NCBI GenBank assembly: GCA_000697665.1
Contig: KL197709.1
Location: forward strand, 407,199-471,198
Reading direction: 5' to 3'
DNA from: Jaapia argillacea MUCL 33604
Lineage: Eukaryota > Basidiomycota > Agaricomycetes > Jaapiales > Jaapiaceae
Length of the DNA stretch: 64,000 nucleotides
Shown piece by piece: positions 1 through 64,000 of this stretch. The position numbers and the translations under genes are program-made. The notes under the pieces were generated by a model. The model had not been told where the DNA came from. It searched no databases and saw nothing but the letters and a program-made list of their open reading frames with translations. Each line of letters begins with the position of its first letter. The stretch's first letter is position 1.

Positions 1-440
1 GTCATTTCCTAAGGAATTCTGAAGTGGTAGATTGGTCCTAATGGTCTCTTTGAAGGACCTGGATTTTTTCCAGACATGTTTTGGGTGGGAAAACAACCCT
101 TGAGAAAATAAATGGAGAGCTATCGCCAAGGGACTATCTGCCCACCACATTATTCCCAATTTCCTTCAAATACTGACACTTTTAGGCTTCTAAGGGTCTT
201 CCAGAAGGTCAATCCGAAAGTATCAATAGGCATTACAGAAGCGGCAAAAAGGACAACAATGATAGAGCAGACCGAAACACTGAGAGTGACACCTATAAAC
301 ACAATGGTACAGAGGGTTCATACGACTAATCAGAGCGATGGGAAAACAAGCGGAAGTAGGGTATGAGGGAGACATGGAATGTGTGGAAATATAACAAAAT
401 AGGGGGGGTCCAGGTATGCAACCTGAGACAATACCTGATA
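1..440 (+). repeat. Dispersed repeat R1, copy 1 (left end outside window)
   Basis: This stretch is nearly identical to 55638-56075. Both copies begin (here at the window edge) with gtcatttcctaaggaattct and the similarity stops abruptly after the shared acctgata at 440 and 56075. The last part contains an imperfect hairpin (caggtat ... atacctg). The repeat runs straight into coding-like sequence of the TET/JBP copy at 441, whose N-terminus is missing, so R1 probably inserted there or replaced it. I see no open frame of its own and cannot assign a transposon class; the left end lies outside the window. Confidence 0.75.
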
Positions 441-1643
441 TTGGTCGAAACCGACGAAGTTCTGCCACCGTTGAGCTCTGGACTAGTCAGTGAGTGTGAA
501 TGGATGGCAGATGTTCTGTACGAGGCATACACTCATCCCAGTAAGTCTTCAAAGTCATCTTATCATGCGTGCTCTCACACAATAGTAGTCCAGGTTCCTT
601 GGAGTGCCCATGAATACTCTTGTGATGTCGGTGTCAAGAATAATGGGATGAATGAACAGAAAGAGGCAAACTTGGACATACTCTTCAAACCTCTGTTCAC
701 CAGAGATCTCCCCATCCAGACCACACCCTGTATCGTTGTGGACCAGAACGGTCTGATCTTATTTTGGCACCTGTAATCCCTGCTCCAAGCAGAGCAACAG
801 GTGAGTTTTGTATTCTTGTGACTGGTATTCAATATTGTCCTGACGATGTCGCTGCAAGCATGACTTGTTCCTTTCAACTCGCCATCTCAATCATCAGCTA
901 GGATTGAGTTTGATCCATTTGAGGAGTACCTCCCATTGCAGTTGGAGACAACAGAAGGAGTACTTCAAGCCCTTATCCGTATGCCCTCACATCTGGCCAG
1001 GTGTCGTGAACCTGAGTCCTGCTTGGTTTGCCCTGGGTCATTCAGTAAGTTGTCCATTCCAAGCAGTTCATCATATGCAAATCAAGCCACACAGACTCTG
1101 GACAGCAAGCTCCATGTCTCTACCGTGATGCAAGATCGGGGCCGACTGGGTGGAATATCAAAGTGGCTTCGGGAGACGTTGGAAACTGCCGCAATCATGA
1201 ATGCTATTCTTCACATCATCCATCCCTCACTGTATTACTATGGACTCCAAGCTCGACAAGCCATATGTGACCAGCAGGGACACGAACAAGCCACCAAATT
1301 GTGGGTTTTGGTATATACAGGGTGTTTGGTGATTGCGAACCGGAAAACTCCCCTCCACAGGGATCCCAATTGCTGGTATGGATGGTATGACCTGCTCGCT
1401 TTGGTGGGGAAATATGATGGTGCAGAGATGGAGGTGCCAGGGGTCAGAATCTGACTGACCGATCCTCCTGGAACGTTGACTGCGATGAGTGGGCATATTC
1501 TGAGACACGGGGTTTCAAAGTGTGTTGGAGAGAGAGTCTGCTATGCGTTCTTCATGTGCCACAGTGTGGGTCAGAGGTTTGATGTGATGATGGATAGCCT
1601 GATGTCCATCCGTCACTACTTGCATTCTAAGGAGGTTGTCTAG
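441..1643 (+). pseudogene. TET/JBP-like 2-oxoglutarate/Fe(II) dioxygenase, module copy 1, 5'-truncated
   Basis: Fragments of a TET/JBP-type oxygenase, the family that oxidises 5-methylcytosine or thymine in DNA. The core covers about 1140-1640. It has the N-terminal helix region (AIMNAILHIIHPSLYYYG), the HxD iron ligand as H-R-D at 1356-1364 after the conserved NRKTP, then GWYDLL, PGTLTAMSGHIL-HGV with the second histidine, and the arginine-bearing RVCYAFFM that would bind 2-oxoglutarate. Homologous exons upstream (about 450-780 and 936-1130) align with 40600-41240 of copy 2. The first exon lacks its start because repeat R1 ends at 440. A TGA at 1452-1454 and frame changes between exons make it a pseudogene, although its catalytic HxD is kept. 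It lies 124 bases upstream of the KDZ gene on the same strand. Family call is firm; exon limits are approximate. Confidence 0.72.
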
Positions 1644-3337
1644 GTAGGAGTGCTTATGGCTGGTCAATGGAGTTCCTGTATGTACAAGTAGGGTTATGGT
1701 TCGGCACAGGCCCACAGAACAGCCGTTCAATTTCTTTGCTGGACATACACTGTCAACATATCAAGTTATGTCCAAATGTCTCAAGTTCGGTGAAGACGTC
1801 CCCCTGAAAATCTACATCCCCGTCAAGAAGAAGGGGAGGACTGTATACAAAAAAATCAATCATCCCGTTGCAGCAGAGACTACTAGCACCCAGACTCCAT
1901 CGAGGTCGCATCATGGAACTCCATCAGAGCAGTGGGACCGAGGGTTCAGCTGACCTGACTTTGGTAACATTAATCTCGACCCTTTGCCTGAGTTGCTGCT
2001 GAAGACCAGGAAGGTGTGTTCATTCCCATGGAATTTTTCTCAACACCTTCACCTGATATTCAATCAAATTCAGAGTCTCAATGATATGATGTGCAAGTGG
2101 AAAGAACATATCCCCAAATTTCTACACACCCTCCTCGAGAGCAAAGGCCCACCCCACCTGAGGGATTGTGCCTTCTGTGAGAAAGAGGGGACATGGAGAT
2201 GCCTTGATTGCTTTGCACATCCTCTGTACTGCATTGGTTGTTGTCAGGAAAAGCATGACCAGACTCCATTTCACTGAGTGGAGCATTGGAAGGGTGACCA
2301 CTTTGCACCTGCATGGCTGTGGCAAAAGTTGGTGTTGGACTCCACCTAGGCCATGGGGGAAAGGTTTGTCCTTCAAATGCGGCCAAGCTTGAGGGATTAG
2401 GATCAGACACAAATGAAGGGAAAGGGAAGGGAGGGGATGATGCTTATGAATCTGATGAGGAGGAGGATGAGGAGGAGTGGGAAACGATCAACGAGGTCAA
2501 CATGGTGTTATCGGACTCCAGTCATAGCAGCCTACCCCCCATGAAGGGGTGCAGGAGGAATATGACCCTTGTCGACCTATTGGGAGCCCATGAACTGGTT
2601 GTTCACTTCTGCAGTTGTGCTGACAAACCGGTGGAGTTCCAGCAGTTGTTGAAAATGAGGATTTATCCTGGCAGTGTGAAGCGTCCGAGGACGGGATTCA
2701 CATTCTGGGTCCTTGACAATTATCACGTCCACAACCTGGAATGTAAAAGCAATGCCTGGGAATATTACCAGACAATTTAAAGGTCAACAAGACTGGCATT
2801 TCCTCATCTTGTCAAGGTCTGTATCATTTGGGAGTTTGCCATCTACACTAATGATCCCTGTCATTGTAGAACTGATACCGAGAGTTTATGCGTATTAATC
2901 GGCAATGGCGACACCTCAAAGCTTGCAAATGGAATAGGTTTGGTCATGGTCCCCACTGGGAGATAAAGCCAGGGGATCTCGCCCTATGGTGTGCGGCATG
3001 CCCCCAACCAGGAATCAACCTTCCTCCACACTGGAAGGATGACAAGAAATGGTGAGAGTTGAGCTATTTCTATAGGCAATTCAACCATCTCACAGAGTGC
3101 AGGAGAGGGTACCTGTATACACAGATGGTGAACCTAGATGGTAACATGAAGGTGGAACAAACAGTATGAAAGTACACAGATGTGCCATTAGCCAATGGAG
3201 GAGGCTTCATGGTTGCCAACAAACCATACCAAGAGTCAATCAGGATATCTGTTGAGGATAAACAGGTGCATCCATCTTCACATTACCTTCCATATTTGTG
3301 GTAACATCACACCGACATCGACCCAATCCCGACACCA

Positions 3338-3410
3338 ATGCCTGAACCGAAACCAACATGGACATGGACACGGACACCAACACCAACACCAACACCACCT
3401 ATAACACCAA
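3338..3410 (+). repeat. Short tandem hexamer tract inside a KDZ intron
   Basis: A run of acatgg/acacgg and accaac hexamers lies within the intron that separates the GGGFMVANKPY exon from the TCHNH exon (about 3267 to 3431, GTGCAT ... CAG). The corresponding intron in copy 2 (from 43619) has no such tract. It reads open in all three frames as His/Gln, Pro/Thr or Asp/Asn repeats, which is an artefact of the repeat and not a gene. Confidence 0.7.
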
Positions 3411-4084
3411 TGCCGACGTCATCAGTGCAGTACTTGTCACAATCACTGGGCGGTTACACAAGGCAACATGGGTTCCAAAAATCTGCAAGTCACCGGTATC
3501 AGTGCGGCAGCATGTGCTAGACACAGTTGCTTTTGCCCTCATTCATGCGTCAACTTTCAAAAGGGAGAGAGGTATATTCCCCATTGTTTCAAAACCATCT
3601 GCTGTGCTGATCTAACTGATCAGACAAATGAACATGGACTATGCCTTTTGTCAAGCCCTCTTGCAAACCATGGGTGGTGTGGATGGGCTGTCAAGGGTAA
3701 TGGGCCTCTATGACATCACCTGCCAGTGGGCAATCAACCTTCTTTGACGAATTGCAAGAAACCGAAAGTATCTACCCCTCACAAAGGGACTTTGGCTTAT
3801 GTTCGGGATCAGTCTGTTTCACATTCATGGCCACCAAGACTTGTGCACCCCTCACTATTCACCAAATTACATGCCAGGGGCCAGTCAAGTTGATGGAGAG
3901 GTCATTGAGACCTTGTGGGCCAATCTAAACTGGATTGCATCCAGCTGCCATGCCATGGGGAACAATCACCAGGCTGAAACTCTGGATGTCCACATGAATG
4001 ACAGTAACTGGAAGAAACTTCTTAATATAGATATGGGCATGGATTGTAGGATGCGTTGGGAACTGAATCATGGCTGTTTCAGTA

Positions 4085-5792
4085 ACGCTCCGGTGATCAC
4101 ATCCGATCCGATCACTGAGACTGCAGAGGGTCTCCCATCCAGTCAGACGATGACCTCCTCCATTGACTTCGGATCCCAACCACAAATCCCAGGAGTGTCA
4201 GAAGTCCTCGCCAATGTGGGGAACCCAATCCGCCTAATAACGGAATCACACCGTTATACTGTTTTGACCGTAACTCCATCGAATCAAGTATGCAGCATCC
4301 CCTCTCTTCAGATTGAGTTGAACTCACCAGTTTCATACAATTTTGGACCCGACATCCCATTCCCTCACTCCTGACAACCACACAGCACTCAGTCCCATCT
4401 CAAACTCGACTCGACTCTCAGTAATTCGCTCCCTCGTCATTCCGAACTCGGAAATATCCAAATGTCCGAAGGCGCGCCCAATTCTCCTAACGATTCGATC
4501 GTATTCCGGATGATGTCGGATTTTCCTATCCACTCCAACTCTGAGATTCCTCCTGAGACCAGATGTCCTCCAATTCGCCTCCACGTCGCTCAGTATCGGG
4601 AATTCCGATGATCTACGATTAGGACTGTATTCGACCCGACGATACGATTACGATGCACCCGATGCAAGCATTCATAGGAGTCCGGAACATCGGAATTTGA
4701 CTCAAGACTAGTTGTTCACCATCTCGCCTCCACGTCATTCAGTATCGGGAATTCCGATTTATCTCGATGATCCAAGTCCCCAATACACTGCCACAACACG
4801 TTCCAATGATCCAATACTCCGGGATTTACAAAACACTTACATCACTCTCCACACCCATCGCTTATCGACTTCTCCACCTCATGTCTGTGCTCTTGGACTG
4901 AGTCCTCAATCAGGAAGATACTTGCTTTAGGTTTCCGAGATTAACTACTATAGATACTGCTCATCCCGAGGCTTCTGTGTACTTCCTCTTTCGGTCTGAT
5001 ACACCTCCAATAGGACTTCACTCGCTTCCGAGGAATACTCAGTATGTTTTACCTCAGTTACTTGACTTCTGACCTGTCCCTCTCTTTTGTTGTGCACTCT
5101 CTCACTTGAATCACACTCATGTTGTCCTGAATTCACTATTCCCTTTATCCTTTCCTATTCCGTAGCTACCTCATGTACTTGGGTATAAAAACCTGTCTGT
5201 AGCTACTTTCCCAATAACAATCTTTCATGATCTCTCTCGTCCTGAGCTGTCTTGGGCTTTGGACTTCTTTACCTTTGGGATTTCTGATCTTTCTTACTTT
5301 CAACTTGTGTTGATGTTTCCCGACCTTCACGTTCTATCTCGATGCTTTCTTTTCGATTCATTCCAATCTTATTTCGTTCTGATTAGTGTTTTCCTTTCGT
5401 TTCTATCCTGACATATTAGTTTCAGTCTGTTTCGATTTGATTTCTTCGTTTTCCTATTGTTTTAGTTTGTTTTTGTCACACATCTTACAGTTAGTTTCGT
5501 CATATTGTATCCTTAGATTTCCGAGTAGTCTGACTCGATTCCCGACGTTCCGGACACCTGCACAAGTACTTGCCATAGCACACCCTCCCCTTGGGATTAC
5601 TCCTCCACTATCACTGTGTTGAGTTGAGTTTCCTTTTGTGTTCCGATTACTGGACACATCAATTCCGGACCTTACAAAGTCTGTCCTACACATTCCCGCA
5701 TCCCAAAACACTGATCCCTCCCATTCTTCGATTTCCATTGAAGACGAACAACTACCCCTCACTCAGAACATACGAACCCTGAGTACCCCACA
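4085..5792 (+). mobile_element. LTR-alpha copy 1 with a short internal tail, inserted in KDZ copy 1
   Basis: An LTR of the same family as 16335-18014 and 51381-53191. The LTR proper runs from TGTGGGGAAC at 4215 to a CCCCACA end at 5792 and carries a TATA-like ggtataaaaacc near 5183, so its sense strand is plus. The preceding 4085-4214 segment is shared with 16203-16334 and is the outer end of the element's internal region next to its 3' LTR. No coding part is left: a fossil remnant, not a whole element. I see no matching target duplication, and KDZ sequence is missing at the junction. Confidence 0.75.
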
Positions 5793-6703
5793 TCGCCCTC
5801 AGCAACAAGTCTTACATCTTCCAAAAATATGTTCGCCACTATAAAAGCCAGTCAAAGAAGACTTGGACCTGGGACAAGATCACTCAACAGGAGGCCCTCG
5901 TCCAGAAGCATGCTCGGATTTATTCCCAGTGTAGGAAGGTGATGGTACGGCTGGGGGCAGATCCCGATCTCTTGAAGAAATATCGCATTTTGGACAAAAA
6001 AGACTGTCAGGTGAACACAGGGATTGTGGACGATCCCAAACAGCGCAAAGTGCGGAATGCAACTTTGCCATGGATCTGGGGTATGGGCAGCTCTGAGGAA
6101 GAAGGGAGACATCTGAAGGATTGTAAGTGTACTCCCGTCAATTCCAAATTTTTGTTCACAGCATTCCATCAGTCCTTAGAGTGCATTGGCTGAGAGCGAA
6201 GGCCATGCGGGATCGGTGGCAAGAAGAACTCACCATTGTTATCCATGAGATGGAATGGGTCCCAAATTACTTCAATCATAGGGTGGAAGAATGCCAAGCT
6301 CGTGCGGAGGCAAGTCTGAACAACTTGGGTCATTGGTGTTACGCAAATTGACAAAGGGAAATGTGGAAGAGGTTTGCCACCACAGCTTCCACTGAATTTG
6401 TGAATATATTCATCCTTCATCCCCCTCCGGATATCAACTCTTTTCATGTGAACCAACCTGAAGAGGATCTTGGTGACCAGGATTCCACTGACTCATCAGG
6501 CGAAAGCCACTCGGGATTGGGATCAGACTCTGAAGATAGTTAGTTCTTCCTGTAACATGTTGATCTTTAGAGTTTGAATATACATTGGTGACACCATTGG
6601 TGTGGCTCTTATTGGAGAATGAAATAACTTTGTGCTTGAGGCATATGGCAGTTGCTCAACCGCATCTTTTGCCCTACTCCCCCACTCTTTGCCACTCTGC
6701 AGC

Positions 6704-7728
6704 ATGTTGCATTATGACCCTCTCAATCGTCCTCAGCAACGATGTAACAAAGAGCTTCATATTTGCTTGACTCGCTTGCATTCTCTTTCCTCATCTCCAG
6801 AAGAAACGTGCTCTCTTGCAATTCACTACAGCACCCATGTTTCCCAATTTTTTGACACTCTGGCAATCAGACTGCAGCATGCAGTGGCTGCATATGTGGC
6901 TGCATATCCCAGCGGTATATTACCACCCGAAGTTGCTCGCTCCTGGATCCTCGGCATGAGAGCAGAATTGGTGAGTTACACTCTTCTCGGTGTTGGTATT
7001 GCTAACACTGAATCCATCTCAAGACTCTGGGAAACATTGTTTGGCGAGAAGCAGTGAATGCCAACCTCGTCGAAAAGCCTATCCATCCCATATTCTATCA
7101 CTTGTTTTCCTACTTCTTCCCAGATGTGCGATGGGGCCAACTGTCAACAATCCAGAGCGATTGGAAGCCGCTCTATGAGCACATCACCTCCTTCCACCTG
7201 TGGTGTCACTTGGAGACAAATCCATTCCTCGATCTTCCACAATGGTATGAAGCTCCCAATCTCAATGCTGGCGTTGAATCTTTTCTCAATTGGGTTGGTT
7301 TAACGGTGAGCTATTTCACTTTTCACTCTTGTCATGACCTAATTTGTACCAGGAGAGGTCAGTTCAATGGATGGAAATCACCAGTTTCCCAGATCTCAAC
7401 AGATCCTCTGCATCATATACATTTCCTTTCAAGAAGACACTCCTCGGCGTAGATACAGGCATTGATGACTTGCAATCCAAACCAGTATGAGCCCTCTCCC
7501 ATTCTACTAATAGTGATGTTGACTTCGTCCTGGAAGAATCCAGACCATTCCTGCCTTGATCGCGTTATGGAAGAAGTTCGCCAACTCATTCCCCTGCATT
7601 TGGTCCCGACACCTTCCGACGACAAGCTGAAGCCACTGATTCCCTCAGGAGACTCGGATTTGCAGCGGATTGGTGACGTTTCCCGACCCCACATCTTCGC
7701 ACATGACCAATCCCTCTCCTGGGGTTGA
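6704..7728 (+). pseudogene. U1 gene, module copy 1 (unknown family)
   Basis: Not a family I recognise. The ATG at 6704 lies 160 bases after the KDZ stop, the same spacing as in copy 2. Exon 1 (6704-6970) ends in WILGMRAEL. A 53-base GT-AG intron follows. Exon 2 (7024-7305) reads TLGNIVWREAVNANLVEK and then a Phe/Tyr-rich HPIFYHLFSYFFP stretch. Exon 3 (7353 to about 7481) aligns with the VQWMEI...FPD block of the copy 2 counterpart. The last exon is about 7511-7728. Exon order and intron places match 46041-47230 and the paralogous U2 genes. The Phe-rich block is too short and too broken by charges to be a clear membrane anchor. A small shift near 7560 in exon 4 suggests it is decayed. The function is unknown; its repeated position after KDZ suggests it travels with the transposon. 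Confidence 0.6.
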
Positions 7729-7818
7729 CTTGCCAAATTAGCTAATTGTCCTGTAACTCTGCCAAAACGGCTCCTCCACACAGCGAACACATGTTTTGTC
7801 CTCTCTCCTAACAACCTC

Positions 7819-8947
7819 ATGGATGCTTCACGAGCCAGCCAAGTGGTGACTGCTGAGGAATGACTCCTGGCTTTATTGAATGTGCTGGTAAATGATGACC
7901 ACGCCTGCATCACCTCGGAAACCGCTCCATCAATGCTGGAACAATACTTCAACCGCCTCACAATTCGCCTCATCTATGCTCTTGGCTCTTACATTTCCAC
8001 ATATCCAAAGGGCTGCTCTGACATACCAATGAGGGATGGGTGGGGGCTCGGTATGCGCACTGAATTGGTAAGCACCTGTAGTCCATAACTTGTTTGGTTA
8101 CTAATGATCTCCCCCCTGCAGGCAGTCGGGAATGCAATTTGGTGCGAGGGTATCAAGGCTGGGCGGTGAAGCATGAACTATTGCCATGCCTATCTTTGAT
8201 CTACACCTTCTTCTATCCTCCCATCGGGATTTCTGGGACTAGAGATACTCCCCTGGATTGGACTGCATTGTTTGGCTCTCTGAGTTTTTCTGGGGTTGAC
8301 GAGGCTGGTGGCAAGCCTTTCAGGGATCAGAGAGAGTGGTATCTGGAGGATGATGTCCCTGCTGGTGCAAAGGCCTTTGTCAGTGATCTCACCTTGCGGG
8401 GAGGTCCATACCTCACATCAGAGTCACGTTGCTTACCTTTATCATCAGACAGGGCTTACATTTTACACCAAGTCCAAGTTGATCTTAGAGCCGCCAGTCA
8501 GCGCTTCTTTCATTGTGAGTCCATTTTACGCCGTCTTGCAATCATTCTGACCGTTTATGTCAATGCAATATCAGTCTCTGGAACATACACGTCTTGATGA
8601 CATTGTCTCAAGTGCTCATACATTGTTCCCATGGGGATCCAAGCTTTCCTCCTCCCATGTGGTTTCTACAAGTCCCAAGTGTCCCTCAGAGCTCCTGGCC
8701 TGACTTGCAAAGTTACCACAGAACCCAGGTGCTGTGAGACCTCCTGATGCGTCAACAGGATCACACACGTCTCCTTGTTGCCTGGTATCTTCAATCACTT
8801 GGCACTTTGGAGTTTCTGTATCAAGCCATGCAATGCCACCGATCTCTGCTTGGGATGCCAACAATCCCAACACTTGCACCAGTATCTGACCCAGAGGCAA
8901 TGCCAAGGCTGGTGGGAGGTGGAACTCGTGATATCCCTGCCGAGTGA
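7819..8947 (+). pseudogene. U2 gene, module copy 1 (paralogue of U1)
   Basis: Paralogue of U1, starting 90 bases after it. Exon 1 (7819-8067) holds FNRLTIRLIYALGSYISTYPKG and ends in GWGLGMRTEL, the same junction as U1. The intron is 8068-8121 (GTAAGC...CTGCAG). Exon 2 (8122-8514) begins AVGNAIWCEG, equal to TLGN-VWGE in the other copies, followed by HELLPCLSLIYTFFYPP. The last exon is about 8575-8947. There is a TGA at 7861-7863 in exon 1 (between TAEE and LLALLN), where CGA would fit, and a frame change in exon 2 after IKAG. No known domain is visible. The shared exon design with U1 implies an old tandem duplication that predates the split of the two modules. Confidence 0.55.
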
Positions 8948-8952
8948 GAATT

Positions 8953-8962
8953 TTTATATAAG
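8953..8962 (+). promoter_or_regulatory. TATA-like box upstream of the two-exon gene
   Basis: The sequence ttttatataagc lies about 120 bases before the ATG at 9081, with a mixed C/A-rich leader (ccaagtcacacatccaac...cctaaccaca) leading to the start. Position and context suit a fungal core promoter. There is no direct evidence of use. Confidence 0.4.
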
Positions 8963-9080
8963 CAGTATTAGATCGTCATGTATTAAGTTTTGGCCAAATT
9001 CATCAATGCTTCGCACCCTGCCTAAGCAGCCAATCCTAACCCCAAGTCACACATCCAACATTATTCTCATCCTAACCACA

Positions 9081-9652
9081 ATGTCTTCTCTCATATTTGA
9101 CACACAAGCCATGTTAATCGCTGAGTACACAGGCCTTGATTCACTAGGACAAGCCTTGCTGCTCAAATCTCCGACTCTCTGTACATTGGAAGAATATGGA
9201 GATTGGCTCTCCGAAGCTGTTGACTTGCAGGTAACTATTATCTTCACCCCATATCGCTTTGGTGCTGACCATAGACTATGCAGTTCAATAGAGCATATTG
9301 TGAAATGCGGTTGGGAAGGTTAATTGGGTCCTCAGTTGAACCAAGTCAATTCAACTGGGATAGGTTGGGCGATCTATTCAAAATCAACAGATGGGTGATG
9401 GGGGAGCTGGAATATCTTACAGGTGATGATGAAGAGGGAGCCGAGAATATTGGCGAAGATAAAGAGCCTGCTTCCTGTTGGTTGGCATGGACAGTTAGAC
9501 TGGGACTCTTTACCTTCCCATACTGTGCATGTGCACCTGAAATGACAGTGTTGACATCATTTCGTATCCTGAACACTGACCGTAACACATTTCAATGCAA
9601 ACAGCTAGACCGATGCCATGACGCACAAATGCATCATCCCGATTTGGGCTAG
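9081..9652 (+). CDS. Small two-exon hypothetical protein, apparently intact
   Basis: The ATG at 9081 follows a C/A-rich leader ending in accacaatg. Exon 1 (9081-9230, 50 codons) ends in DLQ at a phase-0 GTAACT donor. The intron is 9231-9283 (ends TATGCAG). Exon 2 (9284-9652) continues in frame to TAG, giving 173 residues. The product has an N-terminal region with Leu-rich stretches (GLDSLGQALLLKSP, LEEYGDWLSEAVDLQ), then FNRAYCEMRLGRLIG, an acidic linker (GDDEEGAENIGEDKE) and a Cys/Trp-containing tail (CWLAWTVRLGLF, YCACAPE). I recognise no domain. It is the only gene in the window with no internal stop in the chosen model. It follows U2 copy 1 by about 130 bases, but no homologue follows U2 in copy 2, so it need not belong to the module. 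The tail after the acidic linker could be intronic or a chance extension. Confidence 0.5.
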
Positions 9653-9689
9653 GTTAGGGTTATGCTAATCAATCCCCGGTTGCTCCAAT

Positions 9690-10880
9690 AGTGCAGGAAA
9701 CTATCCCAGGAAGAGCCCTTGGGTTGCCAGACAGCTTCACTAGGTCTCTATGTCGTCCCAATGGCGCCTTATGGCTCCCCAACACGCAGTTAATCCCTAT
9801 CCGCTTTGTCTATGTGTACCCTATTGGACCCCATAACACCTAATGTACCTAACCCTAGTCTTGGAAATCACCCCAACCCCATCCTGATGGTTGTCTGAGG
9901 TCACTCAACAGATCACCTCATAAGGTCTCAAGGTCGTCCCAATGGCTTTTTATGACCCATGATATTGCACCCCAATGACACCCATAATACTTAATCCCAT
10001 ACATGGAAACCACCCTGAGACCATCCTGATGGGTGCTTGAGGTAGCCGAACAGATCACCTCATAATGTTCCAATGATGTCCTGATGGCTCCTTATGACAC
10101 CCCGACCCACAGTTATCTGTCCCTATTACACCCCAATACACAGCTAACACATATCCACTATGCTCATGTGTACTCTACTGCCACACCCAATAGGAGGCTT
10201 GGAAATTACCCTAAGACCATACCAATGGATGCCATCCTGATGAGTGCCTGATGTCACCTAACAGATGATCCTATACCGTCCCTATGTCCTCCTGATGGCT
10301 GTCTATGATAGCCCAACCTCCGGTTATCTCATATCCAACATGTCTATGTGTAGCATGTTGCACCCCGATGACACCCAGAGCACCTGACCCCACACTCGGA
10401 AATCACTCTGACACCATCCTGATAGGTGCCTGAGGTCGCCCAACAGATGATCCCATGCTGTCCCTATGTTGTCCCGATGGCTCCCTATGACACCCCAACC
10501 TCCATTTGTCTCATATCCAACATGTCTATGTGTAGCATGTTGCACCCCGATGACACCCAGAGCACCTGACCCCACACTTGGAAATCACTCTGACACCATC
10601 CCAATAGGTGCCTGAGGTCACCCAACAGATGTCCCATGCTGTCCCTATGTCGTCCTGATGGCTCCCTATGACACCCCAACCTCCAATTATCTCATATCCA
10701 ACATGTCTATGTGTACTGTATTGCACCCCGATGACACCCAGAGTACCTCACCCTACACTTGGAAATCACCCCAACACAATCCTGAGGTTGCCCAACAGAT
10801 CACCCCATATCCCACTTGCCTAAATGTACCATAGTCCACCCCAATTACATAGTCTCTGACCCCACACTTGGGATTCACCA
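9690..10880. repeat. Degenerate satellite-like tandem array, ~180-bp unit
   Basis: At least six diverged units share the anchor aacagat followed by a C-rich block, at 9907, 10049, 10260, 10442, 10624 and 10794. The central spacing is about 182 bases; the outer units are shorter or longer. Each unit carries the order: tgaggtc.cccaacagat, gtccctatg.cgtcc, gatggctccctatgac, accccaacctcc, tctcatatccaacatgtctatgtgtag, ttgcaccccgatgacaccc, cccacacttggaaatcac. The apparent reading frames across it only reflect the repetition. No gene seen. Confidence 0.75.
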
Positions 10881-10919
10881 CAATGCCATCCCAATGGGTG
10901 CCTAGAGTCACTCATCATA

Positions 10920-12190
10920 TAACACTACATGGCCGACACATCATTAACCCCACCCACCCTCTCACCCTTGACCTGATACCGACCAATGACCCACTCATCG
11001 GCCACCCCAAAGTTAACCCGTACATCCCCCACACTGGCCAACTGCTTACTATCCCCCCCATCGGCTGACCCCATCCTATCCCTCACACTCCGAAATCGGC
11101 CCACAGTATGATGTCCTGCATACTCCAATTCGGCCGCTGCATTACTATACTATGGTGGCCGACATGATATTACAGGGGCTGATGCCACGTCGGCCAGGGT
11201 CGGCTGGTGCATTATTGTAGGTGTTTTGTCCCTTCAGCTGGTGCATTAGTACAGAAAAAAAATAGCTAAACAGTGTGTTATTTGGCCCTCTGATGATCAC
11301 TTTTCTATTTGGGCACATTACATCATCAGCCAAACAACCCCAAAGTGCTCCCCTACCCTAATGAATTTTATTTGGCATTTGTCTGATTTTTTCAATTTGT
11401 TTCACCCTCTGATGATCACTTCCCTATTTAAGTATCTTACATCATCTGTCCAATAGCCGAAAGAGCACCCCCAGCCCATTCAGCCAAAAAACCCTATGAT
11501 AACCTGTCACCCAACGAACATAATACCCAATGTTAACAAGTCAACCGACATCGGCTGACAGTGGTTGGTAACCCGTCGGCCGACAGTAGATGGTAACGTG
11601 TCAGCCGATGTCAGGTAGCTGGGTGCTAAAGGAGCGGCCGATGAGGGGCTCTGGGTTAGTAACCTACTGTACCATTTCAACCAAAGCGGTGTGATTTTGG
11701 AAAATTTGCCACTTTCTGGGAGCCCAGAAAATCTGAAAAATCGAGAAAATATTATTGCAATTGCAGGCGAAAATCTTCTGTGACATGTGACTGCCGCTTT
11801 GGTCGAAATGGTACAGTATTGACCGACAAGTAAGTATATAGTTTCCAGGCAGCTATTAAATGGGATTGGGTAGGTATCATATTGTTCGATGGTAGCTCAC
11901 CAGCCGACTATGAAACATTGGGTTAGTAACCTGTCAACCGACACTGGATGGTAACCTGTCGGCCGATGTCAGGAAGCAGGTTGTTAAAGGAGCAGCCGAT
12001 GAGGGGCTCTGGGTTAGTAACCCATTGACCGACGAGTAAGTATATAGTTTCCAGGCAGCTATTAAATGGGATTGGGTAGGTATTGTATTGTTCAATGATA
12101 GCTCACTGGCTGACGATGAAACATTGGGTTAGTAACCTGTCAACTGATGCTGGATGGTAATGTGTTGGCCGATGGTGGGTTAGTAACATG
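10920..12190. repeat. Repeat block rich in GTCGGCCGAC-like words, with ~200-bp direct duplication
   Basis: Words such as ggtaacctgtcggccgat and gggttagtaacc recur. A unit of about 210 bases is repeated directly: 11817-12024 matches 12026 onward (agtaagtatatagtttccag... to gatgaggggctctgggttag), and the preceding partial unit (11580-11664) matches 11940-12023. A MITE interrupts the first unit at 11667-11816. No gene is visible in this block. Confidence 0.65.
11667..11816. mobile_element. 150-bp MITE with TA target duplication
   Basis: The ends are inverted repeats of 24 bases, ctgtaccatttcaaccaaag... at 11667-11690 and its complement at 11793-11816, matching at 22 of 24 positions. A TA dinucleotide flanks both sides (11665-11666 and 11817-11818). 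The next direct repeat unit (about 12019-12030) has the same flanking sequence without the insertion (gttagtaaccca ttgaccgac), giving an in-window empty site. TA duplication and terminal inverted repeats point to a Tc1/mariner-type non-autonomous element. It has no coding capacity. Confidence 0.8.
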
Positions 12191-12367
12191 CTGGCTGCTG
12201 GTTAGCCAAATGGTTCCTGCAGAATGTTTGGTGGCACCGCTGTGCCAGTTATGGCTTATATAGAACCAGAGGGCTTTGTGGGGTCAACAAGAGCTCAGTC
12301 ATGCAATGTGATCCTTCAGCAAGTCACAGTTGAATGGTGAAAAATAGGTTTCAGAGTGGTACTGGGT

Positions 12368-12680
12368 TTCACAATGTTTGTGAGGTGAACAATCAGTCTG
12401 TGATGAATAATCATTATTCAGCGAGTCAGTGTTACATCTCAGCGAAATGCAGGTACCACTAGACTAGGTATCCATGGACTTCGTTTCATAACTTAGCACA
12501 TTCCACATGATTGATTGCATTTCACAGCCTTTGTGAGGTGAACAAGCCTTCTGTCATAGATAATCAGTATTCGGCGAGTCAGTGTGGTATCTCAGCGAAT
12601 CGCAGGTACCGCTAGACTTGGTATCAACAGACATTGGTTTGATAATGTAGCACATTCCACATGATGTATGACTTGGGATA
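12368..12680. repeat. Two-unit direct repeat, 153-bp period
   Basis: The block ttcaca.tgtttgtgaggtgaac at 12368 recurs 153 bases later at about 12521, followed in both by gcgagtcagtgt..atctcagcgaa..gcaggtacc.ctagact.ggtatc and agcacattccacatgat. Similarity is high but not perfect. No coding signal. Sequence from 12681 to 13097 holds nothing recognisable. Confidence 0.65.
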
Positions 12681-13097
12681 AGCAGTGCCAATGATATGGA
12701 GTCAGTGGAGGGGCTCGGTTAATCGTGTCTGGCCAGTTCAAATTGGGGCGTTGTCTTCAACACATATCAACGGCAAAGGGTTTGTTGTGCCATTGATAAA
12801 CCAACGATGAGCCATATAAATTTCTTGATAATATTGACAAGTGGTCTTATCATCAGGAAGTTGACTTCAAGGCTTTGATATGATCGATCATCCAAGGTGC
12901 ATGGGTCATGGGTCATATTGCATAGGTATGAGCATACAGCATAGTCTACAAGATGGTAAAACATAGGCACAGAGTACGAAAGAAAAGAAAAACAAGAACC
13001 GGAACAAGGAGAGAAAAGAAAGTCCAGCAAATTGATCAACAACAACAAAAATAGTCCATCCCCGGCAAGCGACAACCCCTCCAAACCCAGAGAAGAA

Positions 13098-15674
13098 TCA
13101 GGTCTCCATCGCCACGTCCGCAGGGGTGCAGAAGTCTTCGACAATGTTCAGGCGTGCCTCCAAACTGATCTTCAGAGGATCAACAATGGTCTGAATCTGT
13201 TTCGCGGTGGTAATGGGGATGCCTCTGAAGCGCATGTCCACCAATCTCGACGGCCTTTGGAGATCTGCTTGAAGGCGCTCAATCTCAATGCGTTGTTTGT
13301 TGATGACTTCGTTGGGTGCCTGGACCTGGGTCACAAGCTGCTGGACTGTCTGGAGAAAGATGTACATTGAGATTAGCATTACAATACCAAAAAGGAAGAA
13401 AGCTCAAGTATCACCTGACTGCCTCCAGCGAACTGAGTGGCATCTTGAGGGAGGGGGTGTTGGATGACGGCAGGGGTGGGAGGCAAGCTGCTTGAGATCA
13501 AGGATGTGGCATCGATGTCCTGGAACTCCAGTACAAGGGGATAAGCAAACGGGATGGTAATGAAATGAGTGGAGACTGTAATAAGACAGTCAGTAATTGC
13601 CTGACATAAAGAGAAATAAACTCACCATTTGGGATTACCTTTGCAGGCTTCCTGGTTGCACCTGATTGTAAATGTAAACAATACCGACGATGAGGCAAGA
13701 AAGCTGGGAGACTCACCAGTCTCAGCAAGATCCTTCTCCTCACCTTCTTCCAGGGCAGTTGAGGGGGCAACCCTAACATCTAATCATGAGGATGATTATA
13801 GTCAGTCACTTTTGTGACTTAGCAACAACTTTACCTTTTTGTTTTCTCTTTGTCTGCTGGGTAGAGGGTCCAGTGACAGTGTTTGAGGCTGGAATTGACC
13901 AAAATCAGTGTACATTCATGGATGATGAAGACGTCATTCACTCACAGGTAGATCTACTGCAACTGGAGGTAGTCGATTAAGGTTTGCCTAGAAACAAGGG
14001 AAGATAAGAAAGATTGCATAGACAGCAACACAATCAGAGAGCAATGAGACTCACCTAGTTCCAATTTAACCTTCTCCTGACCATCGCCCACAGCTTGCTG
14101 CAACTTGCGACGTTTGGAACCGCAAGTTGGAGAAGTGACCAGAGCTGTGTCCAATGGGATGGGAACAATGCAAGTGCTTGATGCCTCAGGAGGTTCAGGA
14201 CATCCATATGCCAAGTTTTTCATTGTCGATGGTTGCCCCTCCAGAATACCTTCCCAGTGACACTGAATTCTCTTTCTTGAGCAGACAAGGCAAGCTGGAT
14301 GTTGGCCATCTTTCTTCTTGGCGTTCTTCTTGGGCTTGGCTGGAGGGACGAAGATGCATTGCAAGTTGGAGACCTGGCAGTCGTAGCATCTCATGGAATA
14401 AACCTGGTGAAAGTGTGAATCGTGAGCATTGACAGGTCACTGTGAAAGACTTACGAAGTGGTGAGAATAAATGTGAGAGTCTGGGTAGGCTTCTGAGGCT
14501 GCATACACATGGTCATTGGCAGGGGATGAAAGTTTGGGGTTGAGAAGGGGAGACTGAGCTCATTTGCGCTTTGGTGCTCAGCGAGTCAACGCTGCCTTGG
14601 CCTTGACAGGACCAGAACTAACCTCGCCAACTCCATCTCTCCCCTCATCCTCAAGCTCACCACGATCAGGCCTCTCACCATCATTGTCGACAAATTCTGA
14701 ACCATCCGATCCTGACTCCTCATCATTTCCCACCGGTGCATCAACTTCAACCTCCTCAGGGACAGGCTCTTGTCGTTGTTTACCCTTATCGGTCGACTTG
14801 CTGCGAGTCGATAATGCAACTGGTGGAGGCTGACTGCTATCGATGGAAGGAGGAGGTAGTATGACTGGCGTGCTTGGGGGTAGGGAGAGAGCAGTGGGAA
14901 GAAGAGGACTGGTAGACGATTGGTGGCCAAGTTTGACACCTCATGGAGGACCAACTTTGAGAGCAGAAGTTGAATAGGTTGGTCCAGTTGGTGGTGATTG
15001 AGTCGAAGTTGATGCCTCCAGGGCATCTGGAATGCTGGGTGTATCATCATCAATTGGATAAGGTGCATCATTTGAGTAGCAGTCCGTTAGTGAATGTAAC
15101 AATAAGCAATACTGTAGAACTTACACAAAAGGTTCCCATCAAACTCCTTCGACGCCAGGACCACCGAGACCCATCCATCTACAGCCACAAAGTCTGGCAG
15201 ATGTCAGCGAGGAAACAAATATGACACTCATGATTAGACATACTGGGCTCCCACCACCTGTTTTTGCTGACATTCATACCCTCTACCCCCAGGATAGGCT
15301 CCCTGCACGTCGGCCTGAATCGTAGATGACTCTCAAGGTGAGGATCATTGATGGAAACTCTGGAGAGGTCTGGTGATGGATTGGTCAGCTCAATCTCCAA
15401 GGAGAGAGTGATCACCGGGATTTGAGGTCGTTTCCATTCTCCAACAATTTTCTGGATCTTTTCAACACAGCAGATCCAAAGTTGCTAGAATTTGAGCTTT
15501 AGTGATAAATCATGTGTGAATAAAGACAGAGCTTACCTGTTCAGCGGCCAACAACTTGTATGTTGCTGGCAGATGGTCAGCACGGTGAGCGAGAGTATTG
15601 ACTGCAGATTGGATGCAATTGGCAGCATAGAAAATGCACCACTGAAGGTTTTTGACTTGTTTTGTCGAAGCCAT
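13098..15674 (-). pseudogene. Decayed multi-exon gene with Zn2Cys6-like cysteine cluster
   Basis: Reading leftward from ATG at 15674: exon 1 encodes MASTKQVKNLQWCIFYAANC... (46 codons). Next comes a block ending KNRWWEP, then a 50-base intron (GTATGT...CCAG) into DFVAVDGWVSVVL. A long Pro/Ser-rich then acidic exon follows (about 15060-14470). Then a cysteine cluster at about 14390-14260: C-x2-C-x6-C, a 21-residue Lys-rich loop, and C-x2-C-x6-C. Short exons follow (13946-13725), then a C-terminal exon ending at 13098 with a coiled-coil-like segment (VINKQRIEIERLQADLQR). The cysteine spacing is that of Gal4-type binuclear zinc clusters, although the loop is longer than usual, so it may bind DNA. 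Three in-frame TGA codons (14941-14943, 14578-14580, 14560-14562) interrupt the acidic exon, two of them flanking APKRK. CGA would restore arginines at each, so the gene looks recently decayed. Such Pro/acidic/Cys proteins are common orphan families in Agaricomycetes. Confidence 0.6.
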
Positions 15675-16202
15675 GGAGAAGATCGCGAGAGTTGTAGAAG
15701 AAAGGTGTTGCAAGATGATGTTGTAGAACAAGAGTGTTTCAGAGGAAGACTTCAAACCCTGAGAAATCAAGAAGGTACAATTATATAACAAATTTATGAA
15801 ACAAAAGAAACACCAGATTTGGCAATCTTGGCGTGAGGAATTGGCATCGCCGGATTTGGACAGCATGCCATAAGGGAATGGGATCGATCCAAGAATCCAG
15901 CAATGCCAACAGGCCAAGGGCTGCAACCATCTTGATCCTGCACAAACAGTGTGTCCTCTCTAGTACGCGTTCTTGTATCATCGCTGACTTCCCTGATGAT
16001 TCAGTGGAACGGGATACTCAGATGGTAATGTGATTGCATTTTATCGAACGAGATCTGACTTCACTTGGTATTTAGATTCCAGCAACTCATTGATCTCCTT
16101 GGATCTACAGGAGGTGGATGAAAGACAGAAGTCCATTGGCCATTCTCACCAATTATCAGGATCCGATTCCTCCTTAGATTGGGGTAGCCCTCCACCAAGC
16201 GG
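15675..16202. other. No gene seen
   Basis: This is the upstream flank of the minus-strand gene and the left flank of LTR-alpha copy 2. Frames here are short, and I see no motif, repeat or RNA gene. The minus-strand promoter of the zinc-cluster gene would lie in 15675-15950. Confidence 0.4.
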
Positions 16203-18014
16203 TAACACTCTGGCGATCACATCCGATCCGATCGCTGAGACTGCAGAGGGTCTCCCATCCAGTCAGACGACGACCTCCTCCATTGACTTCGGATCCCAAC
16301 CACAAATCCCAGGAGTGTCAGAAGTCCTTGCTGATGTGGGGAACCCAATCCACCTACTAACGGAATTGCGCCATTATACCATTTCGACCGTAACTCCATT
16401 GAATCAAGTATACGACATCCCCTCTCTTCGGATCGAGTTGAACTCATCAGTTTCATACGATTTTGGACCCGACATTCCATTCCCTCACTTCTGATAACCA
16501 CACAGCGCTCAGTCCCATCACAAACAAAACCCGACTTTCAGTAATTCGCTTCCTCGTCATTCCGAACTCAGAAATATCCAAACGTCCGAAGGCGCGCCCA
16601 ATTCTCCTAACGATTCGATCGTATTCTAGATGATGTCGGAATTTCCTATCCACTCCAACTCTGAAATTCAACTCGAGACTAGTTGTTCACCATCTCGCCT
16701 CCATGTCATTCAATATCAGGAATTCCAATGTTATCAAATCAGGACCGTATTCAACCCGACGATACAACTCCGATGCACCCAATGCAAATGTTCCTAGGAC
16801 TCCAAAACATCTGATTCGACTCAGAACTCCTCCTTCACCACCTTGGACTTACAACCTTGCACGTCTCTGGAACCTTGACAATCTTATCAGGAAGTTCTTT
16901 ATCTCGATGATCCAAGTCCCCAATACACTGCCACAACATGTTCCGATGATCCAATACTCCGGGATTTACAAAACACTTACATCACTCTCCACACCCATCG
17001 CTTATTGACTTCTCCACCTCATGTCTGTGCTCTTGGACTGAGTCCTCGATCAGGAAGATACTTGCTTTAGGTTTCCGAGATTAACTACTATAGATACTGC
17101 TCATCCCGAGGCTTCTGTGCACTTCCTCTTTCGGTCTGATACACCTCCAATAGGACTTCACTCGCTTCCGAGGAATACTCAGTATGTTTTACCTCAGTTA
17201 CTTGACTTCTGACCTGTCCCTCTCTTTTGTTGTGCACTCTCTCACTTGAATCACACTCATGTTGTCCTGAATTCACTATTCCCTTTATCCTTTCCTATTC
17301 CGTAGCTACCTCATGTACTTAGGTATAAAAACCTGTCTGTAGCTACTTTCCCAATAACAATCTTTCGTGATCTCTCTCATCCTGAGCTGCTCTCGGATGT
17401 CATTCACCCTTGCACTCTCAATCTAAGCTTGTCCTTGTGTCACTCTCTAGTGTCCCCTCAGAATATAACTGTCTCAGGCTTCGGACTTCTTTACCTTCGG
17501 GATTTCCGATCTTTCTTACTTTCGACTTGTGTTGACATTTCCCGACCTTCACGTTCTATCTCGATGCTTTCTTTTCGATTCATTCCGATCTTATTTCGTT
17601 CTGATTAGTGTTTTCCTTTCGTTTCTATCCTGACATATTAGTTTCAGTCCATTTCGATTCGATTTCTTCGCTTTCCTATCGTTTTAGTTTGCTTTCGTCA
17701 CACATCTTACAGTTAGTTTCGTCGTATTGTATCCTTAGATTTCTGAGTAGTCCGACTCGATTCCCGACGTTCCGGACACCCGCACAAGTACTCGCCGTAG
17801 TGCACCCTCCCCTCAGGATTACTCCTCCACTATCACTGTGTCAAGTTGAGTTTCCCTTTGTGTTCCGATTACTGGACACATCACTTCCAGACCTTACAAA
17901 GTCTGTCCTACACATTCCCACATCCCAAAACACTGATCCCTCCTGTTCTTTGATTTCCATTGAAGACAAACAACTACCCCTCACTTGGAACTTATGAACC
18001 CTGAGTACCCCACA
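16203..18014 (+). mobile_element. LTR-alpha copy 2 with short internal tail
   Basis: The LTR proper is 16335-18014, from a TGTGGGGAAC start to a CCCCACA end, with ggtataaaaacc near 17321. The preceding 16203-16334 is the same internal-end segment seen before copy 1. No coding region remains. It cuts into the gene remnant that resumes at 18015. No matching target duplication is visible. It is more similar in its second half to copies 1 and 3 than random drift alone would lead one to expect for dead sequence, so it is probably not very old. Confidence 0.75.
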
Positions 18015-18734
18015 CTGACCTCACACGGCACCAGGCTCTGGTACCTTGTCCCACCAGCCAAGGACCTTTTCCTGACTACTGCCCAGGTTTAGCTTTGGGC
18101 CGGGAATCCACTCCTGTGTCTACACTGTTGATGCTGGAGCTTCAGGAGACTGCTCGTGAGTCAATATCGATCATTTACCTTTTGAATTGCCTACAATGTT
18201 CCTCAGAACAATTTCTTTATAACATAGCCAAATTGCCAGAACATGCCTTGGTGATCTCAACCAAGGATAAGGGCAAAGGAAGAGAGTTGAAACTGGTAAG
18301 CACATCGCAATATGACTTGCTTACATTGACGAACCCGTGTACAGGATCAAAGCCCCTCGACAAGCGTCACACCGCACACACATCAGCCACCTCTTCTGGT
18401 CCCATCCACATCAACTCATTTCAGCCAGTCCTGATCCACCTCGGATGCTCCTGCCTTCCCCGAGAATTAGCCTCATCCCTCCGGAGGACATCAATACCTG
18501 CCCATGCCCATTGGCGGTGGGTTTGCTGGTGCAACACCCTCCTCGACAGCAATGTTAGGACTCTCTCAAAAGGTTTGGATGCACCAAGAGGCCATCCAAG
18601 ACAACTACTTGAACACAATGACATCTCACCTGCAACAGCTCGACCAGCTCAGCGATCTCATCTACAGGGAACTGGAGGCCTTGGAAATAGTGAGGGTGGC
18701 GATTTTGAATGCAGAAGTGGAGAATGTGTATTAA
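18015..18734 (+). pseudogene. C-terminal remnant of a low-complexity coiled-coil gene
   Basis: To the right of LTR-alpha copy 2 the plus strand shows exons without a start. One (about 18206-18298) encodes QFLYNIAKLPEHALVISTKDKGKGREL and ends at GTAAGC. After a 49-base intron, a Ser/Thr/Pro/His-rich exon leads to GGGFAGATPSSTAMLGLSQ and a helical tail (about 18560-18734) with LQQLDQLSDLIYRELEALEIVRVAI, likely a coiled coil, ending in TAA. This is the usual tail of Agaricomycete orphan genes. In-frame stops in the Pro/Ser part suggest decay, and the N-terminal part is absent, presumably lost with the LTR insertion. No function can be given. Confidence 0.45.
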
Positions 18735-19189
18735 CTTTTTGATGAACTTGGATTGTAAATACAGATCATGATCAACAGAGCTGAGATGGGCTGGCAACTG
18801 GCTAAGGTTTCACTGGTGAGATACTTCGAGTAACTGGGTGATGGTTCACAGGAAGAGTCTTTGGGACAACCCCTTTCATGCGTTTCGGCAGACCTTGCTC
18901 TGGAGAATAACGAGTGATTGCTGGGGAACAAGAAAGTGACGCACTGACTAGACAGGGGGACTTGAGACGTATGCTGTTTCTTGTTAAGCAGTTCATCTGA
19001 AACACTCTTAGTCACAATCACCAAAGAATGTCAATTTCTTTTGTACCAGGATCACATTCCTCCCCATCCTCAACTCATGGTCTTTTCTTGACAGGTTGAA
19101 CTTTGAGTTTGGCTGTAAATGTGAATCAGTGGTGTCATCCCCACAAGTCAATTCTAAATGTTGTACATGGGACTCTCATCAAAGACTTC
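18735..19189. other. No gene seen
   Basis: This lies between the plus-strand coiled-coil remnant and the 3' end of the minus-strand gene. Short frames exist on both strands without motifs. It may hold convergent 3' untranslated regions. Confidence 0.3.
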
Positions 19190-22140
19190 ATGGACTCTGA
19201 AGTCGTGTTAGCCAAAATCCTCCATTGCATTGGAGGAAAAATATCTGACCTGGCTCTGGAGTCGGCAAAGCTGGGACGAAGACTGAAGCCATCATTAGCT
19301 CAAAGCTCCAGCGAGAATTGAGCAAGTCCCTCACCTGCTTTCCCATTTTCCTGAGCTTGACTGGTAGCATTATCTGTGATAGATATGAATGTTGAGGCCG
19401 TCTTCGCAGAATGACTTTGATGACGTGTCTTACCAGCTTCCTCCTTCAACTGTCTTGCCATGGCCAAGTTGGCCAGGGGATGGGGTTTTGGGTGAGTGAT
19501 GAGTTTAGTAACAGGGGTAGCAACAGGAGTAGCTTGAGATCCATGTCTGAGTCAAAGCACATGCAAAATAATTACATACACTTACCAGGTTCACTCTCGG
19601 ACTCCTCAGAATTCTCAATGTGTGCCCAGCGAGACAATCGCCTGCTGGAAGGGACTTCACTTGGCAAGTCTGTGGTGGATCAAATCTAGTTGCATCGTCG
19701 TGAAGTTGAGTTGACTTACTGTCGTTGGAAGGAAACTTAATGGGTTGTTTGCCTTTGTCTGGTTCTGATCACAGTCAGCGACACGTCAATCAACCTTCCT
19801 AGTGACATATACCTGTTCCTGGCAAGTCATCAACCAATGCAGTCTGAGGGGTTGACTTCTGCTTCACTTTCCCTAATCTGGATGTCAATACAGCAACATT
19901 ATCCCAGGCAATGATTCTCACATACCCTTGTTCGTCTTTGACATCCCTGCAGGTGTCTTTTTAACTACACCAGATGTTATTTAAGCAGAGGAGGGGCTAA
20001 GATCAACTGCTTACCTTGGGAAGGTTGGCCTTTCTTGTTTGCAGGGGTCGACGAGTCTGAGTCTATGTCACTGAACATAGCGACAATTTCATTTCTCTTG
20101 CCTTCACGCTCGGTATTCCTTTTATCTTCAGAAATCATCAATGTCCCAAGCATGTTTGGCGGAGTAATCGTGACTTACCCTCATCAGGACTTCCATGACG
20201 GTGAAGTTCCCAATCTGTGTGTTCTGAATTGTACAGATCCTCTTGTGCTTTCACTTTCCCTTTTGCCTTTGATGTCATTCCCACCTCTAGTCAATGGGGT
20301 TCTGCCGTCAGCTGAATGGACGGAAAAGAGTGGAGACTACTCACCAATGACATCCTGGATGGCAGCCTGATGTTTCTTCTTTCCCTGGCTCCTAGTTGAC
20401 GCTAGGCCTGTATGAGATGCAGTCAAATTATTTTCAGTGGGGGAGAGAAGTTGTTCTCACTGTTTTCATCATCTCCACTCCCATTTTGGGCCAACTCCCA
20501 ATCTGTTTCATCTGTATTGGATTGGAGGTCAGGCTTTTGCTTCCTGCTTCTAGCCTTGGATCGTTTCACCTTACCATCTACAGCGAGTTGAGTCTGGAGT
20601 ATGGCATATCATAGGAGCTACACACCTTGCAACTTCTCCAGAGTCTCAGACAGGTCATCAACTCCGTCAAACTCGGTAGGTTGGACCACCCAATCCTTCA
20701 CCTTCACCTTCTTCCTCCTACCTCAAGTTCTCATTTGCTTCTCCACCTTCCTGGTGTTCCTGCCAACTTTGAAGTTGAACTTGTCGCTGGGAGTGTCCCT
20801 GATCTTTTCCAACATCTCCTTGAGATCCTTGTAATGCATCTTTGAGGGATCTGTGACTTTTCCGCGCTAGGTAACCACATCTCATCAATGTACATCTGTG
20901 GGTCTCAGGTCAGTTTTGCCCAAGGCATGGACTCTCCTTTGTTGCTGGTTGCTAAGGCTGCCAGGGAACAGTGTCAGATGATTGGGTCAATACAGGCAAT
21001 AATATGAATACTCCCACCCCATATCATGTTCAGGTAGTCCTGAAGGATGACTGCCAGGTGACCTTGTCCCTTCCCAAGCTCTGCCAGAATGACTGGACAG
21101 CCCTCAGGGTTGTGAGTAAGTTGAACATTGTCTGGACATATCTTGTTGCAACCGCCCATTCCCAGCAGAATGAGATCAACTTTGCCATCTTTGAATCTGT
21201 CAGGACTACGGTCTCGGTGATGTAGATCCACGCACCAATCACAATCTGACTGTACTCCCTGAAAGGTTTACAATTGTGGATGATGAATTTGGGAAACATT
21301 TTGCTGAGCTTGACCTCTGTTTTGGTCTCGGCCCTACAACTTCCCAGAATGGATATGCAGAGTCCCAGCAAAGAACTTACACAAACACCTCAACCTCCCC
21401 GGCGGGCGTATGGTAGGAGTAGAGTATCATGACCTCTGTAGCAAGCTTTTCCTGGCAGCGATTGGCGAAGGTGGACATGATCTTGTGAGCTCTGCTTTCG
21501 GCATTTCTACATGGAACAACTCATGAGTCGGACTTGAAGGCAGAGATCAGCGAGCTCACTGAGATTTCACCAAGGGTGGAGCTCCAATCTGGTTCCACTT
21601 TTCTGCCTGAATAGTATACCCCCACCTTTCCTTGTCGGTCAGCTCCTTCATTATCTCACTGACGACAGTCTGATAGCAGGCGAAAGCCCACTTGTCATTT
21701 CCCTTTACCTCAGGGCTGACAGTCTTGGCGATCCTACGCCGGACGTCTTCCCTCCTCTCATACTTGACCACGTACTTTAAATTCCAATCCCTGAAGAAGA
21801 AACCCATCATGTTGCTCATGGTTCCAGGCCTTTCTTACATGATGTGGCTGTGAACAGCCTGGAAGAAGTGTCACAGATGGCAAAGGGTCCGGTTCAGAGT
21901 GAATTGAGGACTCACAGAGATGATTTCGTCTCTCTCATCCTCAGAGAGCTCAGTGAGTCCATCATGAATGTCCAGAACATCATCAGAAGTGTCAGCCAAG
22001 ACACCAACACATTCGTGTCACTCAGCCATCTTGTAGTGAGGGAGGAAAGTATTGATCACCTCAATGTCCTGGGCAGTAAGAAAGTACCCCAGAGCATGTG
22101 GATTCCTCCTGAGACCTTTGGTGCGCCATTTGCATGCCAT
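19190..22140 (-). pseudogene. Decayed multi-exon orphan gene, Lys/Glu-rich C-terminus
   Basis: Starts at ATG 22140 (minus): MACKWRTKGLRRNPHALGYF...NTFLPHYKMAE. Later exons are 21819-21556 (YERREDVRRRIAKTV, DKWAFACYQTVVSEIMKEL, AEKWNQIGAPP), about 21370-21250 (TEVKLSKMFPKFIIHNCKPF), about 20840-20640 (MHYKDLKEMLEKIRDTP), and then at least six short exons of Lys/Ser/Glu-rich text down to about 19190. These include DGKVKRSKARSRKQK, MFSDIDSDSSTPANKKG and SEESESEPG, each bounded by GT-AG. I recognise the layout (N-terminal YFLT segment, RR-rich helix with AEKWN, disordered basic/acidic tail) as a recurring Agaricomycete family, but know no function. In-frame TGA codons at 22018-22020 and 20723-20725 would each be CGA before a C-to-T change. 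The KR-rich tails look like nuclear localisation signals. It lies 266 bases from the edge of retroelement A. Confidence 0.5.
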
Positions 22141-22406
22141 AATACATGGTGAAAGGGTAGAGGGGGAGAAACGAATATGGAAGACACAAGGTTAGCGATG
22201 GTTGGACAAACAGACAGGCCCATAGCCGAACATTTGCAGTTCACATGGGTATCAGGACAGGTGGGTATCTGGGCAGATCCACCCCATCGAATGCCAGTTC
22301 CTTGTGATCAATGCAAACGATCCCCCAGTAACAATGTATGGAGTTCACCCATGAAGGCAATTGCTGGGGTGTCAGAATCACCAAAGACAGTTGATACACC
22401 CACATC
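22141..22406. other. Left host flank of the retroelement pair
   Basis: Upstream region of the minus-strand gene that starts at 22140. The last five bases (acatc, 22402-22406) are the target duplication of element A; the partner is at 39736-39740. No gene seen. Confidence 0.5.
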
Positions 22407-22786
22407 TTTTAGGAGCGCTTTATCAACTAGTACTCAGGCTACGACTTGAGGCTGTAGAATTCAAGTGGACAAGCTTAAGGAGTACAGGAGGGTGAGGGTG
22501 TCTTATATACTAGAGGCAGGGAGGTGGAATGTAGTAGAAGGGTATAGAAGGGGCTAAGAATAGTGCTCAAGGAAAGGGAGAGAACATGATAGAAACTTAA
22601 AGAATAAGGTGGAAAGTCCAGGAAGTCAGTAACCTGTCAGAGGAGGTGTGGATCGAGAAGCGAAGTTAATAATAGTACAACGTGATATAAATAGAACAGG
22701 GCCGAGATAAGAGGAGAGCGGGGAGATAGGATGTCTGAGATAAGATAAGAGAACAAAAAATGAAACAGGTATACGAAGTCTTAACA
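22407..22786 (-). repeat. 3' LTR of chromovirus A
   Basis: Matches 30129-30561 but is shorter. It begins at the acatc target duplication and ends next to the purine-rich tract at 22787. The aacagggccgagataag block and gatataaatag (TATA-like on either reading) are shared with the partner LTR. Confidence 0.85.
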
Positions 22787-23641
22787 CCACCCCCTCTTCC
22801 AAGTCCAACATTGTCCCAAATGTCCTAACTACGTTTATTCGTTCCCCCAGCTGTAGTTGGGTCCAGGTGGTTGGAATGGGTTGGGTGAAGGAGGCAGAGG
22901 GATGTCCAGCATATCGGATGGGTTGGGGTCGAAGGTGAAGGGGGGTGAGGACATGTCAGCGGTTCTGGGGGAGGTGTTTTTAGGGGGGTCGGCACTCAGG
23001 GCGAGTTTGTTGATGAGTTCTAATAGGGTGGTCATGCTGGTTGCGATGGGTGAAGGCAGGGGTGGGTTCTATTCAAACTCGTCAGTAGTCTCGAAGTTCT
23101 TGTAGTCGGGGGTATTACCACAAGTAGTGGGGTAGCTGGGGTTGTTAAGGTCACAGAGTTGTTCAAGATGTTCACAAAGGTGGTCAAGGGGGTCCCACCC
23201 AGTAGATGAAGTGGGTGACGGGGTACACTGGGTAGCGATTGGTGGGATGGGGGGGAGGGAGTTGTTCTCGATGGTAACAGGGGTGTGCAGACGAGGTGGT
23301 GAAGCGGGGAGATTGGCTATCCCTGGCAAGGGTACTGTTGGGGGTGGAGGAGTGGGCGCAGTCTGCCAGGGACATAGGACACCCTCCTTGTTATATAGGT
23401 CACCAAGGTGGTATGCCACGTTTCCCTCCAGATCGATGTGAAAATGGATCTCATGTACTGCGATCGGCTGGTATGTGGTGCGAGTGGTGCTGATCACCAA
23501 TTGGAGCAGTCGGCCATAGATGTGGATGAGGGCTCCATGGGTGTAGGTGCTGAGAATGATGAGAAGATGGATTCCTTCCATCAACAGGAGAACAAGGTGA
23601 CAAATGAAATTGATGATGGTGTTGATCTCACGGGCTGGCAT
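22787..23641 (-). other. 3' ORF of chromovirus A, downstream of pol
   Basis: A minus-strand frame follows the chromodomain end. Its first third is hydrophobic (MPAREINTIINFICHLVLLL, then more Leu/Ile-rich text), followed by VHEIHFHIDLEGN and a Pro/Thr-rich tail. It continues as Pro-rich text to about 22835. It is not similar to the 3' ORF of element B even though the gag-pol regions of the two elements are closely alike. The product is unknown; a membrane-associated accessory protein is only a guess from the hydrophobic start. Confidence 0.55.
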
Positions 23642-26600
23642 GTTGCTGGAGTATTTGCAGCAGAATGAATTTTTGCAGCCTAGCTAGATGTGCCTTTATT
23701 CGTTCTGGGTTCGGGTGTTTTGACATGTATTCTGGAAGGTTTGGGTGACTTTCCATGGCCATGTGCCTTGCGGCGATATCTATCCAGAGTTGGGTCCATT
23801 CCTCTTCAGGTATCCTAAGCAATGCAAAGGCCAGTTTGATTGGCTTGAGAGATTTGGGGTGTTTCTGATGGAATACTTCCACTAGTTCTGATGAGTTACA
23901 GAGGTTTTTCATATCTTCCCATGTGTTTTTGGAGTCCAGGTATCCTTTCCATCGTACCAGATACTTGACGGACTTTTTCCCACATCCAGCGTACTTTGAT
24001 TTGATGACTTCTTCTACTTCAAATGCTTCTTCTCCAGCGATCAAGTCAGGTACAGGTCAGGGGTAGTTTATCCTGTGTTCGGTGGTTTCTTTGTATGGGG
24101 TTAATAGTCCTGCATGGAAGACTGGGTGTATTCTCCATGTCTTGGGTAATTTGAGTTGGTAGGTTCCAGATCCAACAATAGTTTCTATTTTGAAGGGGTC
24201 ATGCCTCTTGGGGGAAAGTTTGGCACTGGGGTATTCAGTTTTGACGTTCTTTCCCTCTAGCCAAACTAAGTCTCTGACCTTGAAGTTGGGTCCTTTTGTT
24301 CTGTATCTATCATGTTGGTTCTTCATCGCTTCGGCTGCCAGTTTAAGGCAGGCTTCTGCTTCTTCTCTTGATTTCTTGAGTTCTTCTAGTTGTTGTTCGG
24401 CTGCTGGGATGTTGAGTGTGGGTCAGAACAAGGGTTTGACCTTGGCTTGGTATCCGTGCATGAGCTCGAACGGTGTTTTCTTGGTTATGGAGTGTATACA
24501 TGTGTTGTGGGATAGTTCTGCTGTGTAAAGAAGCAATGGCCAGTTGTTCTGGGCGTGGTTACAATACGCTTGGAGGAATATTTCTAATTCCTGATTGACT
24601 CTTTCAGTGGCTCCGTCAATTTCTGGGTGATATCCTGTGCTTAATGCTGATTTGATGTCGAGTTGGTTGAATATGGTGCGGAGTACTTGGGATGTGAATT
24701 GGGGCCCTCAGTCTGATATCATTTTGTCTGGTAATCCATAGTGTCTGAAGGCATTTTTAATGAGAATTTCTGCTGTTCCATCGGCGTCTATGGTTTTGTT
24801 GCAGGGCGTGAATATTACTGTTTTGGTAAAGCGATTGGTGAGGACGTGGATGGCGTCGAAACCTTCTACTTCTGGGATGCCTGTGATGAAATCTTGTGTC
24901 ACAATTTCGAAGGGTCGTGTCAGGATTTCTGTTGGGTGTAATGGTTCTTGCCTTGGGTTGTTGTTTGGTTTGATGGATTGGCATGTTGTGCATCCTTCAA
25001 CATAATTTTTGACAAATATGGACATGCCAGGCCACCAGTAGTCTCATTGCACGATTTCTAGGGTCTTGTATCTTCCAGGGTGTCCCATCAGGGTGGGGTC
25101 ATGACATGACTTTATGATTTTTCATCGTAGATCTGTGTTCTTGGGTACATATATCTTCCCTCAGTAGAGGATTAATCCGTCTTCTAAATTCCATTCTTCT
25201 AGTCCTTTGGTAAGGGATTGTGGTCCTTGTGCATGAATGGAGTCGAGTGCCGTTGCTACTGACCTGTCCAATTCATTATTCTTTCTGATTTCCTTTTTTA
25301 GGTCTGAATCTCCTACTATCTGTATATGTTCCTCAGGGTTTGCTGTTATTATGCTTCATATTGCCAGTCGGATGTGTTGTGCAATGATGGGGGAGTGTGT
25401 CGAAGCGGTTCCTTGTCCAGTGATATTGCCTTGTTTGGCAAAAAGTTGGGGGCCTAGTAGAATCCTGTCCTGATTGTCAGTGTCCACCCCCTCCTTATGG
25501 TCTTGTCGTCTCGAAAGACTGTTAGATTTATTGGACTTCCCAGGTTTGTGTATCAGTTCAAAATCGAATCTTGTCAAGAATTGGGCCCATCGTGCTTGTT
25601 GTCAACTAAGCTTCTGAGTGTTTTGAAAGTATTCCAGATTCTTGTGGTCTGTGTAGATTTTGATCTGGTGGGTACATCCTTCCAGGTAGTGTCGCCATGC
25701 TTCCAAGGAGCAAACAATTGCCAGTAATTCCTTATCATAGATGTTGTAATTCTGTTCCGCGTCTGATAGGGATTTTGATAGATCTGCGACTGGGTGCCAT
25801 TTTCCATCATCTTCCAACTGCATAAGAACAGTGCCTGTGGCATAATCAGATGCATTGCATTCAATCTGGAATGGTTTGGTGGTGTCTGGTGTTACTAGTG
25901 TTGGGGATGATGTGAATGATGTCTTGAGTTTGTCAAAAGCTTCCTGGCACTTGGCGGTCCAGTCCCATTCGTGTTCCTTCTTGGTTAATTCGAATAACCA
26001 TTTGGCCATTTTCGAGAAGTCGCAAATGAATCATTGGTAGAAATTGCAGAATCCCAGGAAGGACTGAACTTCTTTGACCTTCTTGGGTTCTGGCCATTCC
26101 ATGATTCCCACAACTTTGACTGGGTCCATTTCCACCAAATTATGGGAGACCATTAATCCGAGGTATTTGATTTTGGGGACTTCAAATGTGCATTTCTCTG
26201 GCTTTATGAAGAGGTCGTTGTCTTCCAGGATCTTCATTACTCGATGGAGTATCTGTTGATGTTTGATCATGTCATGGGTGAAGATCAAGATGTTGTCCAG
26301 GTACACTATGACATGTCCTTCATCGATTAGTTCCTTGAATAATTTGTTTATCATTGTTTGGAAGGTTGCCGGTGAGTTGGTAAGTCCGAAGAACATTACT
26401 CGTGGTTCGTATAGTCCTTGGTTGGTTTTGAAGGCTACCTTCCATTCATCCCCTTCCTTGATCCTCACGTTGTTATATCCCCATCGCAGGTCTAATTTCG
26501 AGTAGATTTTGGCTCCCTTCAATTTATCAATGAGTTTGGAGATGAGTAGTATCAGGTAGATGTTCTTGACCGTCATCGAATTGAGGTATCGGTAATCTTG

Positions 26601-29069
26601 TGTTGGCTGGAGTTTTCTGTCCTTCTTTTTTACAAAGAAGAAAGGTGATGATAATTGAGACTTTGATGGTTTGATGTACTTCTTTTCTAGCTGTTCTTTG
26701 AGGAAGGTGTCGAGTTCTTTTTGTTCTGACGGAGATAGGGGGTAAGTTTTGCAATTGATGGGTTTCCACTCTTCCTTCAGTTCTATTGCATGATCCCACA
26801 GGTGTTTTATCAGGAAGCATTCCAATGCTTTCTTCTCGAAGACTTTCTTATATTTCCAATATTCCCTAGGTACCATTTCTTCTAGGGTCTTCTCTTTCTG
26901 TCCCCGAGCAGCTTTCTCCGCTAGTTCAATGGATTTGTTTCTGTGGGCCCTCGCTGCGATGACAATGGGGTGTTCTTCTTTGTCAGGATCTTTGTTGTCT
27001 TCAGGTAGTGGGTCCCCCATTAGGGCACGGTGTACCTTGATTCCTTGGTATGTCCAGGGTTATATTTCCTGATCTGGGTTCGTGGTCTTGTCTGTGGTCC
27101 ATAATTCAGATGGGAGTGTTCCTTGTTTATGGTGTTTTCGTCTTTTGGTTTTAGTTTTCTTGACCATGATAGTTTCTGTTTTGTGGTGTTGAGCCTTCGG
27201 GACTGGTTTGGCTCGTGCAACAATAGGTCCTTCTCAGATCTGGCATGTGTCTGGGCATTGACTAAGGTTGAGTGTGTAAGTTTGCCAGTCTATTTCTGGG
27301 TTGTGTTCTAGCAACCAATCACTTCCAAGGATGACATTTTCCTTTCCTATATTGGTGACATAGAATCAGTTGTTTTCTGTGTGGGTCCCTTCTTCTTGTC
27401 TGTAGATTCAGACTCCTAACTCGAAGTAGTAGCGAATTTCTCTGTTCGCATTTTCAGAGTCGTCGACGTTATGGACTGGGATTTGAGTTGGTAGTTTTTG
27501 AAGGTTCATTTGCTTCTTGACAGCGTATTTGTAGCTGATTAAATTTCTGGTGGCCCCACTGTCGACTAGGGCTTTGGTGGTGGCGGTTTGATTCCTTCCG
27601 ATAAGTTTGATTTGGATGTGTAAAGATGGAGTTCCCGAGTTCTTTAGAGTGGAAATAGATAATAGTTCAGGGGTATCCAAGATTTGGTATTGATTAAAGG
27701 AATCTCATTTAACCTTCTCGTTCGCCACAGGCAGAAGGTGATTTACAAACCCAATTTAGCAAATTCTTCCCTAACTGTCTGCACCACTTCCCATCTGTTG
27801 TTCTCTGCCGTGTCCTGTAAGAGATTCCTGATCTCTTTTCCTATATCTCTCAGTTCTTCCTTCTCCTCTTCCCCTACTTCGACGACCCTTGCTTGGAAGC
27901 ATCTATTTAAGGGCTTCTGTTTGTCTGGGCAGTCACGGGAGAAGTGCCTGGGTTTTCTGCAGTAGAAGCATGTGTTAGTGTCCCTTAGCTTCTTCCGTTC
28001 CTGATCATCCAGCCGTCGGAATTGTCCGGTTCATTGGTTTCTTCTGAATCAGGCGGCGTCAATGTCCATGGGGATGCCTTCTGATTGGTAGGGTTGTTGA
28101 TATCGAGGGGCAGGGTCATCAGGGTATATGGGTTTAGCTGAATGAAATCTCCAGGATTTCTCGGCTGCGGCTTGTTGTCAGAGGAGATCTTCTTGAATGG
28201 CAGCTGCTTTGAAGTTGGCATAGCTGGATGGGGGGGTGGGAAGGTGGATGATGGCACAGAGGATGGCACAGAGGATGTCCCAATTGAGTCCTTTCTTGAA
28301 GTTCGGTATAGCGAGCCAAATCTTCGAATTTGGCGATGTAGTCGTTGACGGAAGATCTCCCCTGTTGCAGGTTTTGGATTTGCATCCTTGCAGTCCCTCC
28401 CTTGTCCAATTCCTTGAACGCATCTTTGACGTGTGCAATGAATTTGTCCGACAAGTCCTTGGTTCTGTCTGCTTTAGTATACGGGCCAGTGGGTTTCTCG
28501 TAATCCTCAATGTATTTCATAGCCCAAGAACCGGCAGTGCCTTCTTTCATTAAAGAAAGAGTGTAGGCAATCTTGGCCCATTTGTTTTTGAAGTCATCTG
28601 GATTGGCTGCAATGTTAAGTTTAACTTCTTGAACGAATTTGTCAGTTCGTCTGCGATCGCCAGTGAAAACCGATGGTGGAGCAAGTTTAGGTCCTTTGTT
28701 GGCAGTGCCGGACATGATGTTGATGGTTGGGGGTCCGGATGGGGGTGGTAGAGGCAGTGGAGGTGGTGGCAGAACAAATGGGATCTGGGATTGGGGATTT
28801 GGAGTAGGTATGGGGTAGTTAGGTGGATCGGGGGGGGGGTTCGTTGTTGACGGGGGCGGTTTCTTCAGGATCAATTTGCCCGGTAGGAGGGTTCTGTGTT
28901 GGGGAGTGTGACTCCTTGGGTTCTTCGGTGATGGGGGTGTCGATGGGTCAAGTTTCCACTTCTTCCTTGGTGGTTGAGTGGTCGTCGTCTGATGCTTCTG
29001 GGGCTTGGTAAGATGTTCTAGAAGCAGTTCTAGATACAGCTTCTCGTAATTCTTGTGATCCTCGATCAC
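23628..29069 (-). other. gag-pol region of chromovirus A
   Basis: Parts from right to left: gag at about 29069-27900, with a Pro-rich head, the conserved retrotransposon gag core (around 28600-28250) and a CCHC zinc knuckle near 27960; protease with DSGA near 27555; reverse transcriptase about 26760-26030; RNase H about 25960-25600; integrase with zinc-binding and DDE core about 25100-24650; and C-terminal GPY-like and chromodomain segments about 24330-23860 (YLVRWKGY...TWEDM). The chromodomain places it among the chromoviruses, which steer integration toward particular chromatin. This part is broken in several places. Confidence 0.85.
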
Positions 29070-29414
29070 TACTGACAGACTGTCTGCTGGGTTGTCATGA
29101 TGGTGGTTTTGGTTGAGGGGTTCCTCCTTTGGAGATTCTTGTATAGGGGTTAGCCCATGGGGGCTGGGTGGATGAGGATGCGATGAGCGGGGTGGGGGAG
29201 GCGATTGGGGGTGATATGGGGCTGGTTGGGGGTGGGGATCTAGCAGCTTCAGGAGTGGTGGGGTTTTGGGCTAAAACTTCTGGGTGAGTTTGGACATATT
29301 CCCTGAAGGTGGGGAGGTCGGGGTTGAAGGGAAATTGGAAGGGTTTTCCAAACTGGGAAAATCCCTGGCCACTTCAGATAACGAAGGGGTTTCGATTATA
29401 GAAAAATAGCCCAG

Positions 29415-30110
29415 TCAAATTGTCATAGTTGATTTGGTCCTTGATATGGTCTTTGTATCTGTTGAGTTCCCAGAATGTAGGTGCGTGGGGGAGTGGGTGT
29501 TGTTGATAGATGGAGGTTGTGTGAGGATCAATCTTGACGAGTGCACAAAGGTGGGGGGACTAATTCGATATGTTGTCAGCAAAGCAGTTCCTCTTCTTTC
29601 GCTTGTTGGCATACTCGTTCGATGATGTCATTGATCCATGCGCGGAGGGCAATTAGATCATTGGATACGATGTTAAGCTGGTGGTAGAGTTGATTGAGTT
29701 CCTGGGTGACGAGTAGAAACACACTTAGGAAGGCGTCAATGTGGATCCTTCCTTCTGCCAGTTTTGTGATCCACTGATTGCCTGAAGTATGGTTATGATG
29801 TGTGTGGTTTTGGAGTATTTCCTGACTCGTCGTTTCTTAGGGGATGGCGTGTAGTTCTGAGTGGCGAGGTGGGATAATGCTGCAGGGGTTTCTAGTTGAG
29901 GTCTGCCGACGGGGTAAAGGGTGTGTGTGGCTCGTTGTTTGACGAATACAAGCTGTTTATTGTTGGAGCATTGTACTAGAAAGAGAGGTCAGATGTTGAT
30001 GGTATCGATGATAATGGGGCAGGGTTTGTTGGTTATGACAATGCGATATGATTCCAGGGTGGGGGAGATCGCAGATCCTGACTGCATCAGTGTTGTAGGG
30101 TGAGTAGGGT
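29415..30110 (-). other. Upstream frame of chromovirus A (before gag)
   Basis: Between the 5' LTR and gag lies sequence similar at protein level to the open frame at 38695-39285 of element B (shared GRPQLETP, SPKK, VSNDLIAL and ERVCQQ segments). It is degraded here. It may be the N-terminal part of a long gag or a separate product. Confidence 0.5.
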
Positions 30111-30128
30111 GTGAAAAGCTTGTCCAAG

Positions 30129-30561
30129 TGTTAGGAGTGCTTTGGCGACTAGTACTCAGGCTATGACTTGAGGCTGTAGAGGATGACGAACGAGAGTGAA
30201 CCAGTTGAAGGGTACAGCTAAAGAGCTGTATTATTCAAGTGGGAAAGCTTAAGGAGTACAGGAGGGTGAGGGTGTCTTATATACTAGAGGCAGGGAGGCA
30301 GAATGTAGTAGAAGGGTATAGAAGGGGCTAAGAATAGTGCTCAAGGAAAGGGAGAGGACATGATAGAAACTTGGGGAATAGGGTGGAAAGTCTAGGAAGT
30401 CGGTAACCTGTCAGAGGAGGTGTGGATCGAGAAGTGAAGTTAATAATAGTACAACGTGATATAAATAGAACAGGGCCGAGATAAGAGGAGAGCAAGGGAG
30501 ATAGGATGTCTGAGATAAGATAAGATAACAAAAAATGAAACGGGTATACAAAGTCATAACA
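30129..30561 (-). repeat. 5' LTR of chromovirus A
   Basis: 433 bases, tgttaggagtgc to gtcataaca on the plus strand. It carries gatataaatagaac as a TATA-like element. Its outer end is immediately followed by the target duplication of B (aacat 30561-30565, sharing the last LTR base). Confidence 0.88.
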
Positions 30562-30565
30562 ACAT

Positions 30566-30999
30566 TGTTAGGAGCGCTTTAGTGACTAGTACTCAGGCCA
30601 CGACTTGGAGACTGTAGAGGATGACGAACGGGAGTGAACCAGTTGAAGGGTACGGCTAAAGAGCTGTATTATTCAAGTGGACAAGCTTACGGAATACAGG
30701 AAAGTGAGGGCACCTTATATACTAGGGCCAGAAAGGGAGAACATAGTAGAATGGTATAGAAGGCGCTAAGAATAGTGTCCAAGGAACCCAAGAGAATGTG
30801 ATAGAAAGGTATAGAGGAAGGTGGAATGTCCAGAGAATCGGTAACTGGCTGATTGAGGTATAGAACGAGAAGTTGAGTTAATAATAGTACAGCAAGATAT
30901 AAATAGAACGAGCCTGAGAGAAGACGCGATAAGACAAGATAAGATGTCCAAGATAAGATAAGATAACAAAAAATGAAACAGGTATACAAAGTCATAACA
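30566..30999 (-). repeat. 3' LTR of chromovirus B
   Basis: 434 bases, tgttaggagcgc to gtcataaca on the plus strand. Same family as the LTRs of A but a distinct subtype in its middle (agggccagaaagggagaac). Confidence 0.88.
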
Positions 31000-31378
31000 C
31001 CACCCCCTCTTCTAAGCCAAGGTTTGTCCCAAACCTTCGTCTGACTCCCATCTGATCCTACCATGACTCCAATTTGTCTCGAAGATTTGTTGATCTAGAA
31101 ATTGCTGCCATGCAACGGCATCTGGATAAAGTGGCATGAGGGGGGAGGAGGTGGGATCTGTAGTGATGTGTCAGCAACAAACAACAACCAGGGATGTGAC
31201 TGGCAGCAGCACTGGATGAGGAGTGCGAGTAGCGATCAAGGAGTAATGAGGTCGACTGATGACACACAAGAGTGGCTGGTTTGGAATAGACCAGCTCAAG
31301 ACTGGGGTTTGCATTAAGATAGTACAAGCTTATATACTACATGGCTAGCTAAGAATAGTCCGATGGTGCAATAAGGCC

Positions 31379-32754
31379 TCATACTGAGGTCTTAATGCTA
31401 CTGGTCGGAATGCTAACAAATGTTCTACGAGTCAGGTGATCAAAAGCAAAAAGAACGTGACATGATGGTAAGACATTTTCCTTGCTCCAGCCAATGGATC
31501 CAGGCCCACCAAGCACTGTCCAATTCGAGTTTGCATTTCCGTATGTCCTCCTCGATGTATGCGCAGTGTCAGAGTTCCTCACAGATGGCTCGCTCCACAA
31601 TTGGGGTTGGCCGAGGTAGGGGTGGAACTGCGAGTACCTGCCGAGGGGTCGGGAGTAGAGGGCTGGAAATATCCTGAGTGGGGGGGAGTAGTGGGTAACA
31701 GATCGTTTCTTATGAGGTTGGCGGTTGACAGAGCACAAGCCTGTGAGGTGCCCTCGTTTGTGGCAGTTCCAGCACTTGGTTTTGTGGTGGTAATGGGAGT
31801 TGTCGGTAGTGACATAGCGGGGGGGGGCAATTGGCCCAGAGGTTGGTGGGGGAGGGTGATGGGAATGTGGCATTGGGGTCAGACCCCCACCATTCGATGG
31901 CGTCGACAGGGTTGGGCCAAATTTCTTCCAAGTCGGCCAGGCCTGCGGGGGGCCATTCGTGTTCTCCTCCCTCAGGTTTCCACTTGCTGGTGAGGCTCGG
32001 TGTGGAGTAGCAGATGCAGTTGGAAGGACATTCACCAATGGAAGACGGGGATGGAGGAGGCAGGGCAGAGGCTTCCAGTTTGGATGATGTGGTGGAGAAT
32101 ATAGACTGTAGGGACGGGAGGGAGTTGTCAGAGGACGATGCATCCACTGGGACTAGCGGGGGGGGATGTGTAGTCAGTGTGGCCATTCCACTTGTTGATT
32201 TCCATATCTTCAAGTGGGTGGTAGTCGGAGGGATGAGGGGAGTGGACTGGCGATTCGGGATGGTAAGGAGGACTGGGAGGGGGCGTGTCTTCTAGACAAC
32301 GGACGGGGCTGAATATGTCTTGGACCTCATATATCATTCCGTTGGAGCGAAGGCACGGGACGATGGGACCCAGACTATATGGGTCGGCTTTGGTGTAGTC
32401 AAGGGGGGCGAGGACGGGAGGTTGGTTGATGGTGATGATGGGGACAGGGAGTACAGGACGAATTCGTTTTTGGATGGGATTGTCCAATTCAAAGAAGTCA
32501 AGGGCGCGGGGGCAGCCCATGCAGACACAAATCTCTTCTGACTGGTCGTGTTTCCATTCGAGAATCCAGTTCTCGGTGTTGACCAGTTTGGCCTGTGTGA
32601 GTATGTTAGATATGAGCCGACACTCACAGTACTCAATGTGCTTGTGCATCATCACTTTGTTGTCAGCGGTGATGTAGAAGGCTGGGGGTGAAGGGAGGTG
32701 GATGCTGGGGGTGATGACAACAGTGAGGGTATGGAGGATGGCAGCGGTGATCAT
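31379..32754 (-). other. 3' ORF region of chromovirus B, with CCHC zinc knuckle
   Basis: After the chromodomain a minus-strand frame of 208 codons starts at 32754 (MITAAILHTLTVVIT...). It contains a Cys-bearing middle (YCECRLI, CVCMGCPRALDF) and a Pro-rich tail. It overlaps a second frame (32143-31379) that encodes a CCHC zinc knuckle, C-W-N-C-x4-H-x4-C, near 31740, next to basic residues. A second zinc knuckle outside gag, downstream of pol, is unusual for this group. There is no similarity to the 3' ORF of A. Function unknown; nucleic-acid binding is an inference from the knuckle. Confidence 0.6.
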
Positions 32755-32821
32755 TTTGATAGTGCTGAGAGGACTGGGGGTGCTTTTTAGGCGAGAGTGG
32801 TTGTTTCAGCTGCTGGAGTAT

Positions 32822-35800
32822 TCACTGAGGAATGGATTCTTGTAATTTTGTGAGGTAGGCTTTTATACGTGCAGGATCGGGGGTTGTTGCCATGTGTTCT
32901 GGAAGTTTCGGGAGGCTTTCCATGGCTGCACATTTAGCTGTGATGTCTATCCAGAGTCGGGTCCATTCTTCCTTGGGTATCCTGAGTAGTGCAAAGGCCA
33001 GTTTAACTGGTTTGGGAGATTTGGGGTGTTTCTGATGGAACGCCTCCACTAGCTCCGACGAGTTATGGAGGTTCTTCACGTCTTCCCATGTGTTTTCTGA
33101 GTCTGGGTATCCTTTCCACCGTACTAGGTACTTGACGGCCTTTTTCCCTCATCCAGCGTACTTTGATTTGATGACTTCTTCTACTTCAAATTCCTCCTCT
33201 CCAGCGATCAAGTCAGGTATGGGTTGTGGGTAGTTTAAGCTGTGTTTGGTGGTTTCTTTGTATGGGGTCAATAGTCCTGCGTGGAAGACTGGGTGTATTC
33301 TCCATGTTTTGGGTAATTTGAGGCAATAGGTTCCCGACCCTATGATTGTTTCTATTTTGAAGGGACTGTGTCTTTTGGGGGAGAGTTTGGCACTGGGGTA
33401 TTCGGTTTTGATGTTCTTTCCTTCTAGCCAGACTAGATCTCCAATTTTGAAGTCGGGCCCCTTGGTTCCGTATTTGTTGTGTTGGGTTTTCATTGCTTCG
33501 GCTGCCAGCTTGAGGCATGCTTCTGCCTCTTCTCTTGATTTCTTGAGTTCTTTGAGTTGTTGCTCAGCTGCTGGGACGTTGGGCTTGGCTTGGTACCCAT
33601 GCATAAGTTTGAATGGTGTTTTCTTGGTTGCAGAGTGTATGCACATGTTGTGGGATAGTTCTGCAGCGTAAAGGAGTGATGGCCAGTTGTTCTGGGTGCG
33701 GTTGCAATATGCTTGGAGGAATATTTCCAATTCCTGATTGACTCTTTCAGTGGCTCCATCGGTTTCTGGGTGATATCCTGTGCTTAATGCTGATTTGATG
33801 TCAAGTCAGTGGAATATGGTGCAGAGTACTTGGGATGTGAATTGGGGTCCTCGGTCTGATATCATTTTGTCTGGTAATCCATAGTGTCTGAAGGTGCCTT
33901 TGATGAGAATTTCCGCTGTTCCATCGGCATCTATGGTTTTGTTGCAGGGTGTGAATATCACCATCTTGGTAAAGCAATTGGTGAGGACATGGATGGCGTC
34001 GAAACCATCTACTTCTGGGATGCCCGTGATGAAATCTTGTGTTACAATATTGAAGGGTTGTGTTGGGATTTCTGTTGGGTGTAATGGTCCTTGTGTTGGG
34101 TTGTTGTTTGGTTTGATGGATTGGCATGTCACTCATCCTTTGACGTAATTCTTGACAAATATCAACATACCTGGCCACCAGTAATCCCTTTGTACGATCT
34201 CCAGGGTTTTGAATCTTCCAGGGTGTCCCATTAGGGTGGGGTCGTGACATGACTTTATGATTTTTTGTCGTAGGTCTGTGTTCTTGGGTACATATATCTT
34301 TCCTTGGTAGAGGATCAATCCATCCTCTAGGTTCCATTCTTCTAGTCCCCTGGTGAGGAATCGTGGTCCTTGTGTGTGAATGGAGTCAAGTGCCATTGCT
34401 ACTGAGTCGTCCAATTCGTTATTCCTTCTGATTTCCTTTTTTAGATCTGAATCTCCTATTATCTGTATATGTTCCTCGGGGTTTGCTGTTATTATGCTTC
34501 GTATTGCTAGTCGGATGTGTCATGCGATGATGGGGGAGTGCATTGAAGTGGTTCCTCATCTGGTGATATTGACTTGTTTGGCGAAAAGTTGGGGGCCTAG
34601 TAGAATCCTGTCCTGATTGTCAGTATCCACCCCCTCCTTATGGTCTTGTCGTCTTGAAAGACCATCAGATTTATTGGACTTCCCGGGTTTGTGTATTAGT
34701 TCAAAATTGAATCTTGTCAAGAACTGGGCCCATTGTGCCTGTCGTCGACTAAGCTTCTGGGTGTTTCAAAAGTATTCCAGATTCTTGTGATCTGTGTAGA
34801 CTTTGATCTGATGGGTGCATCCCTCCAGATAGTGTTGCCATGGTTCTAACGAGCGAACGATCGTGAGTAATTCCTTATCGTAGATGTCATAATTCCGTTC
34901 CGCGTCTGATAAGGATTTCGATAGATATGCAACTGGGTGCCATTTTCCATCATCCTCCAACTGCGTGAGAACGGCACCTGTGGCATAATCGGATGTGTCA
35001 CATTTGATTTGGAATGGTTTGGTGGTGTCCGGTGTTACTAGTGTCGGCGATGATGTGAACAATGCTTTGAGTTTGTCAAAGGCCTCCTGGCACTTGGCTG
35101 TCCAGTCCCATTCGTGTTCCTTCTTGGTTAGTTCAAATAGCAGTTTGGCAATTTTTGAGAAGTCGCAAATGAATTGTCAGTAGAAGTTGCAGAATCCCAG
35201 AAAGGATTGGACTTCTTTAACCTTCTTGGGTTCTGGCCATTCCATGATTCCGGCGACTTTGATTGGGTCCATTTCCACCAGATTATGGGACACCATTAAT
35301 CTGAGATATTCGATTTTGGGGACTTTGAACATGCATTTTTCCGGCTTTAGAAAAAGGTCGTTTTCCTCCAGGATCTTCATTACCCAGTGGAGTATCTGCC
35401 AATGCCTTGTAATGTCGTGGGTGAAGATCAGGATGTCATCCAGGTACACTATGACATGTCCTTCGTCAATTAGTTCTTTGAATAATTCGTTCATCATTGT
35501 TTGGAAGGTTGCCAGTGAATTGGTCAATCCGAAGAACATTACTCGTGGTTCGTATAACCCTCGGTTGGTTTTGAAGGCTGCTTTCCATTCGTCCCCTTCT
35601 TTGATCCTCACGTTGTTGTATCCCCATCGTAGGTCTAGTTTGGAGTAGACCTTGGCTCCTTTCAGTTTATTGATGAGCTCAGAGATGAGTGGTATTGGGT
35701 ACGTATTTTTGACTGTCATTGAATTGAGGTACCGGTAGTCCTGCGTAGGTCGGAGTTTGCCATCCTTCTTTTTGATGAAGAAGAAGGGTGACGATATTTG

Positions 35801-37834
35801 GAATTTCAATGGCCTGATATATTTCTTTTCCAATTGCTCGTCTAGGAAGGCATCAAGCTCTCTTTGTTCCAACAGGGATAAGGGGTAGGTTTTGCAGTTG
35901 ATTGGCTTCCATCCTTCTTTTAGTTCTATCGCATGATCCCAAGGTCACTTTATTGGAAAGCGTTCCGATGCTTTCTTCTCAAAAGTTCTCCTGTATTTCC
36001 AATATTCCCTGGGTACCATCTCTTCTAGGGTTTTCTCTTTTTGTCCCTGTGTGGCTCTCTCTGCTAATTCGATGGATTTATTCCCATGGGCCCTTGCTGC
36101 GATGATGGCAGGGTGTTCTTCTTTGTCAGGATCTTCGTTGTCTTTGGGGAGTGGATCTTCTATTAGGGCGCGGTGTACTTTGATTCCTTGGTACGTCCAG
36201 GGTCGTATGTCTCGATCTGGGTTCGTGGTTTCATCTGCGGTCCATAATTTGGGTGGGAGTGTTCCTTGTTTCCTGCGTTTCGTGTTTTGGTTTCAACCTT
36301 CTTGACTATGATAGCTTCCATTTCATGATGTTGAGCCTTTGGGGCTGGTTTGGCTCGCGCAACGATGGGCCCTTGTTGGATCTGGCACGTGTCCAGGCAT
36401 TGGCTGAGGTTGAGTGTGTAAGTTTGCCAGTCAATCTCTGGGTTGTGTTCCAGTAACCAATCACTTCTGAGGATGACATTTTCCTTTCCCATATTGGTGA
36501 TGTAGAATTGGTTGTTTTCTGTGTGGGTTCCTTCTTCTTGTCCATGGATTCAGACTCCTAATTCGATGTAGTAGCGAATTTCTCTGTTTTCATTTTCAGA
36601 GTCGTCAACGTTATGGACTGGGATTCGAGTTGGTAGTTTTTGAAGGTTCATTTGCTTCTTGACAGCGTATTTGTAGCTGATTAAATTTCTGGTGGCCCCA
36701 CTGTCGACTAGGGCTTCGGTGGTGGTGGTTCGATTCCTTCTGATAAGTTCGATTTGGATGCATAAAGATGGAGTTCCTGAGTTTTTTAGAGTGGAAATAG
36801 ATAATAATTTGGGGGTATCCAAGATTTGGTATCGATTAAAGGAATCTTGTTTAACCTTCTTGTTCGCCACAGGCGGAAGGTGATTTAAAAACCCAATTTA
36901 ACAAATTCTTCTTTTACCGTCTGCACCACTTCCCATCTGTTATCTTCTGCCGTATCCTGTAGGAGATTCCTGATCTCTTTTCCTAGGTCCCTGGGTTCTT
37001 CCTTCTCCTCTTCTCCTACTTCGACGACCCTTGCTTGAAAGCCTCTTTTGAAGGGGCTTCTTTTCCTTTGTCTGGACAATCACGGGAGAAGTGTCCAGGT
37101 TTTCTGCAGTAGAAGCATGCATTAGTGTCCCTTAACTTTTTCCGTTCTTGATTGTCCAGACATCGGAATTGTCTGGTTTGTCGGTTCCTTCCAAATCGGG
37201 CAGTGTCGATGTCCATGGGGACGCCTTCTGATTGGTAAGGTTGTTGATATCGAGGGGCGGGGTCATTGGGGTATATGGGTTTAGCTGAACGAAATCTCCA
37301 GGATTTTTCGGCTACAGCTTGTTGTCGAAGGAGGTCCTCTTGGATGGCGGCTGCTTTGAAGTTGGCATAGTTGGATGGGGGGGTGGGAAGGTGGATGATG
37401 GCACAGAGGATGTCCCAATTAAGTCCTTTCTTAAAGTACTCGAGTAGGGTGGCATTGTTGAACTCAGTGTAGTGAGCTAAGTCTTCAAATTTGGCAATGT
37501 AGTCGTCAACGGGGGATCTCCCTTGTTGCAAGTTCTGGATTTGCATCCTTGCGGTTCCTCTTTTGTCCAACTCCTTGAATATGTCCTTGACGCGAGCGAT
37601 GAATTCGTCCCACATGTCCTTGGTTCCATCCACTTTAGTGTATGGGCTGGTGGGTTTCTCGTAATCCTTGATGTATTTCATAGCCCAAGAACCGGCGGTG
37701 CCTTCTTTCATGAAAGAAAGGGTGTAGGCGATCTTGGCCCATTCGTTCTTGAAGTCATCTGGGTTGGCTCCAATGTTAAGTTTAACCTCTTGAACGAATT
37801 TGTCAGTTTGTCAGCGATCACCGGTGAAGACTGA
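32822..37834 (-). other. gag-pol region of chromovirus B
   Basis: Parts from right to left: gag core about 37830-37330 with CCHC knuckle near 37090 (CFYCRKPGHFSRDC); protease (DSGATRNLISY) near 36700; reverse transcriptase about 35870-35180 (YLDDILIF); RNase H about 35060-34770; integrase about 34400-33700 (zinc finger region, then DFITGIPEVDGFD and ISDRGPQFTS); chromodomain about 33190-33010. Closely alike to element A throughout. Broken in several places. Confidence 0.87.
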
Positions 37835-38694
37835 TGGTGGGGCGAGCTTAGGTCCTTTGTTTGTGGCGCCAGACATGATGTTAATGGACGGGGGTCCCGG
37901 TGGAGGTGGCCAAGGTGGTGGAGGTGGCCGTGGAACAGATGGGATCTGGGTTTGGGGATTTGGAGTAAATACGGGGTAACTGGGTGGATCGGGGGGAGAT
38001 TCGTTGTTGACGGGAGCGGTTTCTTCAGGATTGATTTGCCCGGTAGGAGGGTCCCATGTTGGGGAGTGTGACCTCGGGTTCTTCAGTGATGGGGGCGTCG
38101 ACGGGTTGAGTTTCTGCTTCTTCCTCAGTGGTTGAGTGGTTGTCGTCTGATGCTTCTGGGGCTCAGTAAGATGTTCTAGAAGCAGTTCTAGACACAGCTT
38201 CTCGTAGTTCTTGTAATCCTCAATCGCTACCGACAGATTGTCTGCTGGGTTGTCGTGATGGTGGTTTAGGTCGAGGGGTTCCTCCTCTGGAGATTCTGGT
38301 ATAGGGGTTAGCCCACGGGGGTTGGGTGGATGAAGATGCGATGAGAAGGGTGGGGGCAGCGATCAGAGGCAATACTGGGCTGGTTGGGGGTGGGGATCTA
38401 GCAGTTTCAGGAGTAGTGGGGTTTTGGGATAAAACTTCTGGGTGAAGTCGGACGTACTCCCAGAAGTTGGGGAGGTCTGGGTTGAAGGGAAATTGGAAGG
38501 GTTTTCCAAACTGGGTAAATCCCTGGCCACTTCGGATAATGAAGGGGTTTCGGTTAAAGTAGAATAGTCCAATCGAATCATTGTAGTGGATTTGATCCTT
38601 GATGTGATCTTTGTATCTGTTGAGTTCCCAGAATGTAGGTACGTGGGTGTCAGTGGGGAGTGGATGTTTTTGATAGGCAGAGTTGTTGTGAGGA

Positions 38695-39285
38695 TCAATC
38701 TTGGTGAGTGTGCGAAGGTGGGGGAACTAATTCGATGTGTTGTTGGCAGAGGAGTTCTACTTCTTCTGTTTGTTGGCACACTCGTTTGATGATGTTATTG
38801 ATTTGTGCATGGAGGGCGATCAGGTCGTTGGAAACGACATTGAGTTGGTGATAGAGCTGGTCAAGTTCTTGGGTGATGAGTAGAAATGCACTTAGGAAGG
38901 CGTCGATGTGGATCCTTACTTCTGCCAGTTTTGCAATCCGCCTGGTGGCCTGAAGTACACTTATGATACACACGAGTTTGGGGTGTTTTCTGGCTCGTTG
39001 TTTCTTAGGGGACAGCGTGTAGTACTGAGTGGCGACGGGGGATAATGCTGTGGGGGTTTCTAGTTGTGGTCTGCCGATGGGGTAAAGGGTGTGTGTGGCT
39101 CGTCGTTTGATGAATACAAGCTGTTTATTGTCAGAGCGTTGTACTAGAAAGAGAGGGTGGATGTCGATAGTATCGATGATACTGGGGTGGGGTTCATTGG
39201 TTATAACAACACCATAGGGTTCCAGGGTAGGGGAGGTCACAGATCCTGACTGCGTCAGTGTCATAGGGTGAGTAGGGTATAGCAA
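38695..39285 (-). other. Open frame upstream of gag in chromovirus B
   Basis: A 196-codon frame begins 12 bases inside the 5' LTR. Its middle is basic (SPKKQRARKHPK) and its second half is helical with heptad-like Leu/Ile spacing (ELDQLYHQLNVVSNDLIALH, AQINNIIKRVCQQTEEVELL), suggesting a coiled coil. The degraded counterpart in A shows it is a conserved family feature. It may be the start of a long gag polyprotein or a separate small product. More Pro-rich frames (to 38363) connect it toward gag. Confidence 0.5.
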
Positions 39286-39296
39286 GCTTGTCCAAG

Positions 39297-39734
39297 TGTG
39301 ATGAGCGCTTTAGCAACTAGTACTCAGGCTATGACTTGGAGACTGTAGAGGATGACAAATGAGAGCGAACCAGTTGAAGGGTACGGCTAACGAGCTGTAT
39401 TATTCAAGTGGACAAGCTTAAGGAATACAGGAAAGTGAGGGCACCTTATATACTAGGGCCAGAAAGGGAGAACATAGTAGAATGGTATAGAAGGCACTAA
39501 GCATAGCGTCCAAGGAACCCAAGAGAATGTGATAGAAAGGTATAGAGGAACGTGGAACATCCAGAGAATCGGTAACCAGCTGATTGAGGTATAGAACGAG
39601 AAGTCGAGTTAATAATAGTACAGCAAGATATAAATAGAACGAGCCTGAGAGAAGACACGATAAGACAAGATAAGATATCCAAGATAAGATAAGATAACAA
39701 AAACTGAAATGGGTATACAAACAAAGTCGTAACA
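39297..39734 (-). repeat. 5' LTR of chromovirus B
   Basis: 438 bases, partner of 30566-30999. Flanked on the right by the target duplication aacat (39735-39739), which overlaps A's displaced duplication acatc (39736-39740). Confidence 0.88.
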
Positions 39735-39740
39735 AACATC

Positions 39741-40360
39741 AAGGAGGCTTCAATCACTTGCCATACGCACAATGGGGGCAAGGCATATGTTGGTACAAAT
39801 TTACTTGAAGCCTGGATCATAAGTAGTTGAAGCTCATTGATGAGCACAAAATGCATGGCACCATTTTCTATCATTCCACTGTAGATAATTTTGGCATAGA
39901 ATGACTACAACATGGGGCAAGCAAGGAGGGTGGAACTCACAATCAAATGTGGACAATCCGGCGCGCAATAAGTGTGAAAAAGGGTGGAACTCGTGATCAA
40001 TGGTGGACACTTCATTGCACGGTGTAGCTGGGGGTCTCAAACTGAGGCCTCCATGCCTGGTGTTATCTACAAATCATTCCTTATTTTTGTGCAATGATGC
40101 AGTAATGTTGCTGCATTGGGTTAGGCATGTGGACGAGAATCAAAGCCAGAGTTGACCTTCATTGAGGGAATGGCCAAATTTGCACAAACAAATGTGGACA
40201 GGCCGGCACAAACACAGTCCACTACTGTCTAGTTACATTCAGGTCGCTTCTGCCTTGACACAAAAGCACATCTGAATTAAAGTGTCACAAATATTCCCGG
40301 TTTCTGACTTGTTGGATATGAAGTTCAGATCGATGATGAATCGCTAGGAAACTCGATCTC
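39741..40360. other. Right host flank of the retroelement pair; no gene seen
   Basis: Host sequence that was continuous with 22406 before the insertions. A short imperfect direct repeat (gggtggaactc...gatcaa..tggaca) occurs near 39928 and 39982. No coding signal beyond short frames. It forms the distal upstream region of TET/JBP copy 2. Confidence 0.45.
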
Positions 40361-40550
40361 AAGTCACCATTGAATCTTCCAACCAGCTCTCAATACTTCC
40401 CGCGTTGCCAAAACCTATTTTGTCTCTTGTTGAACCTTTTGCTCTGCAAACCTTTTGAGTCACCATCGAATCTTCCAACCTGCTCTCAATACTTCCTGCA
40501 TCGCCAAAACCTATTTTGTCTCTTATTGAACCTTTTGCTCTATTACATCC
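40361..40550 (+). repeat. 96-bp tandem duplication just upstream of the TET/JBP start
   Basis: The block gtcaccat.gaatcttccaacc.gctctcaatacttcc...ccaaaacctattttgtctctt.ttgaaccttttgctct begins at 40363 and recurs at 40459, period 96, ending a few bases before the ATG at 40551. It is pyrimidine-rich on the plus strand, as fungal leaders are. It duplicates the likely leader or core promoter of the gene. Confidence 0.7.
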
Positions 40551-41833
40551 ATGACTCCGCCCAACCTCGATCATTTTCACTCTGCAATGGCATTTGAAGC
40601 TCAGGTCGCTGAATATCTTTACTGTCTTTTCTTGTGCAAGCTTGAGCACGAATCGTCGCTGTATCCTGTGTTACTGGCACTACCGGCCTCGATCATTGGT
40701 GAATGCCAAAGGATGGCCAGCGTCATCTACGAGGTGTTCACTCACCCTAGTGAGTTTCCTTTCAGAGGTGTTGTATAATACCTGATCCTCTCAAGTTTCC
40801 CTTCCTTGGAGTGGCCACGAGTATGCGATGGATCTCGGCAGGCAGACTGGGATGAATCGCAAGAAAGAAGAGGAGATGGAAGCTCTCTTTCCCCCATTGT
40901 TCACCAGCGATCTGCCCATATGCAAGGTCCCTTTTGTGATTGTCGACTCCACCAGCATGGTGTTGATGTGGCAGCTTCCCTCTCTCCTCTGCTGGTCATG
41001 GCAGGTATGTTTCCCCTCTCACTGATTGATTTTGGCGCATCTCACAGCAAAAAGATGGCTATGTTTCACACTGCTTCAAGCCTCAATCCACTGATAAGGA
41101 CTTCTGGAAAACCTCAGGTCCCAGGGAAGTGTGGAACCTGGTGAAATGACCCAGCATACTTCAAAGCTCCTGCTGGTCAGTACGAGGTCACGCCTGGTGT
41201 TCTCAACTTTAGCCTGGCATGGTTTCAACTTGGTCATCAGGTATGTTTTGAAGCATTCCACACCTACGTTGTCTGGTGATGAGTTGAGTTGCTAAGGGTC
41301 CAGTGAGTTCGCTCTGTGACTCGGCGACTTTGAACGCAAAGGCCCGCCTTTTAGGCGCTGATCAATGGTTGAATGACATGATCCATTCAACAGCCATCGT
41401 GAATGCAATACTGAGGGTCATTCAGCCTCGACTGTATATGTATGGTCGCAGGGGTCAAGAAGCCTTGTTGGCAGATGGGATGGATATGAATTGGTTGTCA
41501 ATCTACATGGGCACCGCAGTCATATCAAACAGGGAAACACCTGTGCATTGAGATACTCAATGCTGGGTGGGTTGGTATGATTTGCTGGTTTCTGCAGGAC
41601 CCTATAGGTATGTGGAGATGGTCTTGCCGAGCATAGGCATCAGGACGCCGGATTTGCCAGGAACTCTATCCGCTCTCAGTGGTCATATTCTGCCCCATGG
41701 GGTGTCGGAAGCAGACAGAGAGAGAGTTTGCTATGCATTTTTCATGGGTCACAAGGTCTCTCAGAGGTTAGGGTTATGTCTTGCCGAACCCATGATGGCA
41801 GACCATTACCTCTGCGCCAGGAGGAGCATTTAG
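40551..41833 (+). pseudogene. TET/JBP-like 2-oxoglutarate/Fe(II) dioxygenase, module copy 2
   Basis: ATG at 40551 (MTPPNLDHFHSAMAFEAQ...). Exon 1 ends at a GTGAGT donor at 40750. The next exon (about 40800-41005) encodes SGHEYAMDLGRQ...FVIVDSTSMVLMWQLP, then a TPGVLNFSLAWFQLGHQ block about 41190-41240. The oxygenase core is 41303-41833: NAILRVIQPRLYMYG, VISNRETPVH, GWYDLLVSAG, PGTLSALSGHILPHGV and RVCYAFFMGHKVSQRLGL. It has the double-stranded beta-helix order with both iron histidines and the terminal arginine. The HxD motif is interrupted: CAT (41546-41548), TGA, GAT. Copy 1 has AGG at the middle position, so CGA was likely here before a C-to-T change. The family oxidises modified bases in DNA and is known to ride with KDZ transposons in basidiomycetes. 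The KDZ gene starts 80 bases downstream on the same strand. Confidence 0.75.
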
Positions 41834-41913
41834 TCTACACATAGTCAACTGGCTTACAATAAAACTTTCGTGAACCTCTTTCTTCTCTGGCTATTCTGAA
41901 CTTTGCCCTCCCT

Positions 41914-44900
41914 ATGGCTTGTCTAAAGCGTATCAAGTTCGCTGGTGAGGCTCCTTTGAAGAGGATCACACAAGAAAAGACGGCAAAGGGCTCCAGAAGG
42001 TGGAAAACGGTGTTGGTGCAGGGAACTGAAGATGGTGGGATGAGTAGCCCTAGTAAGTCAGGATGGGGCACCCCTTCACAGGACTGGCAATCAAGAGAAG
42101 ACTTCTTGCAAAATGCTGCAGCAGAGATGGATCCTATGGCTTCCTTGTTGTCAAGCACACAAAAGGTACACTGTTGCATCTGATGTCTGACATGACCCAT
42201 GATGATGTTTTGACAGACCCCAAATGACATGATGAGGGAATGGAAGGAGAAGGCCCCCATCTTCCTCCATACTCTGCTGTCTGGTGGAGCACGGCCTTCA
42301 GATGGCTGCTGCCATCGCTGTAGTCAGCCTGGATTGTCGCAATGTTTGCAATGCTTCGGCCATCTGCTGTTCTGCACAGAGTGCTGCAGGGATGCTCACA
42401 TGTCGCATCCCTTCCATTGGGTGGAGATTTGGAAGGATGATCACTTCTCTACCAGTTGGCTTTGGCAGGTTGGGGTTTGCATTCATCTTGGACATGGAGG
42501 GGGACAATGTCCCGGAAACACCTATCTGCGAACTACTACAACCTCAGGGGACCAGGTTGGCCTTCAATTGCCAGAGTTTCTTCTGTACCCCGGCGATGTG
42601 TAGGGGGATGGCCACACACCCAATGAGTTGGAACCAAATCTCAATGTTGATCCTTTTTCCATTCCATCCTCCAGTCCACCCTTCAATCCTCCCAGTCCAC
42701 CAGCACCATCCGGCATCACCACTTCTTGCTGAGCAACAGTAGAAGATGTGCCTGATGAGGATGATCCATTCCTGGAGGATGAGGAGCGAGATGGAGATGA
42801 GCATGAGATTTGGGAGGATGAGGAGGATGATGTGGAGGAGTGAAAGTCCGTGACAGAACTCCACCATTTACTTGCCGATGCAGAACTTACCTCCCCACCG
42901 AGCACCAAAGGAAATGGGAGGAATTTTACGATAGTGGATGTGTCTGGCATTCACGAGGTTGTTGTTCATTTTTGCAATTGTGGGAAATGCCAGCTGGAGT
43001 TTCTCCAGCTTTTGGACTTGTTGATCTATCCTGGCAGCATCAAGTGCCCAAGGATGGGCTTTACTTTTCAGGTTCTCGACAACTTTCACATTCATAACCT
43101 GGAATGTAAAACGAATGCCTGGGAGTACTATCAAACCATTCAGCAGGCAACCAAGCCATGGTTTCCACATTTGGCTCAAGTATGTGGATCTCAACTGAGT
43201 GGAGAACTGAATGTGACTGTTTTTCAGGATCGGTACAGAGAATTCATGTGTGTGGTTTGCCAGTGGAGATATCTCAAGGTCATGAAATGGCATAGTTTTG
43301 GCCATGGCCTGGCGAGAGTCATTGGACCTGGCGATCTCGTGCTCTGGTGTGCTGCCTGCCTTCAACCAGGAATCAACTTACCTAGCGATTGGAAGGAGGA
43401 TCAAAAAAGGTGCGTGAGGTTCATGTGTGGTGACTTTCTACTAAATGTACTTGGGTGTAGTTATCTCTACACTCGAATCATCAACTTGGATGGAAATATG
43501 AAAGCTGAGCAGATGGTCCAAAAACCCATTGATGTTCCCCTCGCGGAGGGAGGGGGTTTTATGGTGGGGGATCAGGATTACAAAGCCTCTATCAAGGCTT
43601 CCATCGACGATCCGCTGGTATGTACAACCTCACCCCTGTGGTTCAATCTCCTGATGTCAGTCCAGGGGGGAACATGTCACAATCATCAGGCTGTAACTCA
43701 AGGGAACATGGGATTGAAGAATCTTCAGGTCACCAGCATTGGGGCTGCTGCTTGTGGGCGACATGGGGCTTTCTGCCCTCATTCGGTTGTAAACTTTCAA
43801 AAAGGTGAAAGGTTTGTGTTTCTCCACTGCTCCATGCCCTGGTCGCTGAGAAACTGTCATCATAGACAATGAACATGGACTATGCATTCACTCAATCCCT
43901 CCTCCATACCATGGGAGGGGCTGATGCCTTGTGCCTGGTGATGTCTCTCTACAACATCAACTGCCAGTTTGCCATCAACCTTCTCAGAAGGATTGCCCAG
44001 AACCAACAATATTTACCCCTTGCAAAAGGCATCACCATCCACCATGGCATTGGATTGTTCCATGTGCACAGTCATCAAGATTTGTGCACCCCGAGGTACT
44101 TGCCGAACTACATTCCTGGTGCTGGTCAAGTGGATGGCGAGGTTATTGAAACCCTTTGGTCAAATCTCAACTGGATTACATCTAGCTGTCGAGCGATGTG
44201 GAACAATCATCGGGCAGAAACCTTTGACATTCACATGAACAAAAACATCCGGAAGAAAATGTTGAATATCAGTGAGTGCCATTTCCGTAGTTGGAGGATG
44301 GGAGGCTGACAACCTCCACCCAGTCCTTTCGTTGCTCAAAAAGTATGTGAAAGCTCTGGACGGAGTCACCATGAGCACTGCAGGCTTCTGTGACATCAGC
44401 CGAGCATCAACCTGCAAGGAAATGAAGACCTGGAGTGAAGATGAATCAAACACCTAGGAGTCTCACAGCTTTAACATTGCGGCAATGGACATTTACACTC
44501 CCACTGTGAAAGAGGGTGAGCCCGCTATTTGTTGATTCATGCTAGTACTCCACTAACAATAAATCCAGCTCCAGCTCACCAAAGAGGAAGGAATGGACTC
44601 AACACCCATTCAAGGTTCTGCGAGTTGGTTGGCCAGCAGAATACGCATTCAGGAGGTGCAGTGAGTGAAGATTCCCAGTCCCCTCATTTGGCAGCTGATA
44701 TTTGCCAAAGGTTAGAGCTTGCAGCAGAGGTGAGAAGGCTGGGTCAGCGACCAACAGTCGCCTAAATGAATACTATTGAAGACCGTTGTTGCTGACTTCG
44801 TGACTGAATTTCAACCTTCAATGACACCTCACCGAAGTATCTTGGTCAGATCGCTGACATCCTAGGCAACAATCCAGACGCTGGAATTGATTTTGGAACT

Positions 44901-45880
44901 CAATTTGACAACCTTGACCTCAATGGGGAGATCAACAAACTGGACATTGACCTTGACAGATACTGTGTGGATTCCTCCAAAACACCTGCCAAGAAATTAC
45001 CCATCTCACTTCCTTCGACATTGGCTCAGAAGCCTGCACTGGTAGCGCCCTGAAAAAGCTTGCCAAACAAGAACTTTGCCTGAGGAAAGGACAGGCCAAC
45101 AACACTCTACAGCAGATCCAGATTACACTCAGCAATAAGTCTTACATCTTTCACAAGTATGTTCAGCATTACAAAAGCCAATCGAAGAAAACTCGCACTT
45201 GGGGATGTATTTCTCAACAGGATGACATTGTGCAAAAGCATGCACGAATTTATGCACAATGTCGAAAAGCCATGGTTCGGCTAGGAGTGTCTTCTCACAC
45301 CCTCGAAAAATATCAGATCCTTGAGAAGAGCGACTGCAGGGTGAACACAGGGATAATCGACGACCCAAGCAAAAGAGGAAATCGCAACAAGGTTTTGCCT
45401 TGGATTTGGGGCCTCGGAGATGGTCTGAATAAGGGAAAACATCTGACAGACTGTGAGTCCCGCCAACAACTAGATCACTGTGAGACCCACTGGACTGACA
45501 CTGCACAAGTCGTCAGGCTTCATTGGCTGCGTGAAAAGGCCATGAGAGATCACTGGCAGGAAGATCTCACATTCATCATCAATGAGATGGATTGGGTCTG
45601 CAATTACTTCAATTATCATGGTGACTCTTGGAGAAGGAGGGCAGAGCATCATTCCCCCACACCTGGCCACGAAGCATACACTGCTTGTCAATGTCACATG
45701 TGGTATTATTTTGCTCGTACTGCACATACTCAGTTCGAAGAGGCCAAGCTCATGCACCTGCACCCAATTTTAGCCGATTTCCAGGTCAACAGATCAACAA
45801 AGGATTTTCAGGATCTGCTCAACTCAGACTCTGAGGATCAGCAATCACAGTCCTCCAGTGGTGCTGAGGATGATGTATAG
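41914..45880 (+). pseudogene. KDZ transposase with CxC2 cluster, module copy 2
   Basis: ATG at 41914 (MACLKRIKFAGEAPLKRIT...). The CxC2 zinc cluster is at about 42290-42420 (CCHRCSQPGLSQCLQCFGH...CTECCRDAH...HWVE), then a low-complexity acidic stretch. Next is the FCNCGKCQLEFLQLL...GFTFQVLDNFH region (42950-43110), WRYLKVMKW and CAACLQPGINLP (43260-43380), NLDGNMKAEQ (43485), and the RNase H-like DDE core from 43670: TCHNHQAV, GAAACGRHGAFCPHS, NMDYAF, FHVHSHQDLC, AGQVDGEVIETLW. The helical C-terminus (45040-45880) has a WGLGDG linker, RLHWLREKAMRDHW and an acidic end. The position that is Asp in copy 1 (LYDITC) is Asn here (LYNINC, 43953-43955). Internal stops include TAG 42601, TGA 42730, TGA 42841 and TAG 44456. 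This was a cut-and-paste DNA transposase, now inactive. Confidence 0.85.
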
Positions 45881-46040
45881 ATAGATAGATACAATGATGA
45901 CTTGTTCAATTGTTGAAATGATCCTTCCTTGTGTTGATCACCTGGCAATCACTCCAGCTTTTCAAATCCCAGCAAGGCAATTTTGCATTGCTCGCCAGCA
46001 GTCGCTTTGCTCTCCAGCAGATTTTCCACACCTTGGCATA

Positions 46041-47230
46041 ATGGATCTCAGACTCGCAAACCCAACTACTCACTCAGCAAAGATGCGACCCCTGTGCATA
46101 AAGATTCTGGAGAAGATCATTCCCCCTACAGAAGGTGATCATCTGAAGACCTTGTATGGACTATTCCAAATCCCCAGGTTTTTCAACTCCCTCACCAATC
46201 AATTGCATAGAGCAATCCAAACCTATATTCTCCTCCATCTGAATGGTTGTTTGGACGAGGAGATCAGGGCTTGCTGGGTCTTGGGTATGCAATTGGAGTT
46301 GGTATGTCTTCCCCATGTCCTTCCTTTCCATGGATTTCGGTGTTGACATTCCCAGACTTTGGGAAATGTGGTTTGGGGTACGGCCTGTCAAGGTGGCTTG
46401 CCACAAAGTAAACCTTCACCAGTGTTTGATCAAGTCTACGCTTTCTTTTTCTCCTATGACACGCCAAGCGACCTCGATGTCCCAATCAGCTGGGAATCAA
46501 TCTCATCCGTTCTTTCAATTGAATCGTTCACCCGTCCAGATTCTATTCAATATCTCCAACTGCTGTTTTGGTGGGATCAACCCAATCTCAGGGACAGTGT
46601 CTACGAGCTGATGATGGCTACAGGCATGTCTGTGAGTAATTCCTTGTCCCCTGACAATATTCTCATTTCCTGACTTATTTCTAGGAGGTTTCAATGGATT
46701 GGGTCATTGCTGGGAGGGTTCCTGACTTTCTCTGGTGGAATGGTTCTCACCCGCTTTTGGGTCAAAATGCCTTTCCATGGGAATTGGAACTCATGGGATT
46801 TGATGTTGAGTCCCAGTCAGACTATGTGAGTTGCAAAATTCATTCATCACAATCATCCATTTAATGTCAATACTAGTTGGCAGAGCAGCTTCAATACGAC
46901 TCGATCTTGGCGAGAGCTTACAGAAGGTTGGGCCTCCCACCCTCATCCGCCACACACTTGCGTCCCTCTCAGCTCCTCTCCCGTGCCTCAGCCATCTCCA
47001 TTCCTCCCATTTCTCCCAAGATGACAGATGGCACCACAACAAATGCTCTCTGCAAGATCATGAAGCTCCAGCTAGAAAACATTGCCTGACTCGTGGATAC
47101 TTACAAGGACCTCATCAAGTCAATCGATGCATTGGATGGAGAATGGCAAGCTCCCATCAAAGCATCTGAGAAGTATCAATCAGGAGCTGAGATCTTTTTC
47201 TATGAGAACTTTGCCTGGACGACGATTTAG
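46041..47230 (+). pseudogene. U1 gene, module copy 2: four-exon unknown family, one TGA
   Basis: The best-preserved member of the unknown family. ATG 46041, 160 bases after the KDZ stop. Exons 46041-46301, 46356-46631, 46685-46825 and 46877-47230 join at phase-0 GT-AG introns of 51-54 bases, giving 343 codons. Exon 1: FFNSLTNQLHRAIQTYI, then ACWVLGMQLEL. Exon 2: TLGNVVWGTA, FDQVYAFFFSYDTPSD. Exon 3: MDWVIAGRVPDFLWW, NAFPWELELMGFD. Exon 4: LQYDSILARAYRRLGLP, then a Ser/Pro linker and a helical C-terminus (IMKLQLENIA-LVDTYKDLIKSID) that looks coiled. The only interruption is TGA at 47087-47089, between Ala and Leu, where CGA would fit. No known domain or catalytic motif. Position and exon match with copy 1 and with U2 suggest module cargo. 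It might be an accessory transposition factor, but nothing in the sequence proves that. Confidence 0.65.
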
Positions 47231-47240
47231 AGTAGTCTTC

Positions 47241-48481
47241 ATGTATTTTATTATTACCATCGGCGAATCAATCCCATTGCAAAAGAATTGTCCAACAATA
47301 ATCTTTTATTCACCATATCGCTGGGAATCACCGGACATCATTGGCGAAACCCTTTGCAATGTTGAGACTACCTCTTCGCATCGCTTGTGTTTGCCATCTT
47401 CAAGAACTCGTCACCAGCCGGACAAGCAATTGATCAACCTGCAAAATGCATGGAACTACATCCAAGATTTTTTCATTGCCCTTGCTGGACGGCTTCACGC
47501 TGCCCTACAGGCCTATGTTGAGAAACATCCATTTGGATGTCAGGATGTGGAGGAGTGCCTACTGTGGATCAAGGGAATATGCATTGAACTGGTGAGTTTG
47601 CATCCACAGCCATAAATGTCCTCTTGGTGTTAAGTAATGTCCAGACGCTTGGCAACATCTTGTGGGGAGAGGCTGTGATGTCTGGCCTCGCCGAGTACAA
47701 ACTCCATCCCGTTTTCTCCAACCTCTACTCTTTCTTTTTCTCGTACTTCACCAGGAATGATCCAACAAAGATTCCGGCAAATTGGACTCATGTTCATGGC
47801 TATTTCCGTGACACAACGTTCCCCAGTGTTTCCAGCAATGCCTTTACACACTGGCCGGCTGGAGAGTTGTGAGGTCACAGTGAGTTCCTTTTCCTGCACT
47901 GGCTTCCTTCTGTTTGTTCTGATTCGGTTCCTCTTAGGATATATCACTTCAGTGGGTCATTGAAACCCGTGTTCCTGAGTTCATTCGCCACTCTGACAAC
48001 ATGCCGCTGCAATATATATACCCTTATGAGAGACCTCTGCTTGGGCTCCCAGCGGTTGATTATATTTCAAACTATCTTCTGGTGAGCACCTCATTTTCGC
48101 TGAGATCTTTGTAGTGCTTTGTTGATACATCTTCAGCTGCTGAGACATCTCAGCTGGGACTCCCTCATTGCCAATGTCACCACATTATTACCCCACACCA
48201 GCACCCATTTGTGGCATGGAGGGGTGTCCATCACCCCCAGGCAACCCAGTCATGTAATGCGTTCAATCAAGGTGGCGTTGGAGCCTATGGCTGGTCCACG
48301 CATGGTCAACAGACCAATCACCAACTCCATTCGCTGAATTGTCTCCATTCATCAGGTCCAACTCCAGGTTTTGCAGGCCAAGTATACAGAAACTCTCAGA
48401 GCCTTGCAAAAGGCTTACAATGATCTCATGGCCCATCAAGCATCTTATGAGATGATAATTCCCTGGGCTCCTCATTCGTAG
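47241..48481 (+). pseudogene. U2 gene, module copy 2: paralogue of U1
   Basis: Begins 10 bases after the U1 stop; the ATG at 47241 is the most upstream in frame and is uncertain. Exon 1 (to 47591) has FFIALAGRLHAALQAYVEKHPFG and ends WIKGICIEL. Exon 2 (from 47645): TLGNILWGEAVMSGL, KLHPVFSNLYSFFFSYFTRND. Exon 3 (47938-48081): DISLQWVIETRVPEFIRHSD. Exon 4 (48137-48481) runs from LLRHLSWDSLIANV to a helical tail VQLQVLQAKYTETLRALQ, likely a coiled coil, ending in TAG. Exons 3 and 4 join in phase 0; the end of exon 2 is not clean. There is one TGA at 48335-48337, after SIR, where CGA would fit. The four-exon order is the same as U1, so the pair arose by tandem duplication. Function unknown. Confidence 0.6.
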
Positions 48482-48905
48482 TTAGCTCAGTCCATAGTTG
48501 TCATCAATAGTTTTCTGTACTCCAGTATCTATCTGTGCGTGTCGTGAATTCAATGCCCTCCGACCTCTCACCTGCTATGAAATATTTGACCACAATTCAA
48601 CTTATGTACTCAACTTGTTTGCTGGGTGTCCTCGCAAACCCCTGGTATTGCTATCAAACTGCGTTCACTCACCGTGTGTCTCAATACCATTGTTTACTGT
48701 TTCAAAATCTCTGTTGTCTTTGTCTTCCCTACCAATATTTGACTTCATTCAACCATTGTTTCACCAAGGGCTTCACCAGGAGTTCGTAATCCAACCGCCA
48801 GATACCCTTGTGAAGACGTTACTCTCTCGGCTTGACTTTCAGAGGGTGTTTTATGTCTCCGGTTATTCTGCTCAGTTGTTTGTCATTCACACTACCCAAG
48901 TTAGA
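48482..48905. other. No clear gene
   Basis: A plus-strand frame crosses this region into the minisatellite, but it has no recognisable motif, its start is unremarkable, and its second half is repeat. I treat it as non-coding. No inverted repeat that could mark the end of the KDZ module is visible here. Confidence 0.35.
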
Positions 48906-49710
48906 GTCTCTGGTCCTCCAATAAATTTTGATACTACTTTCCCTGGTCAGCCACCTATCTCCCACCCTCCCAAACTATCACCGGACCCTCCAAAGTACAT
49001 TAGTAAGTGTGTCAGGTCTTCCAACAAAATTTGACACTGCTTTCCCCGGTCACCTAATCATCTCCCACCCTCCCAAACTATCACCAGACACTCCAAAGTA
49101 CACCAGTGAGTGTCCCAGGTCTTCCAAAACATTTTGACACTGCTTTCCCCAGTCACCCAACCATCTCCCACCCTCCCAAACTATCACCAGACGCTCCAAA
49201 GTACACTAGTAAGTGTCCCAGGTCTTCCAAAACATTTTGAAACTGCTTTCCCCAGTCACCCAACCATCTTCCACCCTCCCAAACTATCACCGGACGCTCC
49301 AAAGTACACTAGTAAGTGTCCCAGGTCTTCCAAAAAATTGTGACACTGCCTTCCCCAGTCACCTGCCCATCTTCCACTCTCCCAAACTATCACCGGACCC
49401 TCCAAAGTACATTAGTTAGTGTCCCAGGTCGCCCAAAAAATTTTGACATGGCCTTCCCCAGTCACCCACCCATGTCACACCCTCCTAAACTATCACCAGA
49501 CCCTCCAAAGTACACTAGTCAGCATCCTAGGTCCTCCATTAAATTTTGACACTCCCTTCCCCAGTCACCCATTCATACCCCAACCTTATACACCCTCCCC
49601 AGACCCTCCAAAAGTCACTAGTTAGTGTCCCAGATACTCTGATAAATTTTGACTGTGCCTTCTCTGGTCACCCCCCCTCATACACCCTCCCCAGACCCTC
49701 CAAAGTAGCC
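48906..49710 (+). repeat. Minisatellite, 103-bp unit, about 7-8 copies
   Basis: The unit has the order attttgacactgc.ttccc, cagtcaccca.ccatctccca, ccctcccaaactatcaccag, accctccaaagtacactag and taagtgtcccaggtc.tcca. Successive units start 103 bases apart, with equivalent points at 49110, 49213, 49316 and 49419. Both outer units are more diverged, as expected for an array that grew from within. Since 103 is not a multiple of 3, the open frames rotate through all three phases and are not coding. Confidence 0.9.
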
Positions 49711-49849
49711 CTTGAGCATGTATTGTACCTTGGGACTGGTGTACAATTTACTCCTGGTCACCCTCCTCGGTTCATGGCCCCCCTCGGACACTAGCTACTG
49801 TACCATTTTGATCTATCCAGCACATCACACGTCTGTCATCATTGACTTA

Positions 49850-51328
49850 CCTTCTCCAAATGCCTAGCAAAACAAAAATTCGTGGGTCAGTTTGTTATTT
49901 CCAGTAAAAGTGAAGCTGCCAAGATGGTTGATGTAAGTATCTGAGATCGTAGCCCCCACCTCCCAGCATCTAAAATAAGTCATTCCACATCACTGAGACA
50001 TCTGACTGTTGACCAAACCAGTAATTTCCGCTTTTTGATGGGTGTTTCAGTGAAAAATGAGAGTCATCGGAATGTTGATGTAAGTATCTAGGATTGTAGC
50101 CCCTATCTAGAAGATCCTAGAATGGACTGTCTTACCTTATTTGACAGACTGTACCTCTGGCAAAATGCAAAATGATTTTAAAACGGGACACTTTTGAATT
50201 TTCTTTGGCTTGTACAAGGCTAAGTAATGATGCTACAAGCAAGATGGTGACAGATCCTGGTAGCCCTAGGTCTAGGGTATCCAATGAGACCAATATGACC
50301 AATATTTCTAAATTTGATAATATTGGTGGCACCTATATCATAGTAGTGTTTTCTGACACTTTTATATTTATGACAAAAATTTACATTTTAGGTGTAGTAC
50401 ATAGGTCATGTGACATCATGGCAGGAGAAATATACTTCACAGCTTTGTTCCAGAATTTTCTGGATTTGATTGGCTACATGTGCAGTAATTACCAAATTAG
50501 GATATTATATCATCCATAAAAAGCACTTCTGGGGTGAGCAGTATTTTATTCTGATTTTTCTAGATTTTTACATATTTTTCCCAGCTATATTGATGCATTT
50601 ACCATTTTAGGAAGGTCATGTGATCTGACAAACAATACCAACTGCCCTATTCTATCCCAGTATAATTTATTCTGATTTATTCTGATTTATCCTGATTTAT
50701 CCTAGCTCTATTGATGGATTTACCATTTTAGGAAGGTCATGTGACCTGCCAAACAATGCCAACTGCCCCACCCTACCCTAGTAGAATTTAATCTGATTTA
50801 ATGTGATTTTTCCTGATTTTCCTGGCTCTATTGATGGATTTACCATTTTAGGAAGGTCATGTGACCTGCCAAACAAAGCCAAGTGCCCCCTTACCCTAAT
50901 AGAATTTATTCTGATTTAATCTGATTTTTCCTGATTTTTCCTGGTCCTATTGATGGATTTACCATTTTAGGAAGATCATGTGACCTGCCAAACAAAGCCA
51001 ACTGCCCCTCCTACCCTAGTAGAATTTATTCTGATTTTTCCCGATTTTTTCCCTATTTTTCCATATTTTTCCTGGCCCAATCAATGGATTTACTATTTTA
51101 GGCAGGTTATGTGACCTGCCAAACAGCACCAACTGCCCCATCCCATCTAGTAGAATTTATTCCGATTTTTGCGATTTTTCGGTATTTTAATTGCAGGGGC
51201 ATAGCCAGATTGACCTTGCCAGAGGGCATTATAATGTCAACCACAACTAGCACACAGTAGCTAGTATCCGAATTGTAACTTGGCAGATGATAGTTAGCAA
51301 CTGACATTGTATTGTTGCTACAGGGACG
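49850..51328 (+). repeat. Single arm of a foldback repeat (copy X)
   Basis: Homologous over its length to the right arm of the foldback element at 60505-61953. Shared blocks include gtaagtatctaggattgtagccc, ctctggcaaaatgcaaa and gatgctacaag. A tandem module of about 120-125 bases also recurs, with accattttaggaaggtcatgtgacctgcc followed by accctagtagaatttattctgattt, five to six times from 50600 to 51180. The right end is gctacagggac (about 51319-51329), the same terminus as at 61943-61953. No left arm is present. No gene. Confidence 0.75.
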
Positions 51329-51380
51329 CCTCACAGGTTGAAGCTTGCATTTCATATATGTATTGGAAGCAGTCTTGCGT

Positions 51381-53191
51381 TGTGGGGAACCCAATCCGCC
51401 TACTAGCGGAATCGCGCCATTATACTGTTTCGACCGTAACTCCATCGAATCGGGTATACGACATCCCCTCTCTTCAGATCGAGTTGAACTCACAGTTTCA
51501 TACGATTTCGGACCCGACATTCCATTCCCCCACTCCTGACAACCACACAGCACTCAGTCCCATCTCAAATGAAACTCGACTCTCAGTAATTTGCTCCCTC
51601 GTCATTCCGAACTCGGAAATATCCAAACGTCCAAACGCACGCCCAATTCTCCTAACGATTCAATCGTATTCTGGATGACGTCGGAATTTCCTATCTGCTC
51701 CAACTCCGAGATTCCTCCCGAGACCAGATGTCCACCATTTCGCCTCCACGTTGCTCAGTATCGGGATTTCCAATGTTCTATGATTAGGACTGTATTCGAC
51801 CCAATGATACAATTCCGATGCACCTAGGAGTCTGGAACATCGGAATTCGACTCAAGACTAGTTGTTCACCATCTTGCCTCCACGTCATTCAGTATTGGGA
51901 ATTCCGACGTTATCAAGTTAGGAATGTATTCATCCCGACGATACAACTCCGATGCACCCGATGCGAACGTTCCTAGGACTCTGAGACACCCGATTCGACT
52001 CAGATCTCCTCCTTCACCACCTTGGACTTACAACCTTGCACGTCCCCAGAATCTCGACAATCTTATCAGGAAGTTCTTTATCTCGATGATCCGAGTCCCC
52101 AATACACTGCCACAACACGTTCCAATGATCCGATACTCTGGGATTTACAAAACACTTACATCACTCTCCACACCATCGCTTATTGACTTCTACACCTCAT
52201 GTTTGTGCTCTTGGACTGAGTCCTCGATCAGGAAGATACTTGCTTTAGGTTTCCGAGATTGACTACTATAGATCCAGCTCGTTCTGAGGCTTCTGTGCAC
52301 TTCCCCTTTCGGTCCGATACACCTCCGATAGGACCTCACTCACTTCCGAGGAATACTCAGTATGTTTTACCTCAGTTACTTGACTTCCGACTTGTCCCCC
52401 TCTTTCGTTGCACACTCCTTCACTTGATTCACCCTCATGTTGTCCCGAATTCACCTTTCCCTTTATCCTTTCCTATTCTGTAGCTACCTCATGTACTTAG
52501 GTATAAAAACCTGTCCGTAGCTACTTTCCCAATAACAATCTTTCATGATCTCTCTCATCCAGAGTTGCTCTCGGATGTCGTTCACCCTCACGCTCTCAAT
52601 CTAAGCTTGTCTTTGTGTCGCTCTCTAGTGTTCCCTCAGAATCTAACTGTGTCAGGCTTTGGACTTCTTTGTCTTCGGGATTTCCAGTTTTCTTACTTTC
52701 GACTTGTGTTGACGTTTCCCGACCTTCATGTTCTATCTCGATGCTTTCTTTTCGATTCATTCCGATCTTATTTCGTTCCGATTAGTGTTTTCCTTTCGGT
52801 CCTATCCCGATGTATTAGTTTCAGTCCGTTTTGATTTGATTTCTTAGTTTTCCTATCGTTTTAGTTTGTTTTCGTCACACGTCTTACAGTTAGTTTCGTC
52901 GTATCGTATCCTTAGATTTCCGAGTAGTCCGACTCGATTCCCGACGTTCCGGACACCCGCGCAAGTACTCGCCGTAGCGCACCCTCCCCTCAGGATTACT
53001 CCTCCACTATCGCTGTGTCGAGTCAAGTTTCCTTTTGTGTTCCGATTACTGGACACATCAATCCCGGACCTTACAAAGTCTGTCCTACGCATTCCCACAT
53101 TCCGAAACACTGATCCCTCCCGTTCTTTGATTTCCATTGAAGACGAACAACTACCCCTCACTCGGAACATACGCACCCCGAGTTCCCCACA
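51381..53191 (+). mobile_element. Solo LTR-alpha (copy 3) with target duplication
   Basis: The longest copy of the family, 1811 bases, from TGTGGGGAAC to GTTCCCCACA, a 10-base perfect inverted end pair. It is flanked by gcgt on both sides (51377-51380 and 53192-53195). It includes ggtataaaaacc near 52500 and an internal direct duplication of roughly 180 bases (around 51720-51900 and 51870-52010). No internal coding region, so it is a solo LTR left by recombination. Superfamily not assigned from the LTR alone. Confidence 0.85.
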
Positions 53192-53736
53192 GCGTTGCTT
53201 TAGAAGGGCTTGCTTTGCATTGCAATTCTTCTTGACATTTGATCTCGAGCGACAAATCTTGGTGGGGAGCTGGCAAGACATTCGCAGTGCTGCAGATGGC
53301 ACGTGAACTTTGGGAAGGTTTGAGATATGCGAGAGAGGGAAGGAAGGGATAGGCTGAGGAAAGCCCATAGAATGCAGGATGCAAGGTGAGGCTGGAGGAC
53401 TGGAAAGCAGCAAAGTTGGAGGGCTAGAAAGCGGCAAAGTCGAAGGGCTGGAAAGCAGAGAGAGGGAGATATGCCTCTCAGATGAATCGTCTGAGCCAAG
53501 CAGACCTTCAGGCTCATGGACATCGCCCTCTGCAGTAGCATGAAGGGCTTTGAGGAGGAGTGAACCAAAGTTGAATGGCACGGCGGGCGCTATGACGAAA
53601 GGGGAGAACTCCCTTCTAGAACGAGTCTAACAGAAATGATTAGACGGAGCAGCTGAGAGGATCAGAAGGGCTTACCATCTGTACCATTGAGCTCAAAGCC
53701 AAATGGCGTACAGCGGCTGGATTTGCGAAAGCCCAT
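53192..53736 (-). pseudogene. Short Ser/Leu/Pro-rich gene remnant cut by LTR-alpha copy 3
   Basis: On the minus strand, ATG at 53736 opens MGFRKSSRCTPFGFELNGTD and then a GTAAGC donor at 53675. The next segment (53626 down to 53192) reads TRSRREFSPFVIAPAVPFNFGSLLLKALHATA, then an acidic turn (GLLGSDDSSE) and a strongly repetitive Leu-Ser-Ser-Pro stretch. The frame runs straight into the LTR at 53191 and would continue in the 51 bases on its other side (51329-51380). The phase of the first intron does not fit cleanly, so the start is unsure. No domain recognised. Probably a lineage-specific orphan, disrupted by the LTR. Confidence 0.35.
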
Positions 53737-55637
53737 TAGGTTGGAACAAGCAAGGAATAAATCGACTTACAAGACTCAGGAAGAGCAAGGCAAAAGCATG
53801 AAACAACTGTAAAGACATCAAGAACGTCAGCGACTGTAGACAAAAAGCGACAACGAAAAGGGCTGGCACCCACAGCCTGAAGAGGCTACCACCACTGCTG
53901 GCCTGTAATGCCTATGAAGACTTCACAACACCTTTGCTAGGGATTGTAGAAGTGGGTGCCAGCAAACAATGACTCACCAGGTAGTTAGATAGATAGAAAA
54001 AGAGTGTGAGGTAGTGCAGGGGGTGTAGTGTAATGAATGGGCAGATGAACAAGATGAAGCTTGGAGATAGATAGATGGAGTGTTGTCTGTTCGCCGAACT
54101 TCCAGGCTCGCATTGTTTCACTTCCACAGGTCTCCGGCTGCATCAGTGGCGTCAAGCTGCTTGGGTGTTGGCTAACTTCATTCGCATATGCTGTTTGTCT
54201 CCCTTGATGTTAAGAATACTTCAATTATATCCTGAGCTTGCGTTCTCAAGCTCGGTACGATTTACAGTAATAACACTTCCTTAGGAATCGATGTAGATCC
54301 ATCTGATAGACAAGATAGGACCCTATAGCAAATGGACATATCTTGTTAGGGGTATCTGAATAAGGCTTCAGCTAGCCCCTTCTCATACACCAACACAAAA
54401 AACACCACGTCTCTCAAGAGCCTGCTGATAGCTTTCAACAGCACTCCCCTCTGTCCCAAACACCTCTACCTCCATGCCTTCAACATCTCCAGCCACTGTA
54501 TGACCATCAGAGCTGTCAACATGTAGTCAGCATGGCACCACAGTCAAATTTAACCAAGAGGGCTCACAGAGTTTGAAAGACGCCCGTTGTCTTACTGGTA
54601 TACACGCTATCACGCACCGAAAGGGGTGGTGAGGGGTAGGACAATGATCACTAATCGTCGACCAAAAAAACAACCAACACCAACAACAAAATATGCTGAC
54701 TCTGGATCAGTCATTGATCGGGAGATTTGAGTTTCAGGGGCAAGAAGTGCACTTTATCTTATCTCGGTAGTCAAGGATTCCCGTGAAGAAGTCAGGACTG
54801 ATGGCTTCTTGGAGGCTTTTGAGACTTCTCAAAAACTGGTCACTACTTCGGAACTGCTCAGGATGCTCTAAGGGCTGAGGCTTAACAGCTGGCTGAGCTT
54901 AAGTCACACTGATATTCTTGGGGTGCAAAAGTTGTTATCATTCTATCCTAGCAGTCCTTATATACTGTGGCACTCAACTGTGCATTACAGTGCATTGTAT
55001 AATAATGTGCAGTATCGATTCCGCGCAGCAATGTTTGGCTTGCTGGAAAATTCCCACATATAGCAACTCTCCCACGAAACCATGTGTGACCTCTCCTTAT
55101 ATAGCATTTTTTGCTGACAAAGCAGATTTTTGATGAAACTGACACTGCAGATCAATATGCAACGCACTGTAAACAAGCATAAATAGTCCAAAAAGTCGCA
55201 AAATATAATAAGTAGCCAATCAGAGTCCTTCCCCAGACTGCGATCAATCAGAACCATGCTGCAGCTGCAGACACCCTTGTGATCCTGTCAGGACCCACAT
55301 GGACAGCTCTGTGGATGTGCAGGCCTAGACACTTCTTTCCCTATGACATCATGGCTTCCAGACTCTCCTGCTGTCACTCTGCTGAGATGCTGGCTTGTCT
55401 ATGTGCTTCCTTGTCCTCTTTTGCCTTGGACAGTCTGATCTCCTCCTCAGGATCACTCTCCCTTTATCCTCCCAGGGCCTCTAAAATCACGGAAAATTTA
55501 CCAAAAATTCCCTTATGCTTTTAGACTATCCTAGGAATTATCTCATGATGCCTGTTATCCTAGATCCTCTAATATTGGCCAATTGAGGGTATCATACTCC
55601 TTTCAGAGGTGAATCATTGGTCTGTAGTGTCTAAAGT
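53737..55637. other. Long gene-poor stretch
   Basis: About 1.9 kb without a convincing gene. It holds short gata-type microsatellites (near 53985 and 54065) and an A/C-rich tract near 54663 (accaaaaaaacaacc). A stretch from 55490 to 55637 probably belongs to the same dispersed element as R1 but lies beyond what the first copy shows. No RNA gene with clear A and B boxes. Confidence 0.4.
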
Positions 55638-56075
55638 GTCATTTCCTAAGGAATTCTGAAGGGGTAGATTGGTCCTAATGGTCTCTTTGAAGGATCTGGA
55701 CATTTCCAGACATGTTTTGGGTGGGAAACCAACCCTTGAGAAAATAAATGGAGAGCTATCACCAAGGGACTATCCGCCCAGCACATTATTCCCAATTTCC
55801 TTCAAATACTGACACCTTTAGGCTTCTAAGGGTCTTCCAGAAGGTCAATCTGATAGTATCATTAGACATTACAGAAGTGGCAAAAAGGACAACAATGATA
55901 GAGCAGACTGAAACACTGAGAGTGACACCTATAAATGTGACGGTACCGAGGGTTCGTATGACTAATCAGAGTGATGGGAAAATGAGTGGAAGTAGGGCTT
56001 GAGGGAGACATGGAAAGTGTAGAAATATAACAAAATAGGGGGGTCCAGGTATGCGACCTGGGACGATACCTGATA
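55638..56075 (+). repeat. Dispersed repeat R1, copy 2
   Basis: Near-identical to 1-440, starting at gtcatttcctaagg and ending after acctgata at 56075. Here it adjoins the 3' part of a minus-strand pseudogene (RNase H1 N-terminal-like). The same right terminus beside two unrelated genes shows that 440 and 56075 are a true element end. Confidence 0.78.
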
Positions 56076-57090
56076 ATGCAGTACCAGCGTCTTGTGGCCT
56101 CAGGCTGGCTTTGGCAAGGGTGGACGACTGGAACAAGAATCCTTGTTGTTAAGATCATTACTTCAACAAAGTATACGATGTAAGACTTGAATACTTCTCT
56201 GATGATACCTAGGCTACAGCCCCAGAAGTAGAACGACGAGAGAATGAGAGACTATCAGAGGTTTCCAGACAGATGATCAGACAGAGGTCAAGTTTGGACA
56301 ATGCAAATAAAGATAAAGATCTATATTGACAAAGTGAACAAGATGGGGAATACTAGCGAATACAGGGAAGTATATATACTAGGATGAAGCACAGTCTGCA
56401 GTCCGTAAGGGGTCTGTAGTCTGTAGTCGTCGAAGTGAGTCAGAAGGAATAGGGGTCCATAGTCCGTAGTCTGGGTTGTACTGGAAGGTGGAGTGACGAG
56501 GTGACGAGGAGTCAGAGTGACAAAGATGAAGGATAATGCACTAGAGGCTGGATGTGCAGGAATGAGGATGTGTCAAAGGGATGTCGAAGGGATATGAACC
56601 CATCCCTTGTATTCAGGAGGAATATGATTGTAGTGCTTGATTATCCATATATGGAAGGATCAGATATCCTTGAGGAGTGTCGAGATAACAAGAAAAACAA
56701 AAATAGGCGTAGTGTGGTGTGATTCTTAACACTTGTTGCACCCAATTGCTTGGCCTCTATAAACTCGCTGAGCACTTCTTCATAGGAGTCGTACCCTTGA
56801 AAGACTTGAAATGGAACTCCTTTCACCCTAGCATTGGCTTCCCTCCTATTTCCAGGTCAGCAAAAGGATTTGTTGATGAATGATTGACATCCATACCAAT
56901 CAGTGAAGATACCCACCTGCACGCCCTTGTAAATAATGTAGAAGTGCCGAGCGTTTATGGGGCAGTCTGTTGGGATGACTTGCAGCAGTGGCAGCAGAGG
57001 GCCAGTTGCTGGAGGAGGGAGTCGGCCTTGAGCAATCATCAGCTTGCCTTGGGTTTCAGCTACCTGCAGGGTATTGAGGGCCTCCTCCAT
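56076..57090 (-). pseudogene. Gene remnant with RNase H1 N-terminal (viroplasmin-like) domain, split by a solo LTR
   Basis: The minus strand from 57090 reads MEEALNTLQVAETQGKL, a Pro-rich linker, and then RHFYIIYKGVQVGIFTDWYGCQSFINKSF. After a break it continues with ARVKGVPFQVFQGYDSYEEVLSEFIEAKQLG (about 56840-56740). The pattern (aromatic YxVYKG.xxGIfxxW, a Cys/Val-containing turn, then F.sYeeA) is that of the RNase H1 N-terminal/caulimovirus viroplasmin fold, which binds RNA-DNA hybrids in known members. The solo LTR at 56147-56732 splits it: the remainder resumes at 56141 as LVPVVHPCQSQPEATRRW and stops at the edge of repeat R1 (56075). An in-frame stop near 56858 adds to its pseudogene status. 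No catalytic RNase H domain is visible. Confidence 0.5.
56147..56732 (-). mobile_element. Solo LTR of a second family (LTR-beta) with 5-bp target duplication
   Basis: 586 bases starting TGTTAAGATCA and ending TGATTCTTAACA (plus strand), so the ends are inverted. Flanked by cttgt at 56142-56146 and 56733-56737. Orientation is inferred as minus from the short A/T-rich promoter-like stretch (tatatatacta near 56373, read on the complement) and is uncertain. No internal region. Inserted in the RNase H1-like remnant. Confidence 0.85.
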
Positions 57091-58156
57091 GCTTCAAAAT
57101 CCATTCTGAACTTGGTCAGGAACACCGTGAGATAGATGGGCTGCGATGAACCTGGTTGGAAGTTGTGAGCTGCAGTTCAGCGTGGGTACTTAGAAGAAGT
57201 GTGTACCATTTTTTTGTGGCTCCAACCACTCTTCTGCACATAACTCCATAAACCTGAGGGTGTTCTTTCTCCCTTGTCTGATAAGACTGAACATTCACAT
57301 CAGGAGCCTCCCTAAGCACTTGTGGTGCTCTGACCCTGCATTCATTGGATGCTGATTGGCTTGACATCCTCAAGAGACGGGCTTTTGAGCACTCACCATT
57401 GATCTGTGGACGACGTCCTGTTTCCAACCCTCACAGCATATACATTTCCATTGGATCCCTGATGCCCTCCAGAAATGTCAAATCAAGCTAACCCAGGAGC
57501 AGGCAGTGGATCTTGTTGGGTTCAGTGGCTGGCAGAGAATGGGCTGATAGAGGAGACGTTGGGTTGGCTGACCGATGAGGTGGTGGATGGGCTGAGCAAG
57601 GAGACAGAGGATGGGCTGAGTGAGGAAGCAGAGGATGGGCTGAGCAAGGAGATGGTGGAGAGGTTGTTGAATGATCTGCTTGCAGTTGAGGGTGGGCTTT
57701 GGAGATACTGAGGTTCAGCTGCACGGGGATTTGGCGCAGGCTGGTTGATAGCCTGTCTTGGGCGATGTTGGAAAGGGAACAAAGCTTGGTATCTGGGTGT
57801 ATGGATGGGCCGACTTGTTGATGAGGATTCACCACCAGATTCAAGGAGCTGCAGAGTTCTCGGAGCAGGAGGATAGGCAGAAGCTAGGGATCATTGTGCA
57901 GAGGTGCAAGAGACATTGAGAAGCTCAGGGTTGTTTTCGAGGGCCAGCTGGCCAAGCCTGATAATCAGGTCAAGATCCAAGTGCTGTTGAGGTGTGCTCA
58001 ACATGTTATCATTGTATGGCCGGTGCGTTCTTCCTGCAGTCACACCCGTACCTCCCAGTCGTCCCAAAGTCACACCTTTTGCTTATGTCTATTCACCAGC
58101 TCAGCACAAATTTTGTGTTCAACTTTGCTTCAGCTTCTTCATTCCACTCCATCACC
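57091..58156. other. No confident gene; short 24-bp repeat inside
   Basis: Both strands carry mid-length frames without motifs. Three 24-base units (gatgggctgag.aaggag.cagag type) at about 57586-57657 open several frames by repetition. The end, 58090-58156, is a pyrimidine-rich leader (cagcttcttcattccactcc) that belongs to the plus-strand gene starting at 58157. Confidence 0.4.
57586..57657 (+). repeat. Three 24-bp direct repeats
   Basis: Units gatgggctgagcaaggagac, gatgggctgagtgaggaagc and gatgggctgagcaaggagat (first 20 bases of each) follow head to tail. In frame on plus they give DGLSKETE-like octapeptides, on minus Ser/Pro-rich text. Confidence 0.7.
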
Positions 58157-59190
58157 ATGGAGGAGAGCCAGCCAGCCACTCCACCATCGCAGGATACCAG
58201 ACCCTCTCTCCCACCAGCCCCCACTGAGGTGGTCTTTTGCAACCTCCCGACCAGAGCACAGCTTCTGCGCCCATGCCAAACAAAATGTGTGGAGCTCCTT
58301 TGAAGGTGATCGGTTCAAAGCACCAATTCCTACTCAAGTACACTGAAGACTGGATTCATGCCCACAACACAAGCAACAATGTATCCATCAGCTCTGTCAA
58401 TGAGATGGTGACGAAGCTCTGGTGTCTCAAATATGGCTTTGACCTCCCATACGAGCAAGATCTCGCCATCGACAATGAGGACCCCCACTTTCTTGATTGA
58501 ATGAAGCTTCAAACATGACAGACACTCAGCTACGTGTGTACAAGTCATTGAGAGTGGTAAGTCACATCTATACGTGTCTGCTCATCTTCTAAAGTCTGAC
58601 TGAATGTTTTCAGAAAATTGGCAATTGGTATTGCAACTCCAACACCCACCTCTTGAAGCCAGCTCCCAAAGGTGAGGTGGTACAAATCATTCAAGAGACC
58701 ATTAGAAAATCTCTCTCTGGCCCTCCAAGCTGAAGACAGGCCGTTCACATGTTCTACCGAGAGCACAGAACTTCCCTCAAGTCTGAGGTGGATTTGAATC
58801 TACCTGAGTTGGAGGCTGCTACTAAGGAGAAGGGGCAGAAGTTCTGTCAGTTGAATGAGTGTATAAAGATTGGGAGGATGTGCCTTTTACTTGAAATGGC
58901 AGAGGTTCGGGGAAGGTACGAGCAGTGGGCTAAGGAGGAAATGCAAGCTCTACTCGCTGATTGGGATAAGCAGAAGGAGGTCATGGTGTTGTCGAGTGGT
59001 AGGAGCCCAGAAGAGTATCAGAGGTATGTTGCCCTTCACGTTTGACTTGGGGGTTACTAATAATGTTTGTAGGGCGATTGATAACATCAGAGAGTTCCAA
59101 TCCATTCTGTCAGCGTTATGTGACGCCCTAAGTCTGTGTGGGTATCTATTTCTCACTGGCCCTATGCCTCGACAAATGGGAGAATCACCA
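58157..59190 (+). pseudogene. Agaricomycete orphan gene, cut at its 3' end by a foldback element
   Basis: ATG at 58157 in a good context (caccatgg) after a CT-rich leader: MEESQPATPPSQDTRPSLPP. After a frame change: VIGSKHQFLLKYTEDWIHAHNT...VNEMVTKLWCLKYGFDLPYEQDLAIDNED (58300-58500). The next exon after an intron ending TTTTCAG (58613) starts KIGNWYCNS. Then comes HMFYREHRTSLKSEVD and a helical region (58749-59020) ending SGRSPEEYQR at GTATGT. A 48-base intron ends at TTTGTAG. The last exon reads RAIDNIREFQSILSALCDAL...LFLTGPMPRQMGESPVP and meets the foldback terminus at 59191. The order (TKLW-KYG block, KIG-WY block, YY/FYRE block, GP-P-GE block) matches a recurrent orphan family of mushrooms with no known function. 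TGA codons at 58498-58500 and 58728-58730 and the frame change mark it as decayed. Confidence 0.5.
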
Positions 59191-61953
59191 GTCCCTGTAG
59201 CTTTATTATAATCTGCTAGGAAACTTGCCCAAACTGAACATTACAATGTTGAGGAAACTTTACCCTAATCGAACATAATAAAGTGCTGCTAGTTCTCCCT
59301 GTGATATTATATTCAGAAAATCAGGAAAAATCGGAATAAATTCTAGTAGGTGGGGTAGGGCCTTTGGTGCTGTTTGGCAGGTCACATGACCATCCCAAAA
59401 TAGTAGATGAATTAATAGGGCCATGGAAAATATTGGGAAAAATTAGGAAAAATCCAAATAAATTCTGGTAGGGTGGTGCAGCGGTGGGGGGGCAATTTGG
59501 TGCTGCTTGTCAGGTCACATGACCTTCCTAAAATGGTAAATTGGTTGATACAGCCTGTAAAAAAATCGGGGAAAATTGCCAAAAATAGGAATATGTTTGG
59601 GTGGTCACATGACCTGCCTAAATAGGTAAGTTGATCAATACAGCCCGCAAAAATGCGTGGAAAATCAGGAAAAATCGGAATAAATTATACTAGGGTGGGG
59701 CAGGGGGCAGGGGTACTTTGATACTGTTTGGCTGGTCACATGACCTGCCTAAATAGGTAAACTGATCAATACAGCTGCAAAAAATGTGGGAAAAATCAGG
59801 AAAAATCAGAATAAATTATACTAGGGTAGGGGCATGTTGTTACTATTTGGCTGTTCATGTGACCTTTCTAAAATGGTAAATCAATCAATACAGCTGGGAA
59901 AAATGCTAGAAAATCAGGAAAAATCAGAATACAATGTTGTCCATCTGGGCCAATGCTTTGACCCTGAGTGATTGGTGACATAATGTCCCAAATTGGCAAT
60001 TTCTCAATATATAGCCAATAAAATCAGGAAAAATTAGGAAAATATATTCATGTTGCTAGGGTGTCATGTGACCAATATACTATGCCTAAAATGGAAATAT
60101 TTTCAAAAGGTGGAAATCAGTCATTTGGTAGATAGTTGGATATGCTAGTCACATGGGATGACTCATATTGGGTCCTCGGAAGTGGGGACTACTATCCTAG
60201 ATCCTCACATTGTCCATTTCAGTAACTTGACTTTTGCCAAAAATGAGTAGTTGACTACTGATTTGTGATTTGCCAGGTTCTTGGTAGGGACATGGTGGTA
60301 AAGACATTTATTCCAGAGATCTCTCATATGGGTCCATGACTTAAGATAGTTGGTTTGACACCACTGCAAGGTTCAGTTTTCTCCAACATTGCATCCAAGA
60401 TTCATTGACAATCCTGTTGCTTCCACAACTTCTAGCCATAACAGACTATCTAAGATCAGTCAACTCAATCATGCAAAGGTCAATCATTCAAAGGCTTGAC
60501 TGTTAAAAGATACACAAAGGTATGGTTAGTCATTGTAAGTCAGATACTGACAACTCAGGCTTTGGCCCATGGTTTAGATAGTATGTCATGGCTGAGAGTG
60601 GTTGGAGAAACAGGATGGTAAAGCTGACCCACAGAGCAAAGTTGGTGAAAACCAATCCTCACAGTTGTGTCAAGCCAACTATCTCAAGTCATGGACCCAT
60701 ATCAGAAACCTCTGGAATAAATGTCTTTACCACCATGCCTTCACTGAGAACATGGCAAATCATAAATCAGTAGTCAACTACTCATTTTTGGTAAAAGTCA
60801 AGTTGTCAAAATGGACGATGTGAGTATCTAGGATAGTAGTCCCCACTTCTGAGGACCCAATATGAGTCATCCCACATGACTAGCACATCTGACTATCTAC
60901 CAAATGGGTGATTTCTGCCTTTCGGGAATATTGTCGGCAGGAGAATAGTATTGTGGGAATGTTGCTGTAAGTATCTAGGATTGTAGCCCCCATCTAGGAG
61001 ACCCTGGAATGGGTACCCTTGCCTGATTCCAGCCACCGTAGCTCTGGCAAAATGCAAATATTTTTTCAACACGACACTTTTCAACATTGTTTGCCTTGTA
61101 GCAGCACAACCAGTGATGCTACAAGTGAAACAGTGATAGATCTGGGAAGCTCTAGGTCCAGGCTACCTGCTGAGACCAACATGTCAAAATTTCCAAATTT
61201 GGTAATATTCCATATGGTACCTGGTTCAGATTGGTGTTTCAACCATTTTCAATGTTTGTGACTGAAATTTCCATTTTAGGCATAGTATATTGGTCACATG
61301 ACATTCTAGCAACATGAATATATTTCCTAATTTTTCCTGATTTTATTGGCTATATATTGAGAAGTTGCCAATTTGGGACATTATGTCACCAATCACTTAG
61401 GGTCAAAGCATTGGCCCAGGTGGACAACATTTTATTCTGATTTTTCCTGATTTTCCAGCATTTTTCCCAGCTGTATTGATTGATTTACCATTTTAGGAAG
61501 GTCACATGAACAGCCCAACAGTAACAACGTGCCCCTACCCTAGTATAACTTATTCTGATTTTTCCTGATTTCTCCCACATTTTTTGCAGCTGTATTGATC
61601 AGTTTACCTATTTAGGCAGGTCATGTGACTAGCCAAACAGTGCCAAAGTGCCCCTACTGCTTTCCTATCCTAGCAGAAATTTTATTCCTATTTTTTGCGA
61701 TTTTCCCTGATTTTTTACAGGCTGTATCAACCAATTTACCATTTTAGGAGTGTCATGTGACCTGACAAGCAGCACCAAACCGCCCCCCTACCACTGCCCC
61801 ACCCTACCAGAATTTATTCCGATTTTTCCTGATTTTTCTGCATGTTATTATACCTGAAAGCATTATTATTCTGTAGGTCAGGGGAATTGACCTTGACATT
61901 GTAATGTTCTTGGAGGAAACTTACCCAGAACATTACAGTACTGCTACAGGGAC
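59191..61953. mobile_element. 2.76-kb foldback element (copy Y) with ~1.3-kb inverted arms
   Basis: The ends are gtccctgtagc (59191) and gctacagggac (61953). Sequence from the two sides is reverse-complementary nearly to the centre near 60505. Examples: 60131-60230 against 60790-60900 (tatctaggatagtagtcccc), 60290-60360 against 60660-60730 (catggacccatatcag..acctctggaataaatgtctttacc), and 59480-59570 against 61700-61810. Each arm contains several diverged 110-125-base modules around accattttaggaaggtcatgtgacctg. No coding frame. No clear target duplication. It interrupts the orphan gene ending at 59190. A single arm of the same family is at 49850-51328. Confidence 0.82.
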
Positions 61954-63589
61954 GCCTCAAGAAAGGAGGGATGGACGTGATTGGGGAGAATGTCAACCCC
62001 AGCTAGAAGCTGAGGGTAGGGAATATTGTAGATTCTGTGGATATCTTCGTATGTCACCACAGAAGGTTTGGCTTTTGCTACAAGTCACATAGACTGATTC
62101 GTGAGCCTAAGCTGTAGGAGTTCAAATAAAAAAGTTCAGAGTTCAAAAAGGTGTAAAACATTCAATGGATCATTCCTCAGTCACGCCAGTAGAACTGTTA
62201 CCTGTCTTATATAGATAAGCTGTAACTAATACTAGGACAACATAAGAGAATGATAGAGAGCATGTGAGACTGTAGACAACATAGGTGTAAGACAATCTGG
62301 GGAAATGAGAGCGTGTGCCAGCGTGCATGAACAAGGATAGAACCAAACAAGACCAAGCTTCAGCCACAACTTCAGCCACCTTCCTAAACCAGATCCCAAT
62401 TCTTACACCTGCTCTGCAATCTCACATTGAGTGGTTATCTTATCTTAGACTTATCTGAACCCCACAATCGTTCTTTGGGTCTGTTTCTTCTCTCAAGCTA
62501 TCTAAAACAACTGAGCTTCCATTCTTCAATTTTTATCTGAAGACAAACCACCTATCTCTCTTAGACATCATGTGTCTCAATGGCTTGGTGATAACTTGGT
62601 GAAGATAACTGTGTGTCTTGGTAATTCAGCTACTTGCCACTTGGTGAATCCTCAGCAACCTATCACATACACTCCAGACTCCATAACCTTGGCAATCTGC
62701 TACAGAAGTATAACAATTCAACTTTGCAACATTGCTCCAAACTATTATTCCATCTCTACAACTTGACAAATTGACAATACTTGCATCAGGAACATCACAA
62801 ACATTCCAGACCTTGTCAGAGCCTTCTTGGACACTCATCCAAGGATCATACAAAACCCAGTCACAACCTACTTGACCAACATTCAGTGGGTAGCAACATT
62901 GCAAGGGATGAGCCATACAGGAAGCTTATCATGGAGTCCTTGAGTTGCTAACCAATTCAACTGCACGTGGCAAATGGAGATGGAAGAGACAGAGAGCTAG
63001 GGCTCTCAACATTGAGCAGATTGAGGATAAGGGGCAAACCAATGGGTCATCAAGTTGAATGGTACAAGATGCTGGGAGGATTGTAATTGTGGACCTTGAA
63101 CTTTGAGTTGGCATTATGGATGTTGAAACCAGGCAGTGTTCTCAGTGTGCACAGACCAGTAGTTGCATGTGTTGCAGATTGGTCTGTGCACAGAATAGTG
63201 GACCTATATCTACCCTGCCCTCTCTCACTAATTGGTGATGCTGTTCATTCTGCTCATGCAGCTTGTTCAGTCAACCTTACTGTTATTATGTAGTGTGTGG
63301 CTGTTTCTGATTATAGAGATTTCAATTTTGTCCATTTCTGAATCTTCTTTAAGTTGAGATTGAGGTAGAATCATATTCATAACAGCAAGTCATTGGTCTG
63401 TTTTCAAATGAAGTGCTTACCTGTTGAACACTGATACCATTTGATGGATCCATGGTATGTTAGGGTTTACAAATTGACAAGCTGTACCCACACCCATACA
63501 GCCCCTTTGTAAAAACCCACAGTTGAACCTATACCCCTGCCCAACCCTACCAATGGAACAGCAGAAGTTGTAGGAAACAATACAGTTCA
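61954..63589. other. Gene-poor stretch, possible LTR-like fragment
   Basis: No convincing gene. From about 62090 to 62410 there is an A/T-rich segment with cttatatagataag (a TATA-like element on the minus strand) and cttaca at its right end. It resembles a small LTR, but I found no inverted ends with a matching target duplication. From 62560 to 63590 frames are short and motif-free. Confidence 0.35.
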
Positions 63590-63737
63590 ACACACCAGAT
63601 TTCTGGACAGAATTATATCAGATCAAGGATCTCAGTTCACATCAGCAGTTCTTAAAATACTATTTGATCAATTTGAAATCTGCACTGCCCTTAGCACAAA
63701 TTTTCATCAAGCAATCAATGGAGGGAGGACAGAACAA
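63590..63737 (+). mobile_element. Ty3/gypsy integrase core fragment
   Basis: A plus-strand frame reads IISDQGSQFTSAVLKILFD, then LSTNFHQ and NGGRTEQ: the central part of a retroviral-type integrase DDE core (ISDxGxQFTS ... STxxHxxxxGxTE pattern). It is a fossil fragment, broken on both sides, with no flanking pol visible in the window. It meets LTR-alpha copy 4 at 63738. Confidence 0.7.
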
Positions 63738-64000
63738 TATGGCAAGTCCCATCTGCCTACACACGGAATTGTGCTACTATACCATTTCAACCATACCTCC
63801 ATCAAATCAAGCATATAGTATCCCCTCTCCTCACATCTGTTTGAACTCACTAGGTTTATACAATTTTGGACTCTATATCCCATTCCCTCACTCCTGACAA
63901 GCACAGGACACTCAGTTCTATCTCAAACAAAACTTGACCTTCAGTAGTTTACTTTCTCATCATCCTGAACTCAAAAATACATAATCACCCAAAGGCACAC
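63738..64000 (+). mobile_element. LTR-alpha copy 4, cut by window edge
   Basis: Aligns with the first ~260 bases of LTR-alpha (tctgcctacacacggaatt.., ttcaaccatacctccatcaaatca.., cattccctcactcctgacaa), but is clearly more diverged than copies 1-3. It continues past 64000. Confidence 0.7.

Follow-up and report, generated by a model that had tools for sequence, protein, structure and literature searches.

Two repeated four-gene blocks in Jaapia argillacea are the coding cores of adjacent, decayed TET+ Kyakuja transposons

The same four genes, encoding a TET/JBP oxygenase, a CxC2-KDZ transposase and two further proteins, U1 and U2, follow one another twice in the window, the whole 64,000-nucleotide stretch of Jaapia argillacea MUCL 33604 DNA analysed here, raising the question of what holds them together. 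Iyer and colleagues (PNAS, 2014) reportedly found TET genes adjoining CxC-KDZ genes in basidiomycetes, and a lineage-specific expansion. The original prediction was that the four genes are probably mobile as a group or retained as one, in modules bounded at 441-8947 and 40551-48481. Here, we show that each module forms the coding core of a TET+ Kyakuja (KDZ superfamily) DNA transposon, and that these two transposons are decayed and lie side by side. The genes do travel together, since termini and 7-bp target duplications enclose all four, and the proposed limits were too narrow, as the mobile unit extends far past both.

When stop-to-stop translations of window positions 1-10500 and 39001-50500 were aligned, the two copies (W1 and W2) were colinear over TET, CxC2-KDZ, U1 and U2 on the plus strand, with 160 bases between the KDZ stop and the U1 ATG in each, just as predicted. 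The proteins had also been described as diverged, and identity over aligned pieces was indeed 26-60%: pooled amino acids were identical at 440/732 positions in KDZ (60%), 159/358 in TET (44%), 29/81 in U2 (36%) and 48/183 in U1 (26%), making U the least conserved part of the module. U1 and U2 could be aligned with one another, in agreement with their proposed paralogy. Among the pieces submitted to Pfam, CxC2 was recognised in both copies and the KDZ core in those from W2; Tet_JBP was below the Pfam cut-off in the W1 piece submitted, and was above cut-off at both window places in a genome search, as was KDZ.

W1 (1-11277, plus strand) is a TET+ Kyakuja element of which the window includes only the 3' part; its 5' end is further to the left, at C1:365454. 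The 5' boundary, TTATTTG|CAGCCCATTCAGCC, was located at C1:365447 on the same strand, and the 3' terminus, AAATAGCTAAACAGTGTG (11260-11277, plus strand), is followed at 11278-11284 by TTATTTG, a target duplication matching at 7/7 positions. All W1 module genes are on the plus strand. TET/JBP, at approximately 441-2000, is divided into exons and includes a PF12851 match (C1:408371-408754, 50.7 bits) with one in-frame TGA; the W2 match likewise has one. A repeat inserted at about 4080-5783 interrupts the CxC2-KDZ gene (2071-6543, stop codon TAG at 6541-6543), which was identified by CxC2 (PF18803), KDZ (PF18758, C1:410820-411206) and alignment to W2. Then come U1 (6704-7450, exons 1-2 recognised), a damaged U2 of uncertain end (7897-8950) and, also on the plus strand, a small two-exon gene, V (9080-9500, from tblastn relatives and genome matches). 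A 182-bp tandem array detected by TRF (10232-10785) lies between U2 and the 3' end.

W2 (11472-49784, plus strand) shares the 5' end CAGCCCATTCAGCC with two relatives, C56 and C23, and is without its 3' end, homology to C12, C56 and C23 stopping at 49784. It is 38313 bp long with nested inserts and about 19.3 kb without them. A 1.68-kb repeat (16335-18016) is missing at the same place in all three relatives, and Gypsy LTR retrotransposons occupy 22407-39735, where homology between W2 and C12 is unbroken to 22406 and resumes at 39736; minus-strand frames in this insert were assigned by eye to Gypsy pol, and it contains the LTR-like family D2. The plus-strand genes are TET/JBP (approximately 40551-42100, PF12851 at C1:448561-448944), CxC2-KDZ (42214-45880, stop codon at 45878-45880; PF18803 2.7e-24, PF18758 1.3e-27), U1 (46041-47085), placed by genome search and alignment with exons at about 46041-46301, 46353-46630, 46685-46825 and 46876-47085, and U2 (47400-48480, exon limits uncertain), placed by alignments. 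Seven copies of a 103-bp tandem unit follow (48912-49633), compared with 6, 8.7 and 9 copies in relatives. The TET starts at 441 and 40551 are the figures of the original prediction. Both window copies, which stand in a long repeat-rich stretch, are damaged. Seven open frames at 11.5-18.7 k, upstream of W2 TET, were not called genes because their dN/dS against sister copies was 0.37 to 2.9 and most bear stops there.

The possibility that W2 was a lone diverged duplicate was rejected, as three relatives reside elsewhere in the same genome, with near full-length homology among multiple copies and 81-94% DNA identity to W2 in pieces longer than 700 bases (down to 78% in shorter ones). C56 and C23 have both ends, 5' CAGCCCATTCAGCC and 3' GAACCATGTG, and C12 is without its 5' end; window breaks at 15641 and 49784, once candidates for element ends, correspond to the C12 5' truncation and the W2 3' truncation. 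Target duplications were examined in three copies, W1 (above), C23 (ATCTTAA on both sides, 7/7) and C56 (GACGATG/GATGATG, 6/7). Since an additional gene, X, together with TET, CxC2, KDZ, U1 and U2, is found inside a single pair of ends in C56, these genes moved as one unit. KDZ ends closing before U1 would have contradicted the original prediction, and this was not what we observed: the 3' terminus is past U2 and the array in W1, C12, C56, C23, C32 and C76. No 3' terminus was found at C9 in the 2.5 kb examined, and five-mismatch matches to the 3' motif, including one at C3, were discarded since they arise at random. The layout assembled from several damaged copies is 5' CAGCCCATTCAGCC, X (minus strand), TET, CxC2-KDZ, U1, U2, tandem array and 3' RAACNNTGTG, with these termini flanking all four module genes; some families have a single U, some have V, and the array is family-specific.

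TET+ Kyakuja DNA transposons are known in Agaricomycotina (Kojima 2025, PMC12730594). The original prediction took the linkage of TET/JBP and KDZ in basidiomycetes as established. According to main-text passages of that paper, Kyakuja elements combine KDZ and TET/JBP, end in 5'-CA..TG-3', lack terminal inverted repeats and make 7-bp duplications. The elements described here have a KDZ transposase domain plus a CxC cluster (PF18758 and PF18803, both above cut-off), and ends of CAGCCC...CATGTG in C56 and C23 and CAGCCC...AGTGTG in W1. Terminal inverted repeats as well as target duplications had been suggested as features to look for around the four genes; the duplications were present, and no long inverted repeats were seen when the ends were judged by eye, as would be expected for Kyakuja, but, unlike the elements in the passages cited, ours share an imperfect inverted core, CA-N5-TTCAGC, at both ends (TTTAGC at the W1 3' end). 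The same passages do not mention U, X, V, an array between U2 and the end, or a rule for the order of further genes. In the parts of another report that bear on them, KDZ1-KDZ3 of Cryptococcus neoformans (PMC12810828) are likewise mobile, span 9-11 kb and encode a CxC-KDZ transposase. They differ in having CxC1, target duplications of 4-8 bp and terminal inverted repeats of 139-241 bp, and those parts mention no TET.

Gene X was missed in the original prediction because the Gypsy insertions separate it from the other genes of W2 and because, in W1, it lies outside the window (at C1:381120, between the W1 ends). Its best conserved W2 exon is at 21559-21834 on the minus strand, divergent from TET; other exons, guessed by eye, would fall on the same strand, from about 22.2 k to 19.3 k. 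Genome-wide, X was present at 16 loci, every one beside TET+ Kyakuja-type elements, and was divergent in 15/16. Pfam returned no accepted family for pieces of X (best TPR_Slam, 4.3e-4, below its cut-off) or of V, whose relatives were detected by tblastn downstream of KDZ, on the opposite strand, at C66 and C1:3348k. Both X and U have diverged strongly from one family to another.

The AG-type TET/JBP motif, HxD plus a downstream H, is intact in W1 (HRD at 1356, GHILRHG at 1491); W2 reads H-stop-D plus GHILPHG, a motif broken by a stop between the metal-binding H and D. By counting from the motif His, CcTET Asp337 would correspond to an Asp in both copies and Gly331, a Gly/Ser position in AG-type proteins, to a Cys in both.

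We then considered linkage across this one genome (43.7 Mb). The order and strand of TET, CxC2 and KDZ were constant at 18/18 loci having both TET and KDZ. U was beside KDZ at 15 of these 18, in nine by genome search and in six of the remaining nine by profile (E 9.4e-8 to 1.3e-4), compared with 0/6 TET-less KDZ loci, sampled from 20 KDZ-only clusters; with C39 excluded for its gap, 15/17 versus 0/6 gives a Fisher p of 2.8e-4. In this sample, U accompanies TET-bearing KDZ elements, not KDZ elements at large. In the first census, 11/14 U clusters could be joined to KDZ/CxC2 in steps of at most 9 kb, which disposes of the possibility that U homologues in this genome are mostly found away from KDZ, and three (C18, C49, C85) had no KDZ within 9 kb. 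The view of U1/U2 as a fixed extra component was also supported, with a tandem pair in 11/14 first-census loci; six further loci have one diverged U instead of the pair. C66 has TET and KDZ without U, C13 has a marginal U by profile, and C9 has KDZ and U with no TET match, which may reflect decay. Gene order is broken at C78:31k, where TET-KDZ is on the plus strand and U and X have the strands of a minus-strand element; judged by coordinates, this fits inversion of the TET-KDZ block.

U had no accepted match in Pfam or NCBIfam and no PDB sequence match. ColabFold models of the window U1 exons 1 and 2, each made from the exon alone with four alignment rows, were all-helical (pLDDT 74.9 and 73.8), and Foldseek, for which only the exon 2 model was used, found no significant PDB fold match, every E value being 2.7 or higher; accordingly, no DNA-binding domain was seen by these searches. 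Within the W2 family, dN/dS was 0.26-0.45 for U1 and 0.31-0.36 for U2, and this synonymous excess shows that U is under purifying selection there. The low identity of U may reflect weak constraint rather than co-evolving specificity. In a U tree, from which W1 U2 was omitted as too short and in which single-U rows were long branches, U1 of C32/C77 and U1 of C76/C78 formed one group (94/90), to which U2 of C32/C77/C18 did not belong, suggesting that the U1/U2 duplication is older than the C32, C77, C76 and C78 families. The positions of W1 and W2 lacked support either way, and separate tandem duplications may have occurred there.

In W1, the W2 family, C32, C76 and C9, a tandem array intervenes between U2 and the 3' end. 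Its repeat unit changes from family to family, apart from a resemblance, judged by eye, between W1 and C9. Eight TET+KDZ loci that lack a U pair were scanned for arrays (C13, C34, C78:66k, C80, C3, C66, C1:3348k, C64), and downstream of KDZ TRF found nothing or minor short repeats, indicating that a single U comes without an array. No arrays were found in the short U2 tails of C18, C77 and C78 (0.4-1.8 kb), and arrays were also present at two of the six TET-less KDZ loci (C22, C24).

The best overall explanation, which is probably correct, is one of TET+ Kyakuja units in which U tracks TET-bearing KDZ elements. Our model of how they work is tentative and falls short of probable: KDZ/CxC2 would excise and reinsert the element by cut-and-paste, TET would oxidise 5mC on its element, and the U proteins would be fast-diverging, mostly helical helpers that bind their own element's ends or tandem array and bring TET or transposase to them; the U1/U2 pair may work as a heteromer. 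Such a role would resemble that of VANC in plant VANDAL transposons, with the oxidase supplied by the same element. In the relevant passages of PMC5735166 and PMC10398659, VANC is an anti-silencing protein encoded by a VANDAL transposon, its action was demonstrated experimentally, and its targets are rapidly diverging tandem repeats; fast-changing tandem repeats in non-coding element parts are common to both systems. Unlike the elements studied here, VANDAL is of the plant MuDR type, and the likeness of U is one of element anatomy only. To our knowledge, VANDAL transposons carry no TET. On the hypothesis that U works with TET as its end-binding or targeting partner, we counted in favour the presence of U at TET-bearing but not at the sampled TET-less KDZ loci, its synonymous excess inside the W2 family, its lowest conservation between W1 and W2, the family-specific arrays and the similar divergence of VANC targets, and against it the U searches without matches, the array-less single-U loci, the C22 and C24 arrays, C66 and C13, and the chance that low U identity reflects weak constraint. 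We doubt a stronger version, in which TET+ Kyakuja is a self-contained epigenetic escape, the rapidly evolving U1/U2 pair reading a private array and the ends to aim TET, with X and CxC2-KDZ as the other fixed parts; if true, each family would demethylate itself only.

Other roles for U deserve consideration. TnpA of En/Spm is that element's second protein, acts at subterminal repeats and affects methylation. U might similarly be a transposition accessory that assembles the KDZ transpososome at subterminal repeats, its link to TET being one of descent only, since the TET+ Kyakuja clade carries the two by chance, and we see this as a serious possibility that falls short of probable. It would account for U directly after KDZ at 160 bp in both window copies and for subterminal arrays in 5 families, and the six TET-less KDZ loci look like another branch (CxC2 match 1 to 106 or 107 of 107), confounding TET linkage with clade membership. 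However, C66, and perhaps C13, have TET and KDZ without a clear U, suggesting that KDZ may not need it, and C9 retains KDZ and U without a TET match. A reading of U, X and V as cargo, whether taken over from the host or hitch-hiking and serving neither mobility nor anti-silencing, seems unlikely: they have no known domain, X and U vary greatly among families, and three U clusters stand apart from KDZ, but order, strand and spacing are mostly constant across very diverged families, and U is under purifying selection within a family. The long repeat-rich surroundings of the window copies could suit segmental duplication of a cluster of host genes, with no transposon involved, an explanation made very improbable by clean common termini at unrelated flanks, the 7-bp duplications, the transposase inside, and the many loci on separate contigs.

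The element is now defined by its ends, target duplication and gene order; annotation may otherwise break it up into a TET gene, a KDZ gene and orphans. These results bear on the reason for TET in fungal transposons and on how an untargeted oxidase could benefit a single element. A U family that tracks TET-bearing KDZ elements in this genome, in many families next to its own array, allows self-targeted DNA oxidation to be tested directly.

The genome amounts to 43.7 Mb in 95 contigs (here C1, C12 and so on; bare coordinates are positions in the window, which covers C1:407199-471198). Each of the two blocks consists of a TET/JBP gene, a CxC2-KDZ transposase gene, and the paralogous genes U1 and U2, which have no accepted Pfam match. 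When the blocks were aligned, the four genes were colinear, as in the original observation of a module present twice in the same order, and the gap between KDZ and U1 was 160 bases in both of the neighboring elements that hold them, W1 and W2. Identity between W1 and W2 in the aligned pieces was 44% for TET, 60% for KDZ, 26% for U1 and 36% for U2. The main inference drawn earlier, that these genes move or are kept together, also proved right.

Close relatives of W2 occur at three places in the genome, on C12, C56 and C23. Their DNA is 81-94% identical to W2 where the aligned pieces exceed 700 bases, with values as low as 78% in shorter pieces. Homology in C56 and C23 starts at a single point, CAGCCCATTCAGCC, corresponding to position 11472 in W2, and the 3' end common to C12, C56 and C23 is GAACCATGTG. 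The C23 copy measures 21,550 bp with ATCTTAA at both flanks, and the C56 copy is flanked by GACGATG on one side and GATGATG on the other; C12 is without a 5' end and W2 without a 3' end. The ends and duplications match the CA..TG ends and 7-bp duplications given for TET+ Kyakuja in the accessible part of Kojima (2025; PMC12730594). That account also gives no TIRs for TET+ Kyakuja; here, no long ones were seen by eye, but the two ends share an imperfect inverted core, CA-N5-TTCAGC. W2 homology is interrupted by a 1.68-kb repeat insert (16335-18016) and by Gypsy elements (22407-39735), and ∼19.3 kb is left without them. The Gypsy stretch holds nested Gypsy-type LTR retrotransposons, probably two, and an LTR-like 438-bp tandem (30129-30999). 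The insert in the 5' half of W2 is one of three window copies of a 1.6-1.7 kb repeat, the others being at 4080-5783, in the KDZ gene of W1, and at 51379-52945; the W1 copy includes 133 extra bases (4080-4212) matching W2 DNA at 16202-16334, which adjoins W2's own insert.

W1 ends in the variant AAATAGCTAAACAGTGTG, with its last base at 11277 followed by TTATTTG, 194 bases before the start of W2; therefore, TTATTTG+CA was predicted for the opposite, 5' end. The genome has 16 matches to the pattern TTATTTGCAGC, and as many to its backwards control. One match, at C1:365447, lies upstream of W1 on the same contig and strand, and runs on as CCATTCAGCC, giving a 14-base end identical to that of W2. 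Gene X of W1 (C1:381120; see below for this gene) is located between this match and the 3' end. W1 thus spans ∼53 kb including inserts, and was read at both ends and over a section in between that contains more than 1 kb of N. Within the stretches searched, the 3'-end motif was matched with up to three mismatches at seven loci (W1, C12, C56, C23, C32, C76 and C1:3348k), each time oriented as expected, and was not found in 2.5 kb at C9. The sequence CAGCCCATTCAGCCAAATTA, which differs from the 5' end by 2 mismatches, was seen at C13:1053205, on the downstream side of the TET-KDZ locus there.

A genome census was based on at least 25 Tet_JBP, 71 KDZ and 36 CxC2 matches plus U matches, with neighbors up to 9 kb apart joined, and all its counts are lower bounds. 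Among at least 50 clusters, at least 9 contained TET+KDZ+U, 9 TET+KDZ, 2 KDZ+U, 3 U alone, 20 KDZ/CxC2 alone and 7 TET alone, the last including C28:446k, where a CxC2-KDZ lies 9.6 kb downstream, just beyond the joining limit. Among the matches listed, TET, CxC2 and KDZ followed in this order on one strand in 18 of 18 TET+KDZ clusters, and in 10 of the 11 clusters with both KDZ and U, U shared the strand of KDZ and lay downstream of it; in the remaining one, C78:31k, the TET-KDZ block appears to be inverted. Eleven of the 14 U clusters are near KDZ, for which random placement, assuming 40 KDZ loci, gives an estimate of 8e-18, not a true probability as the copies are related. U was a tandem pair in 11 of these 14 (W1, W2, C12, C56, C23, C32, C76, C77, C78, C9 and C18), and single at C1:3406k, C49 and C85.

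A profile built from 16 U genes was then applied to the sequence following KDZ in the nine TET+KDZ loci that lacked U in the census. It gave one U gene each at C78:66k, C34, C64, C1:3348k, C80 and C3 (E 9.4e-8 to 1.3e-4), a marginal match at C13 (E 0.051; 0.0047 with the extended profile), and none downstream of KDZ at C66; at C39, 2,967 of the 6,400 downstream bases are N. On reversed sequences and the Gypsy stretch, used as controls, the two profiles reached best E values of 0.69 and 0.37. This brings the TET+KDZ loci with U to 15 of 18, and to 15 of 17 without C39. No U was found in 5 kb at each of six TET-less KDZ loci, hand-picked from the 20 KDZ-only clusters (best E 2.1; 0.83 with the extended profile), and the difference (15/17 vs 0/6) gave p = 2.8e-4 by Fisher's test, in which the effect of TET linkage is not separable from that of transposase clade.

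Gene X, a further minus-strand gene, was first seen as a DNA stretch upstream of TET with a 69-71% match to other families. Searching the genome with its exon, which in W2 lies at 21559-21834 on the minus strand, gave 17 rows representing 16 loci, and all 16 adjoin TET+ Kyakuja-type elements: 15 belong to TET+KDZ clusters, of which there are 18, and one to C23. In 15 of these loci X and TET (X and KDZ in C23) are on opposite strands; the sixteenth, C78:39k, is the inverted case. The distance between X and the TET-KDZ block is 1.4-2.1 kb in 12 loci, 14.0 kb at C3, 19.5 kb at W2 (with the nested Gypsy elements) and 27.0 kb at W1; in C23, where it was taken to CxC2, it is 3.6 kb. The same search did not find X at C13, C34:140k or C66, or at any of the 20 KDZ-only clusters.

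Comparing W2 with C12, C56 and C23, dN/dS was 0.26-0.45 for U1, 0.31-0.36 for U2, and 0.11-0.61 for TET and KDZ pieces, with a synonymous excess in each of the six U1/U2 comparisons (p 0.0073 or lower). Five families carry tandem arrays between U2 and the 3' end: W1 (182 bp x3), W2 (103 bp x7, against 6, 8.7 and 9 copies in its relatives), C32 (85 bp x4.2), C76 (84-87 bp, several rows) and C9 (184 bp x4). No array was found in the short tails of C18, C77 and C78 (0.4-1.8 kb each searched), and among another 14 stretches downstream of KDZ, six from TET-less and eight from TET+ loci, 12 had no arrays or minor repeats only. Arrays alone are no proof, because the TET-less loci C22 and C24 have them too.

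W1 also contains a small two-exon gene with an acidic tail, V (9080-9500), which has matches at seven loci (W1, C66, C1:3353k, C80, C9, C85 and C30:292k), with tandem relatives on the element's minus strand at C66 and C1:3353k. The 300 bases at 67-366, inside W1, are 92% alike to 55703-56002, past the W2 end. A minisatellite of ∼120-130 bp, TTTACCATTTTAGGAAGGTCATGTGACCTGCC, occupies 50545-51180 and 59311-61838, partly in inverted arms (59709-60041 vs 61323-61655, 95%), and similar units are found near C12:30.4k. CpG is depleted across the window (observed/expected 0.27-0.58 in seven parts), TpG/CpA is in excess, and in-frame stops in genome-wide Tet_JBP matches are TGA in 10 of 13, all as deamination of methylated CpG would lead one to expect.

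The accessible part of PMC12730594 yielded no mention of U- or X-like genes, and no description of either was found in the available portions of the literature on KDZ, Kyakuja and CxC2, including PMC12810828, PMC7641404 and PMC8889193, which does not prove that U and X are undescribed so far. The co-occurrence of X, TET, KDZ and U defines a recurrent module, X-TET-KDZ-U(-U). The blocks are TET+ Kyakuja transposons, with a recurrent gene set larger than that reported in the accessible parts of the published accounts.
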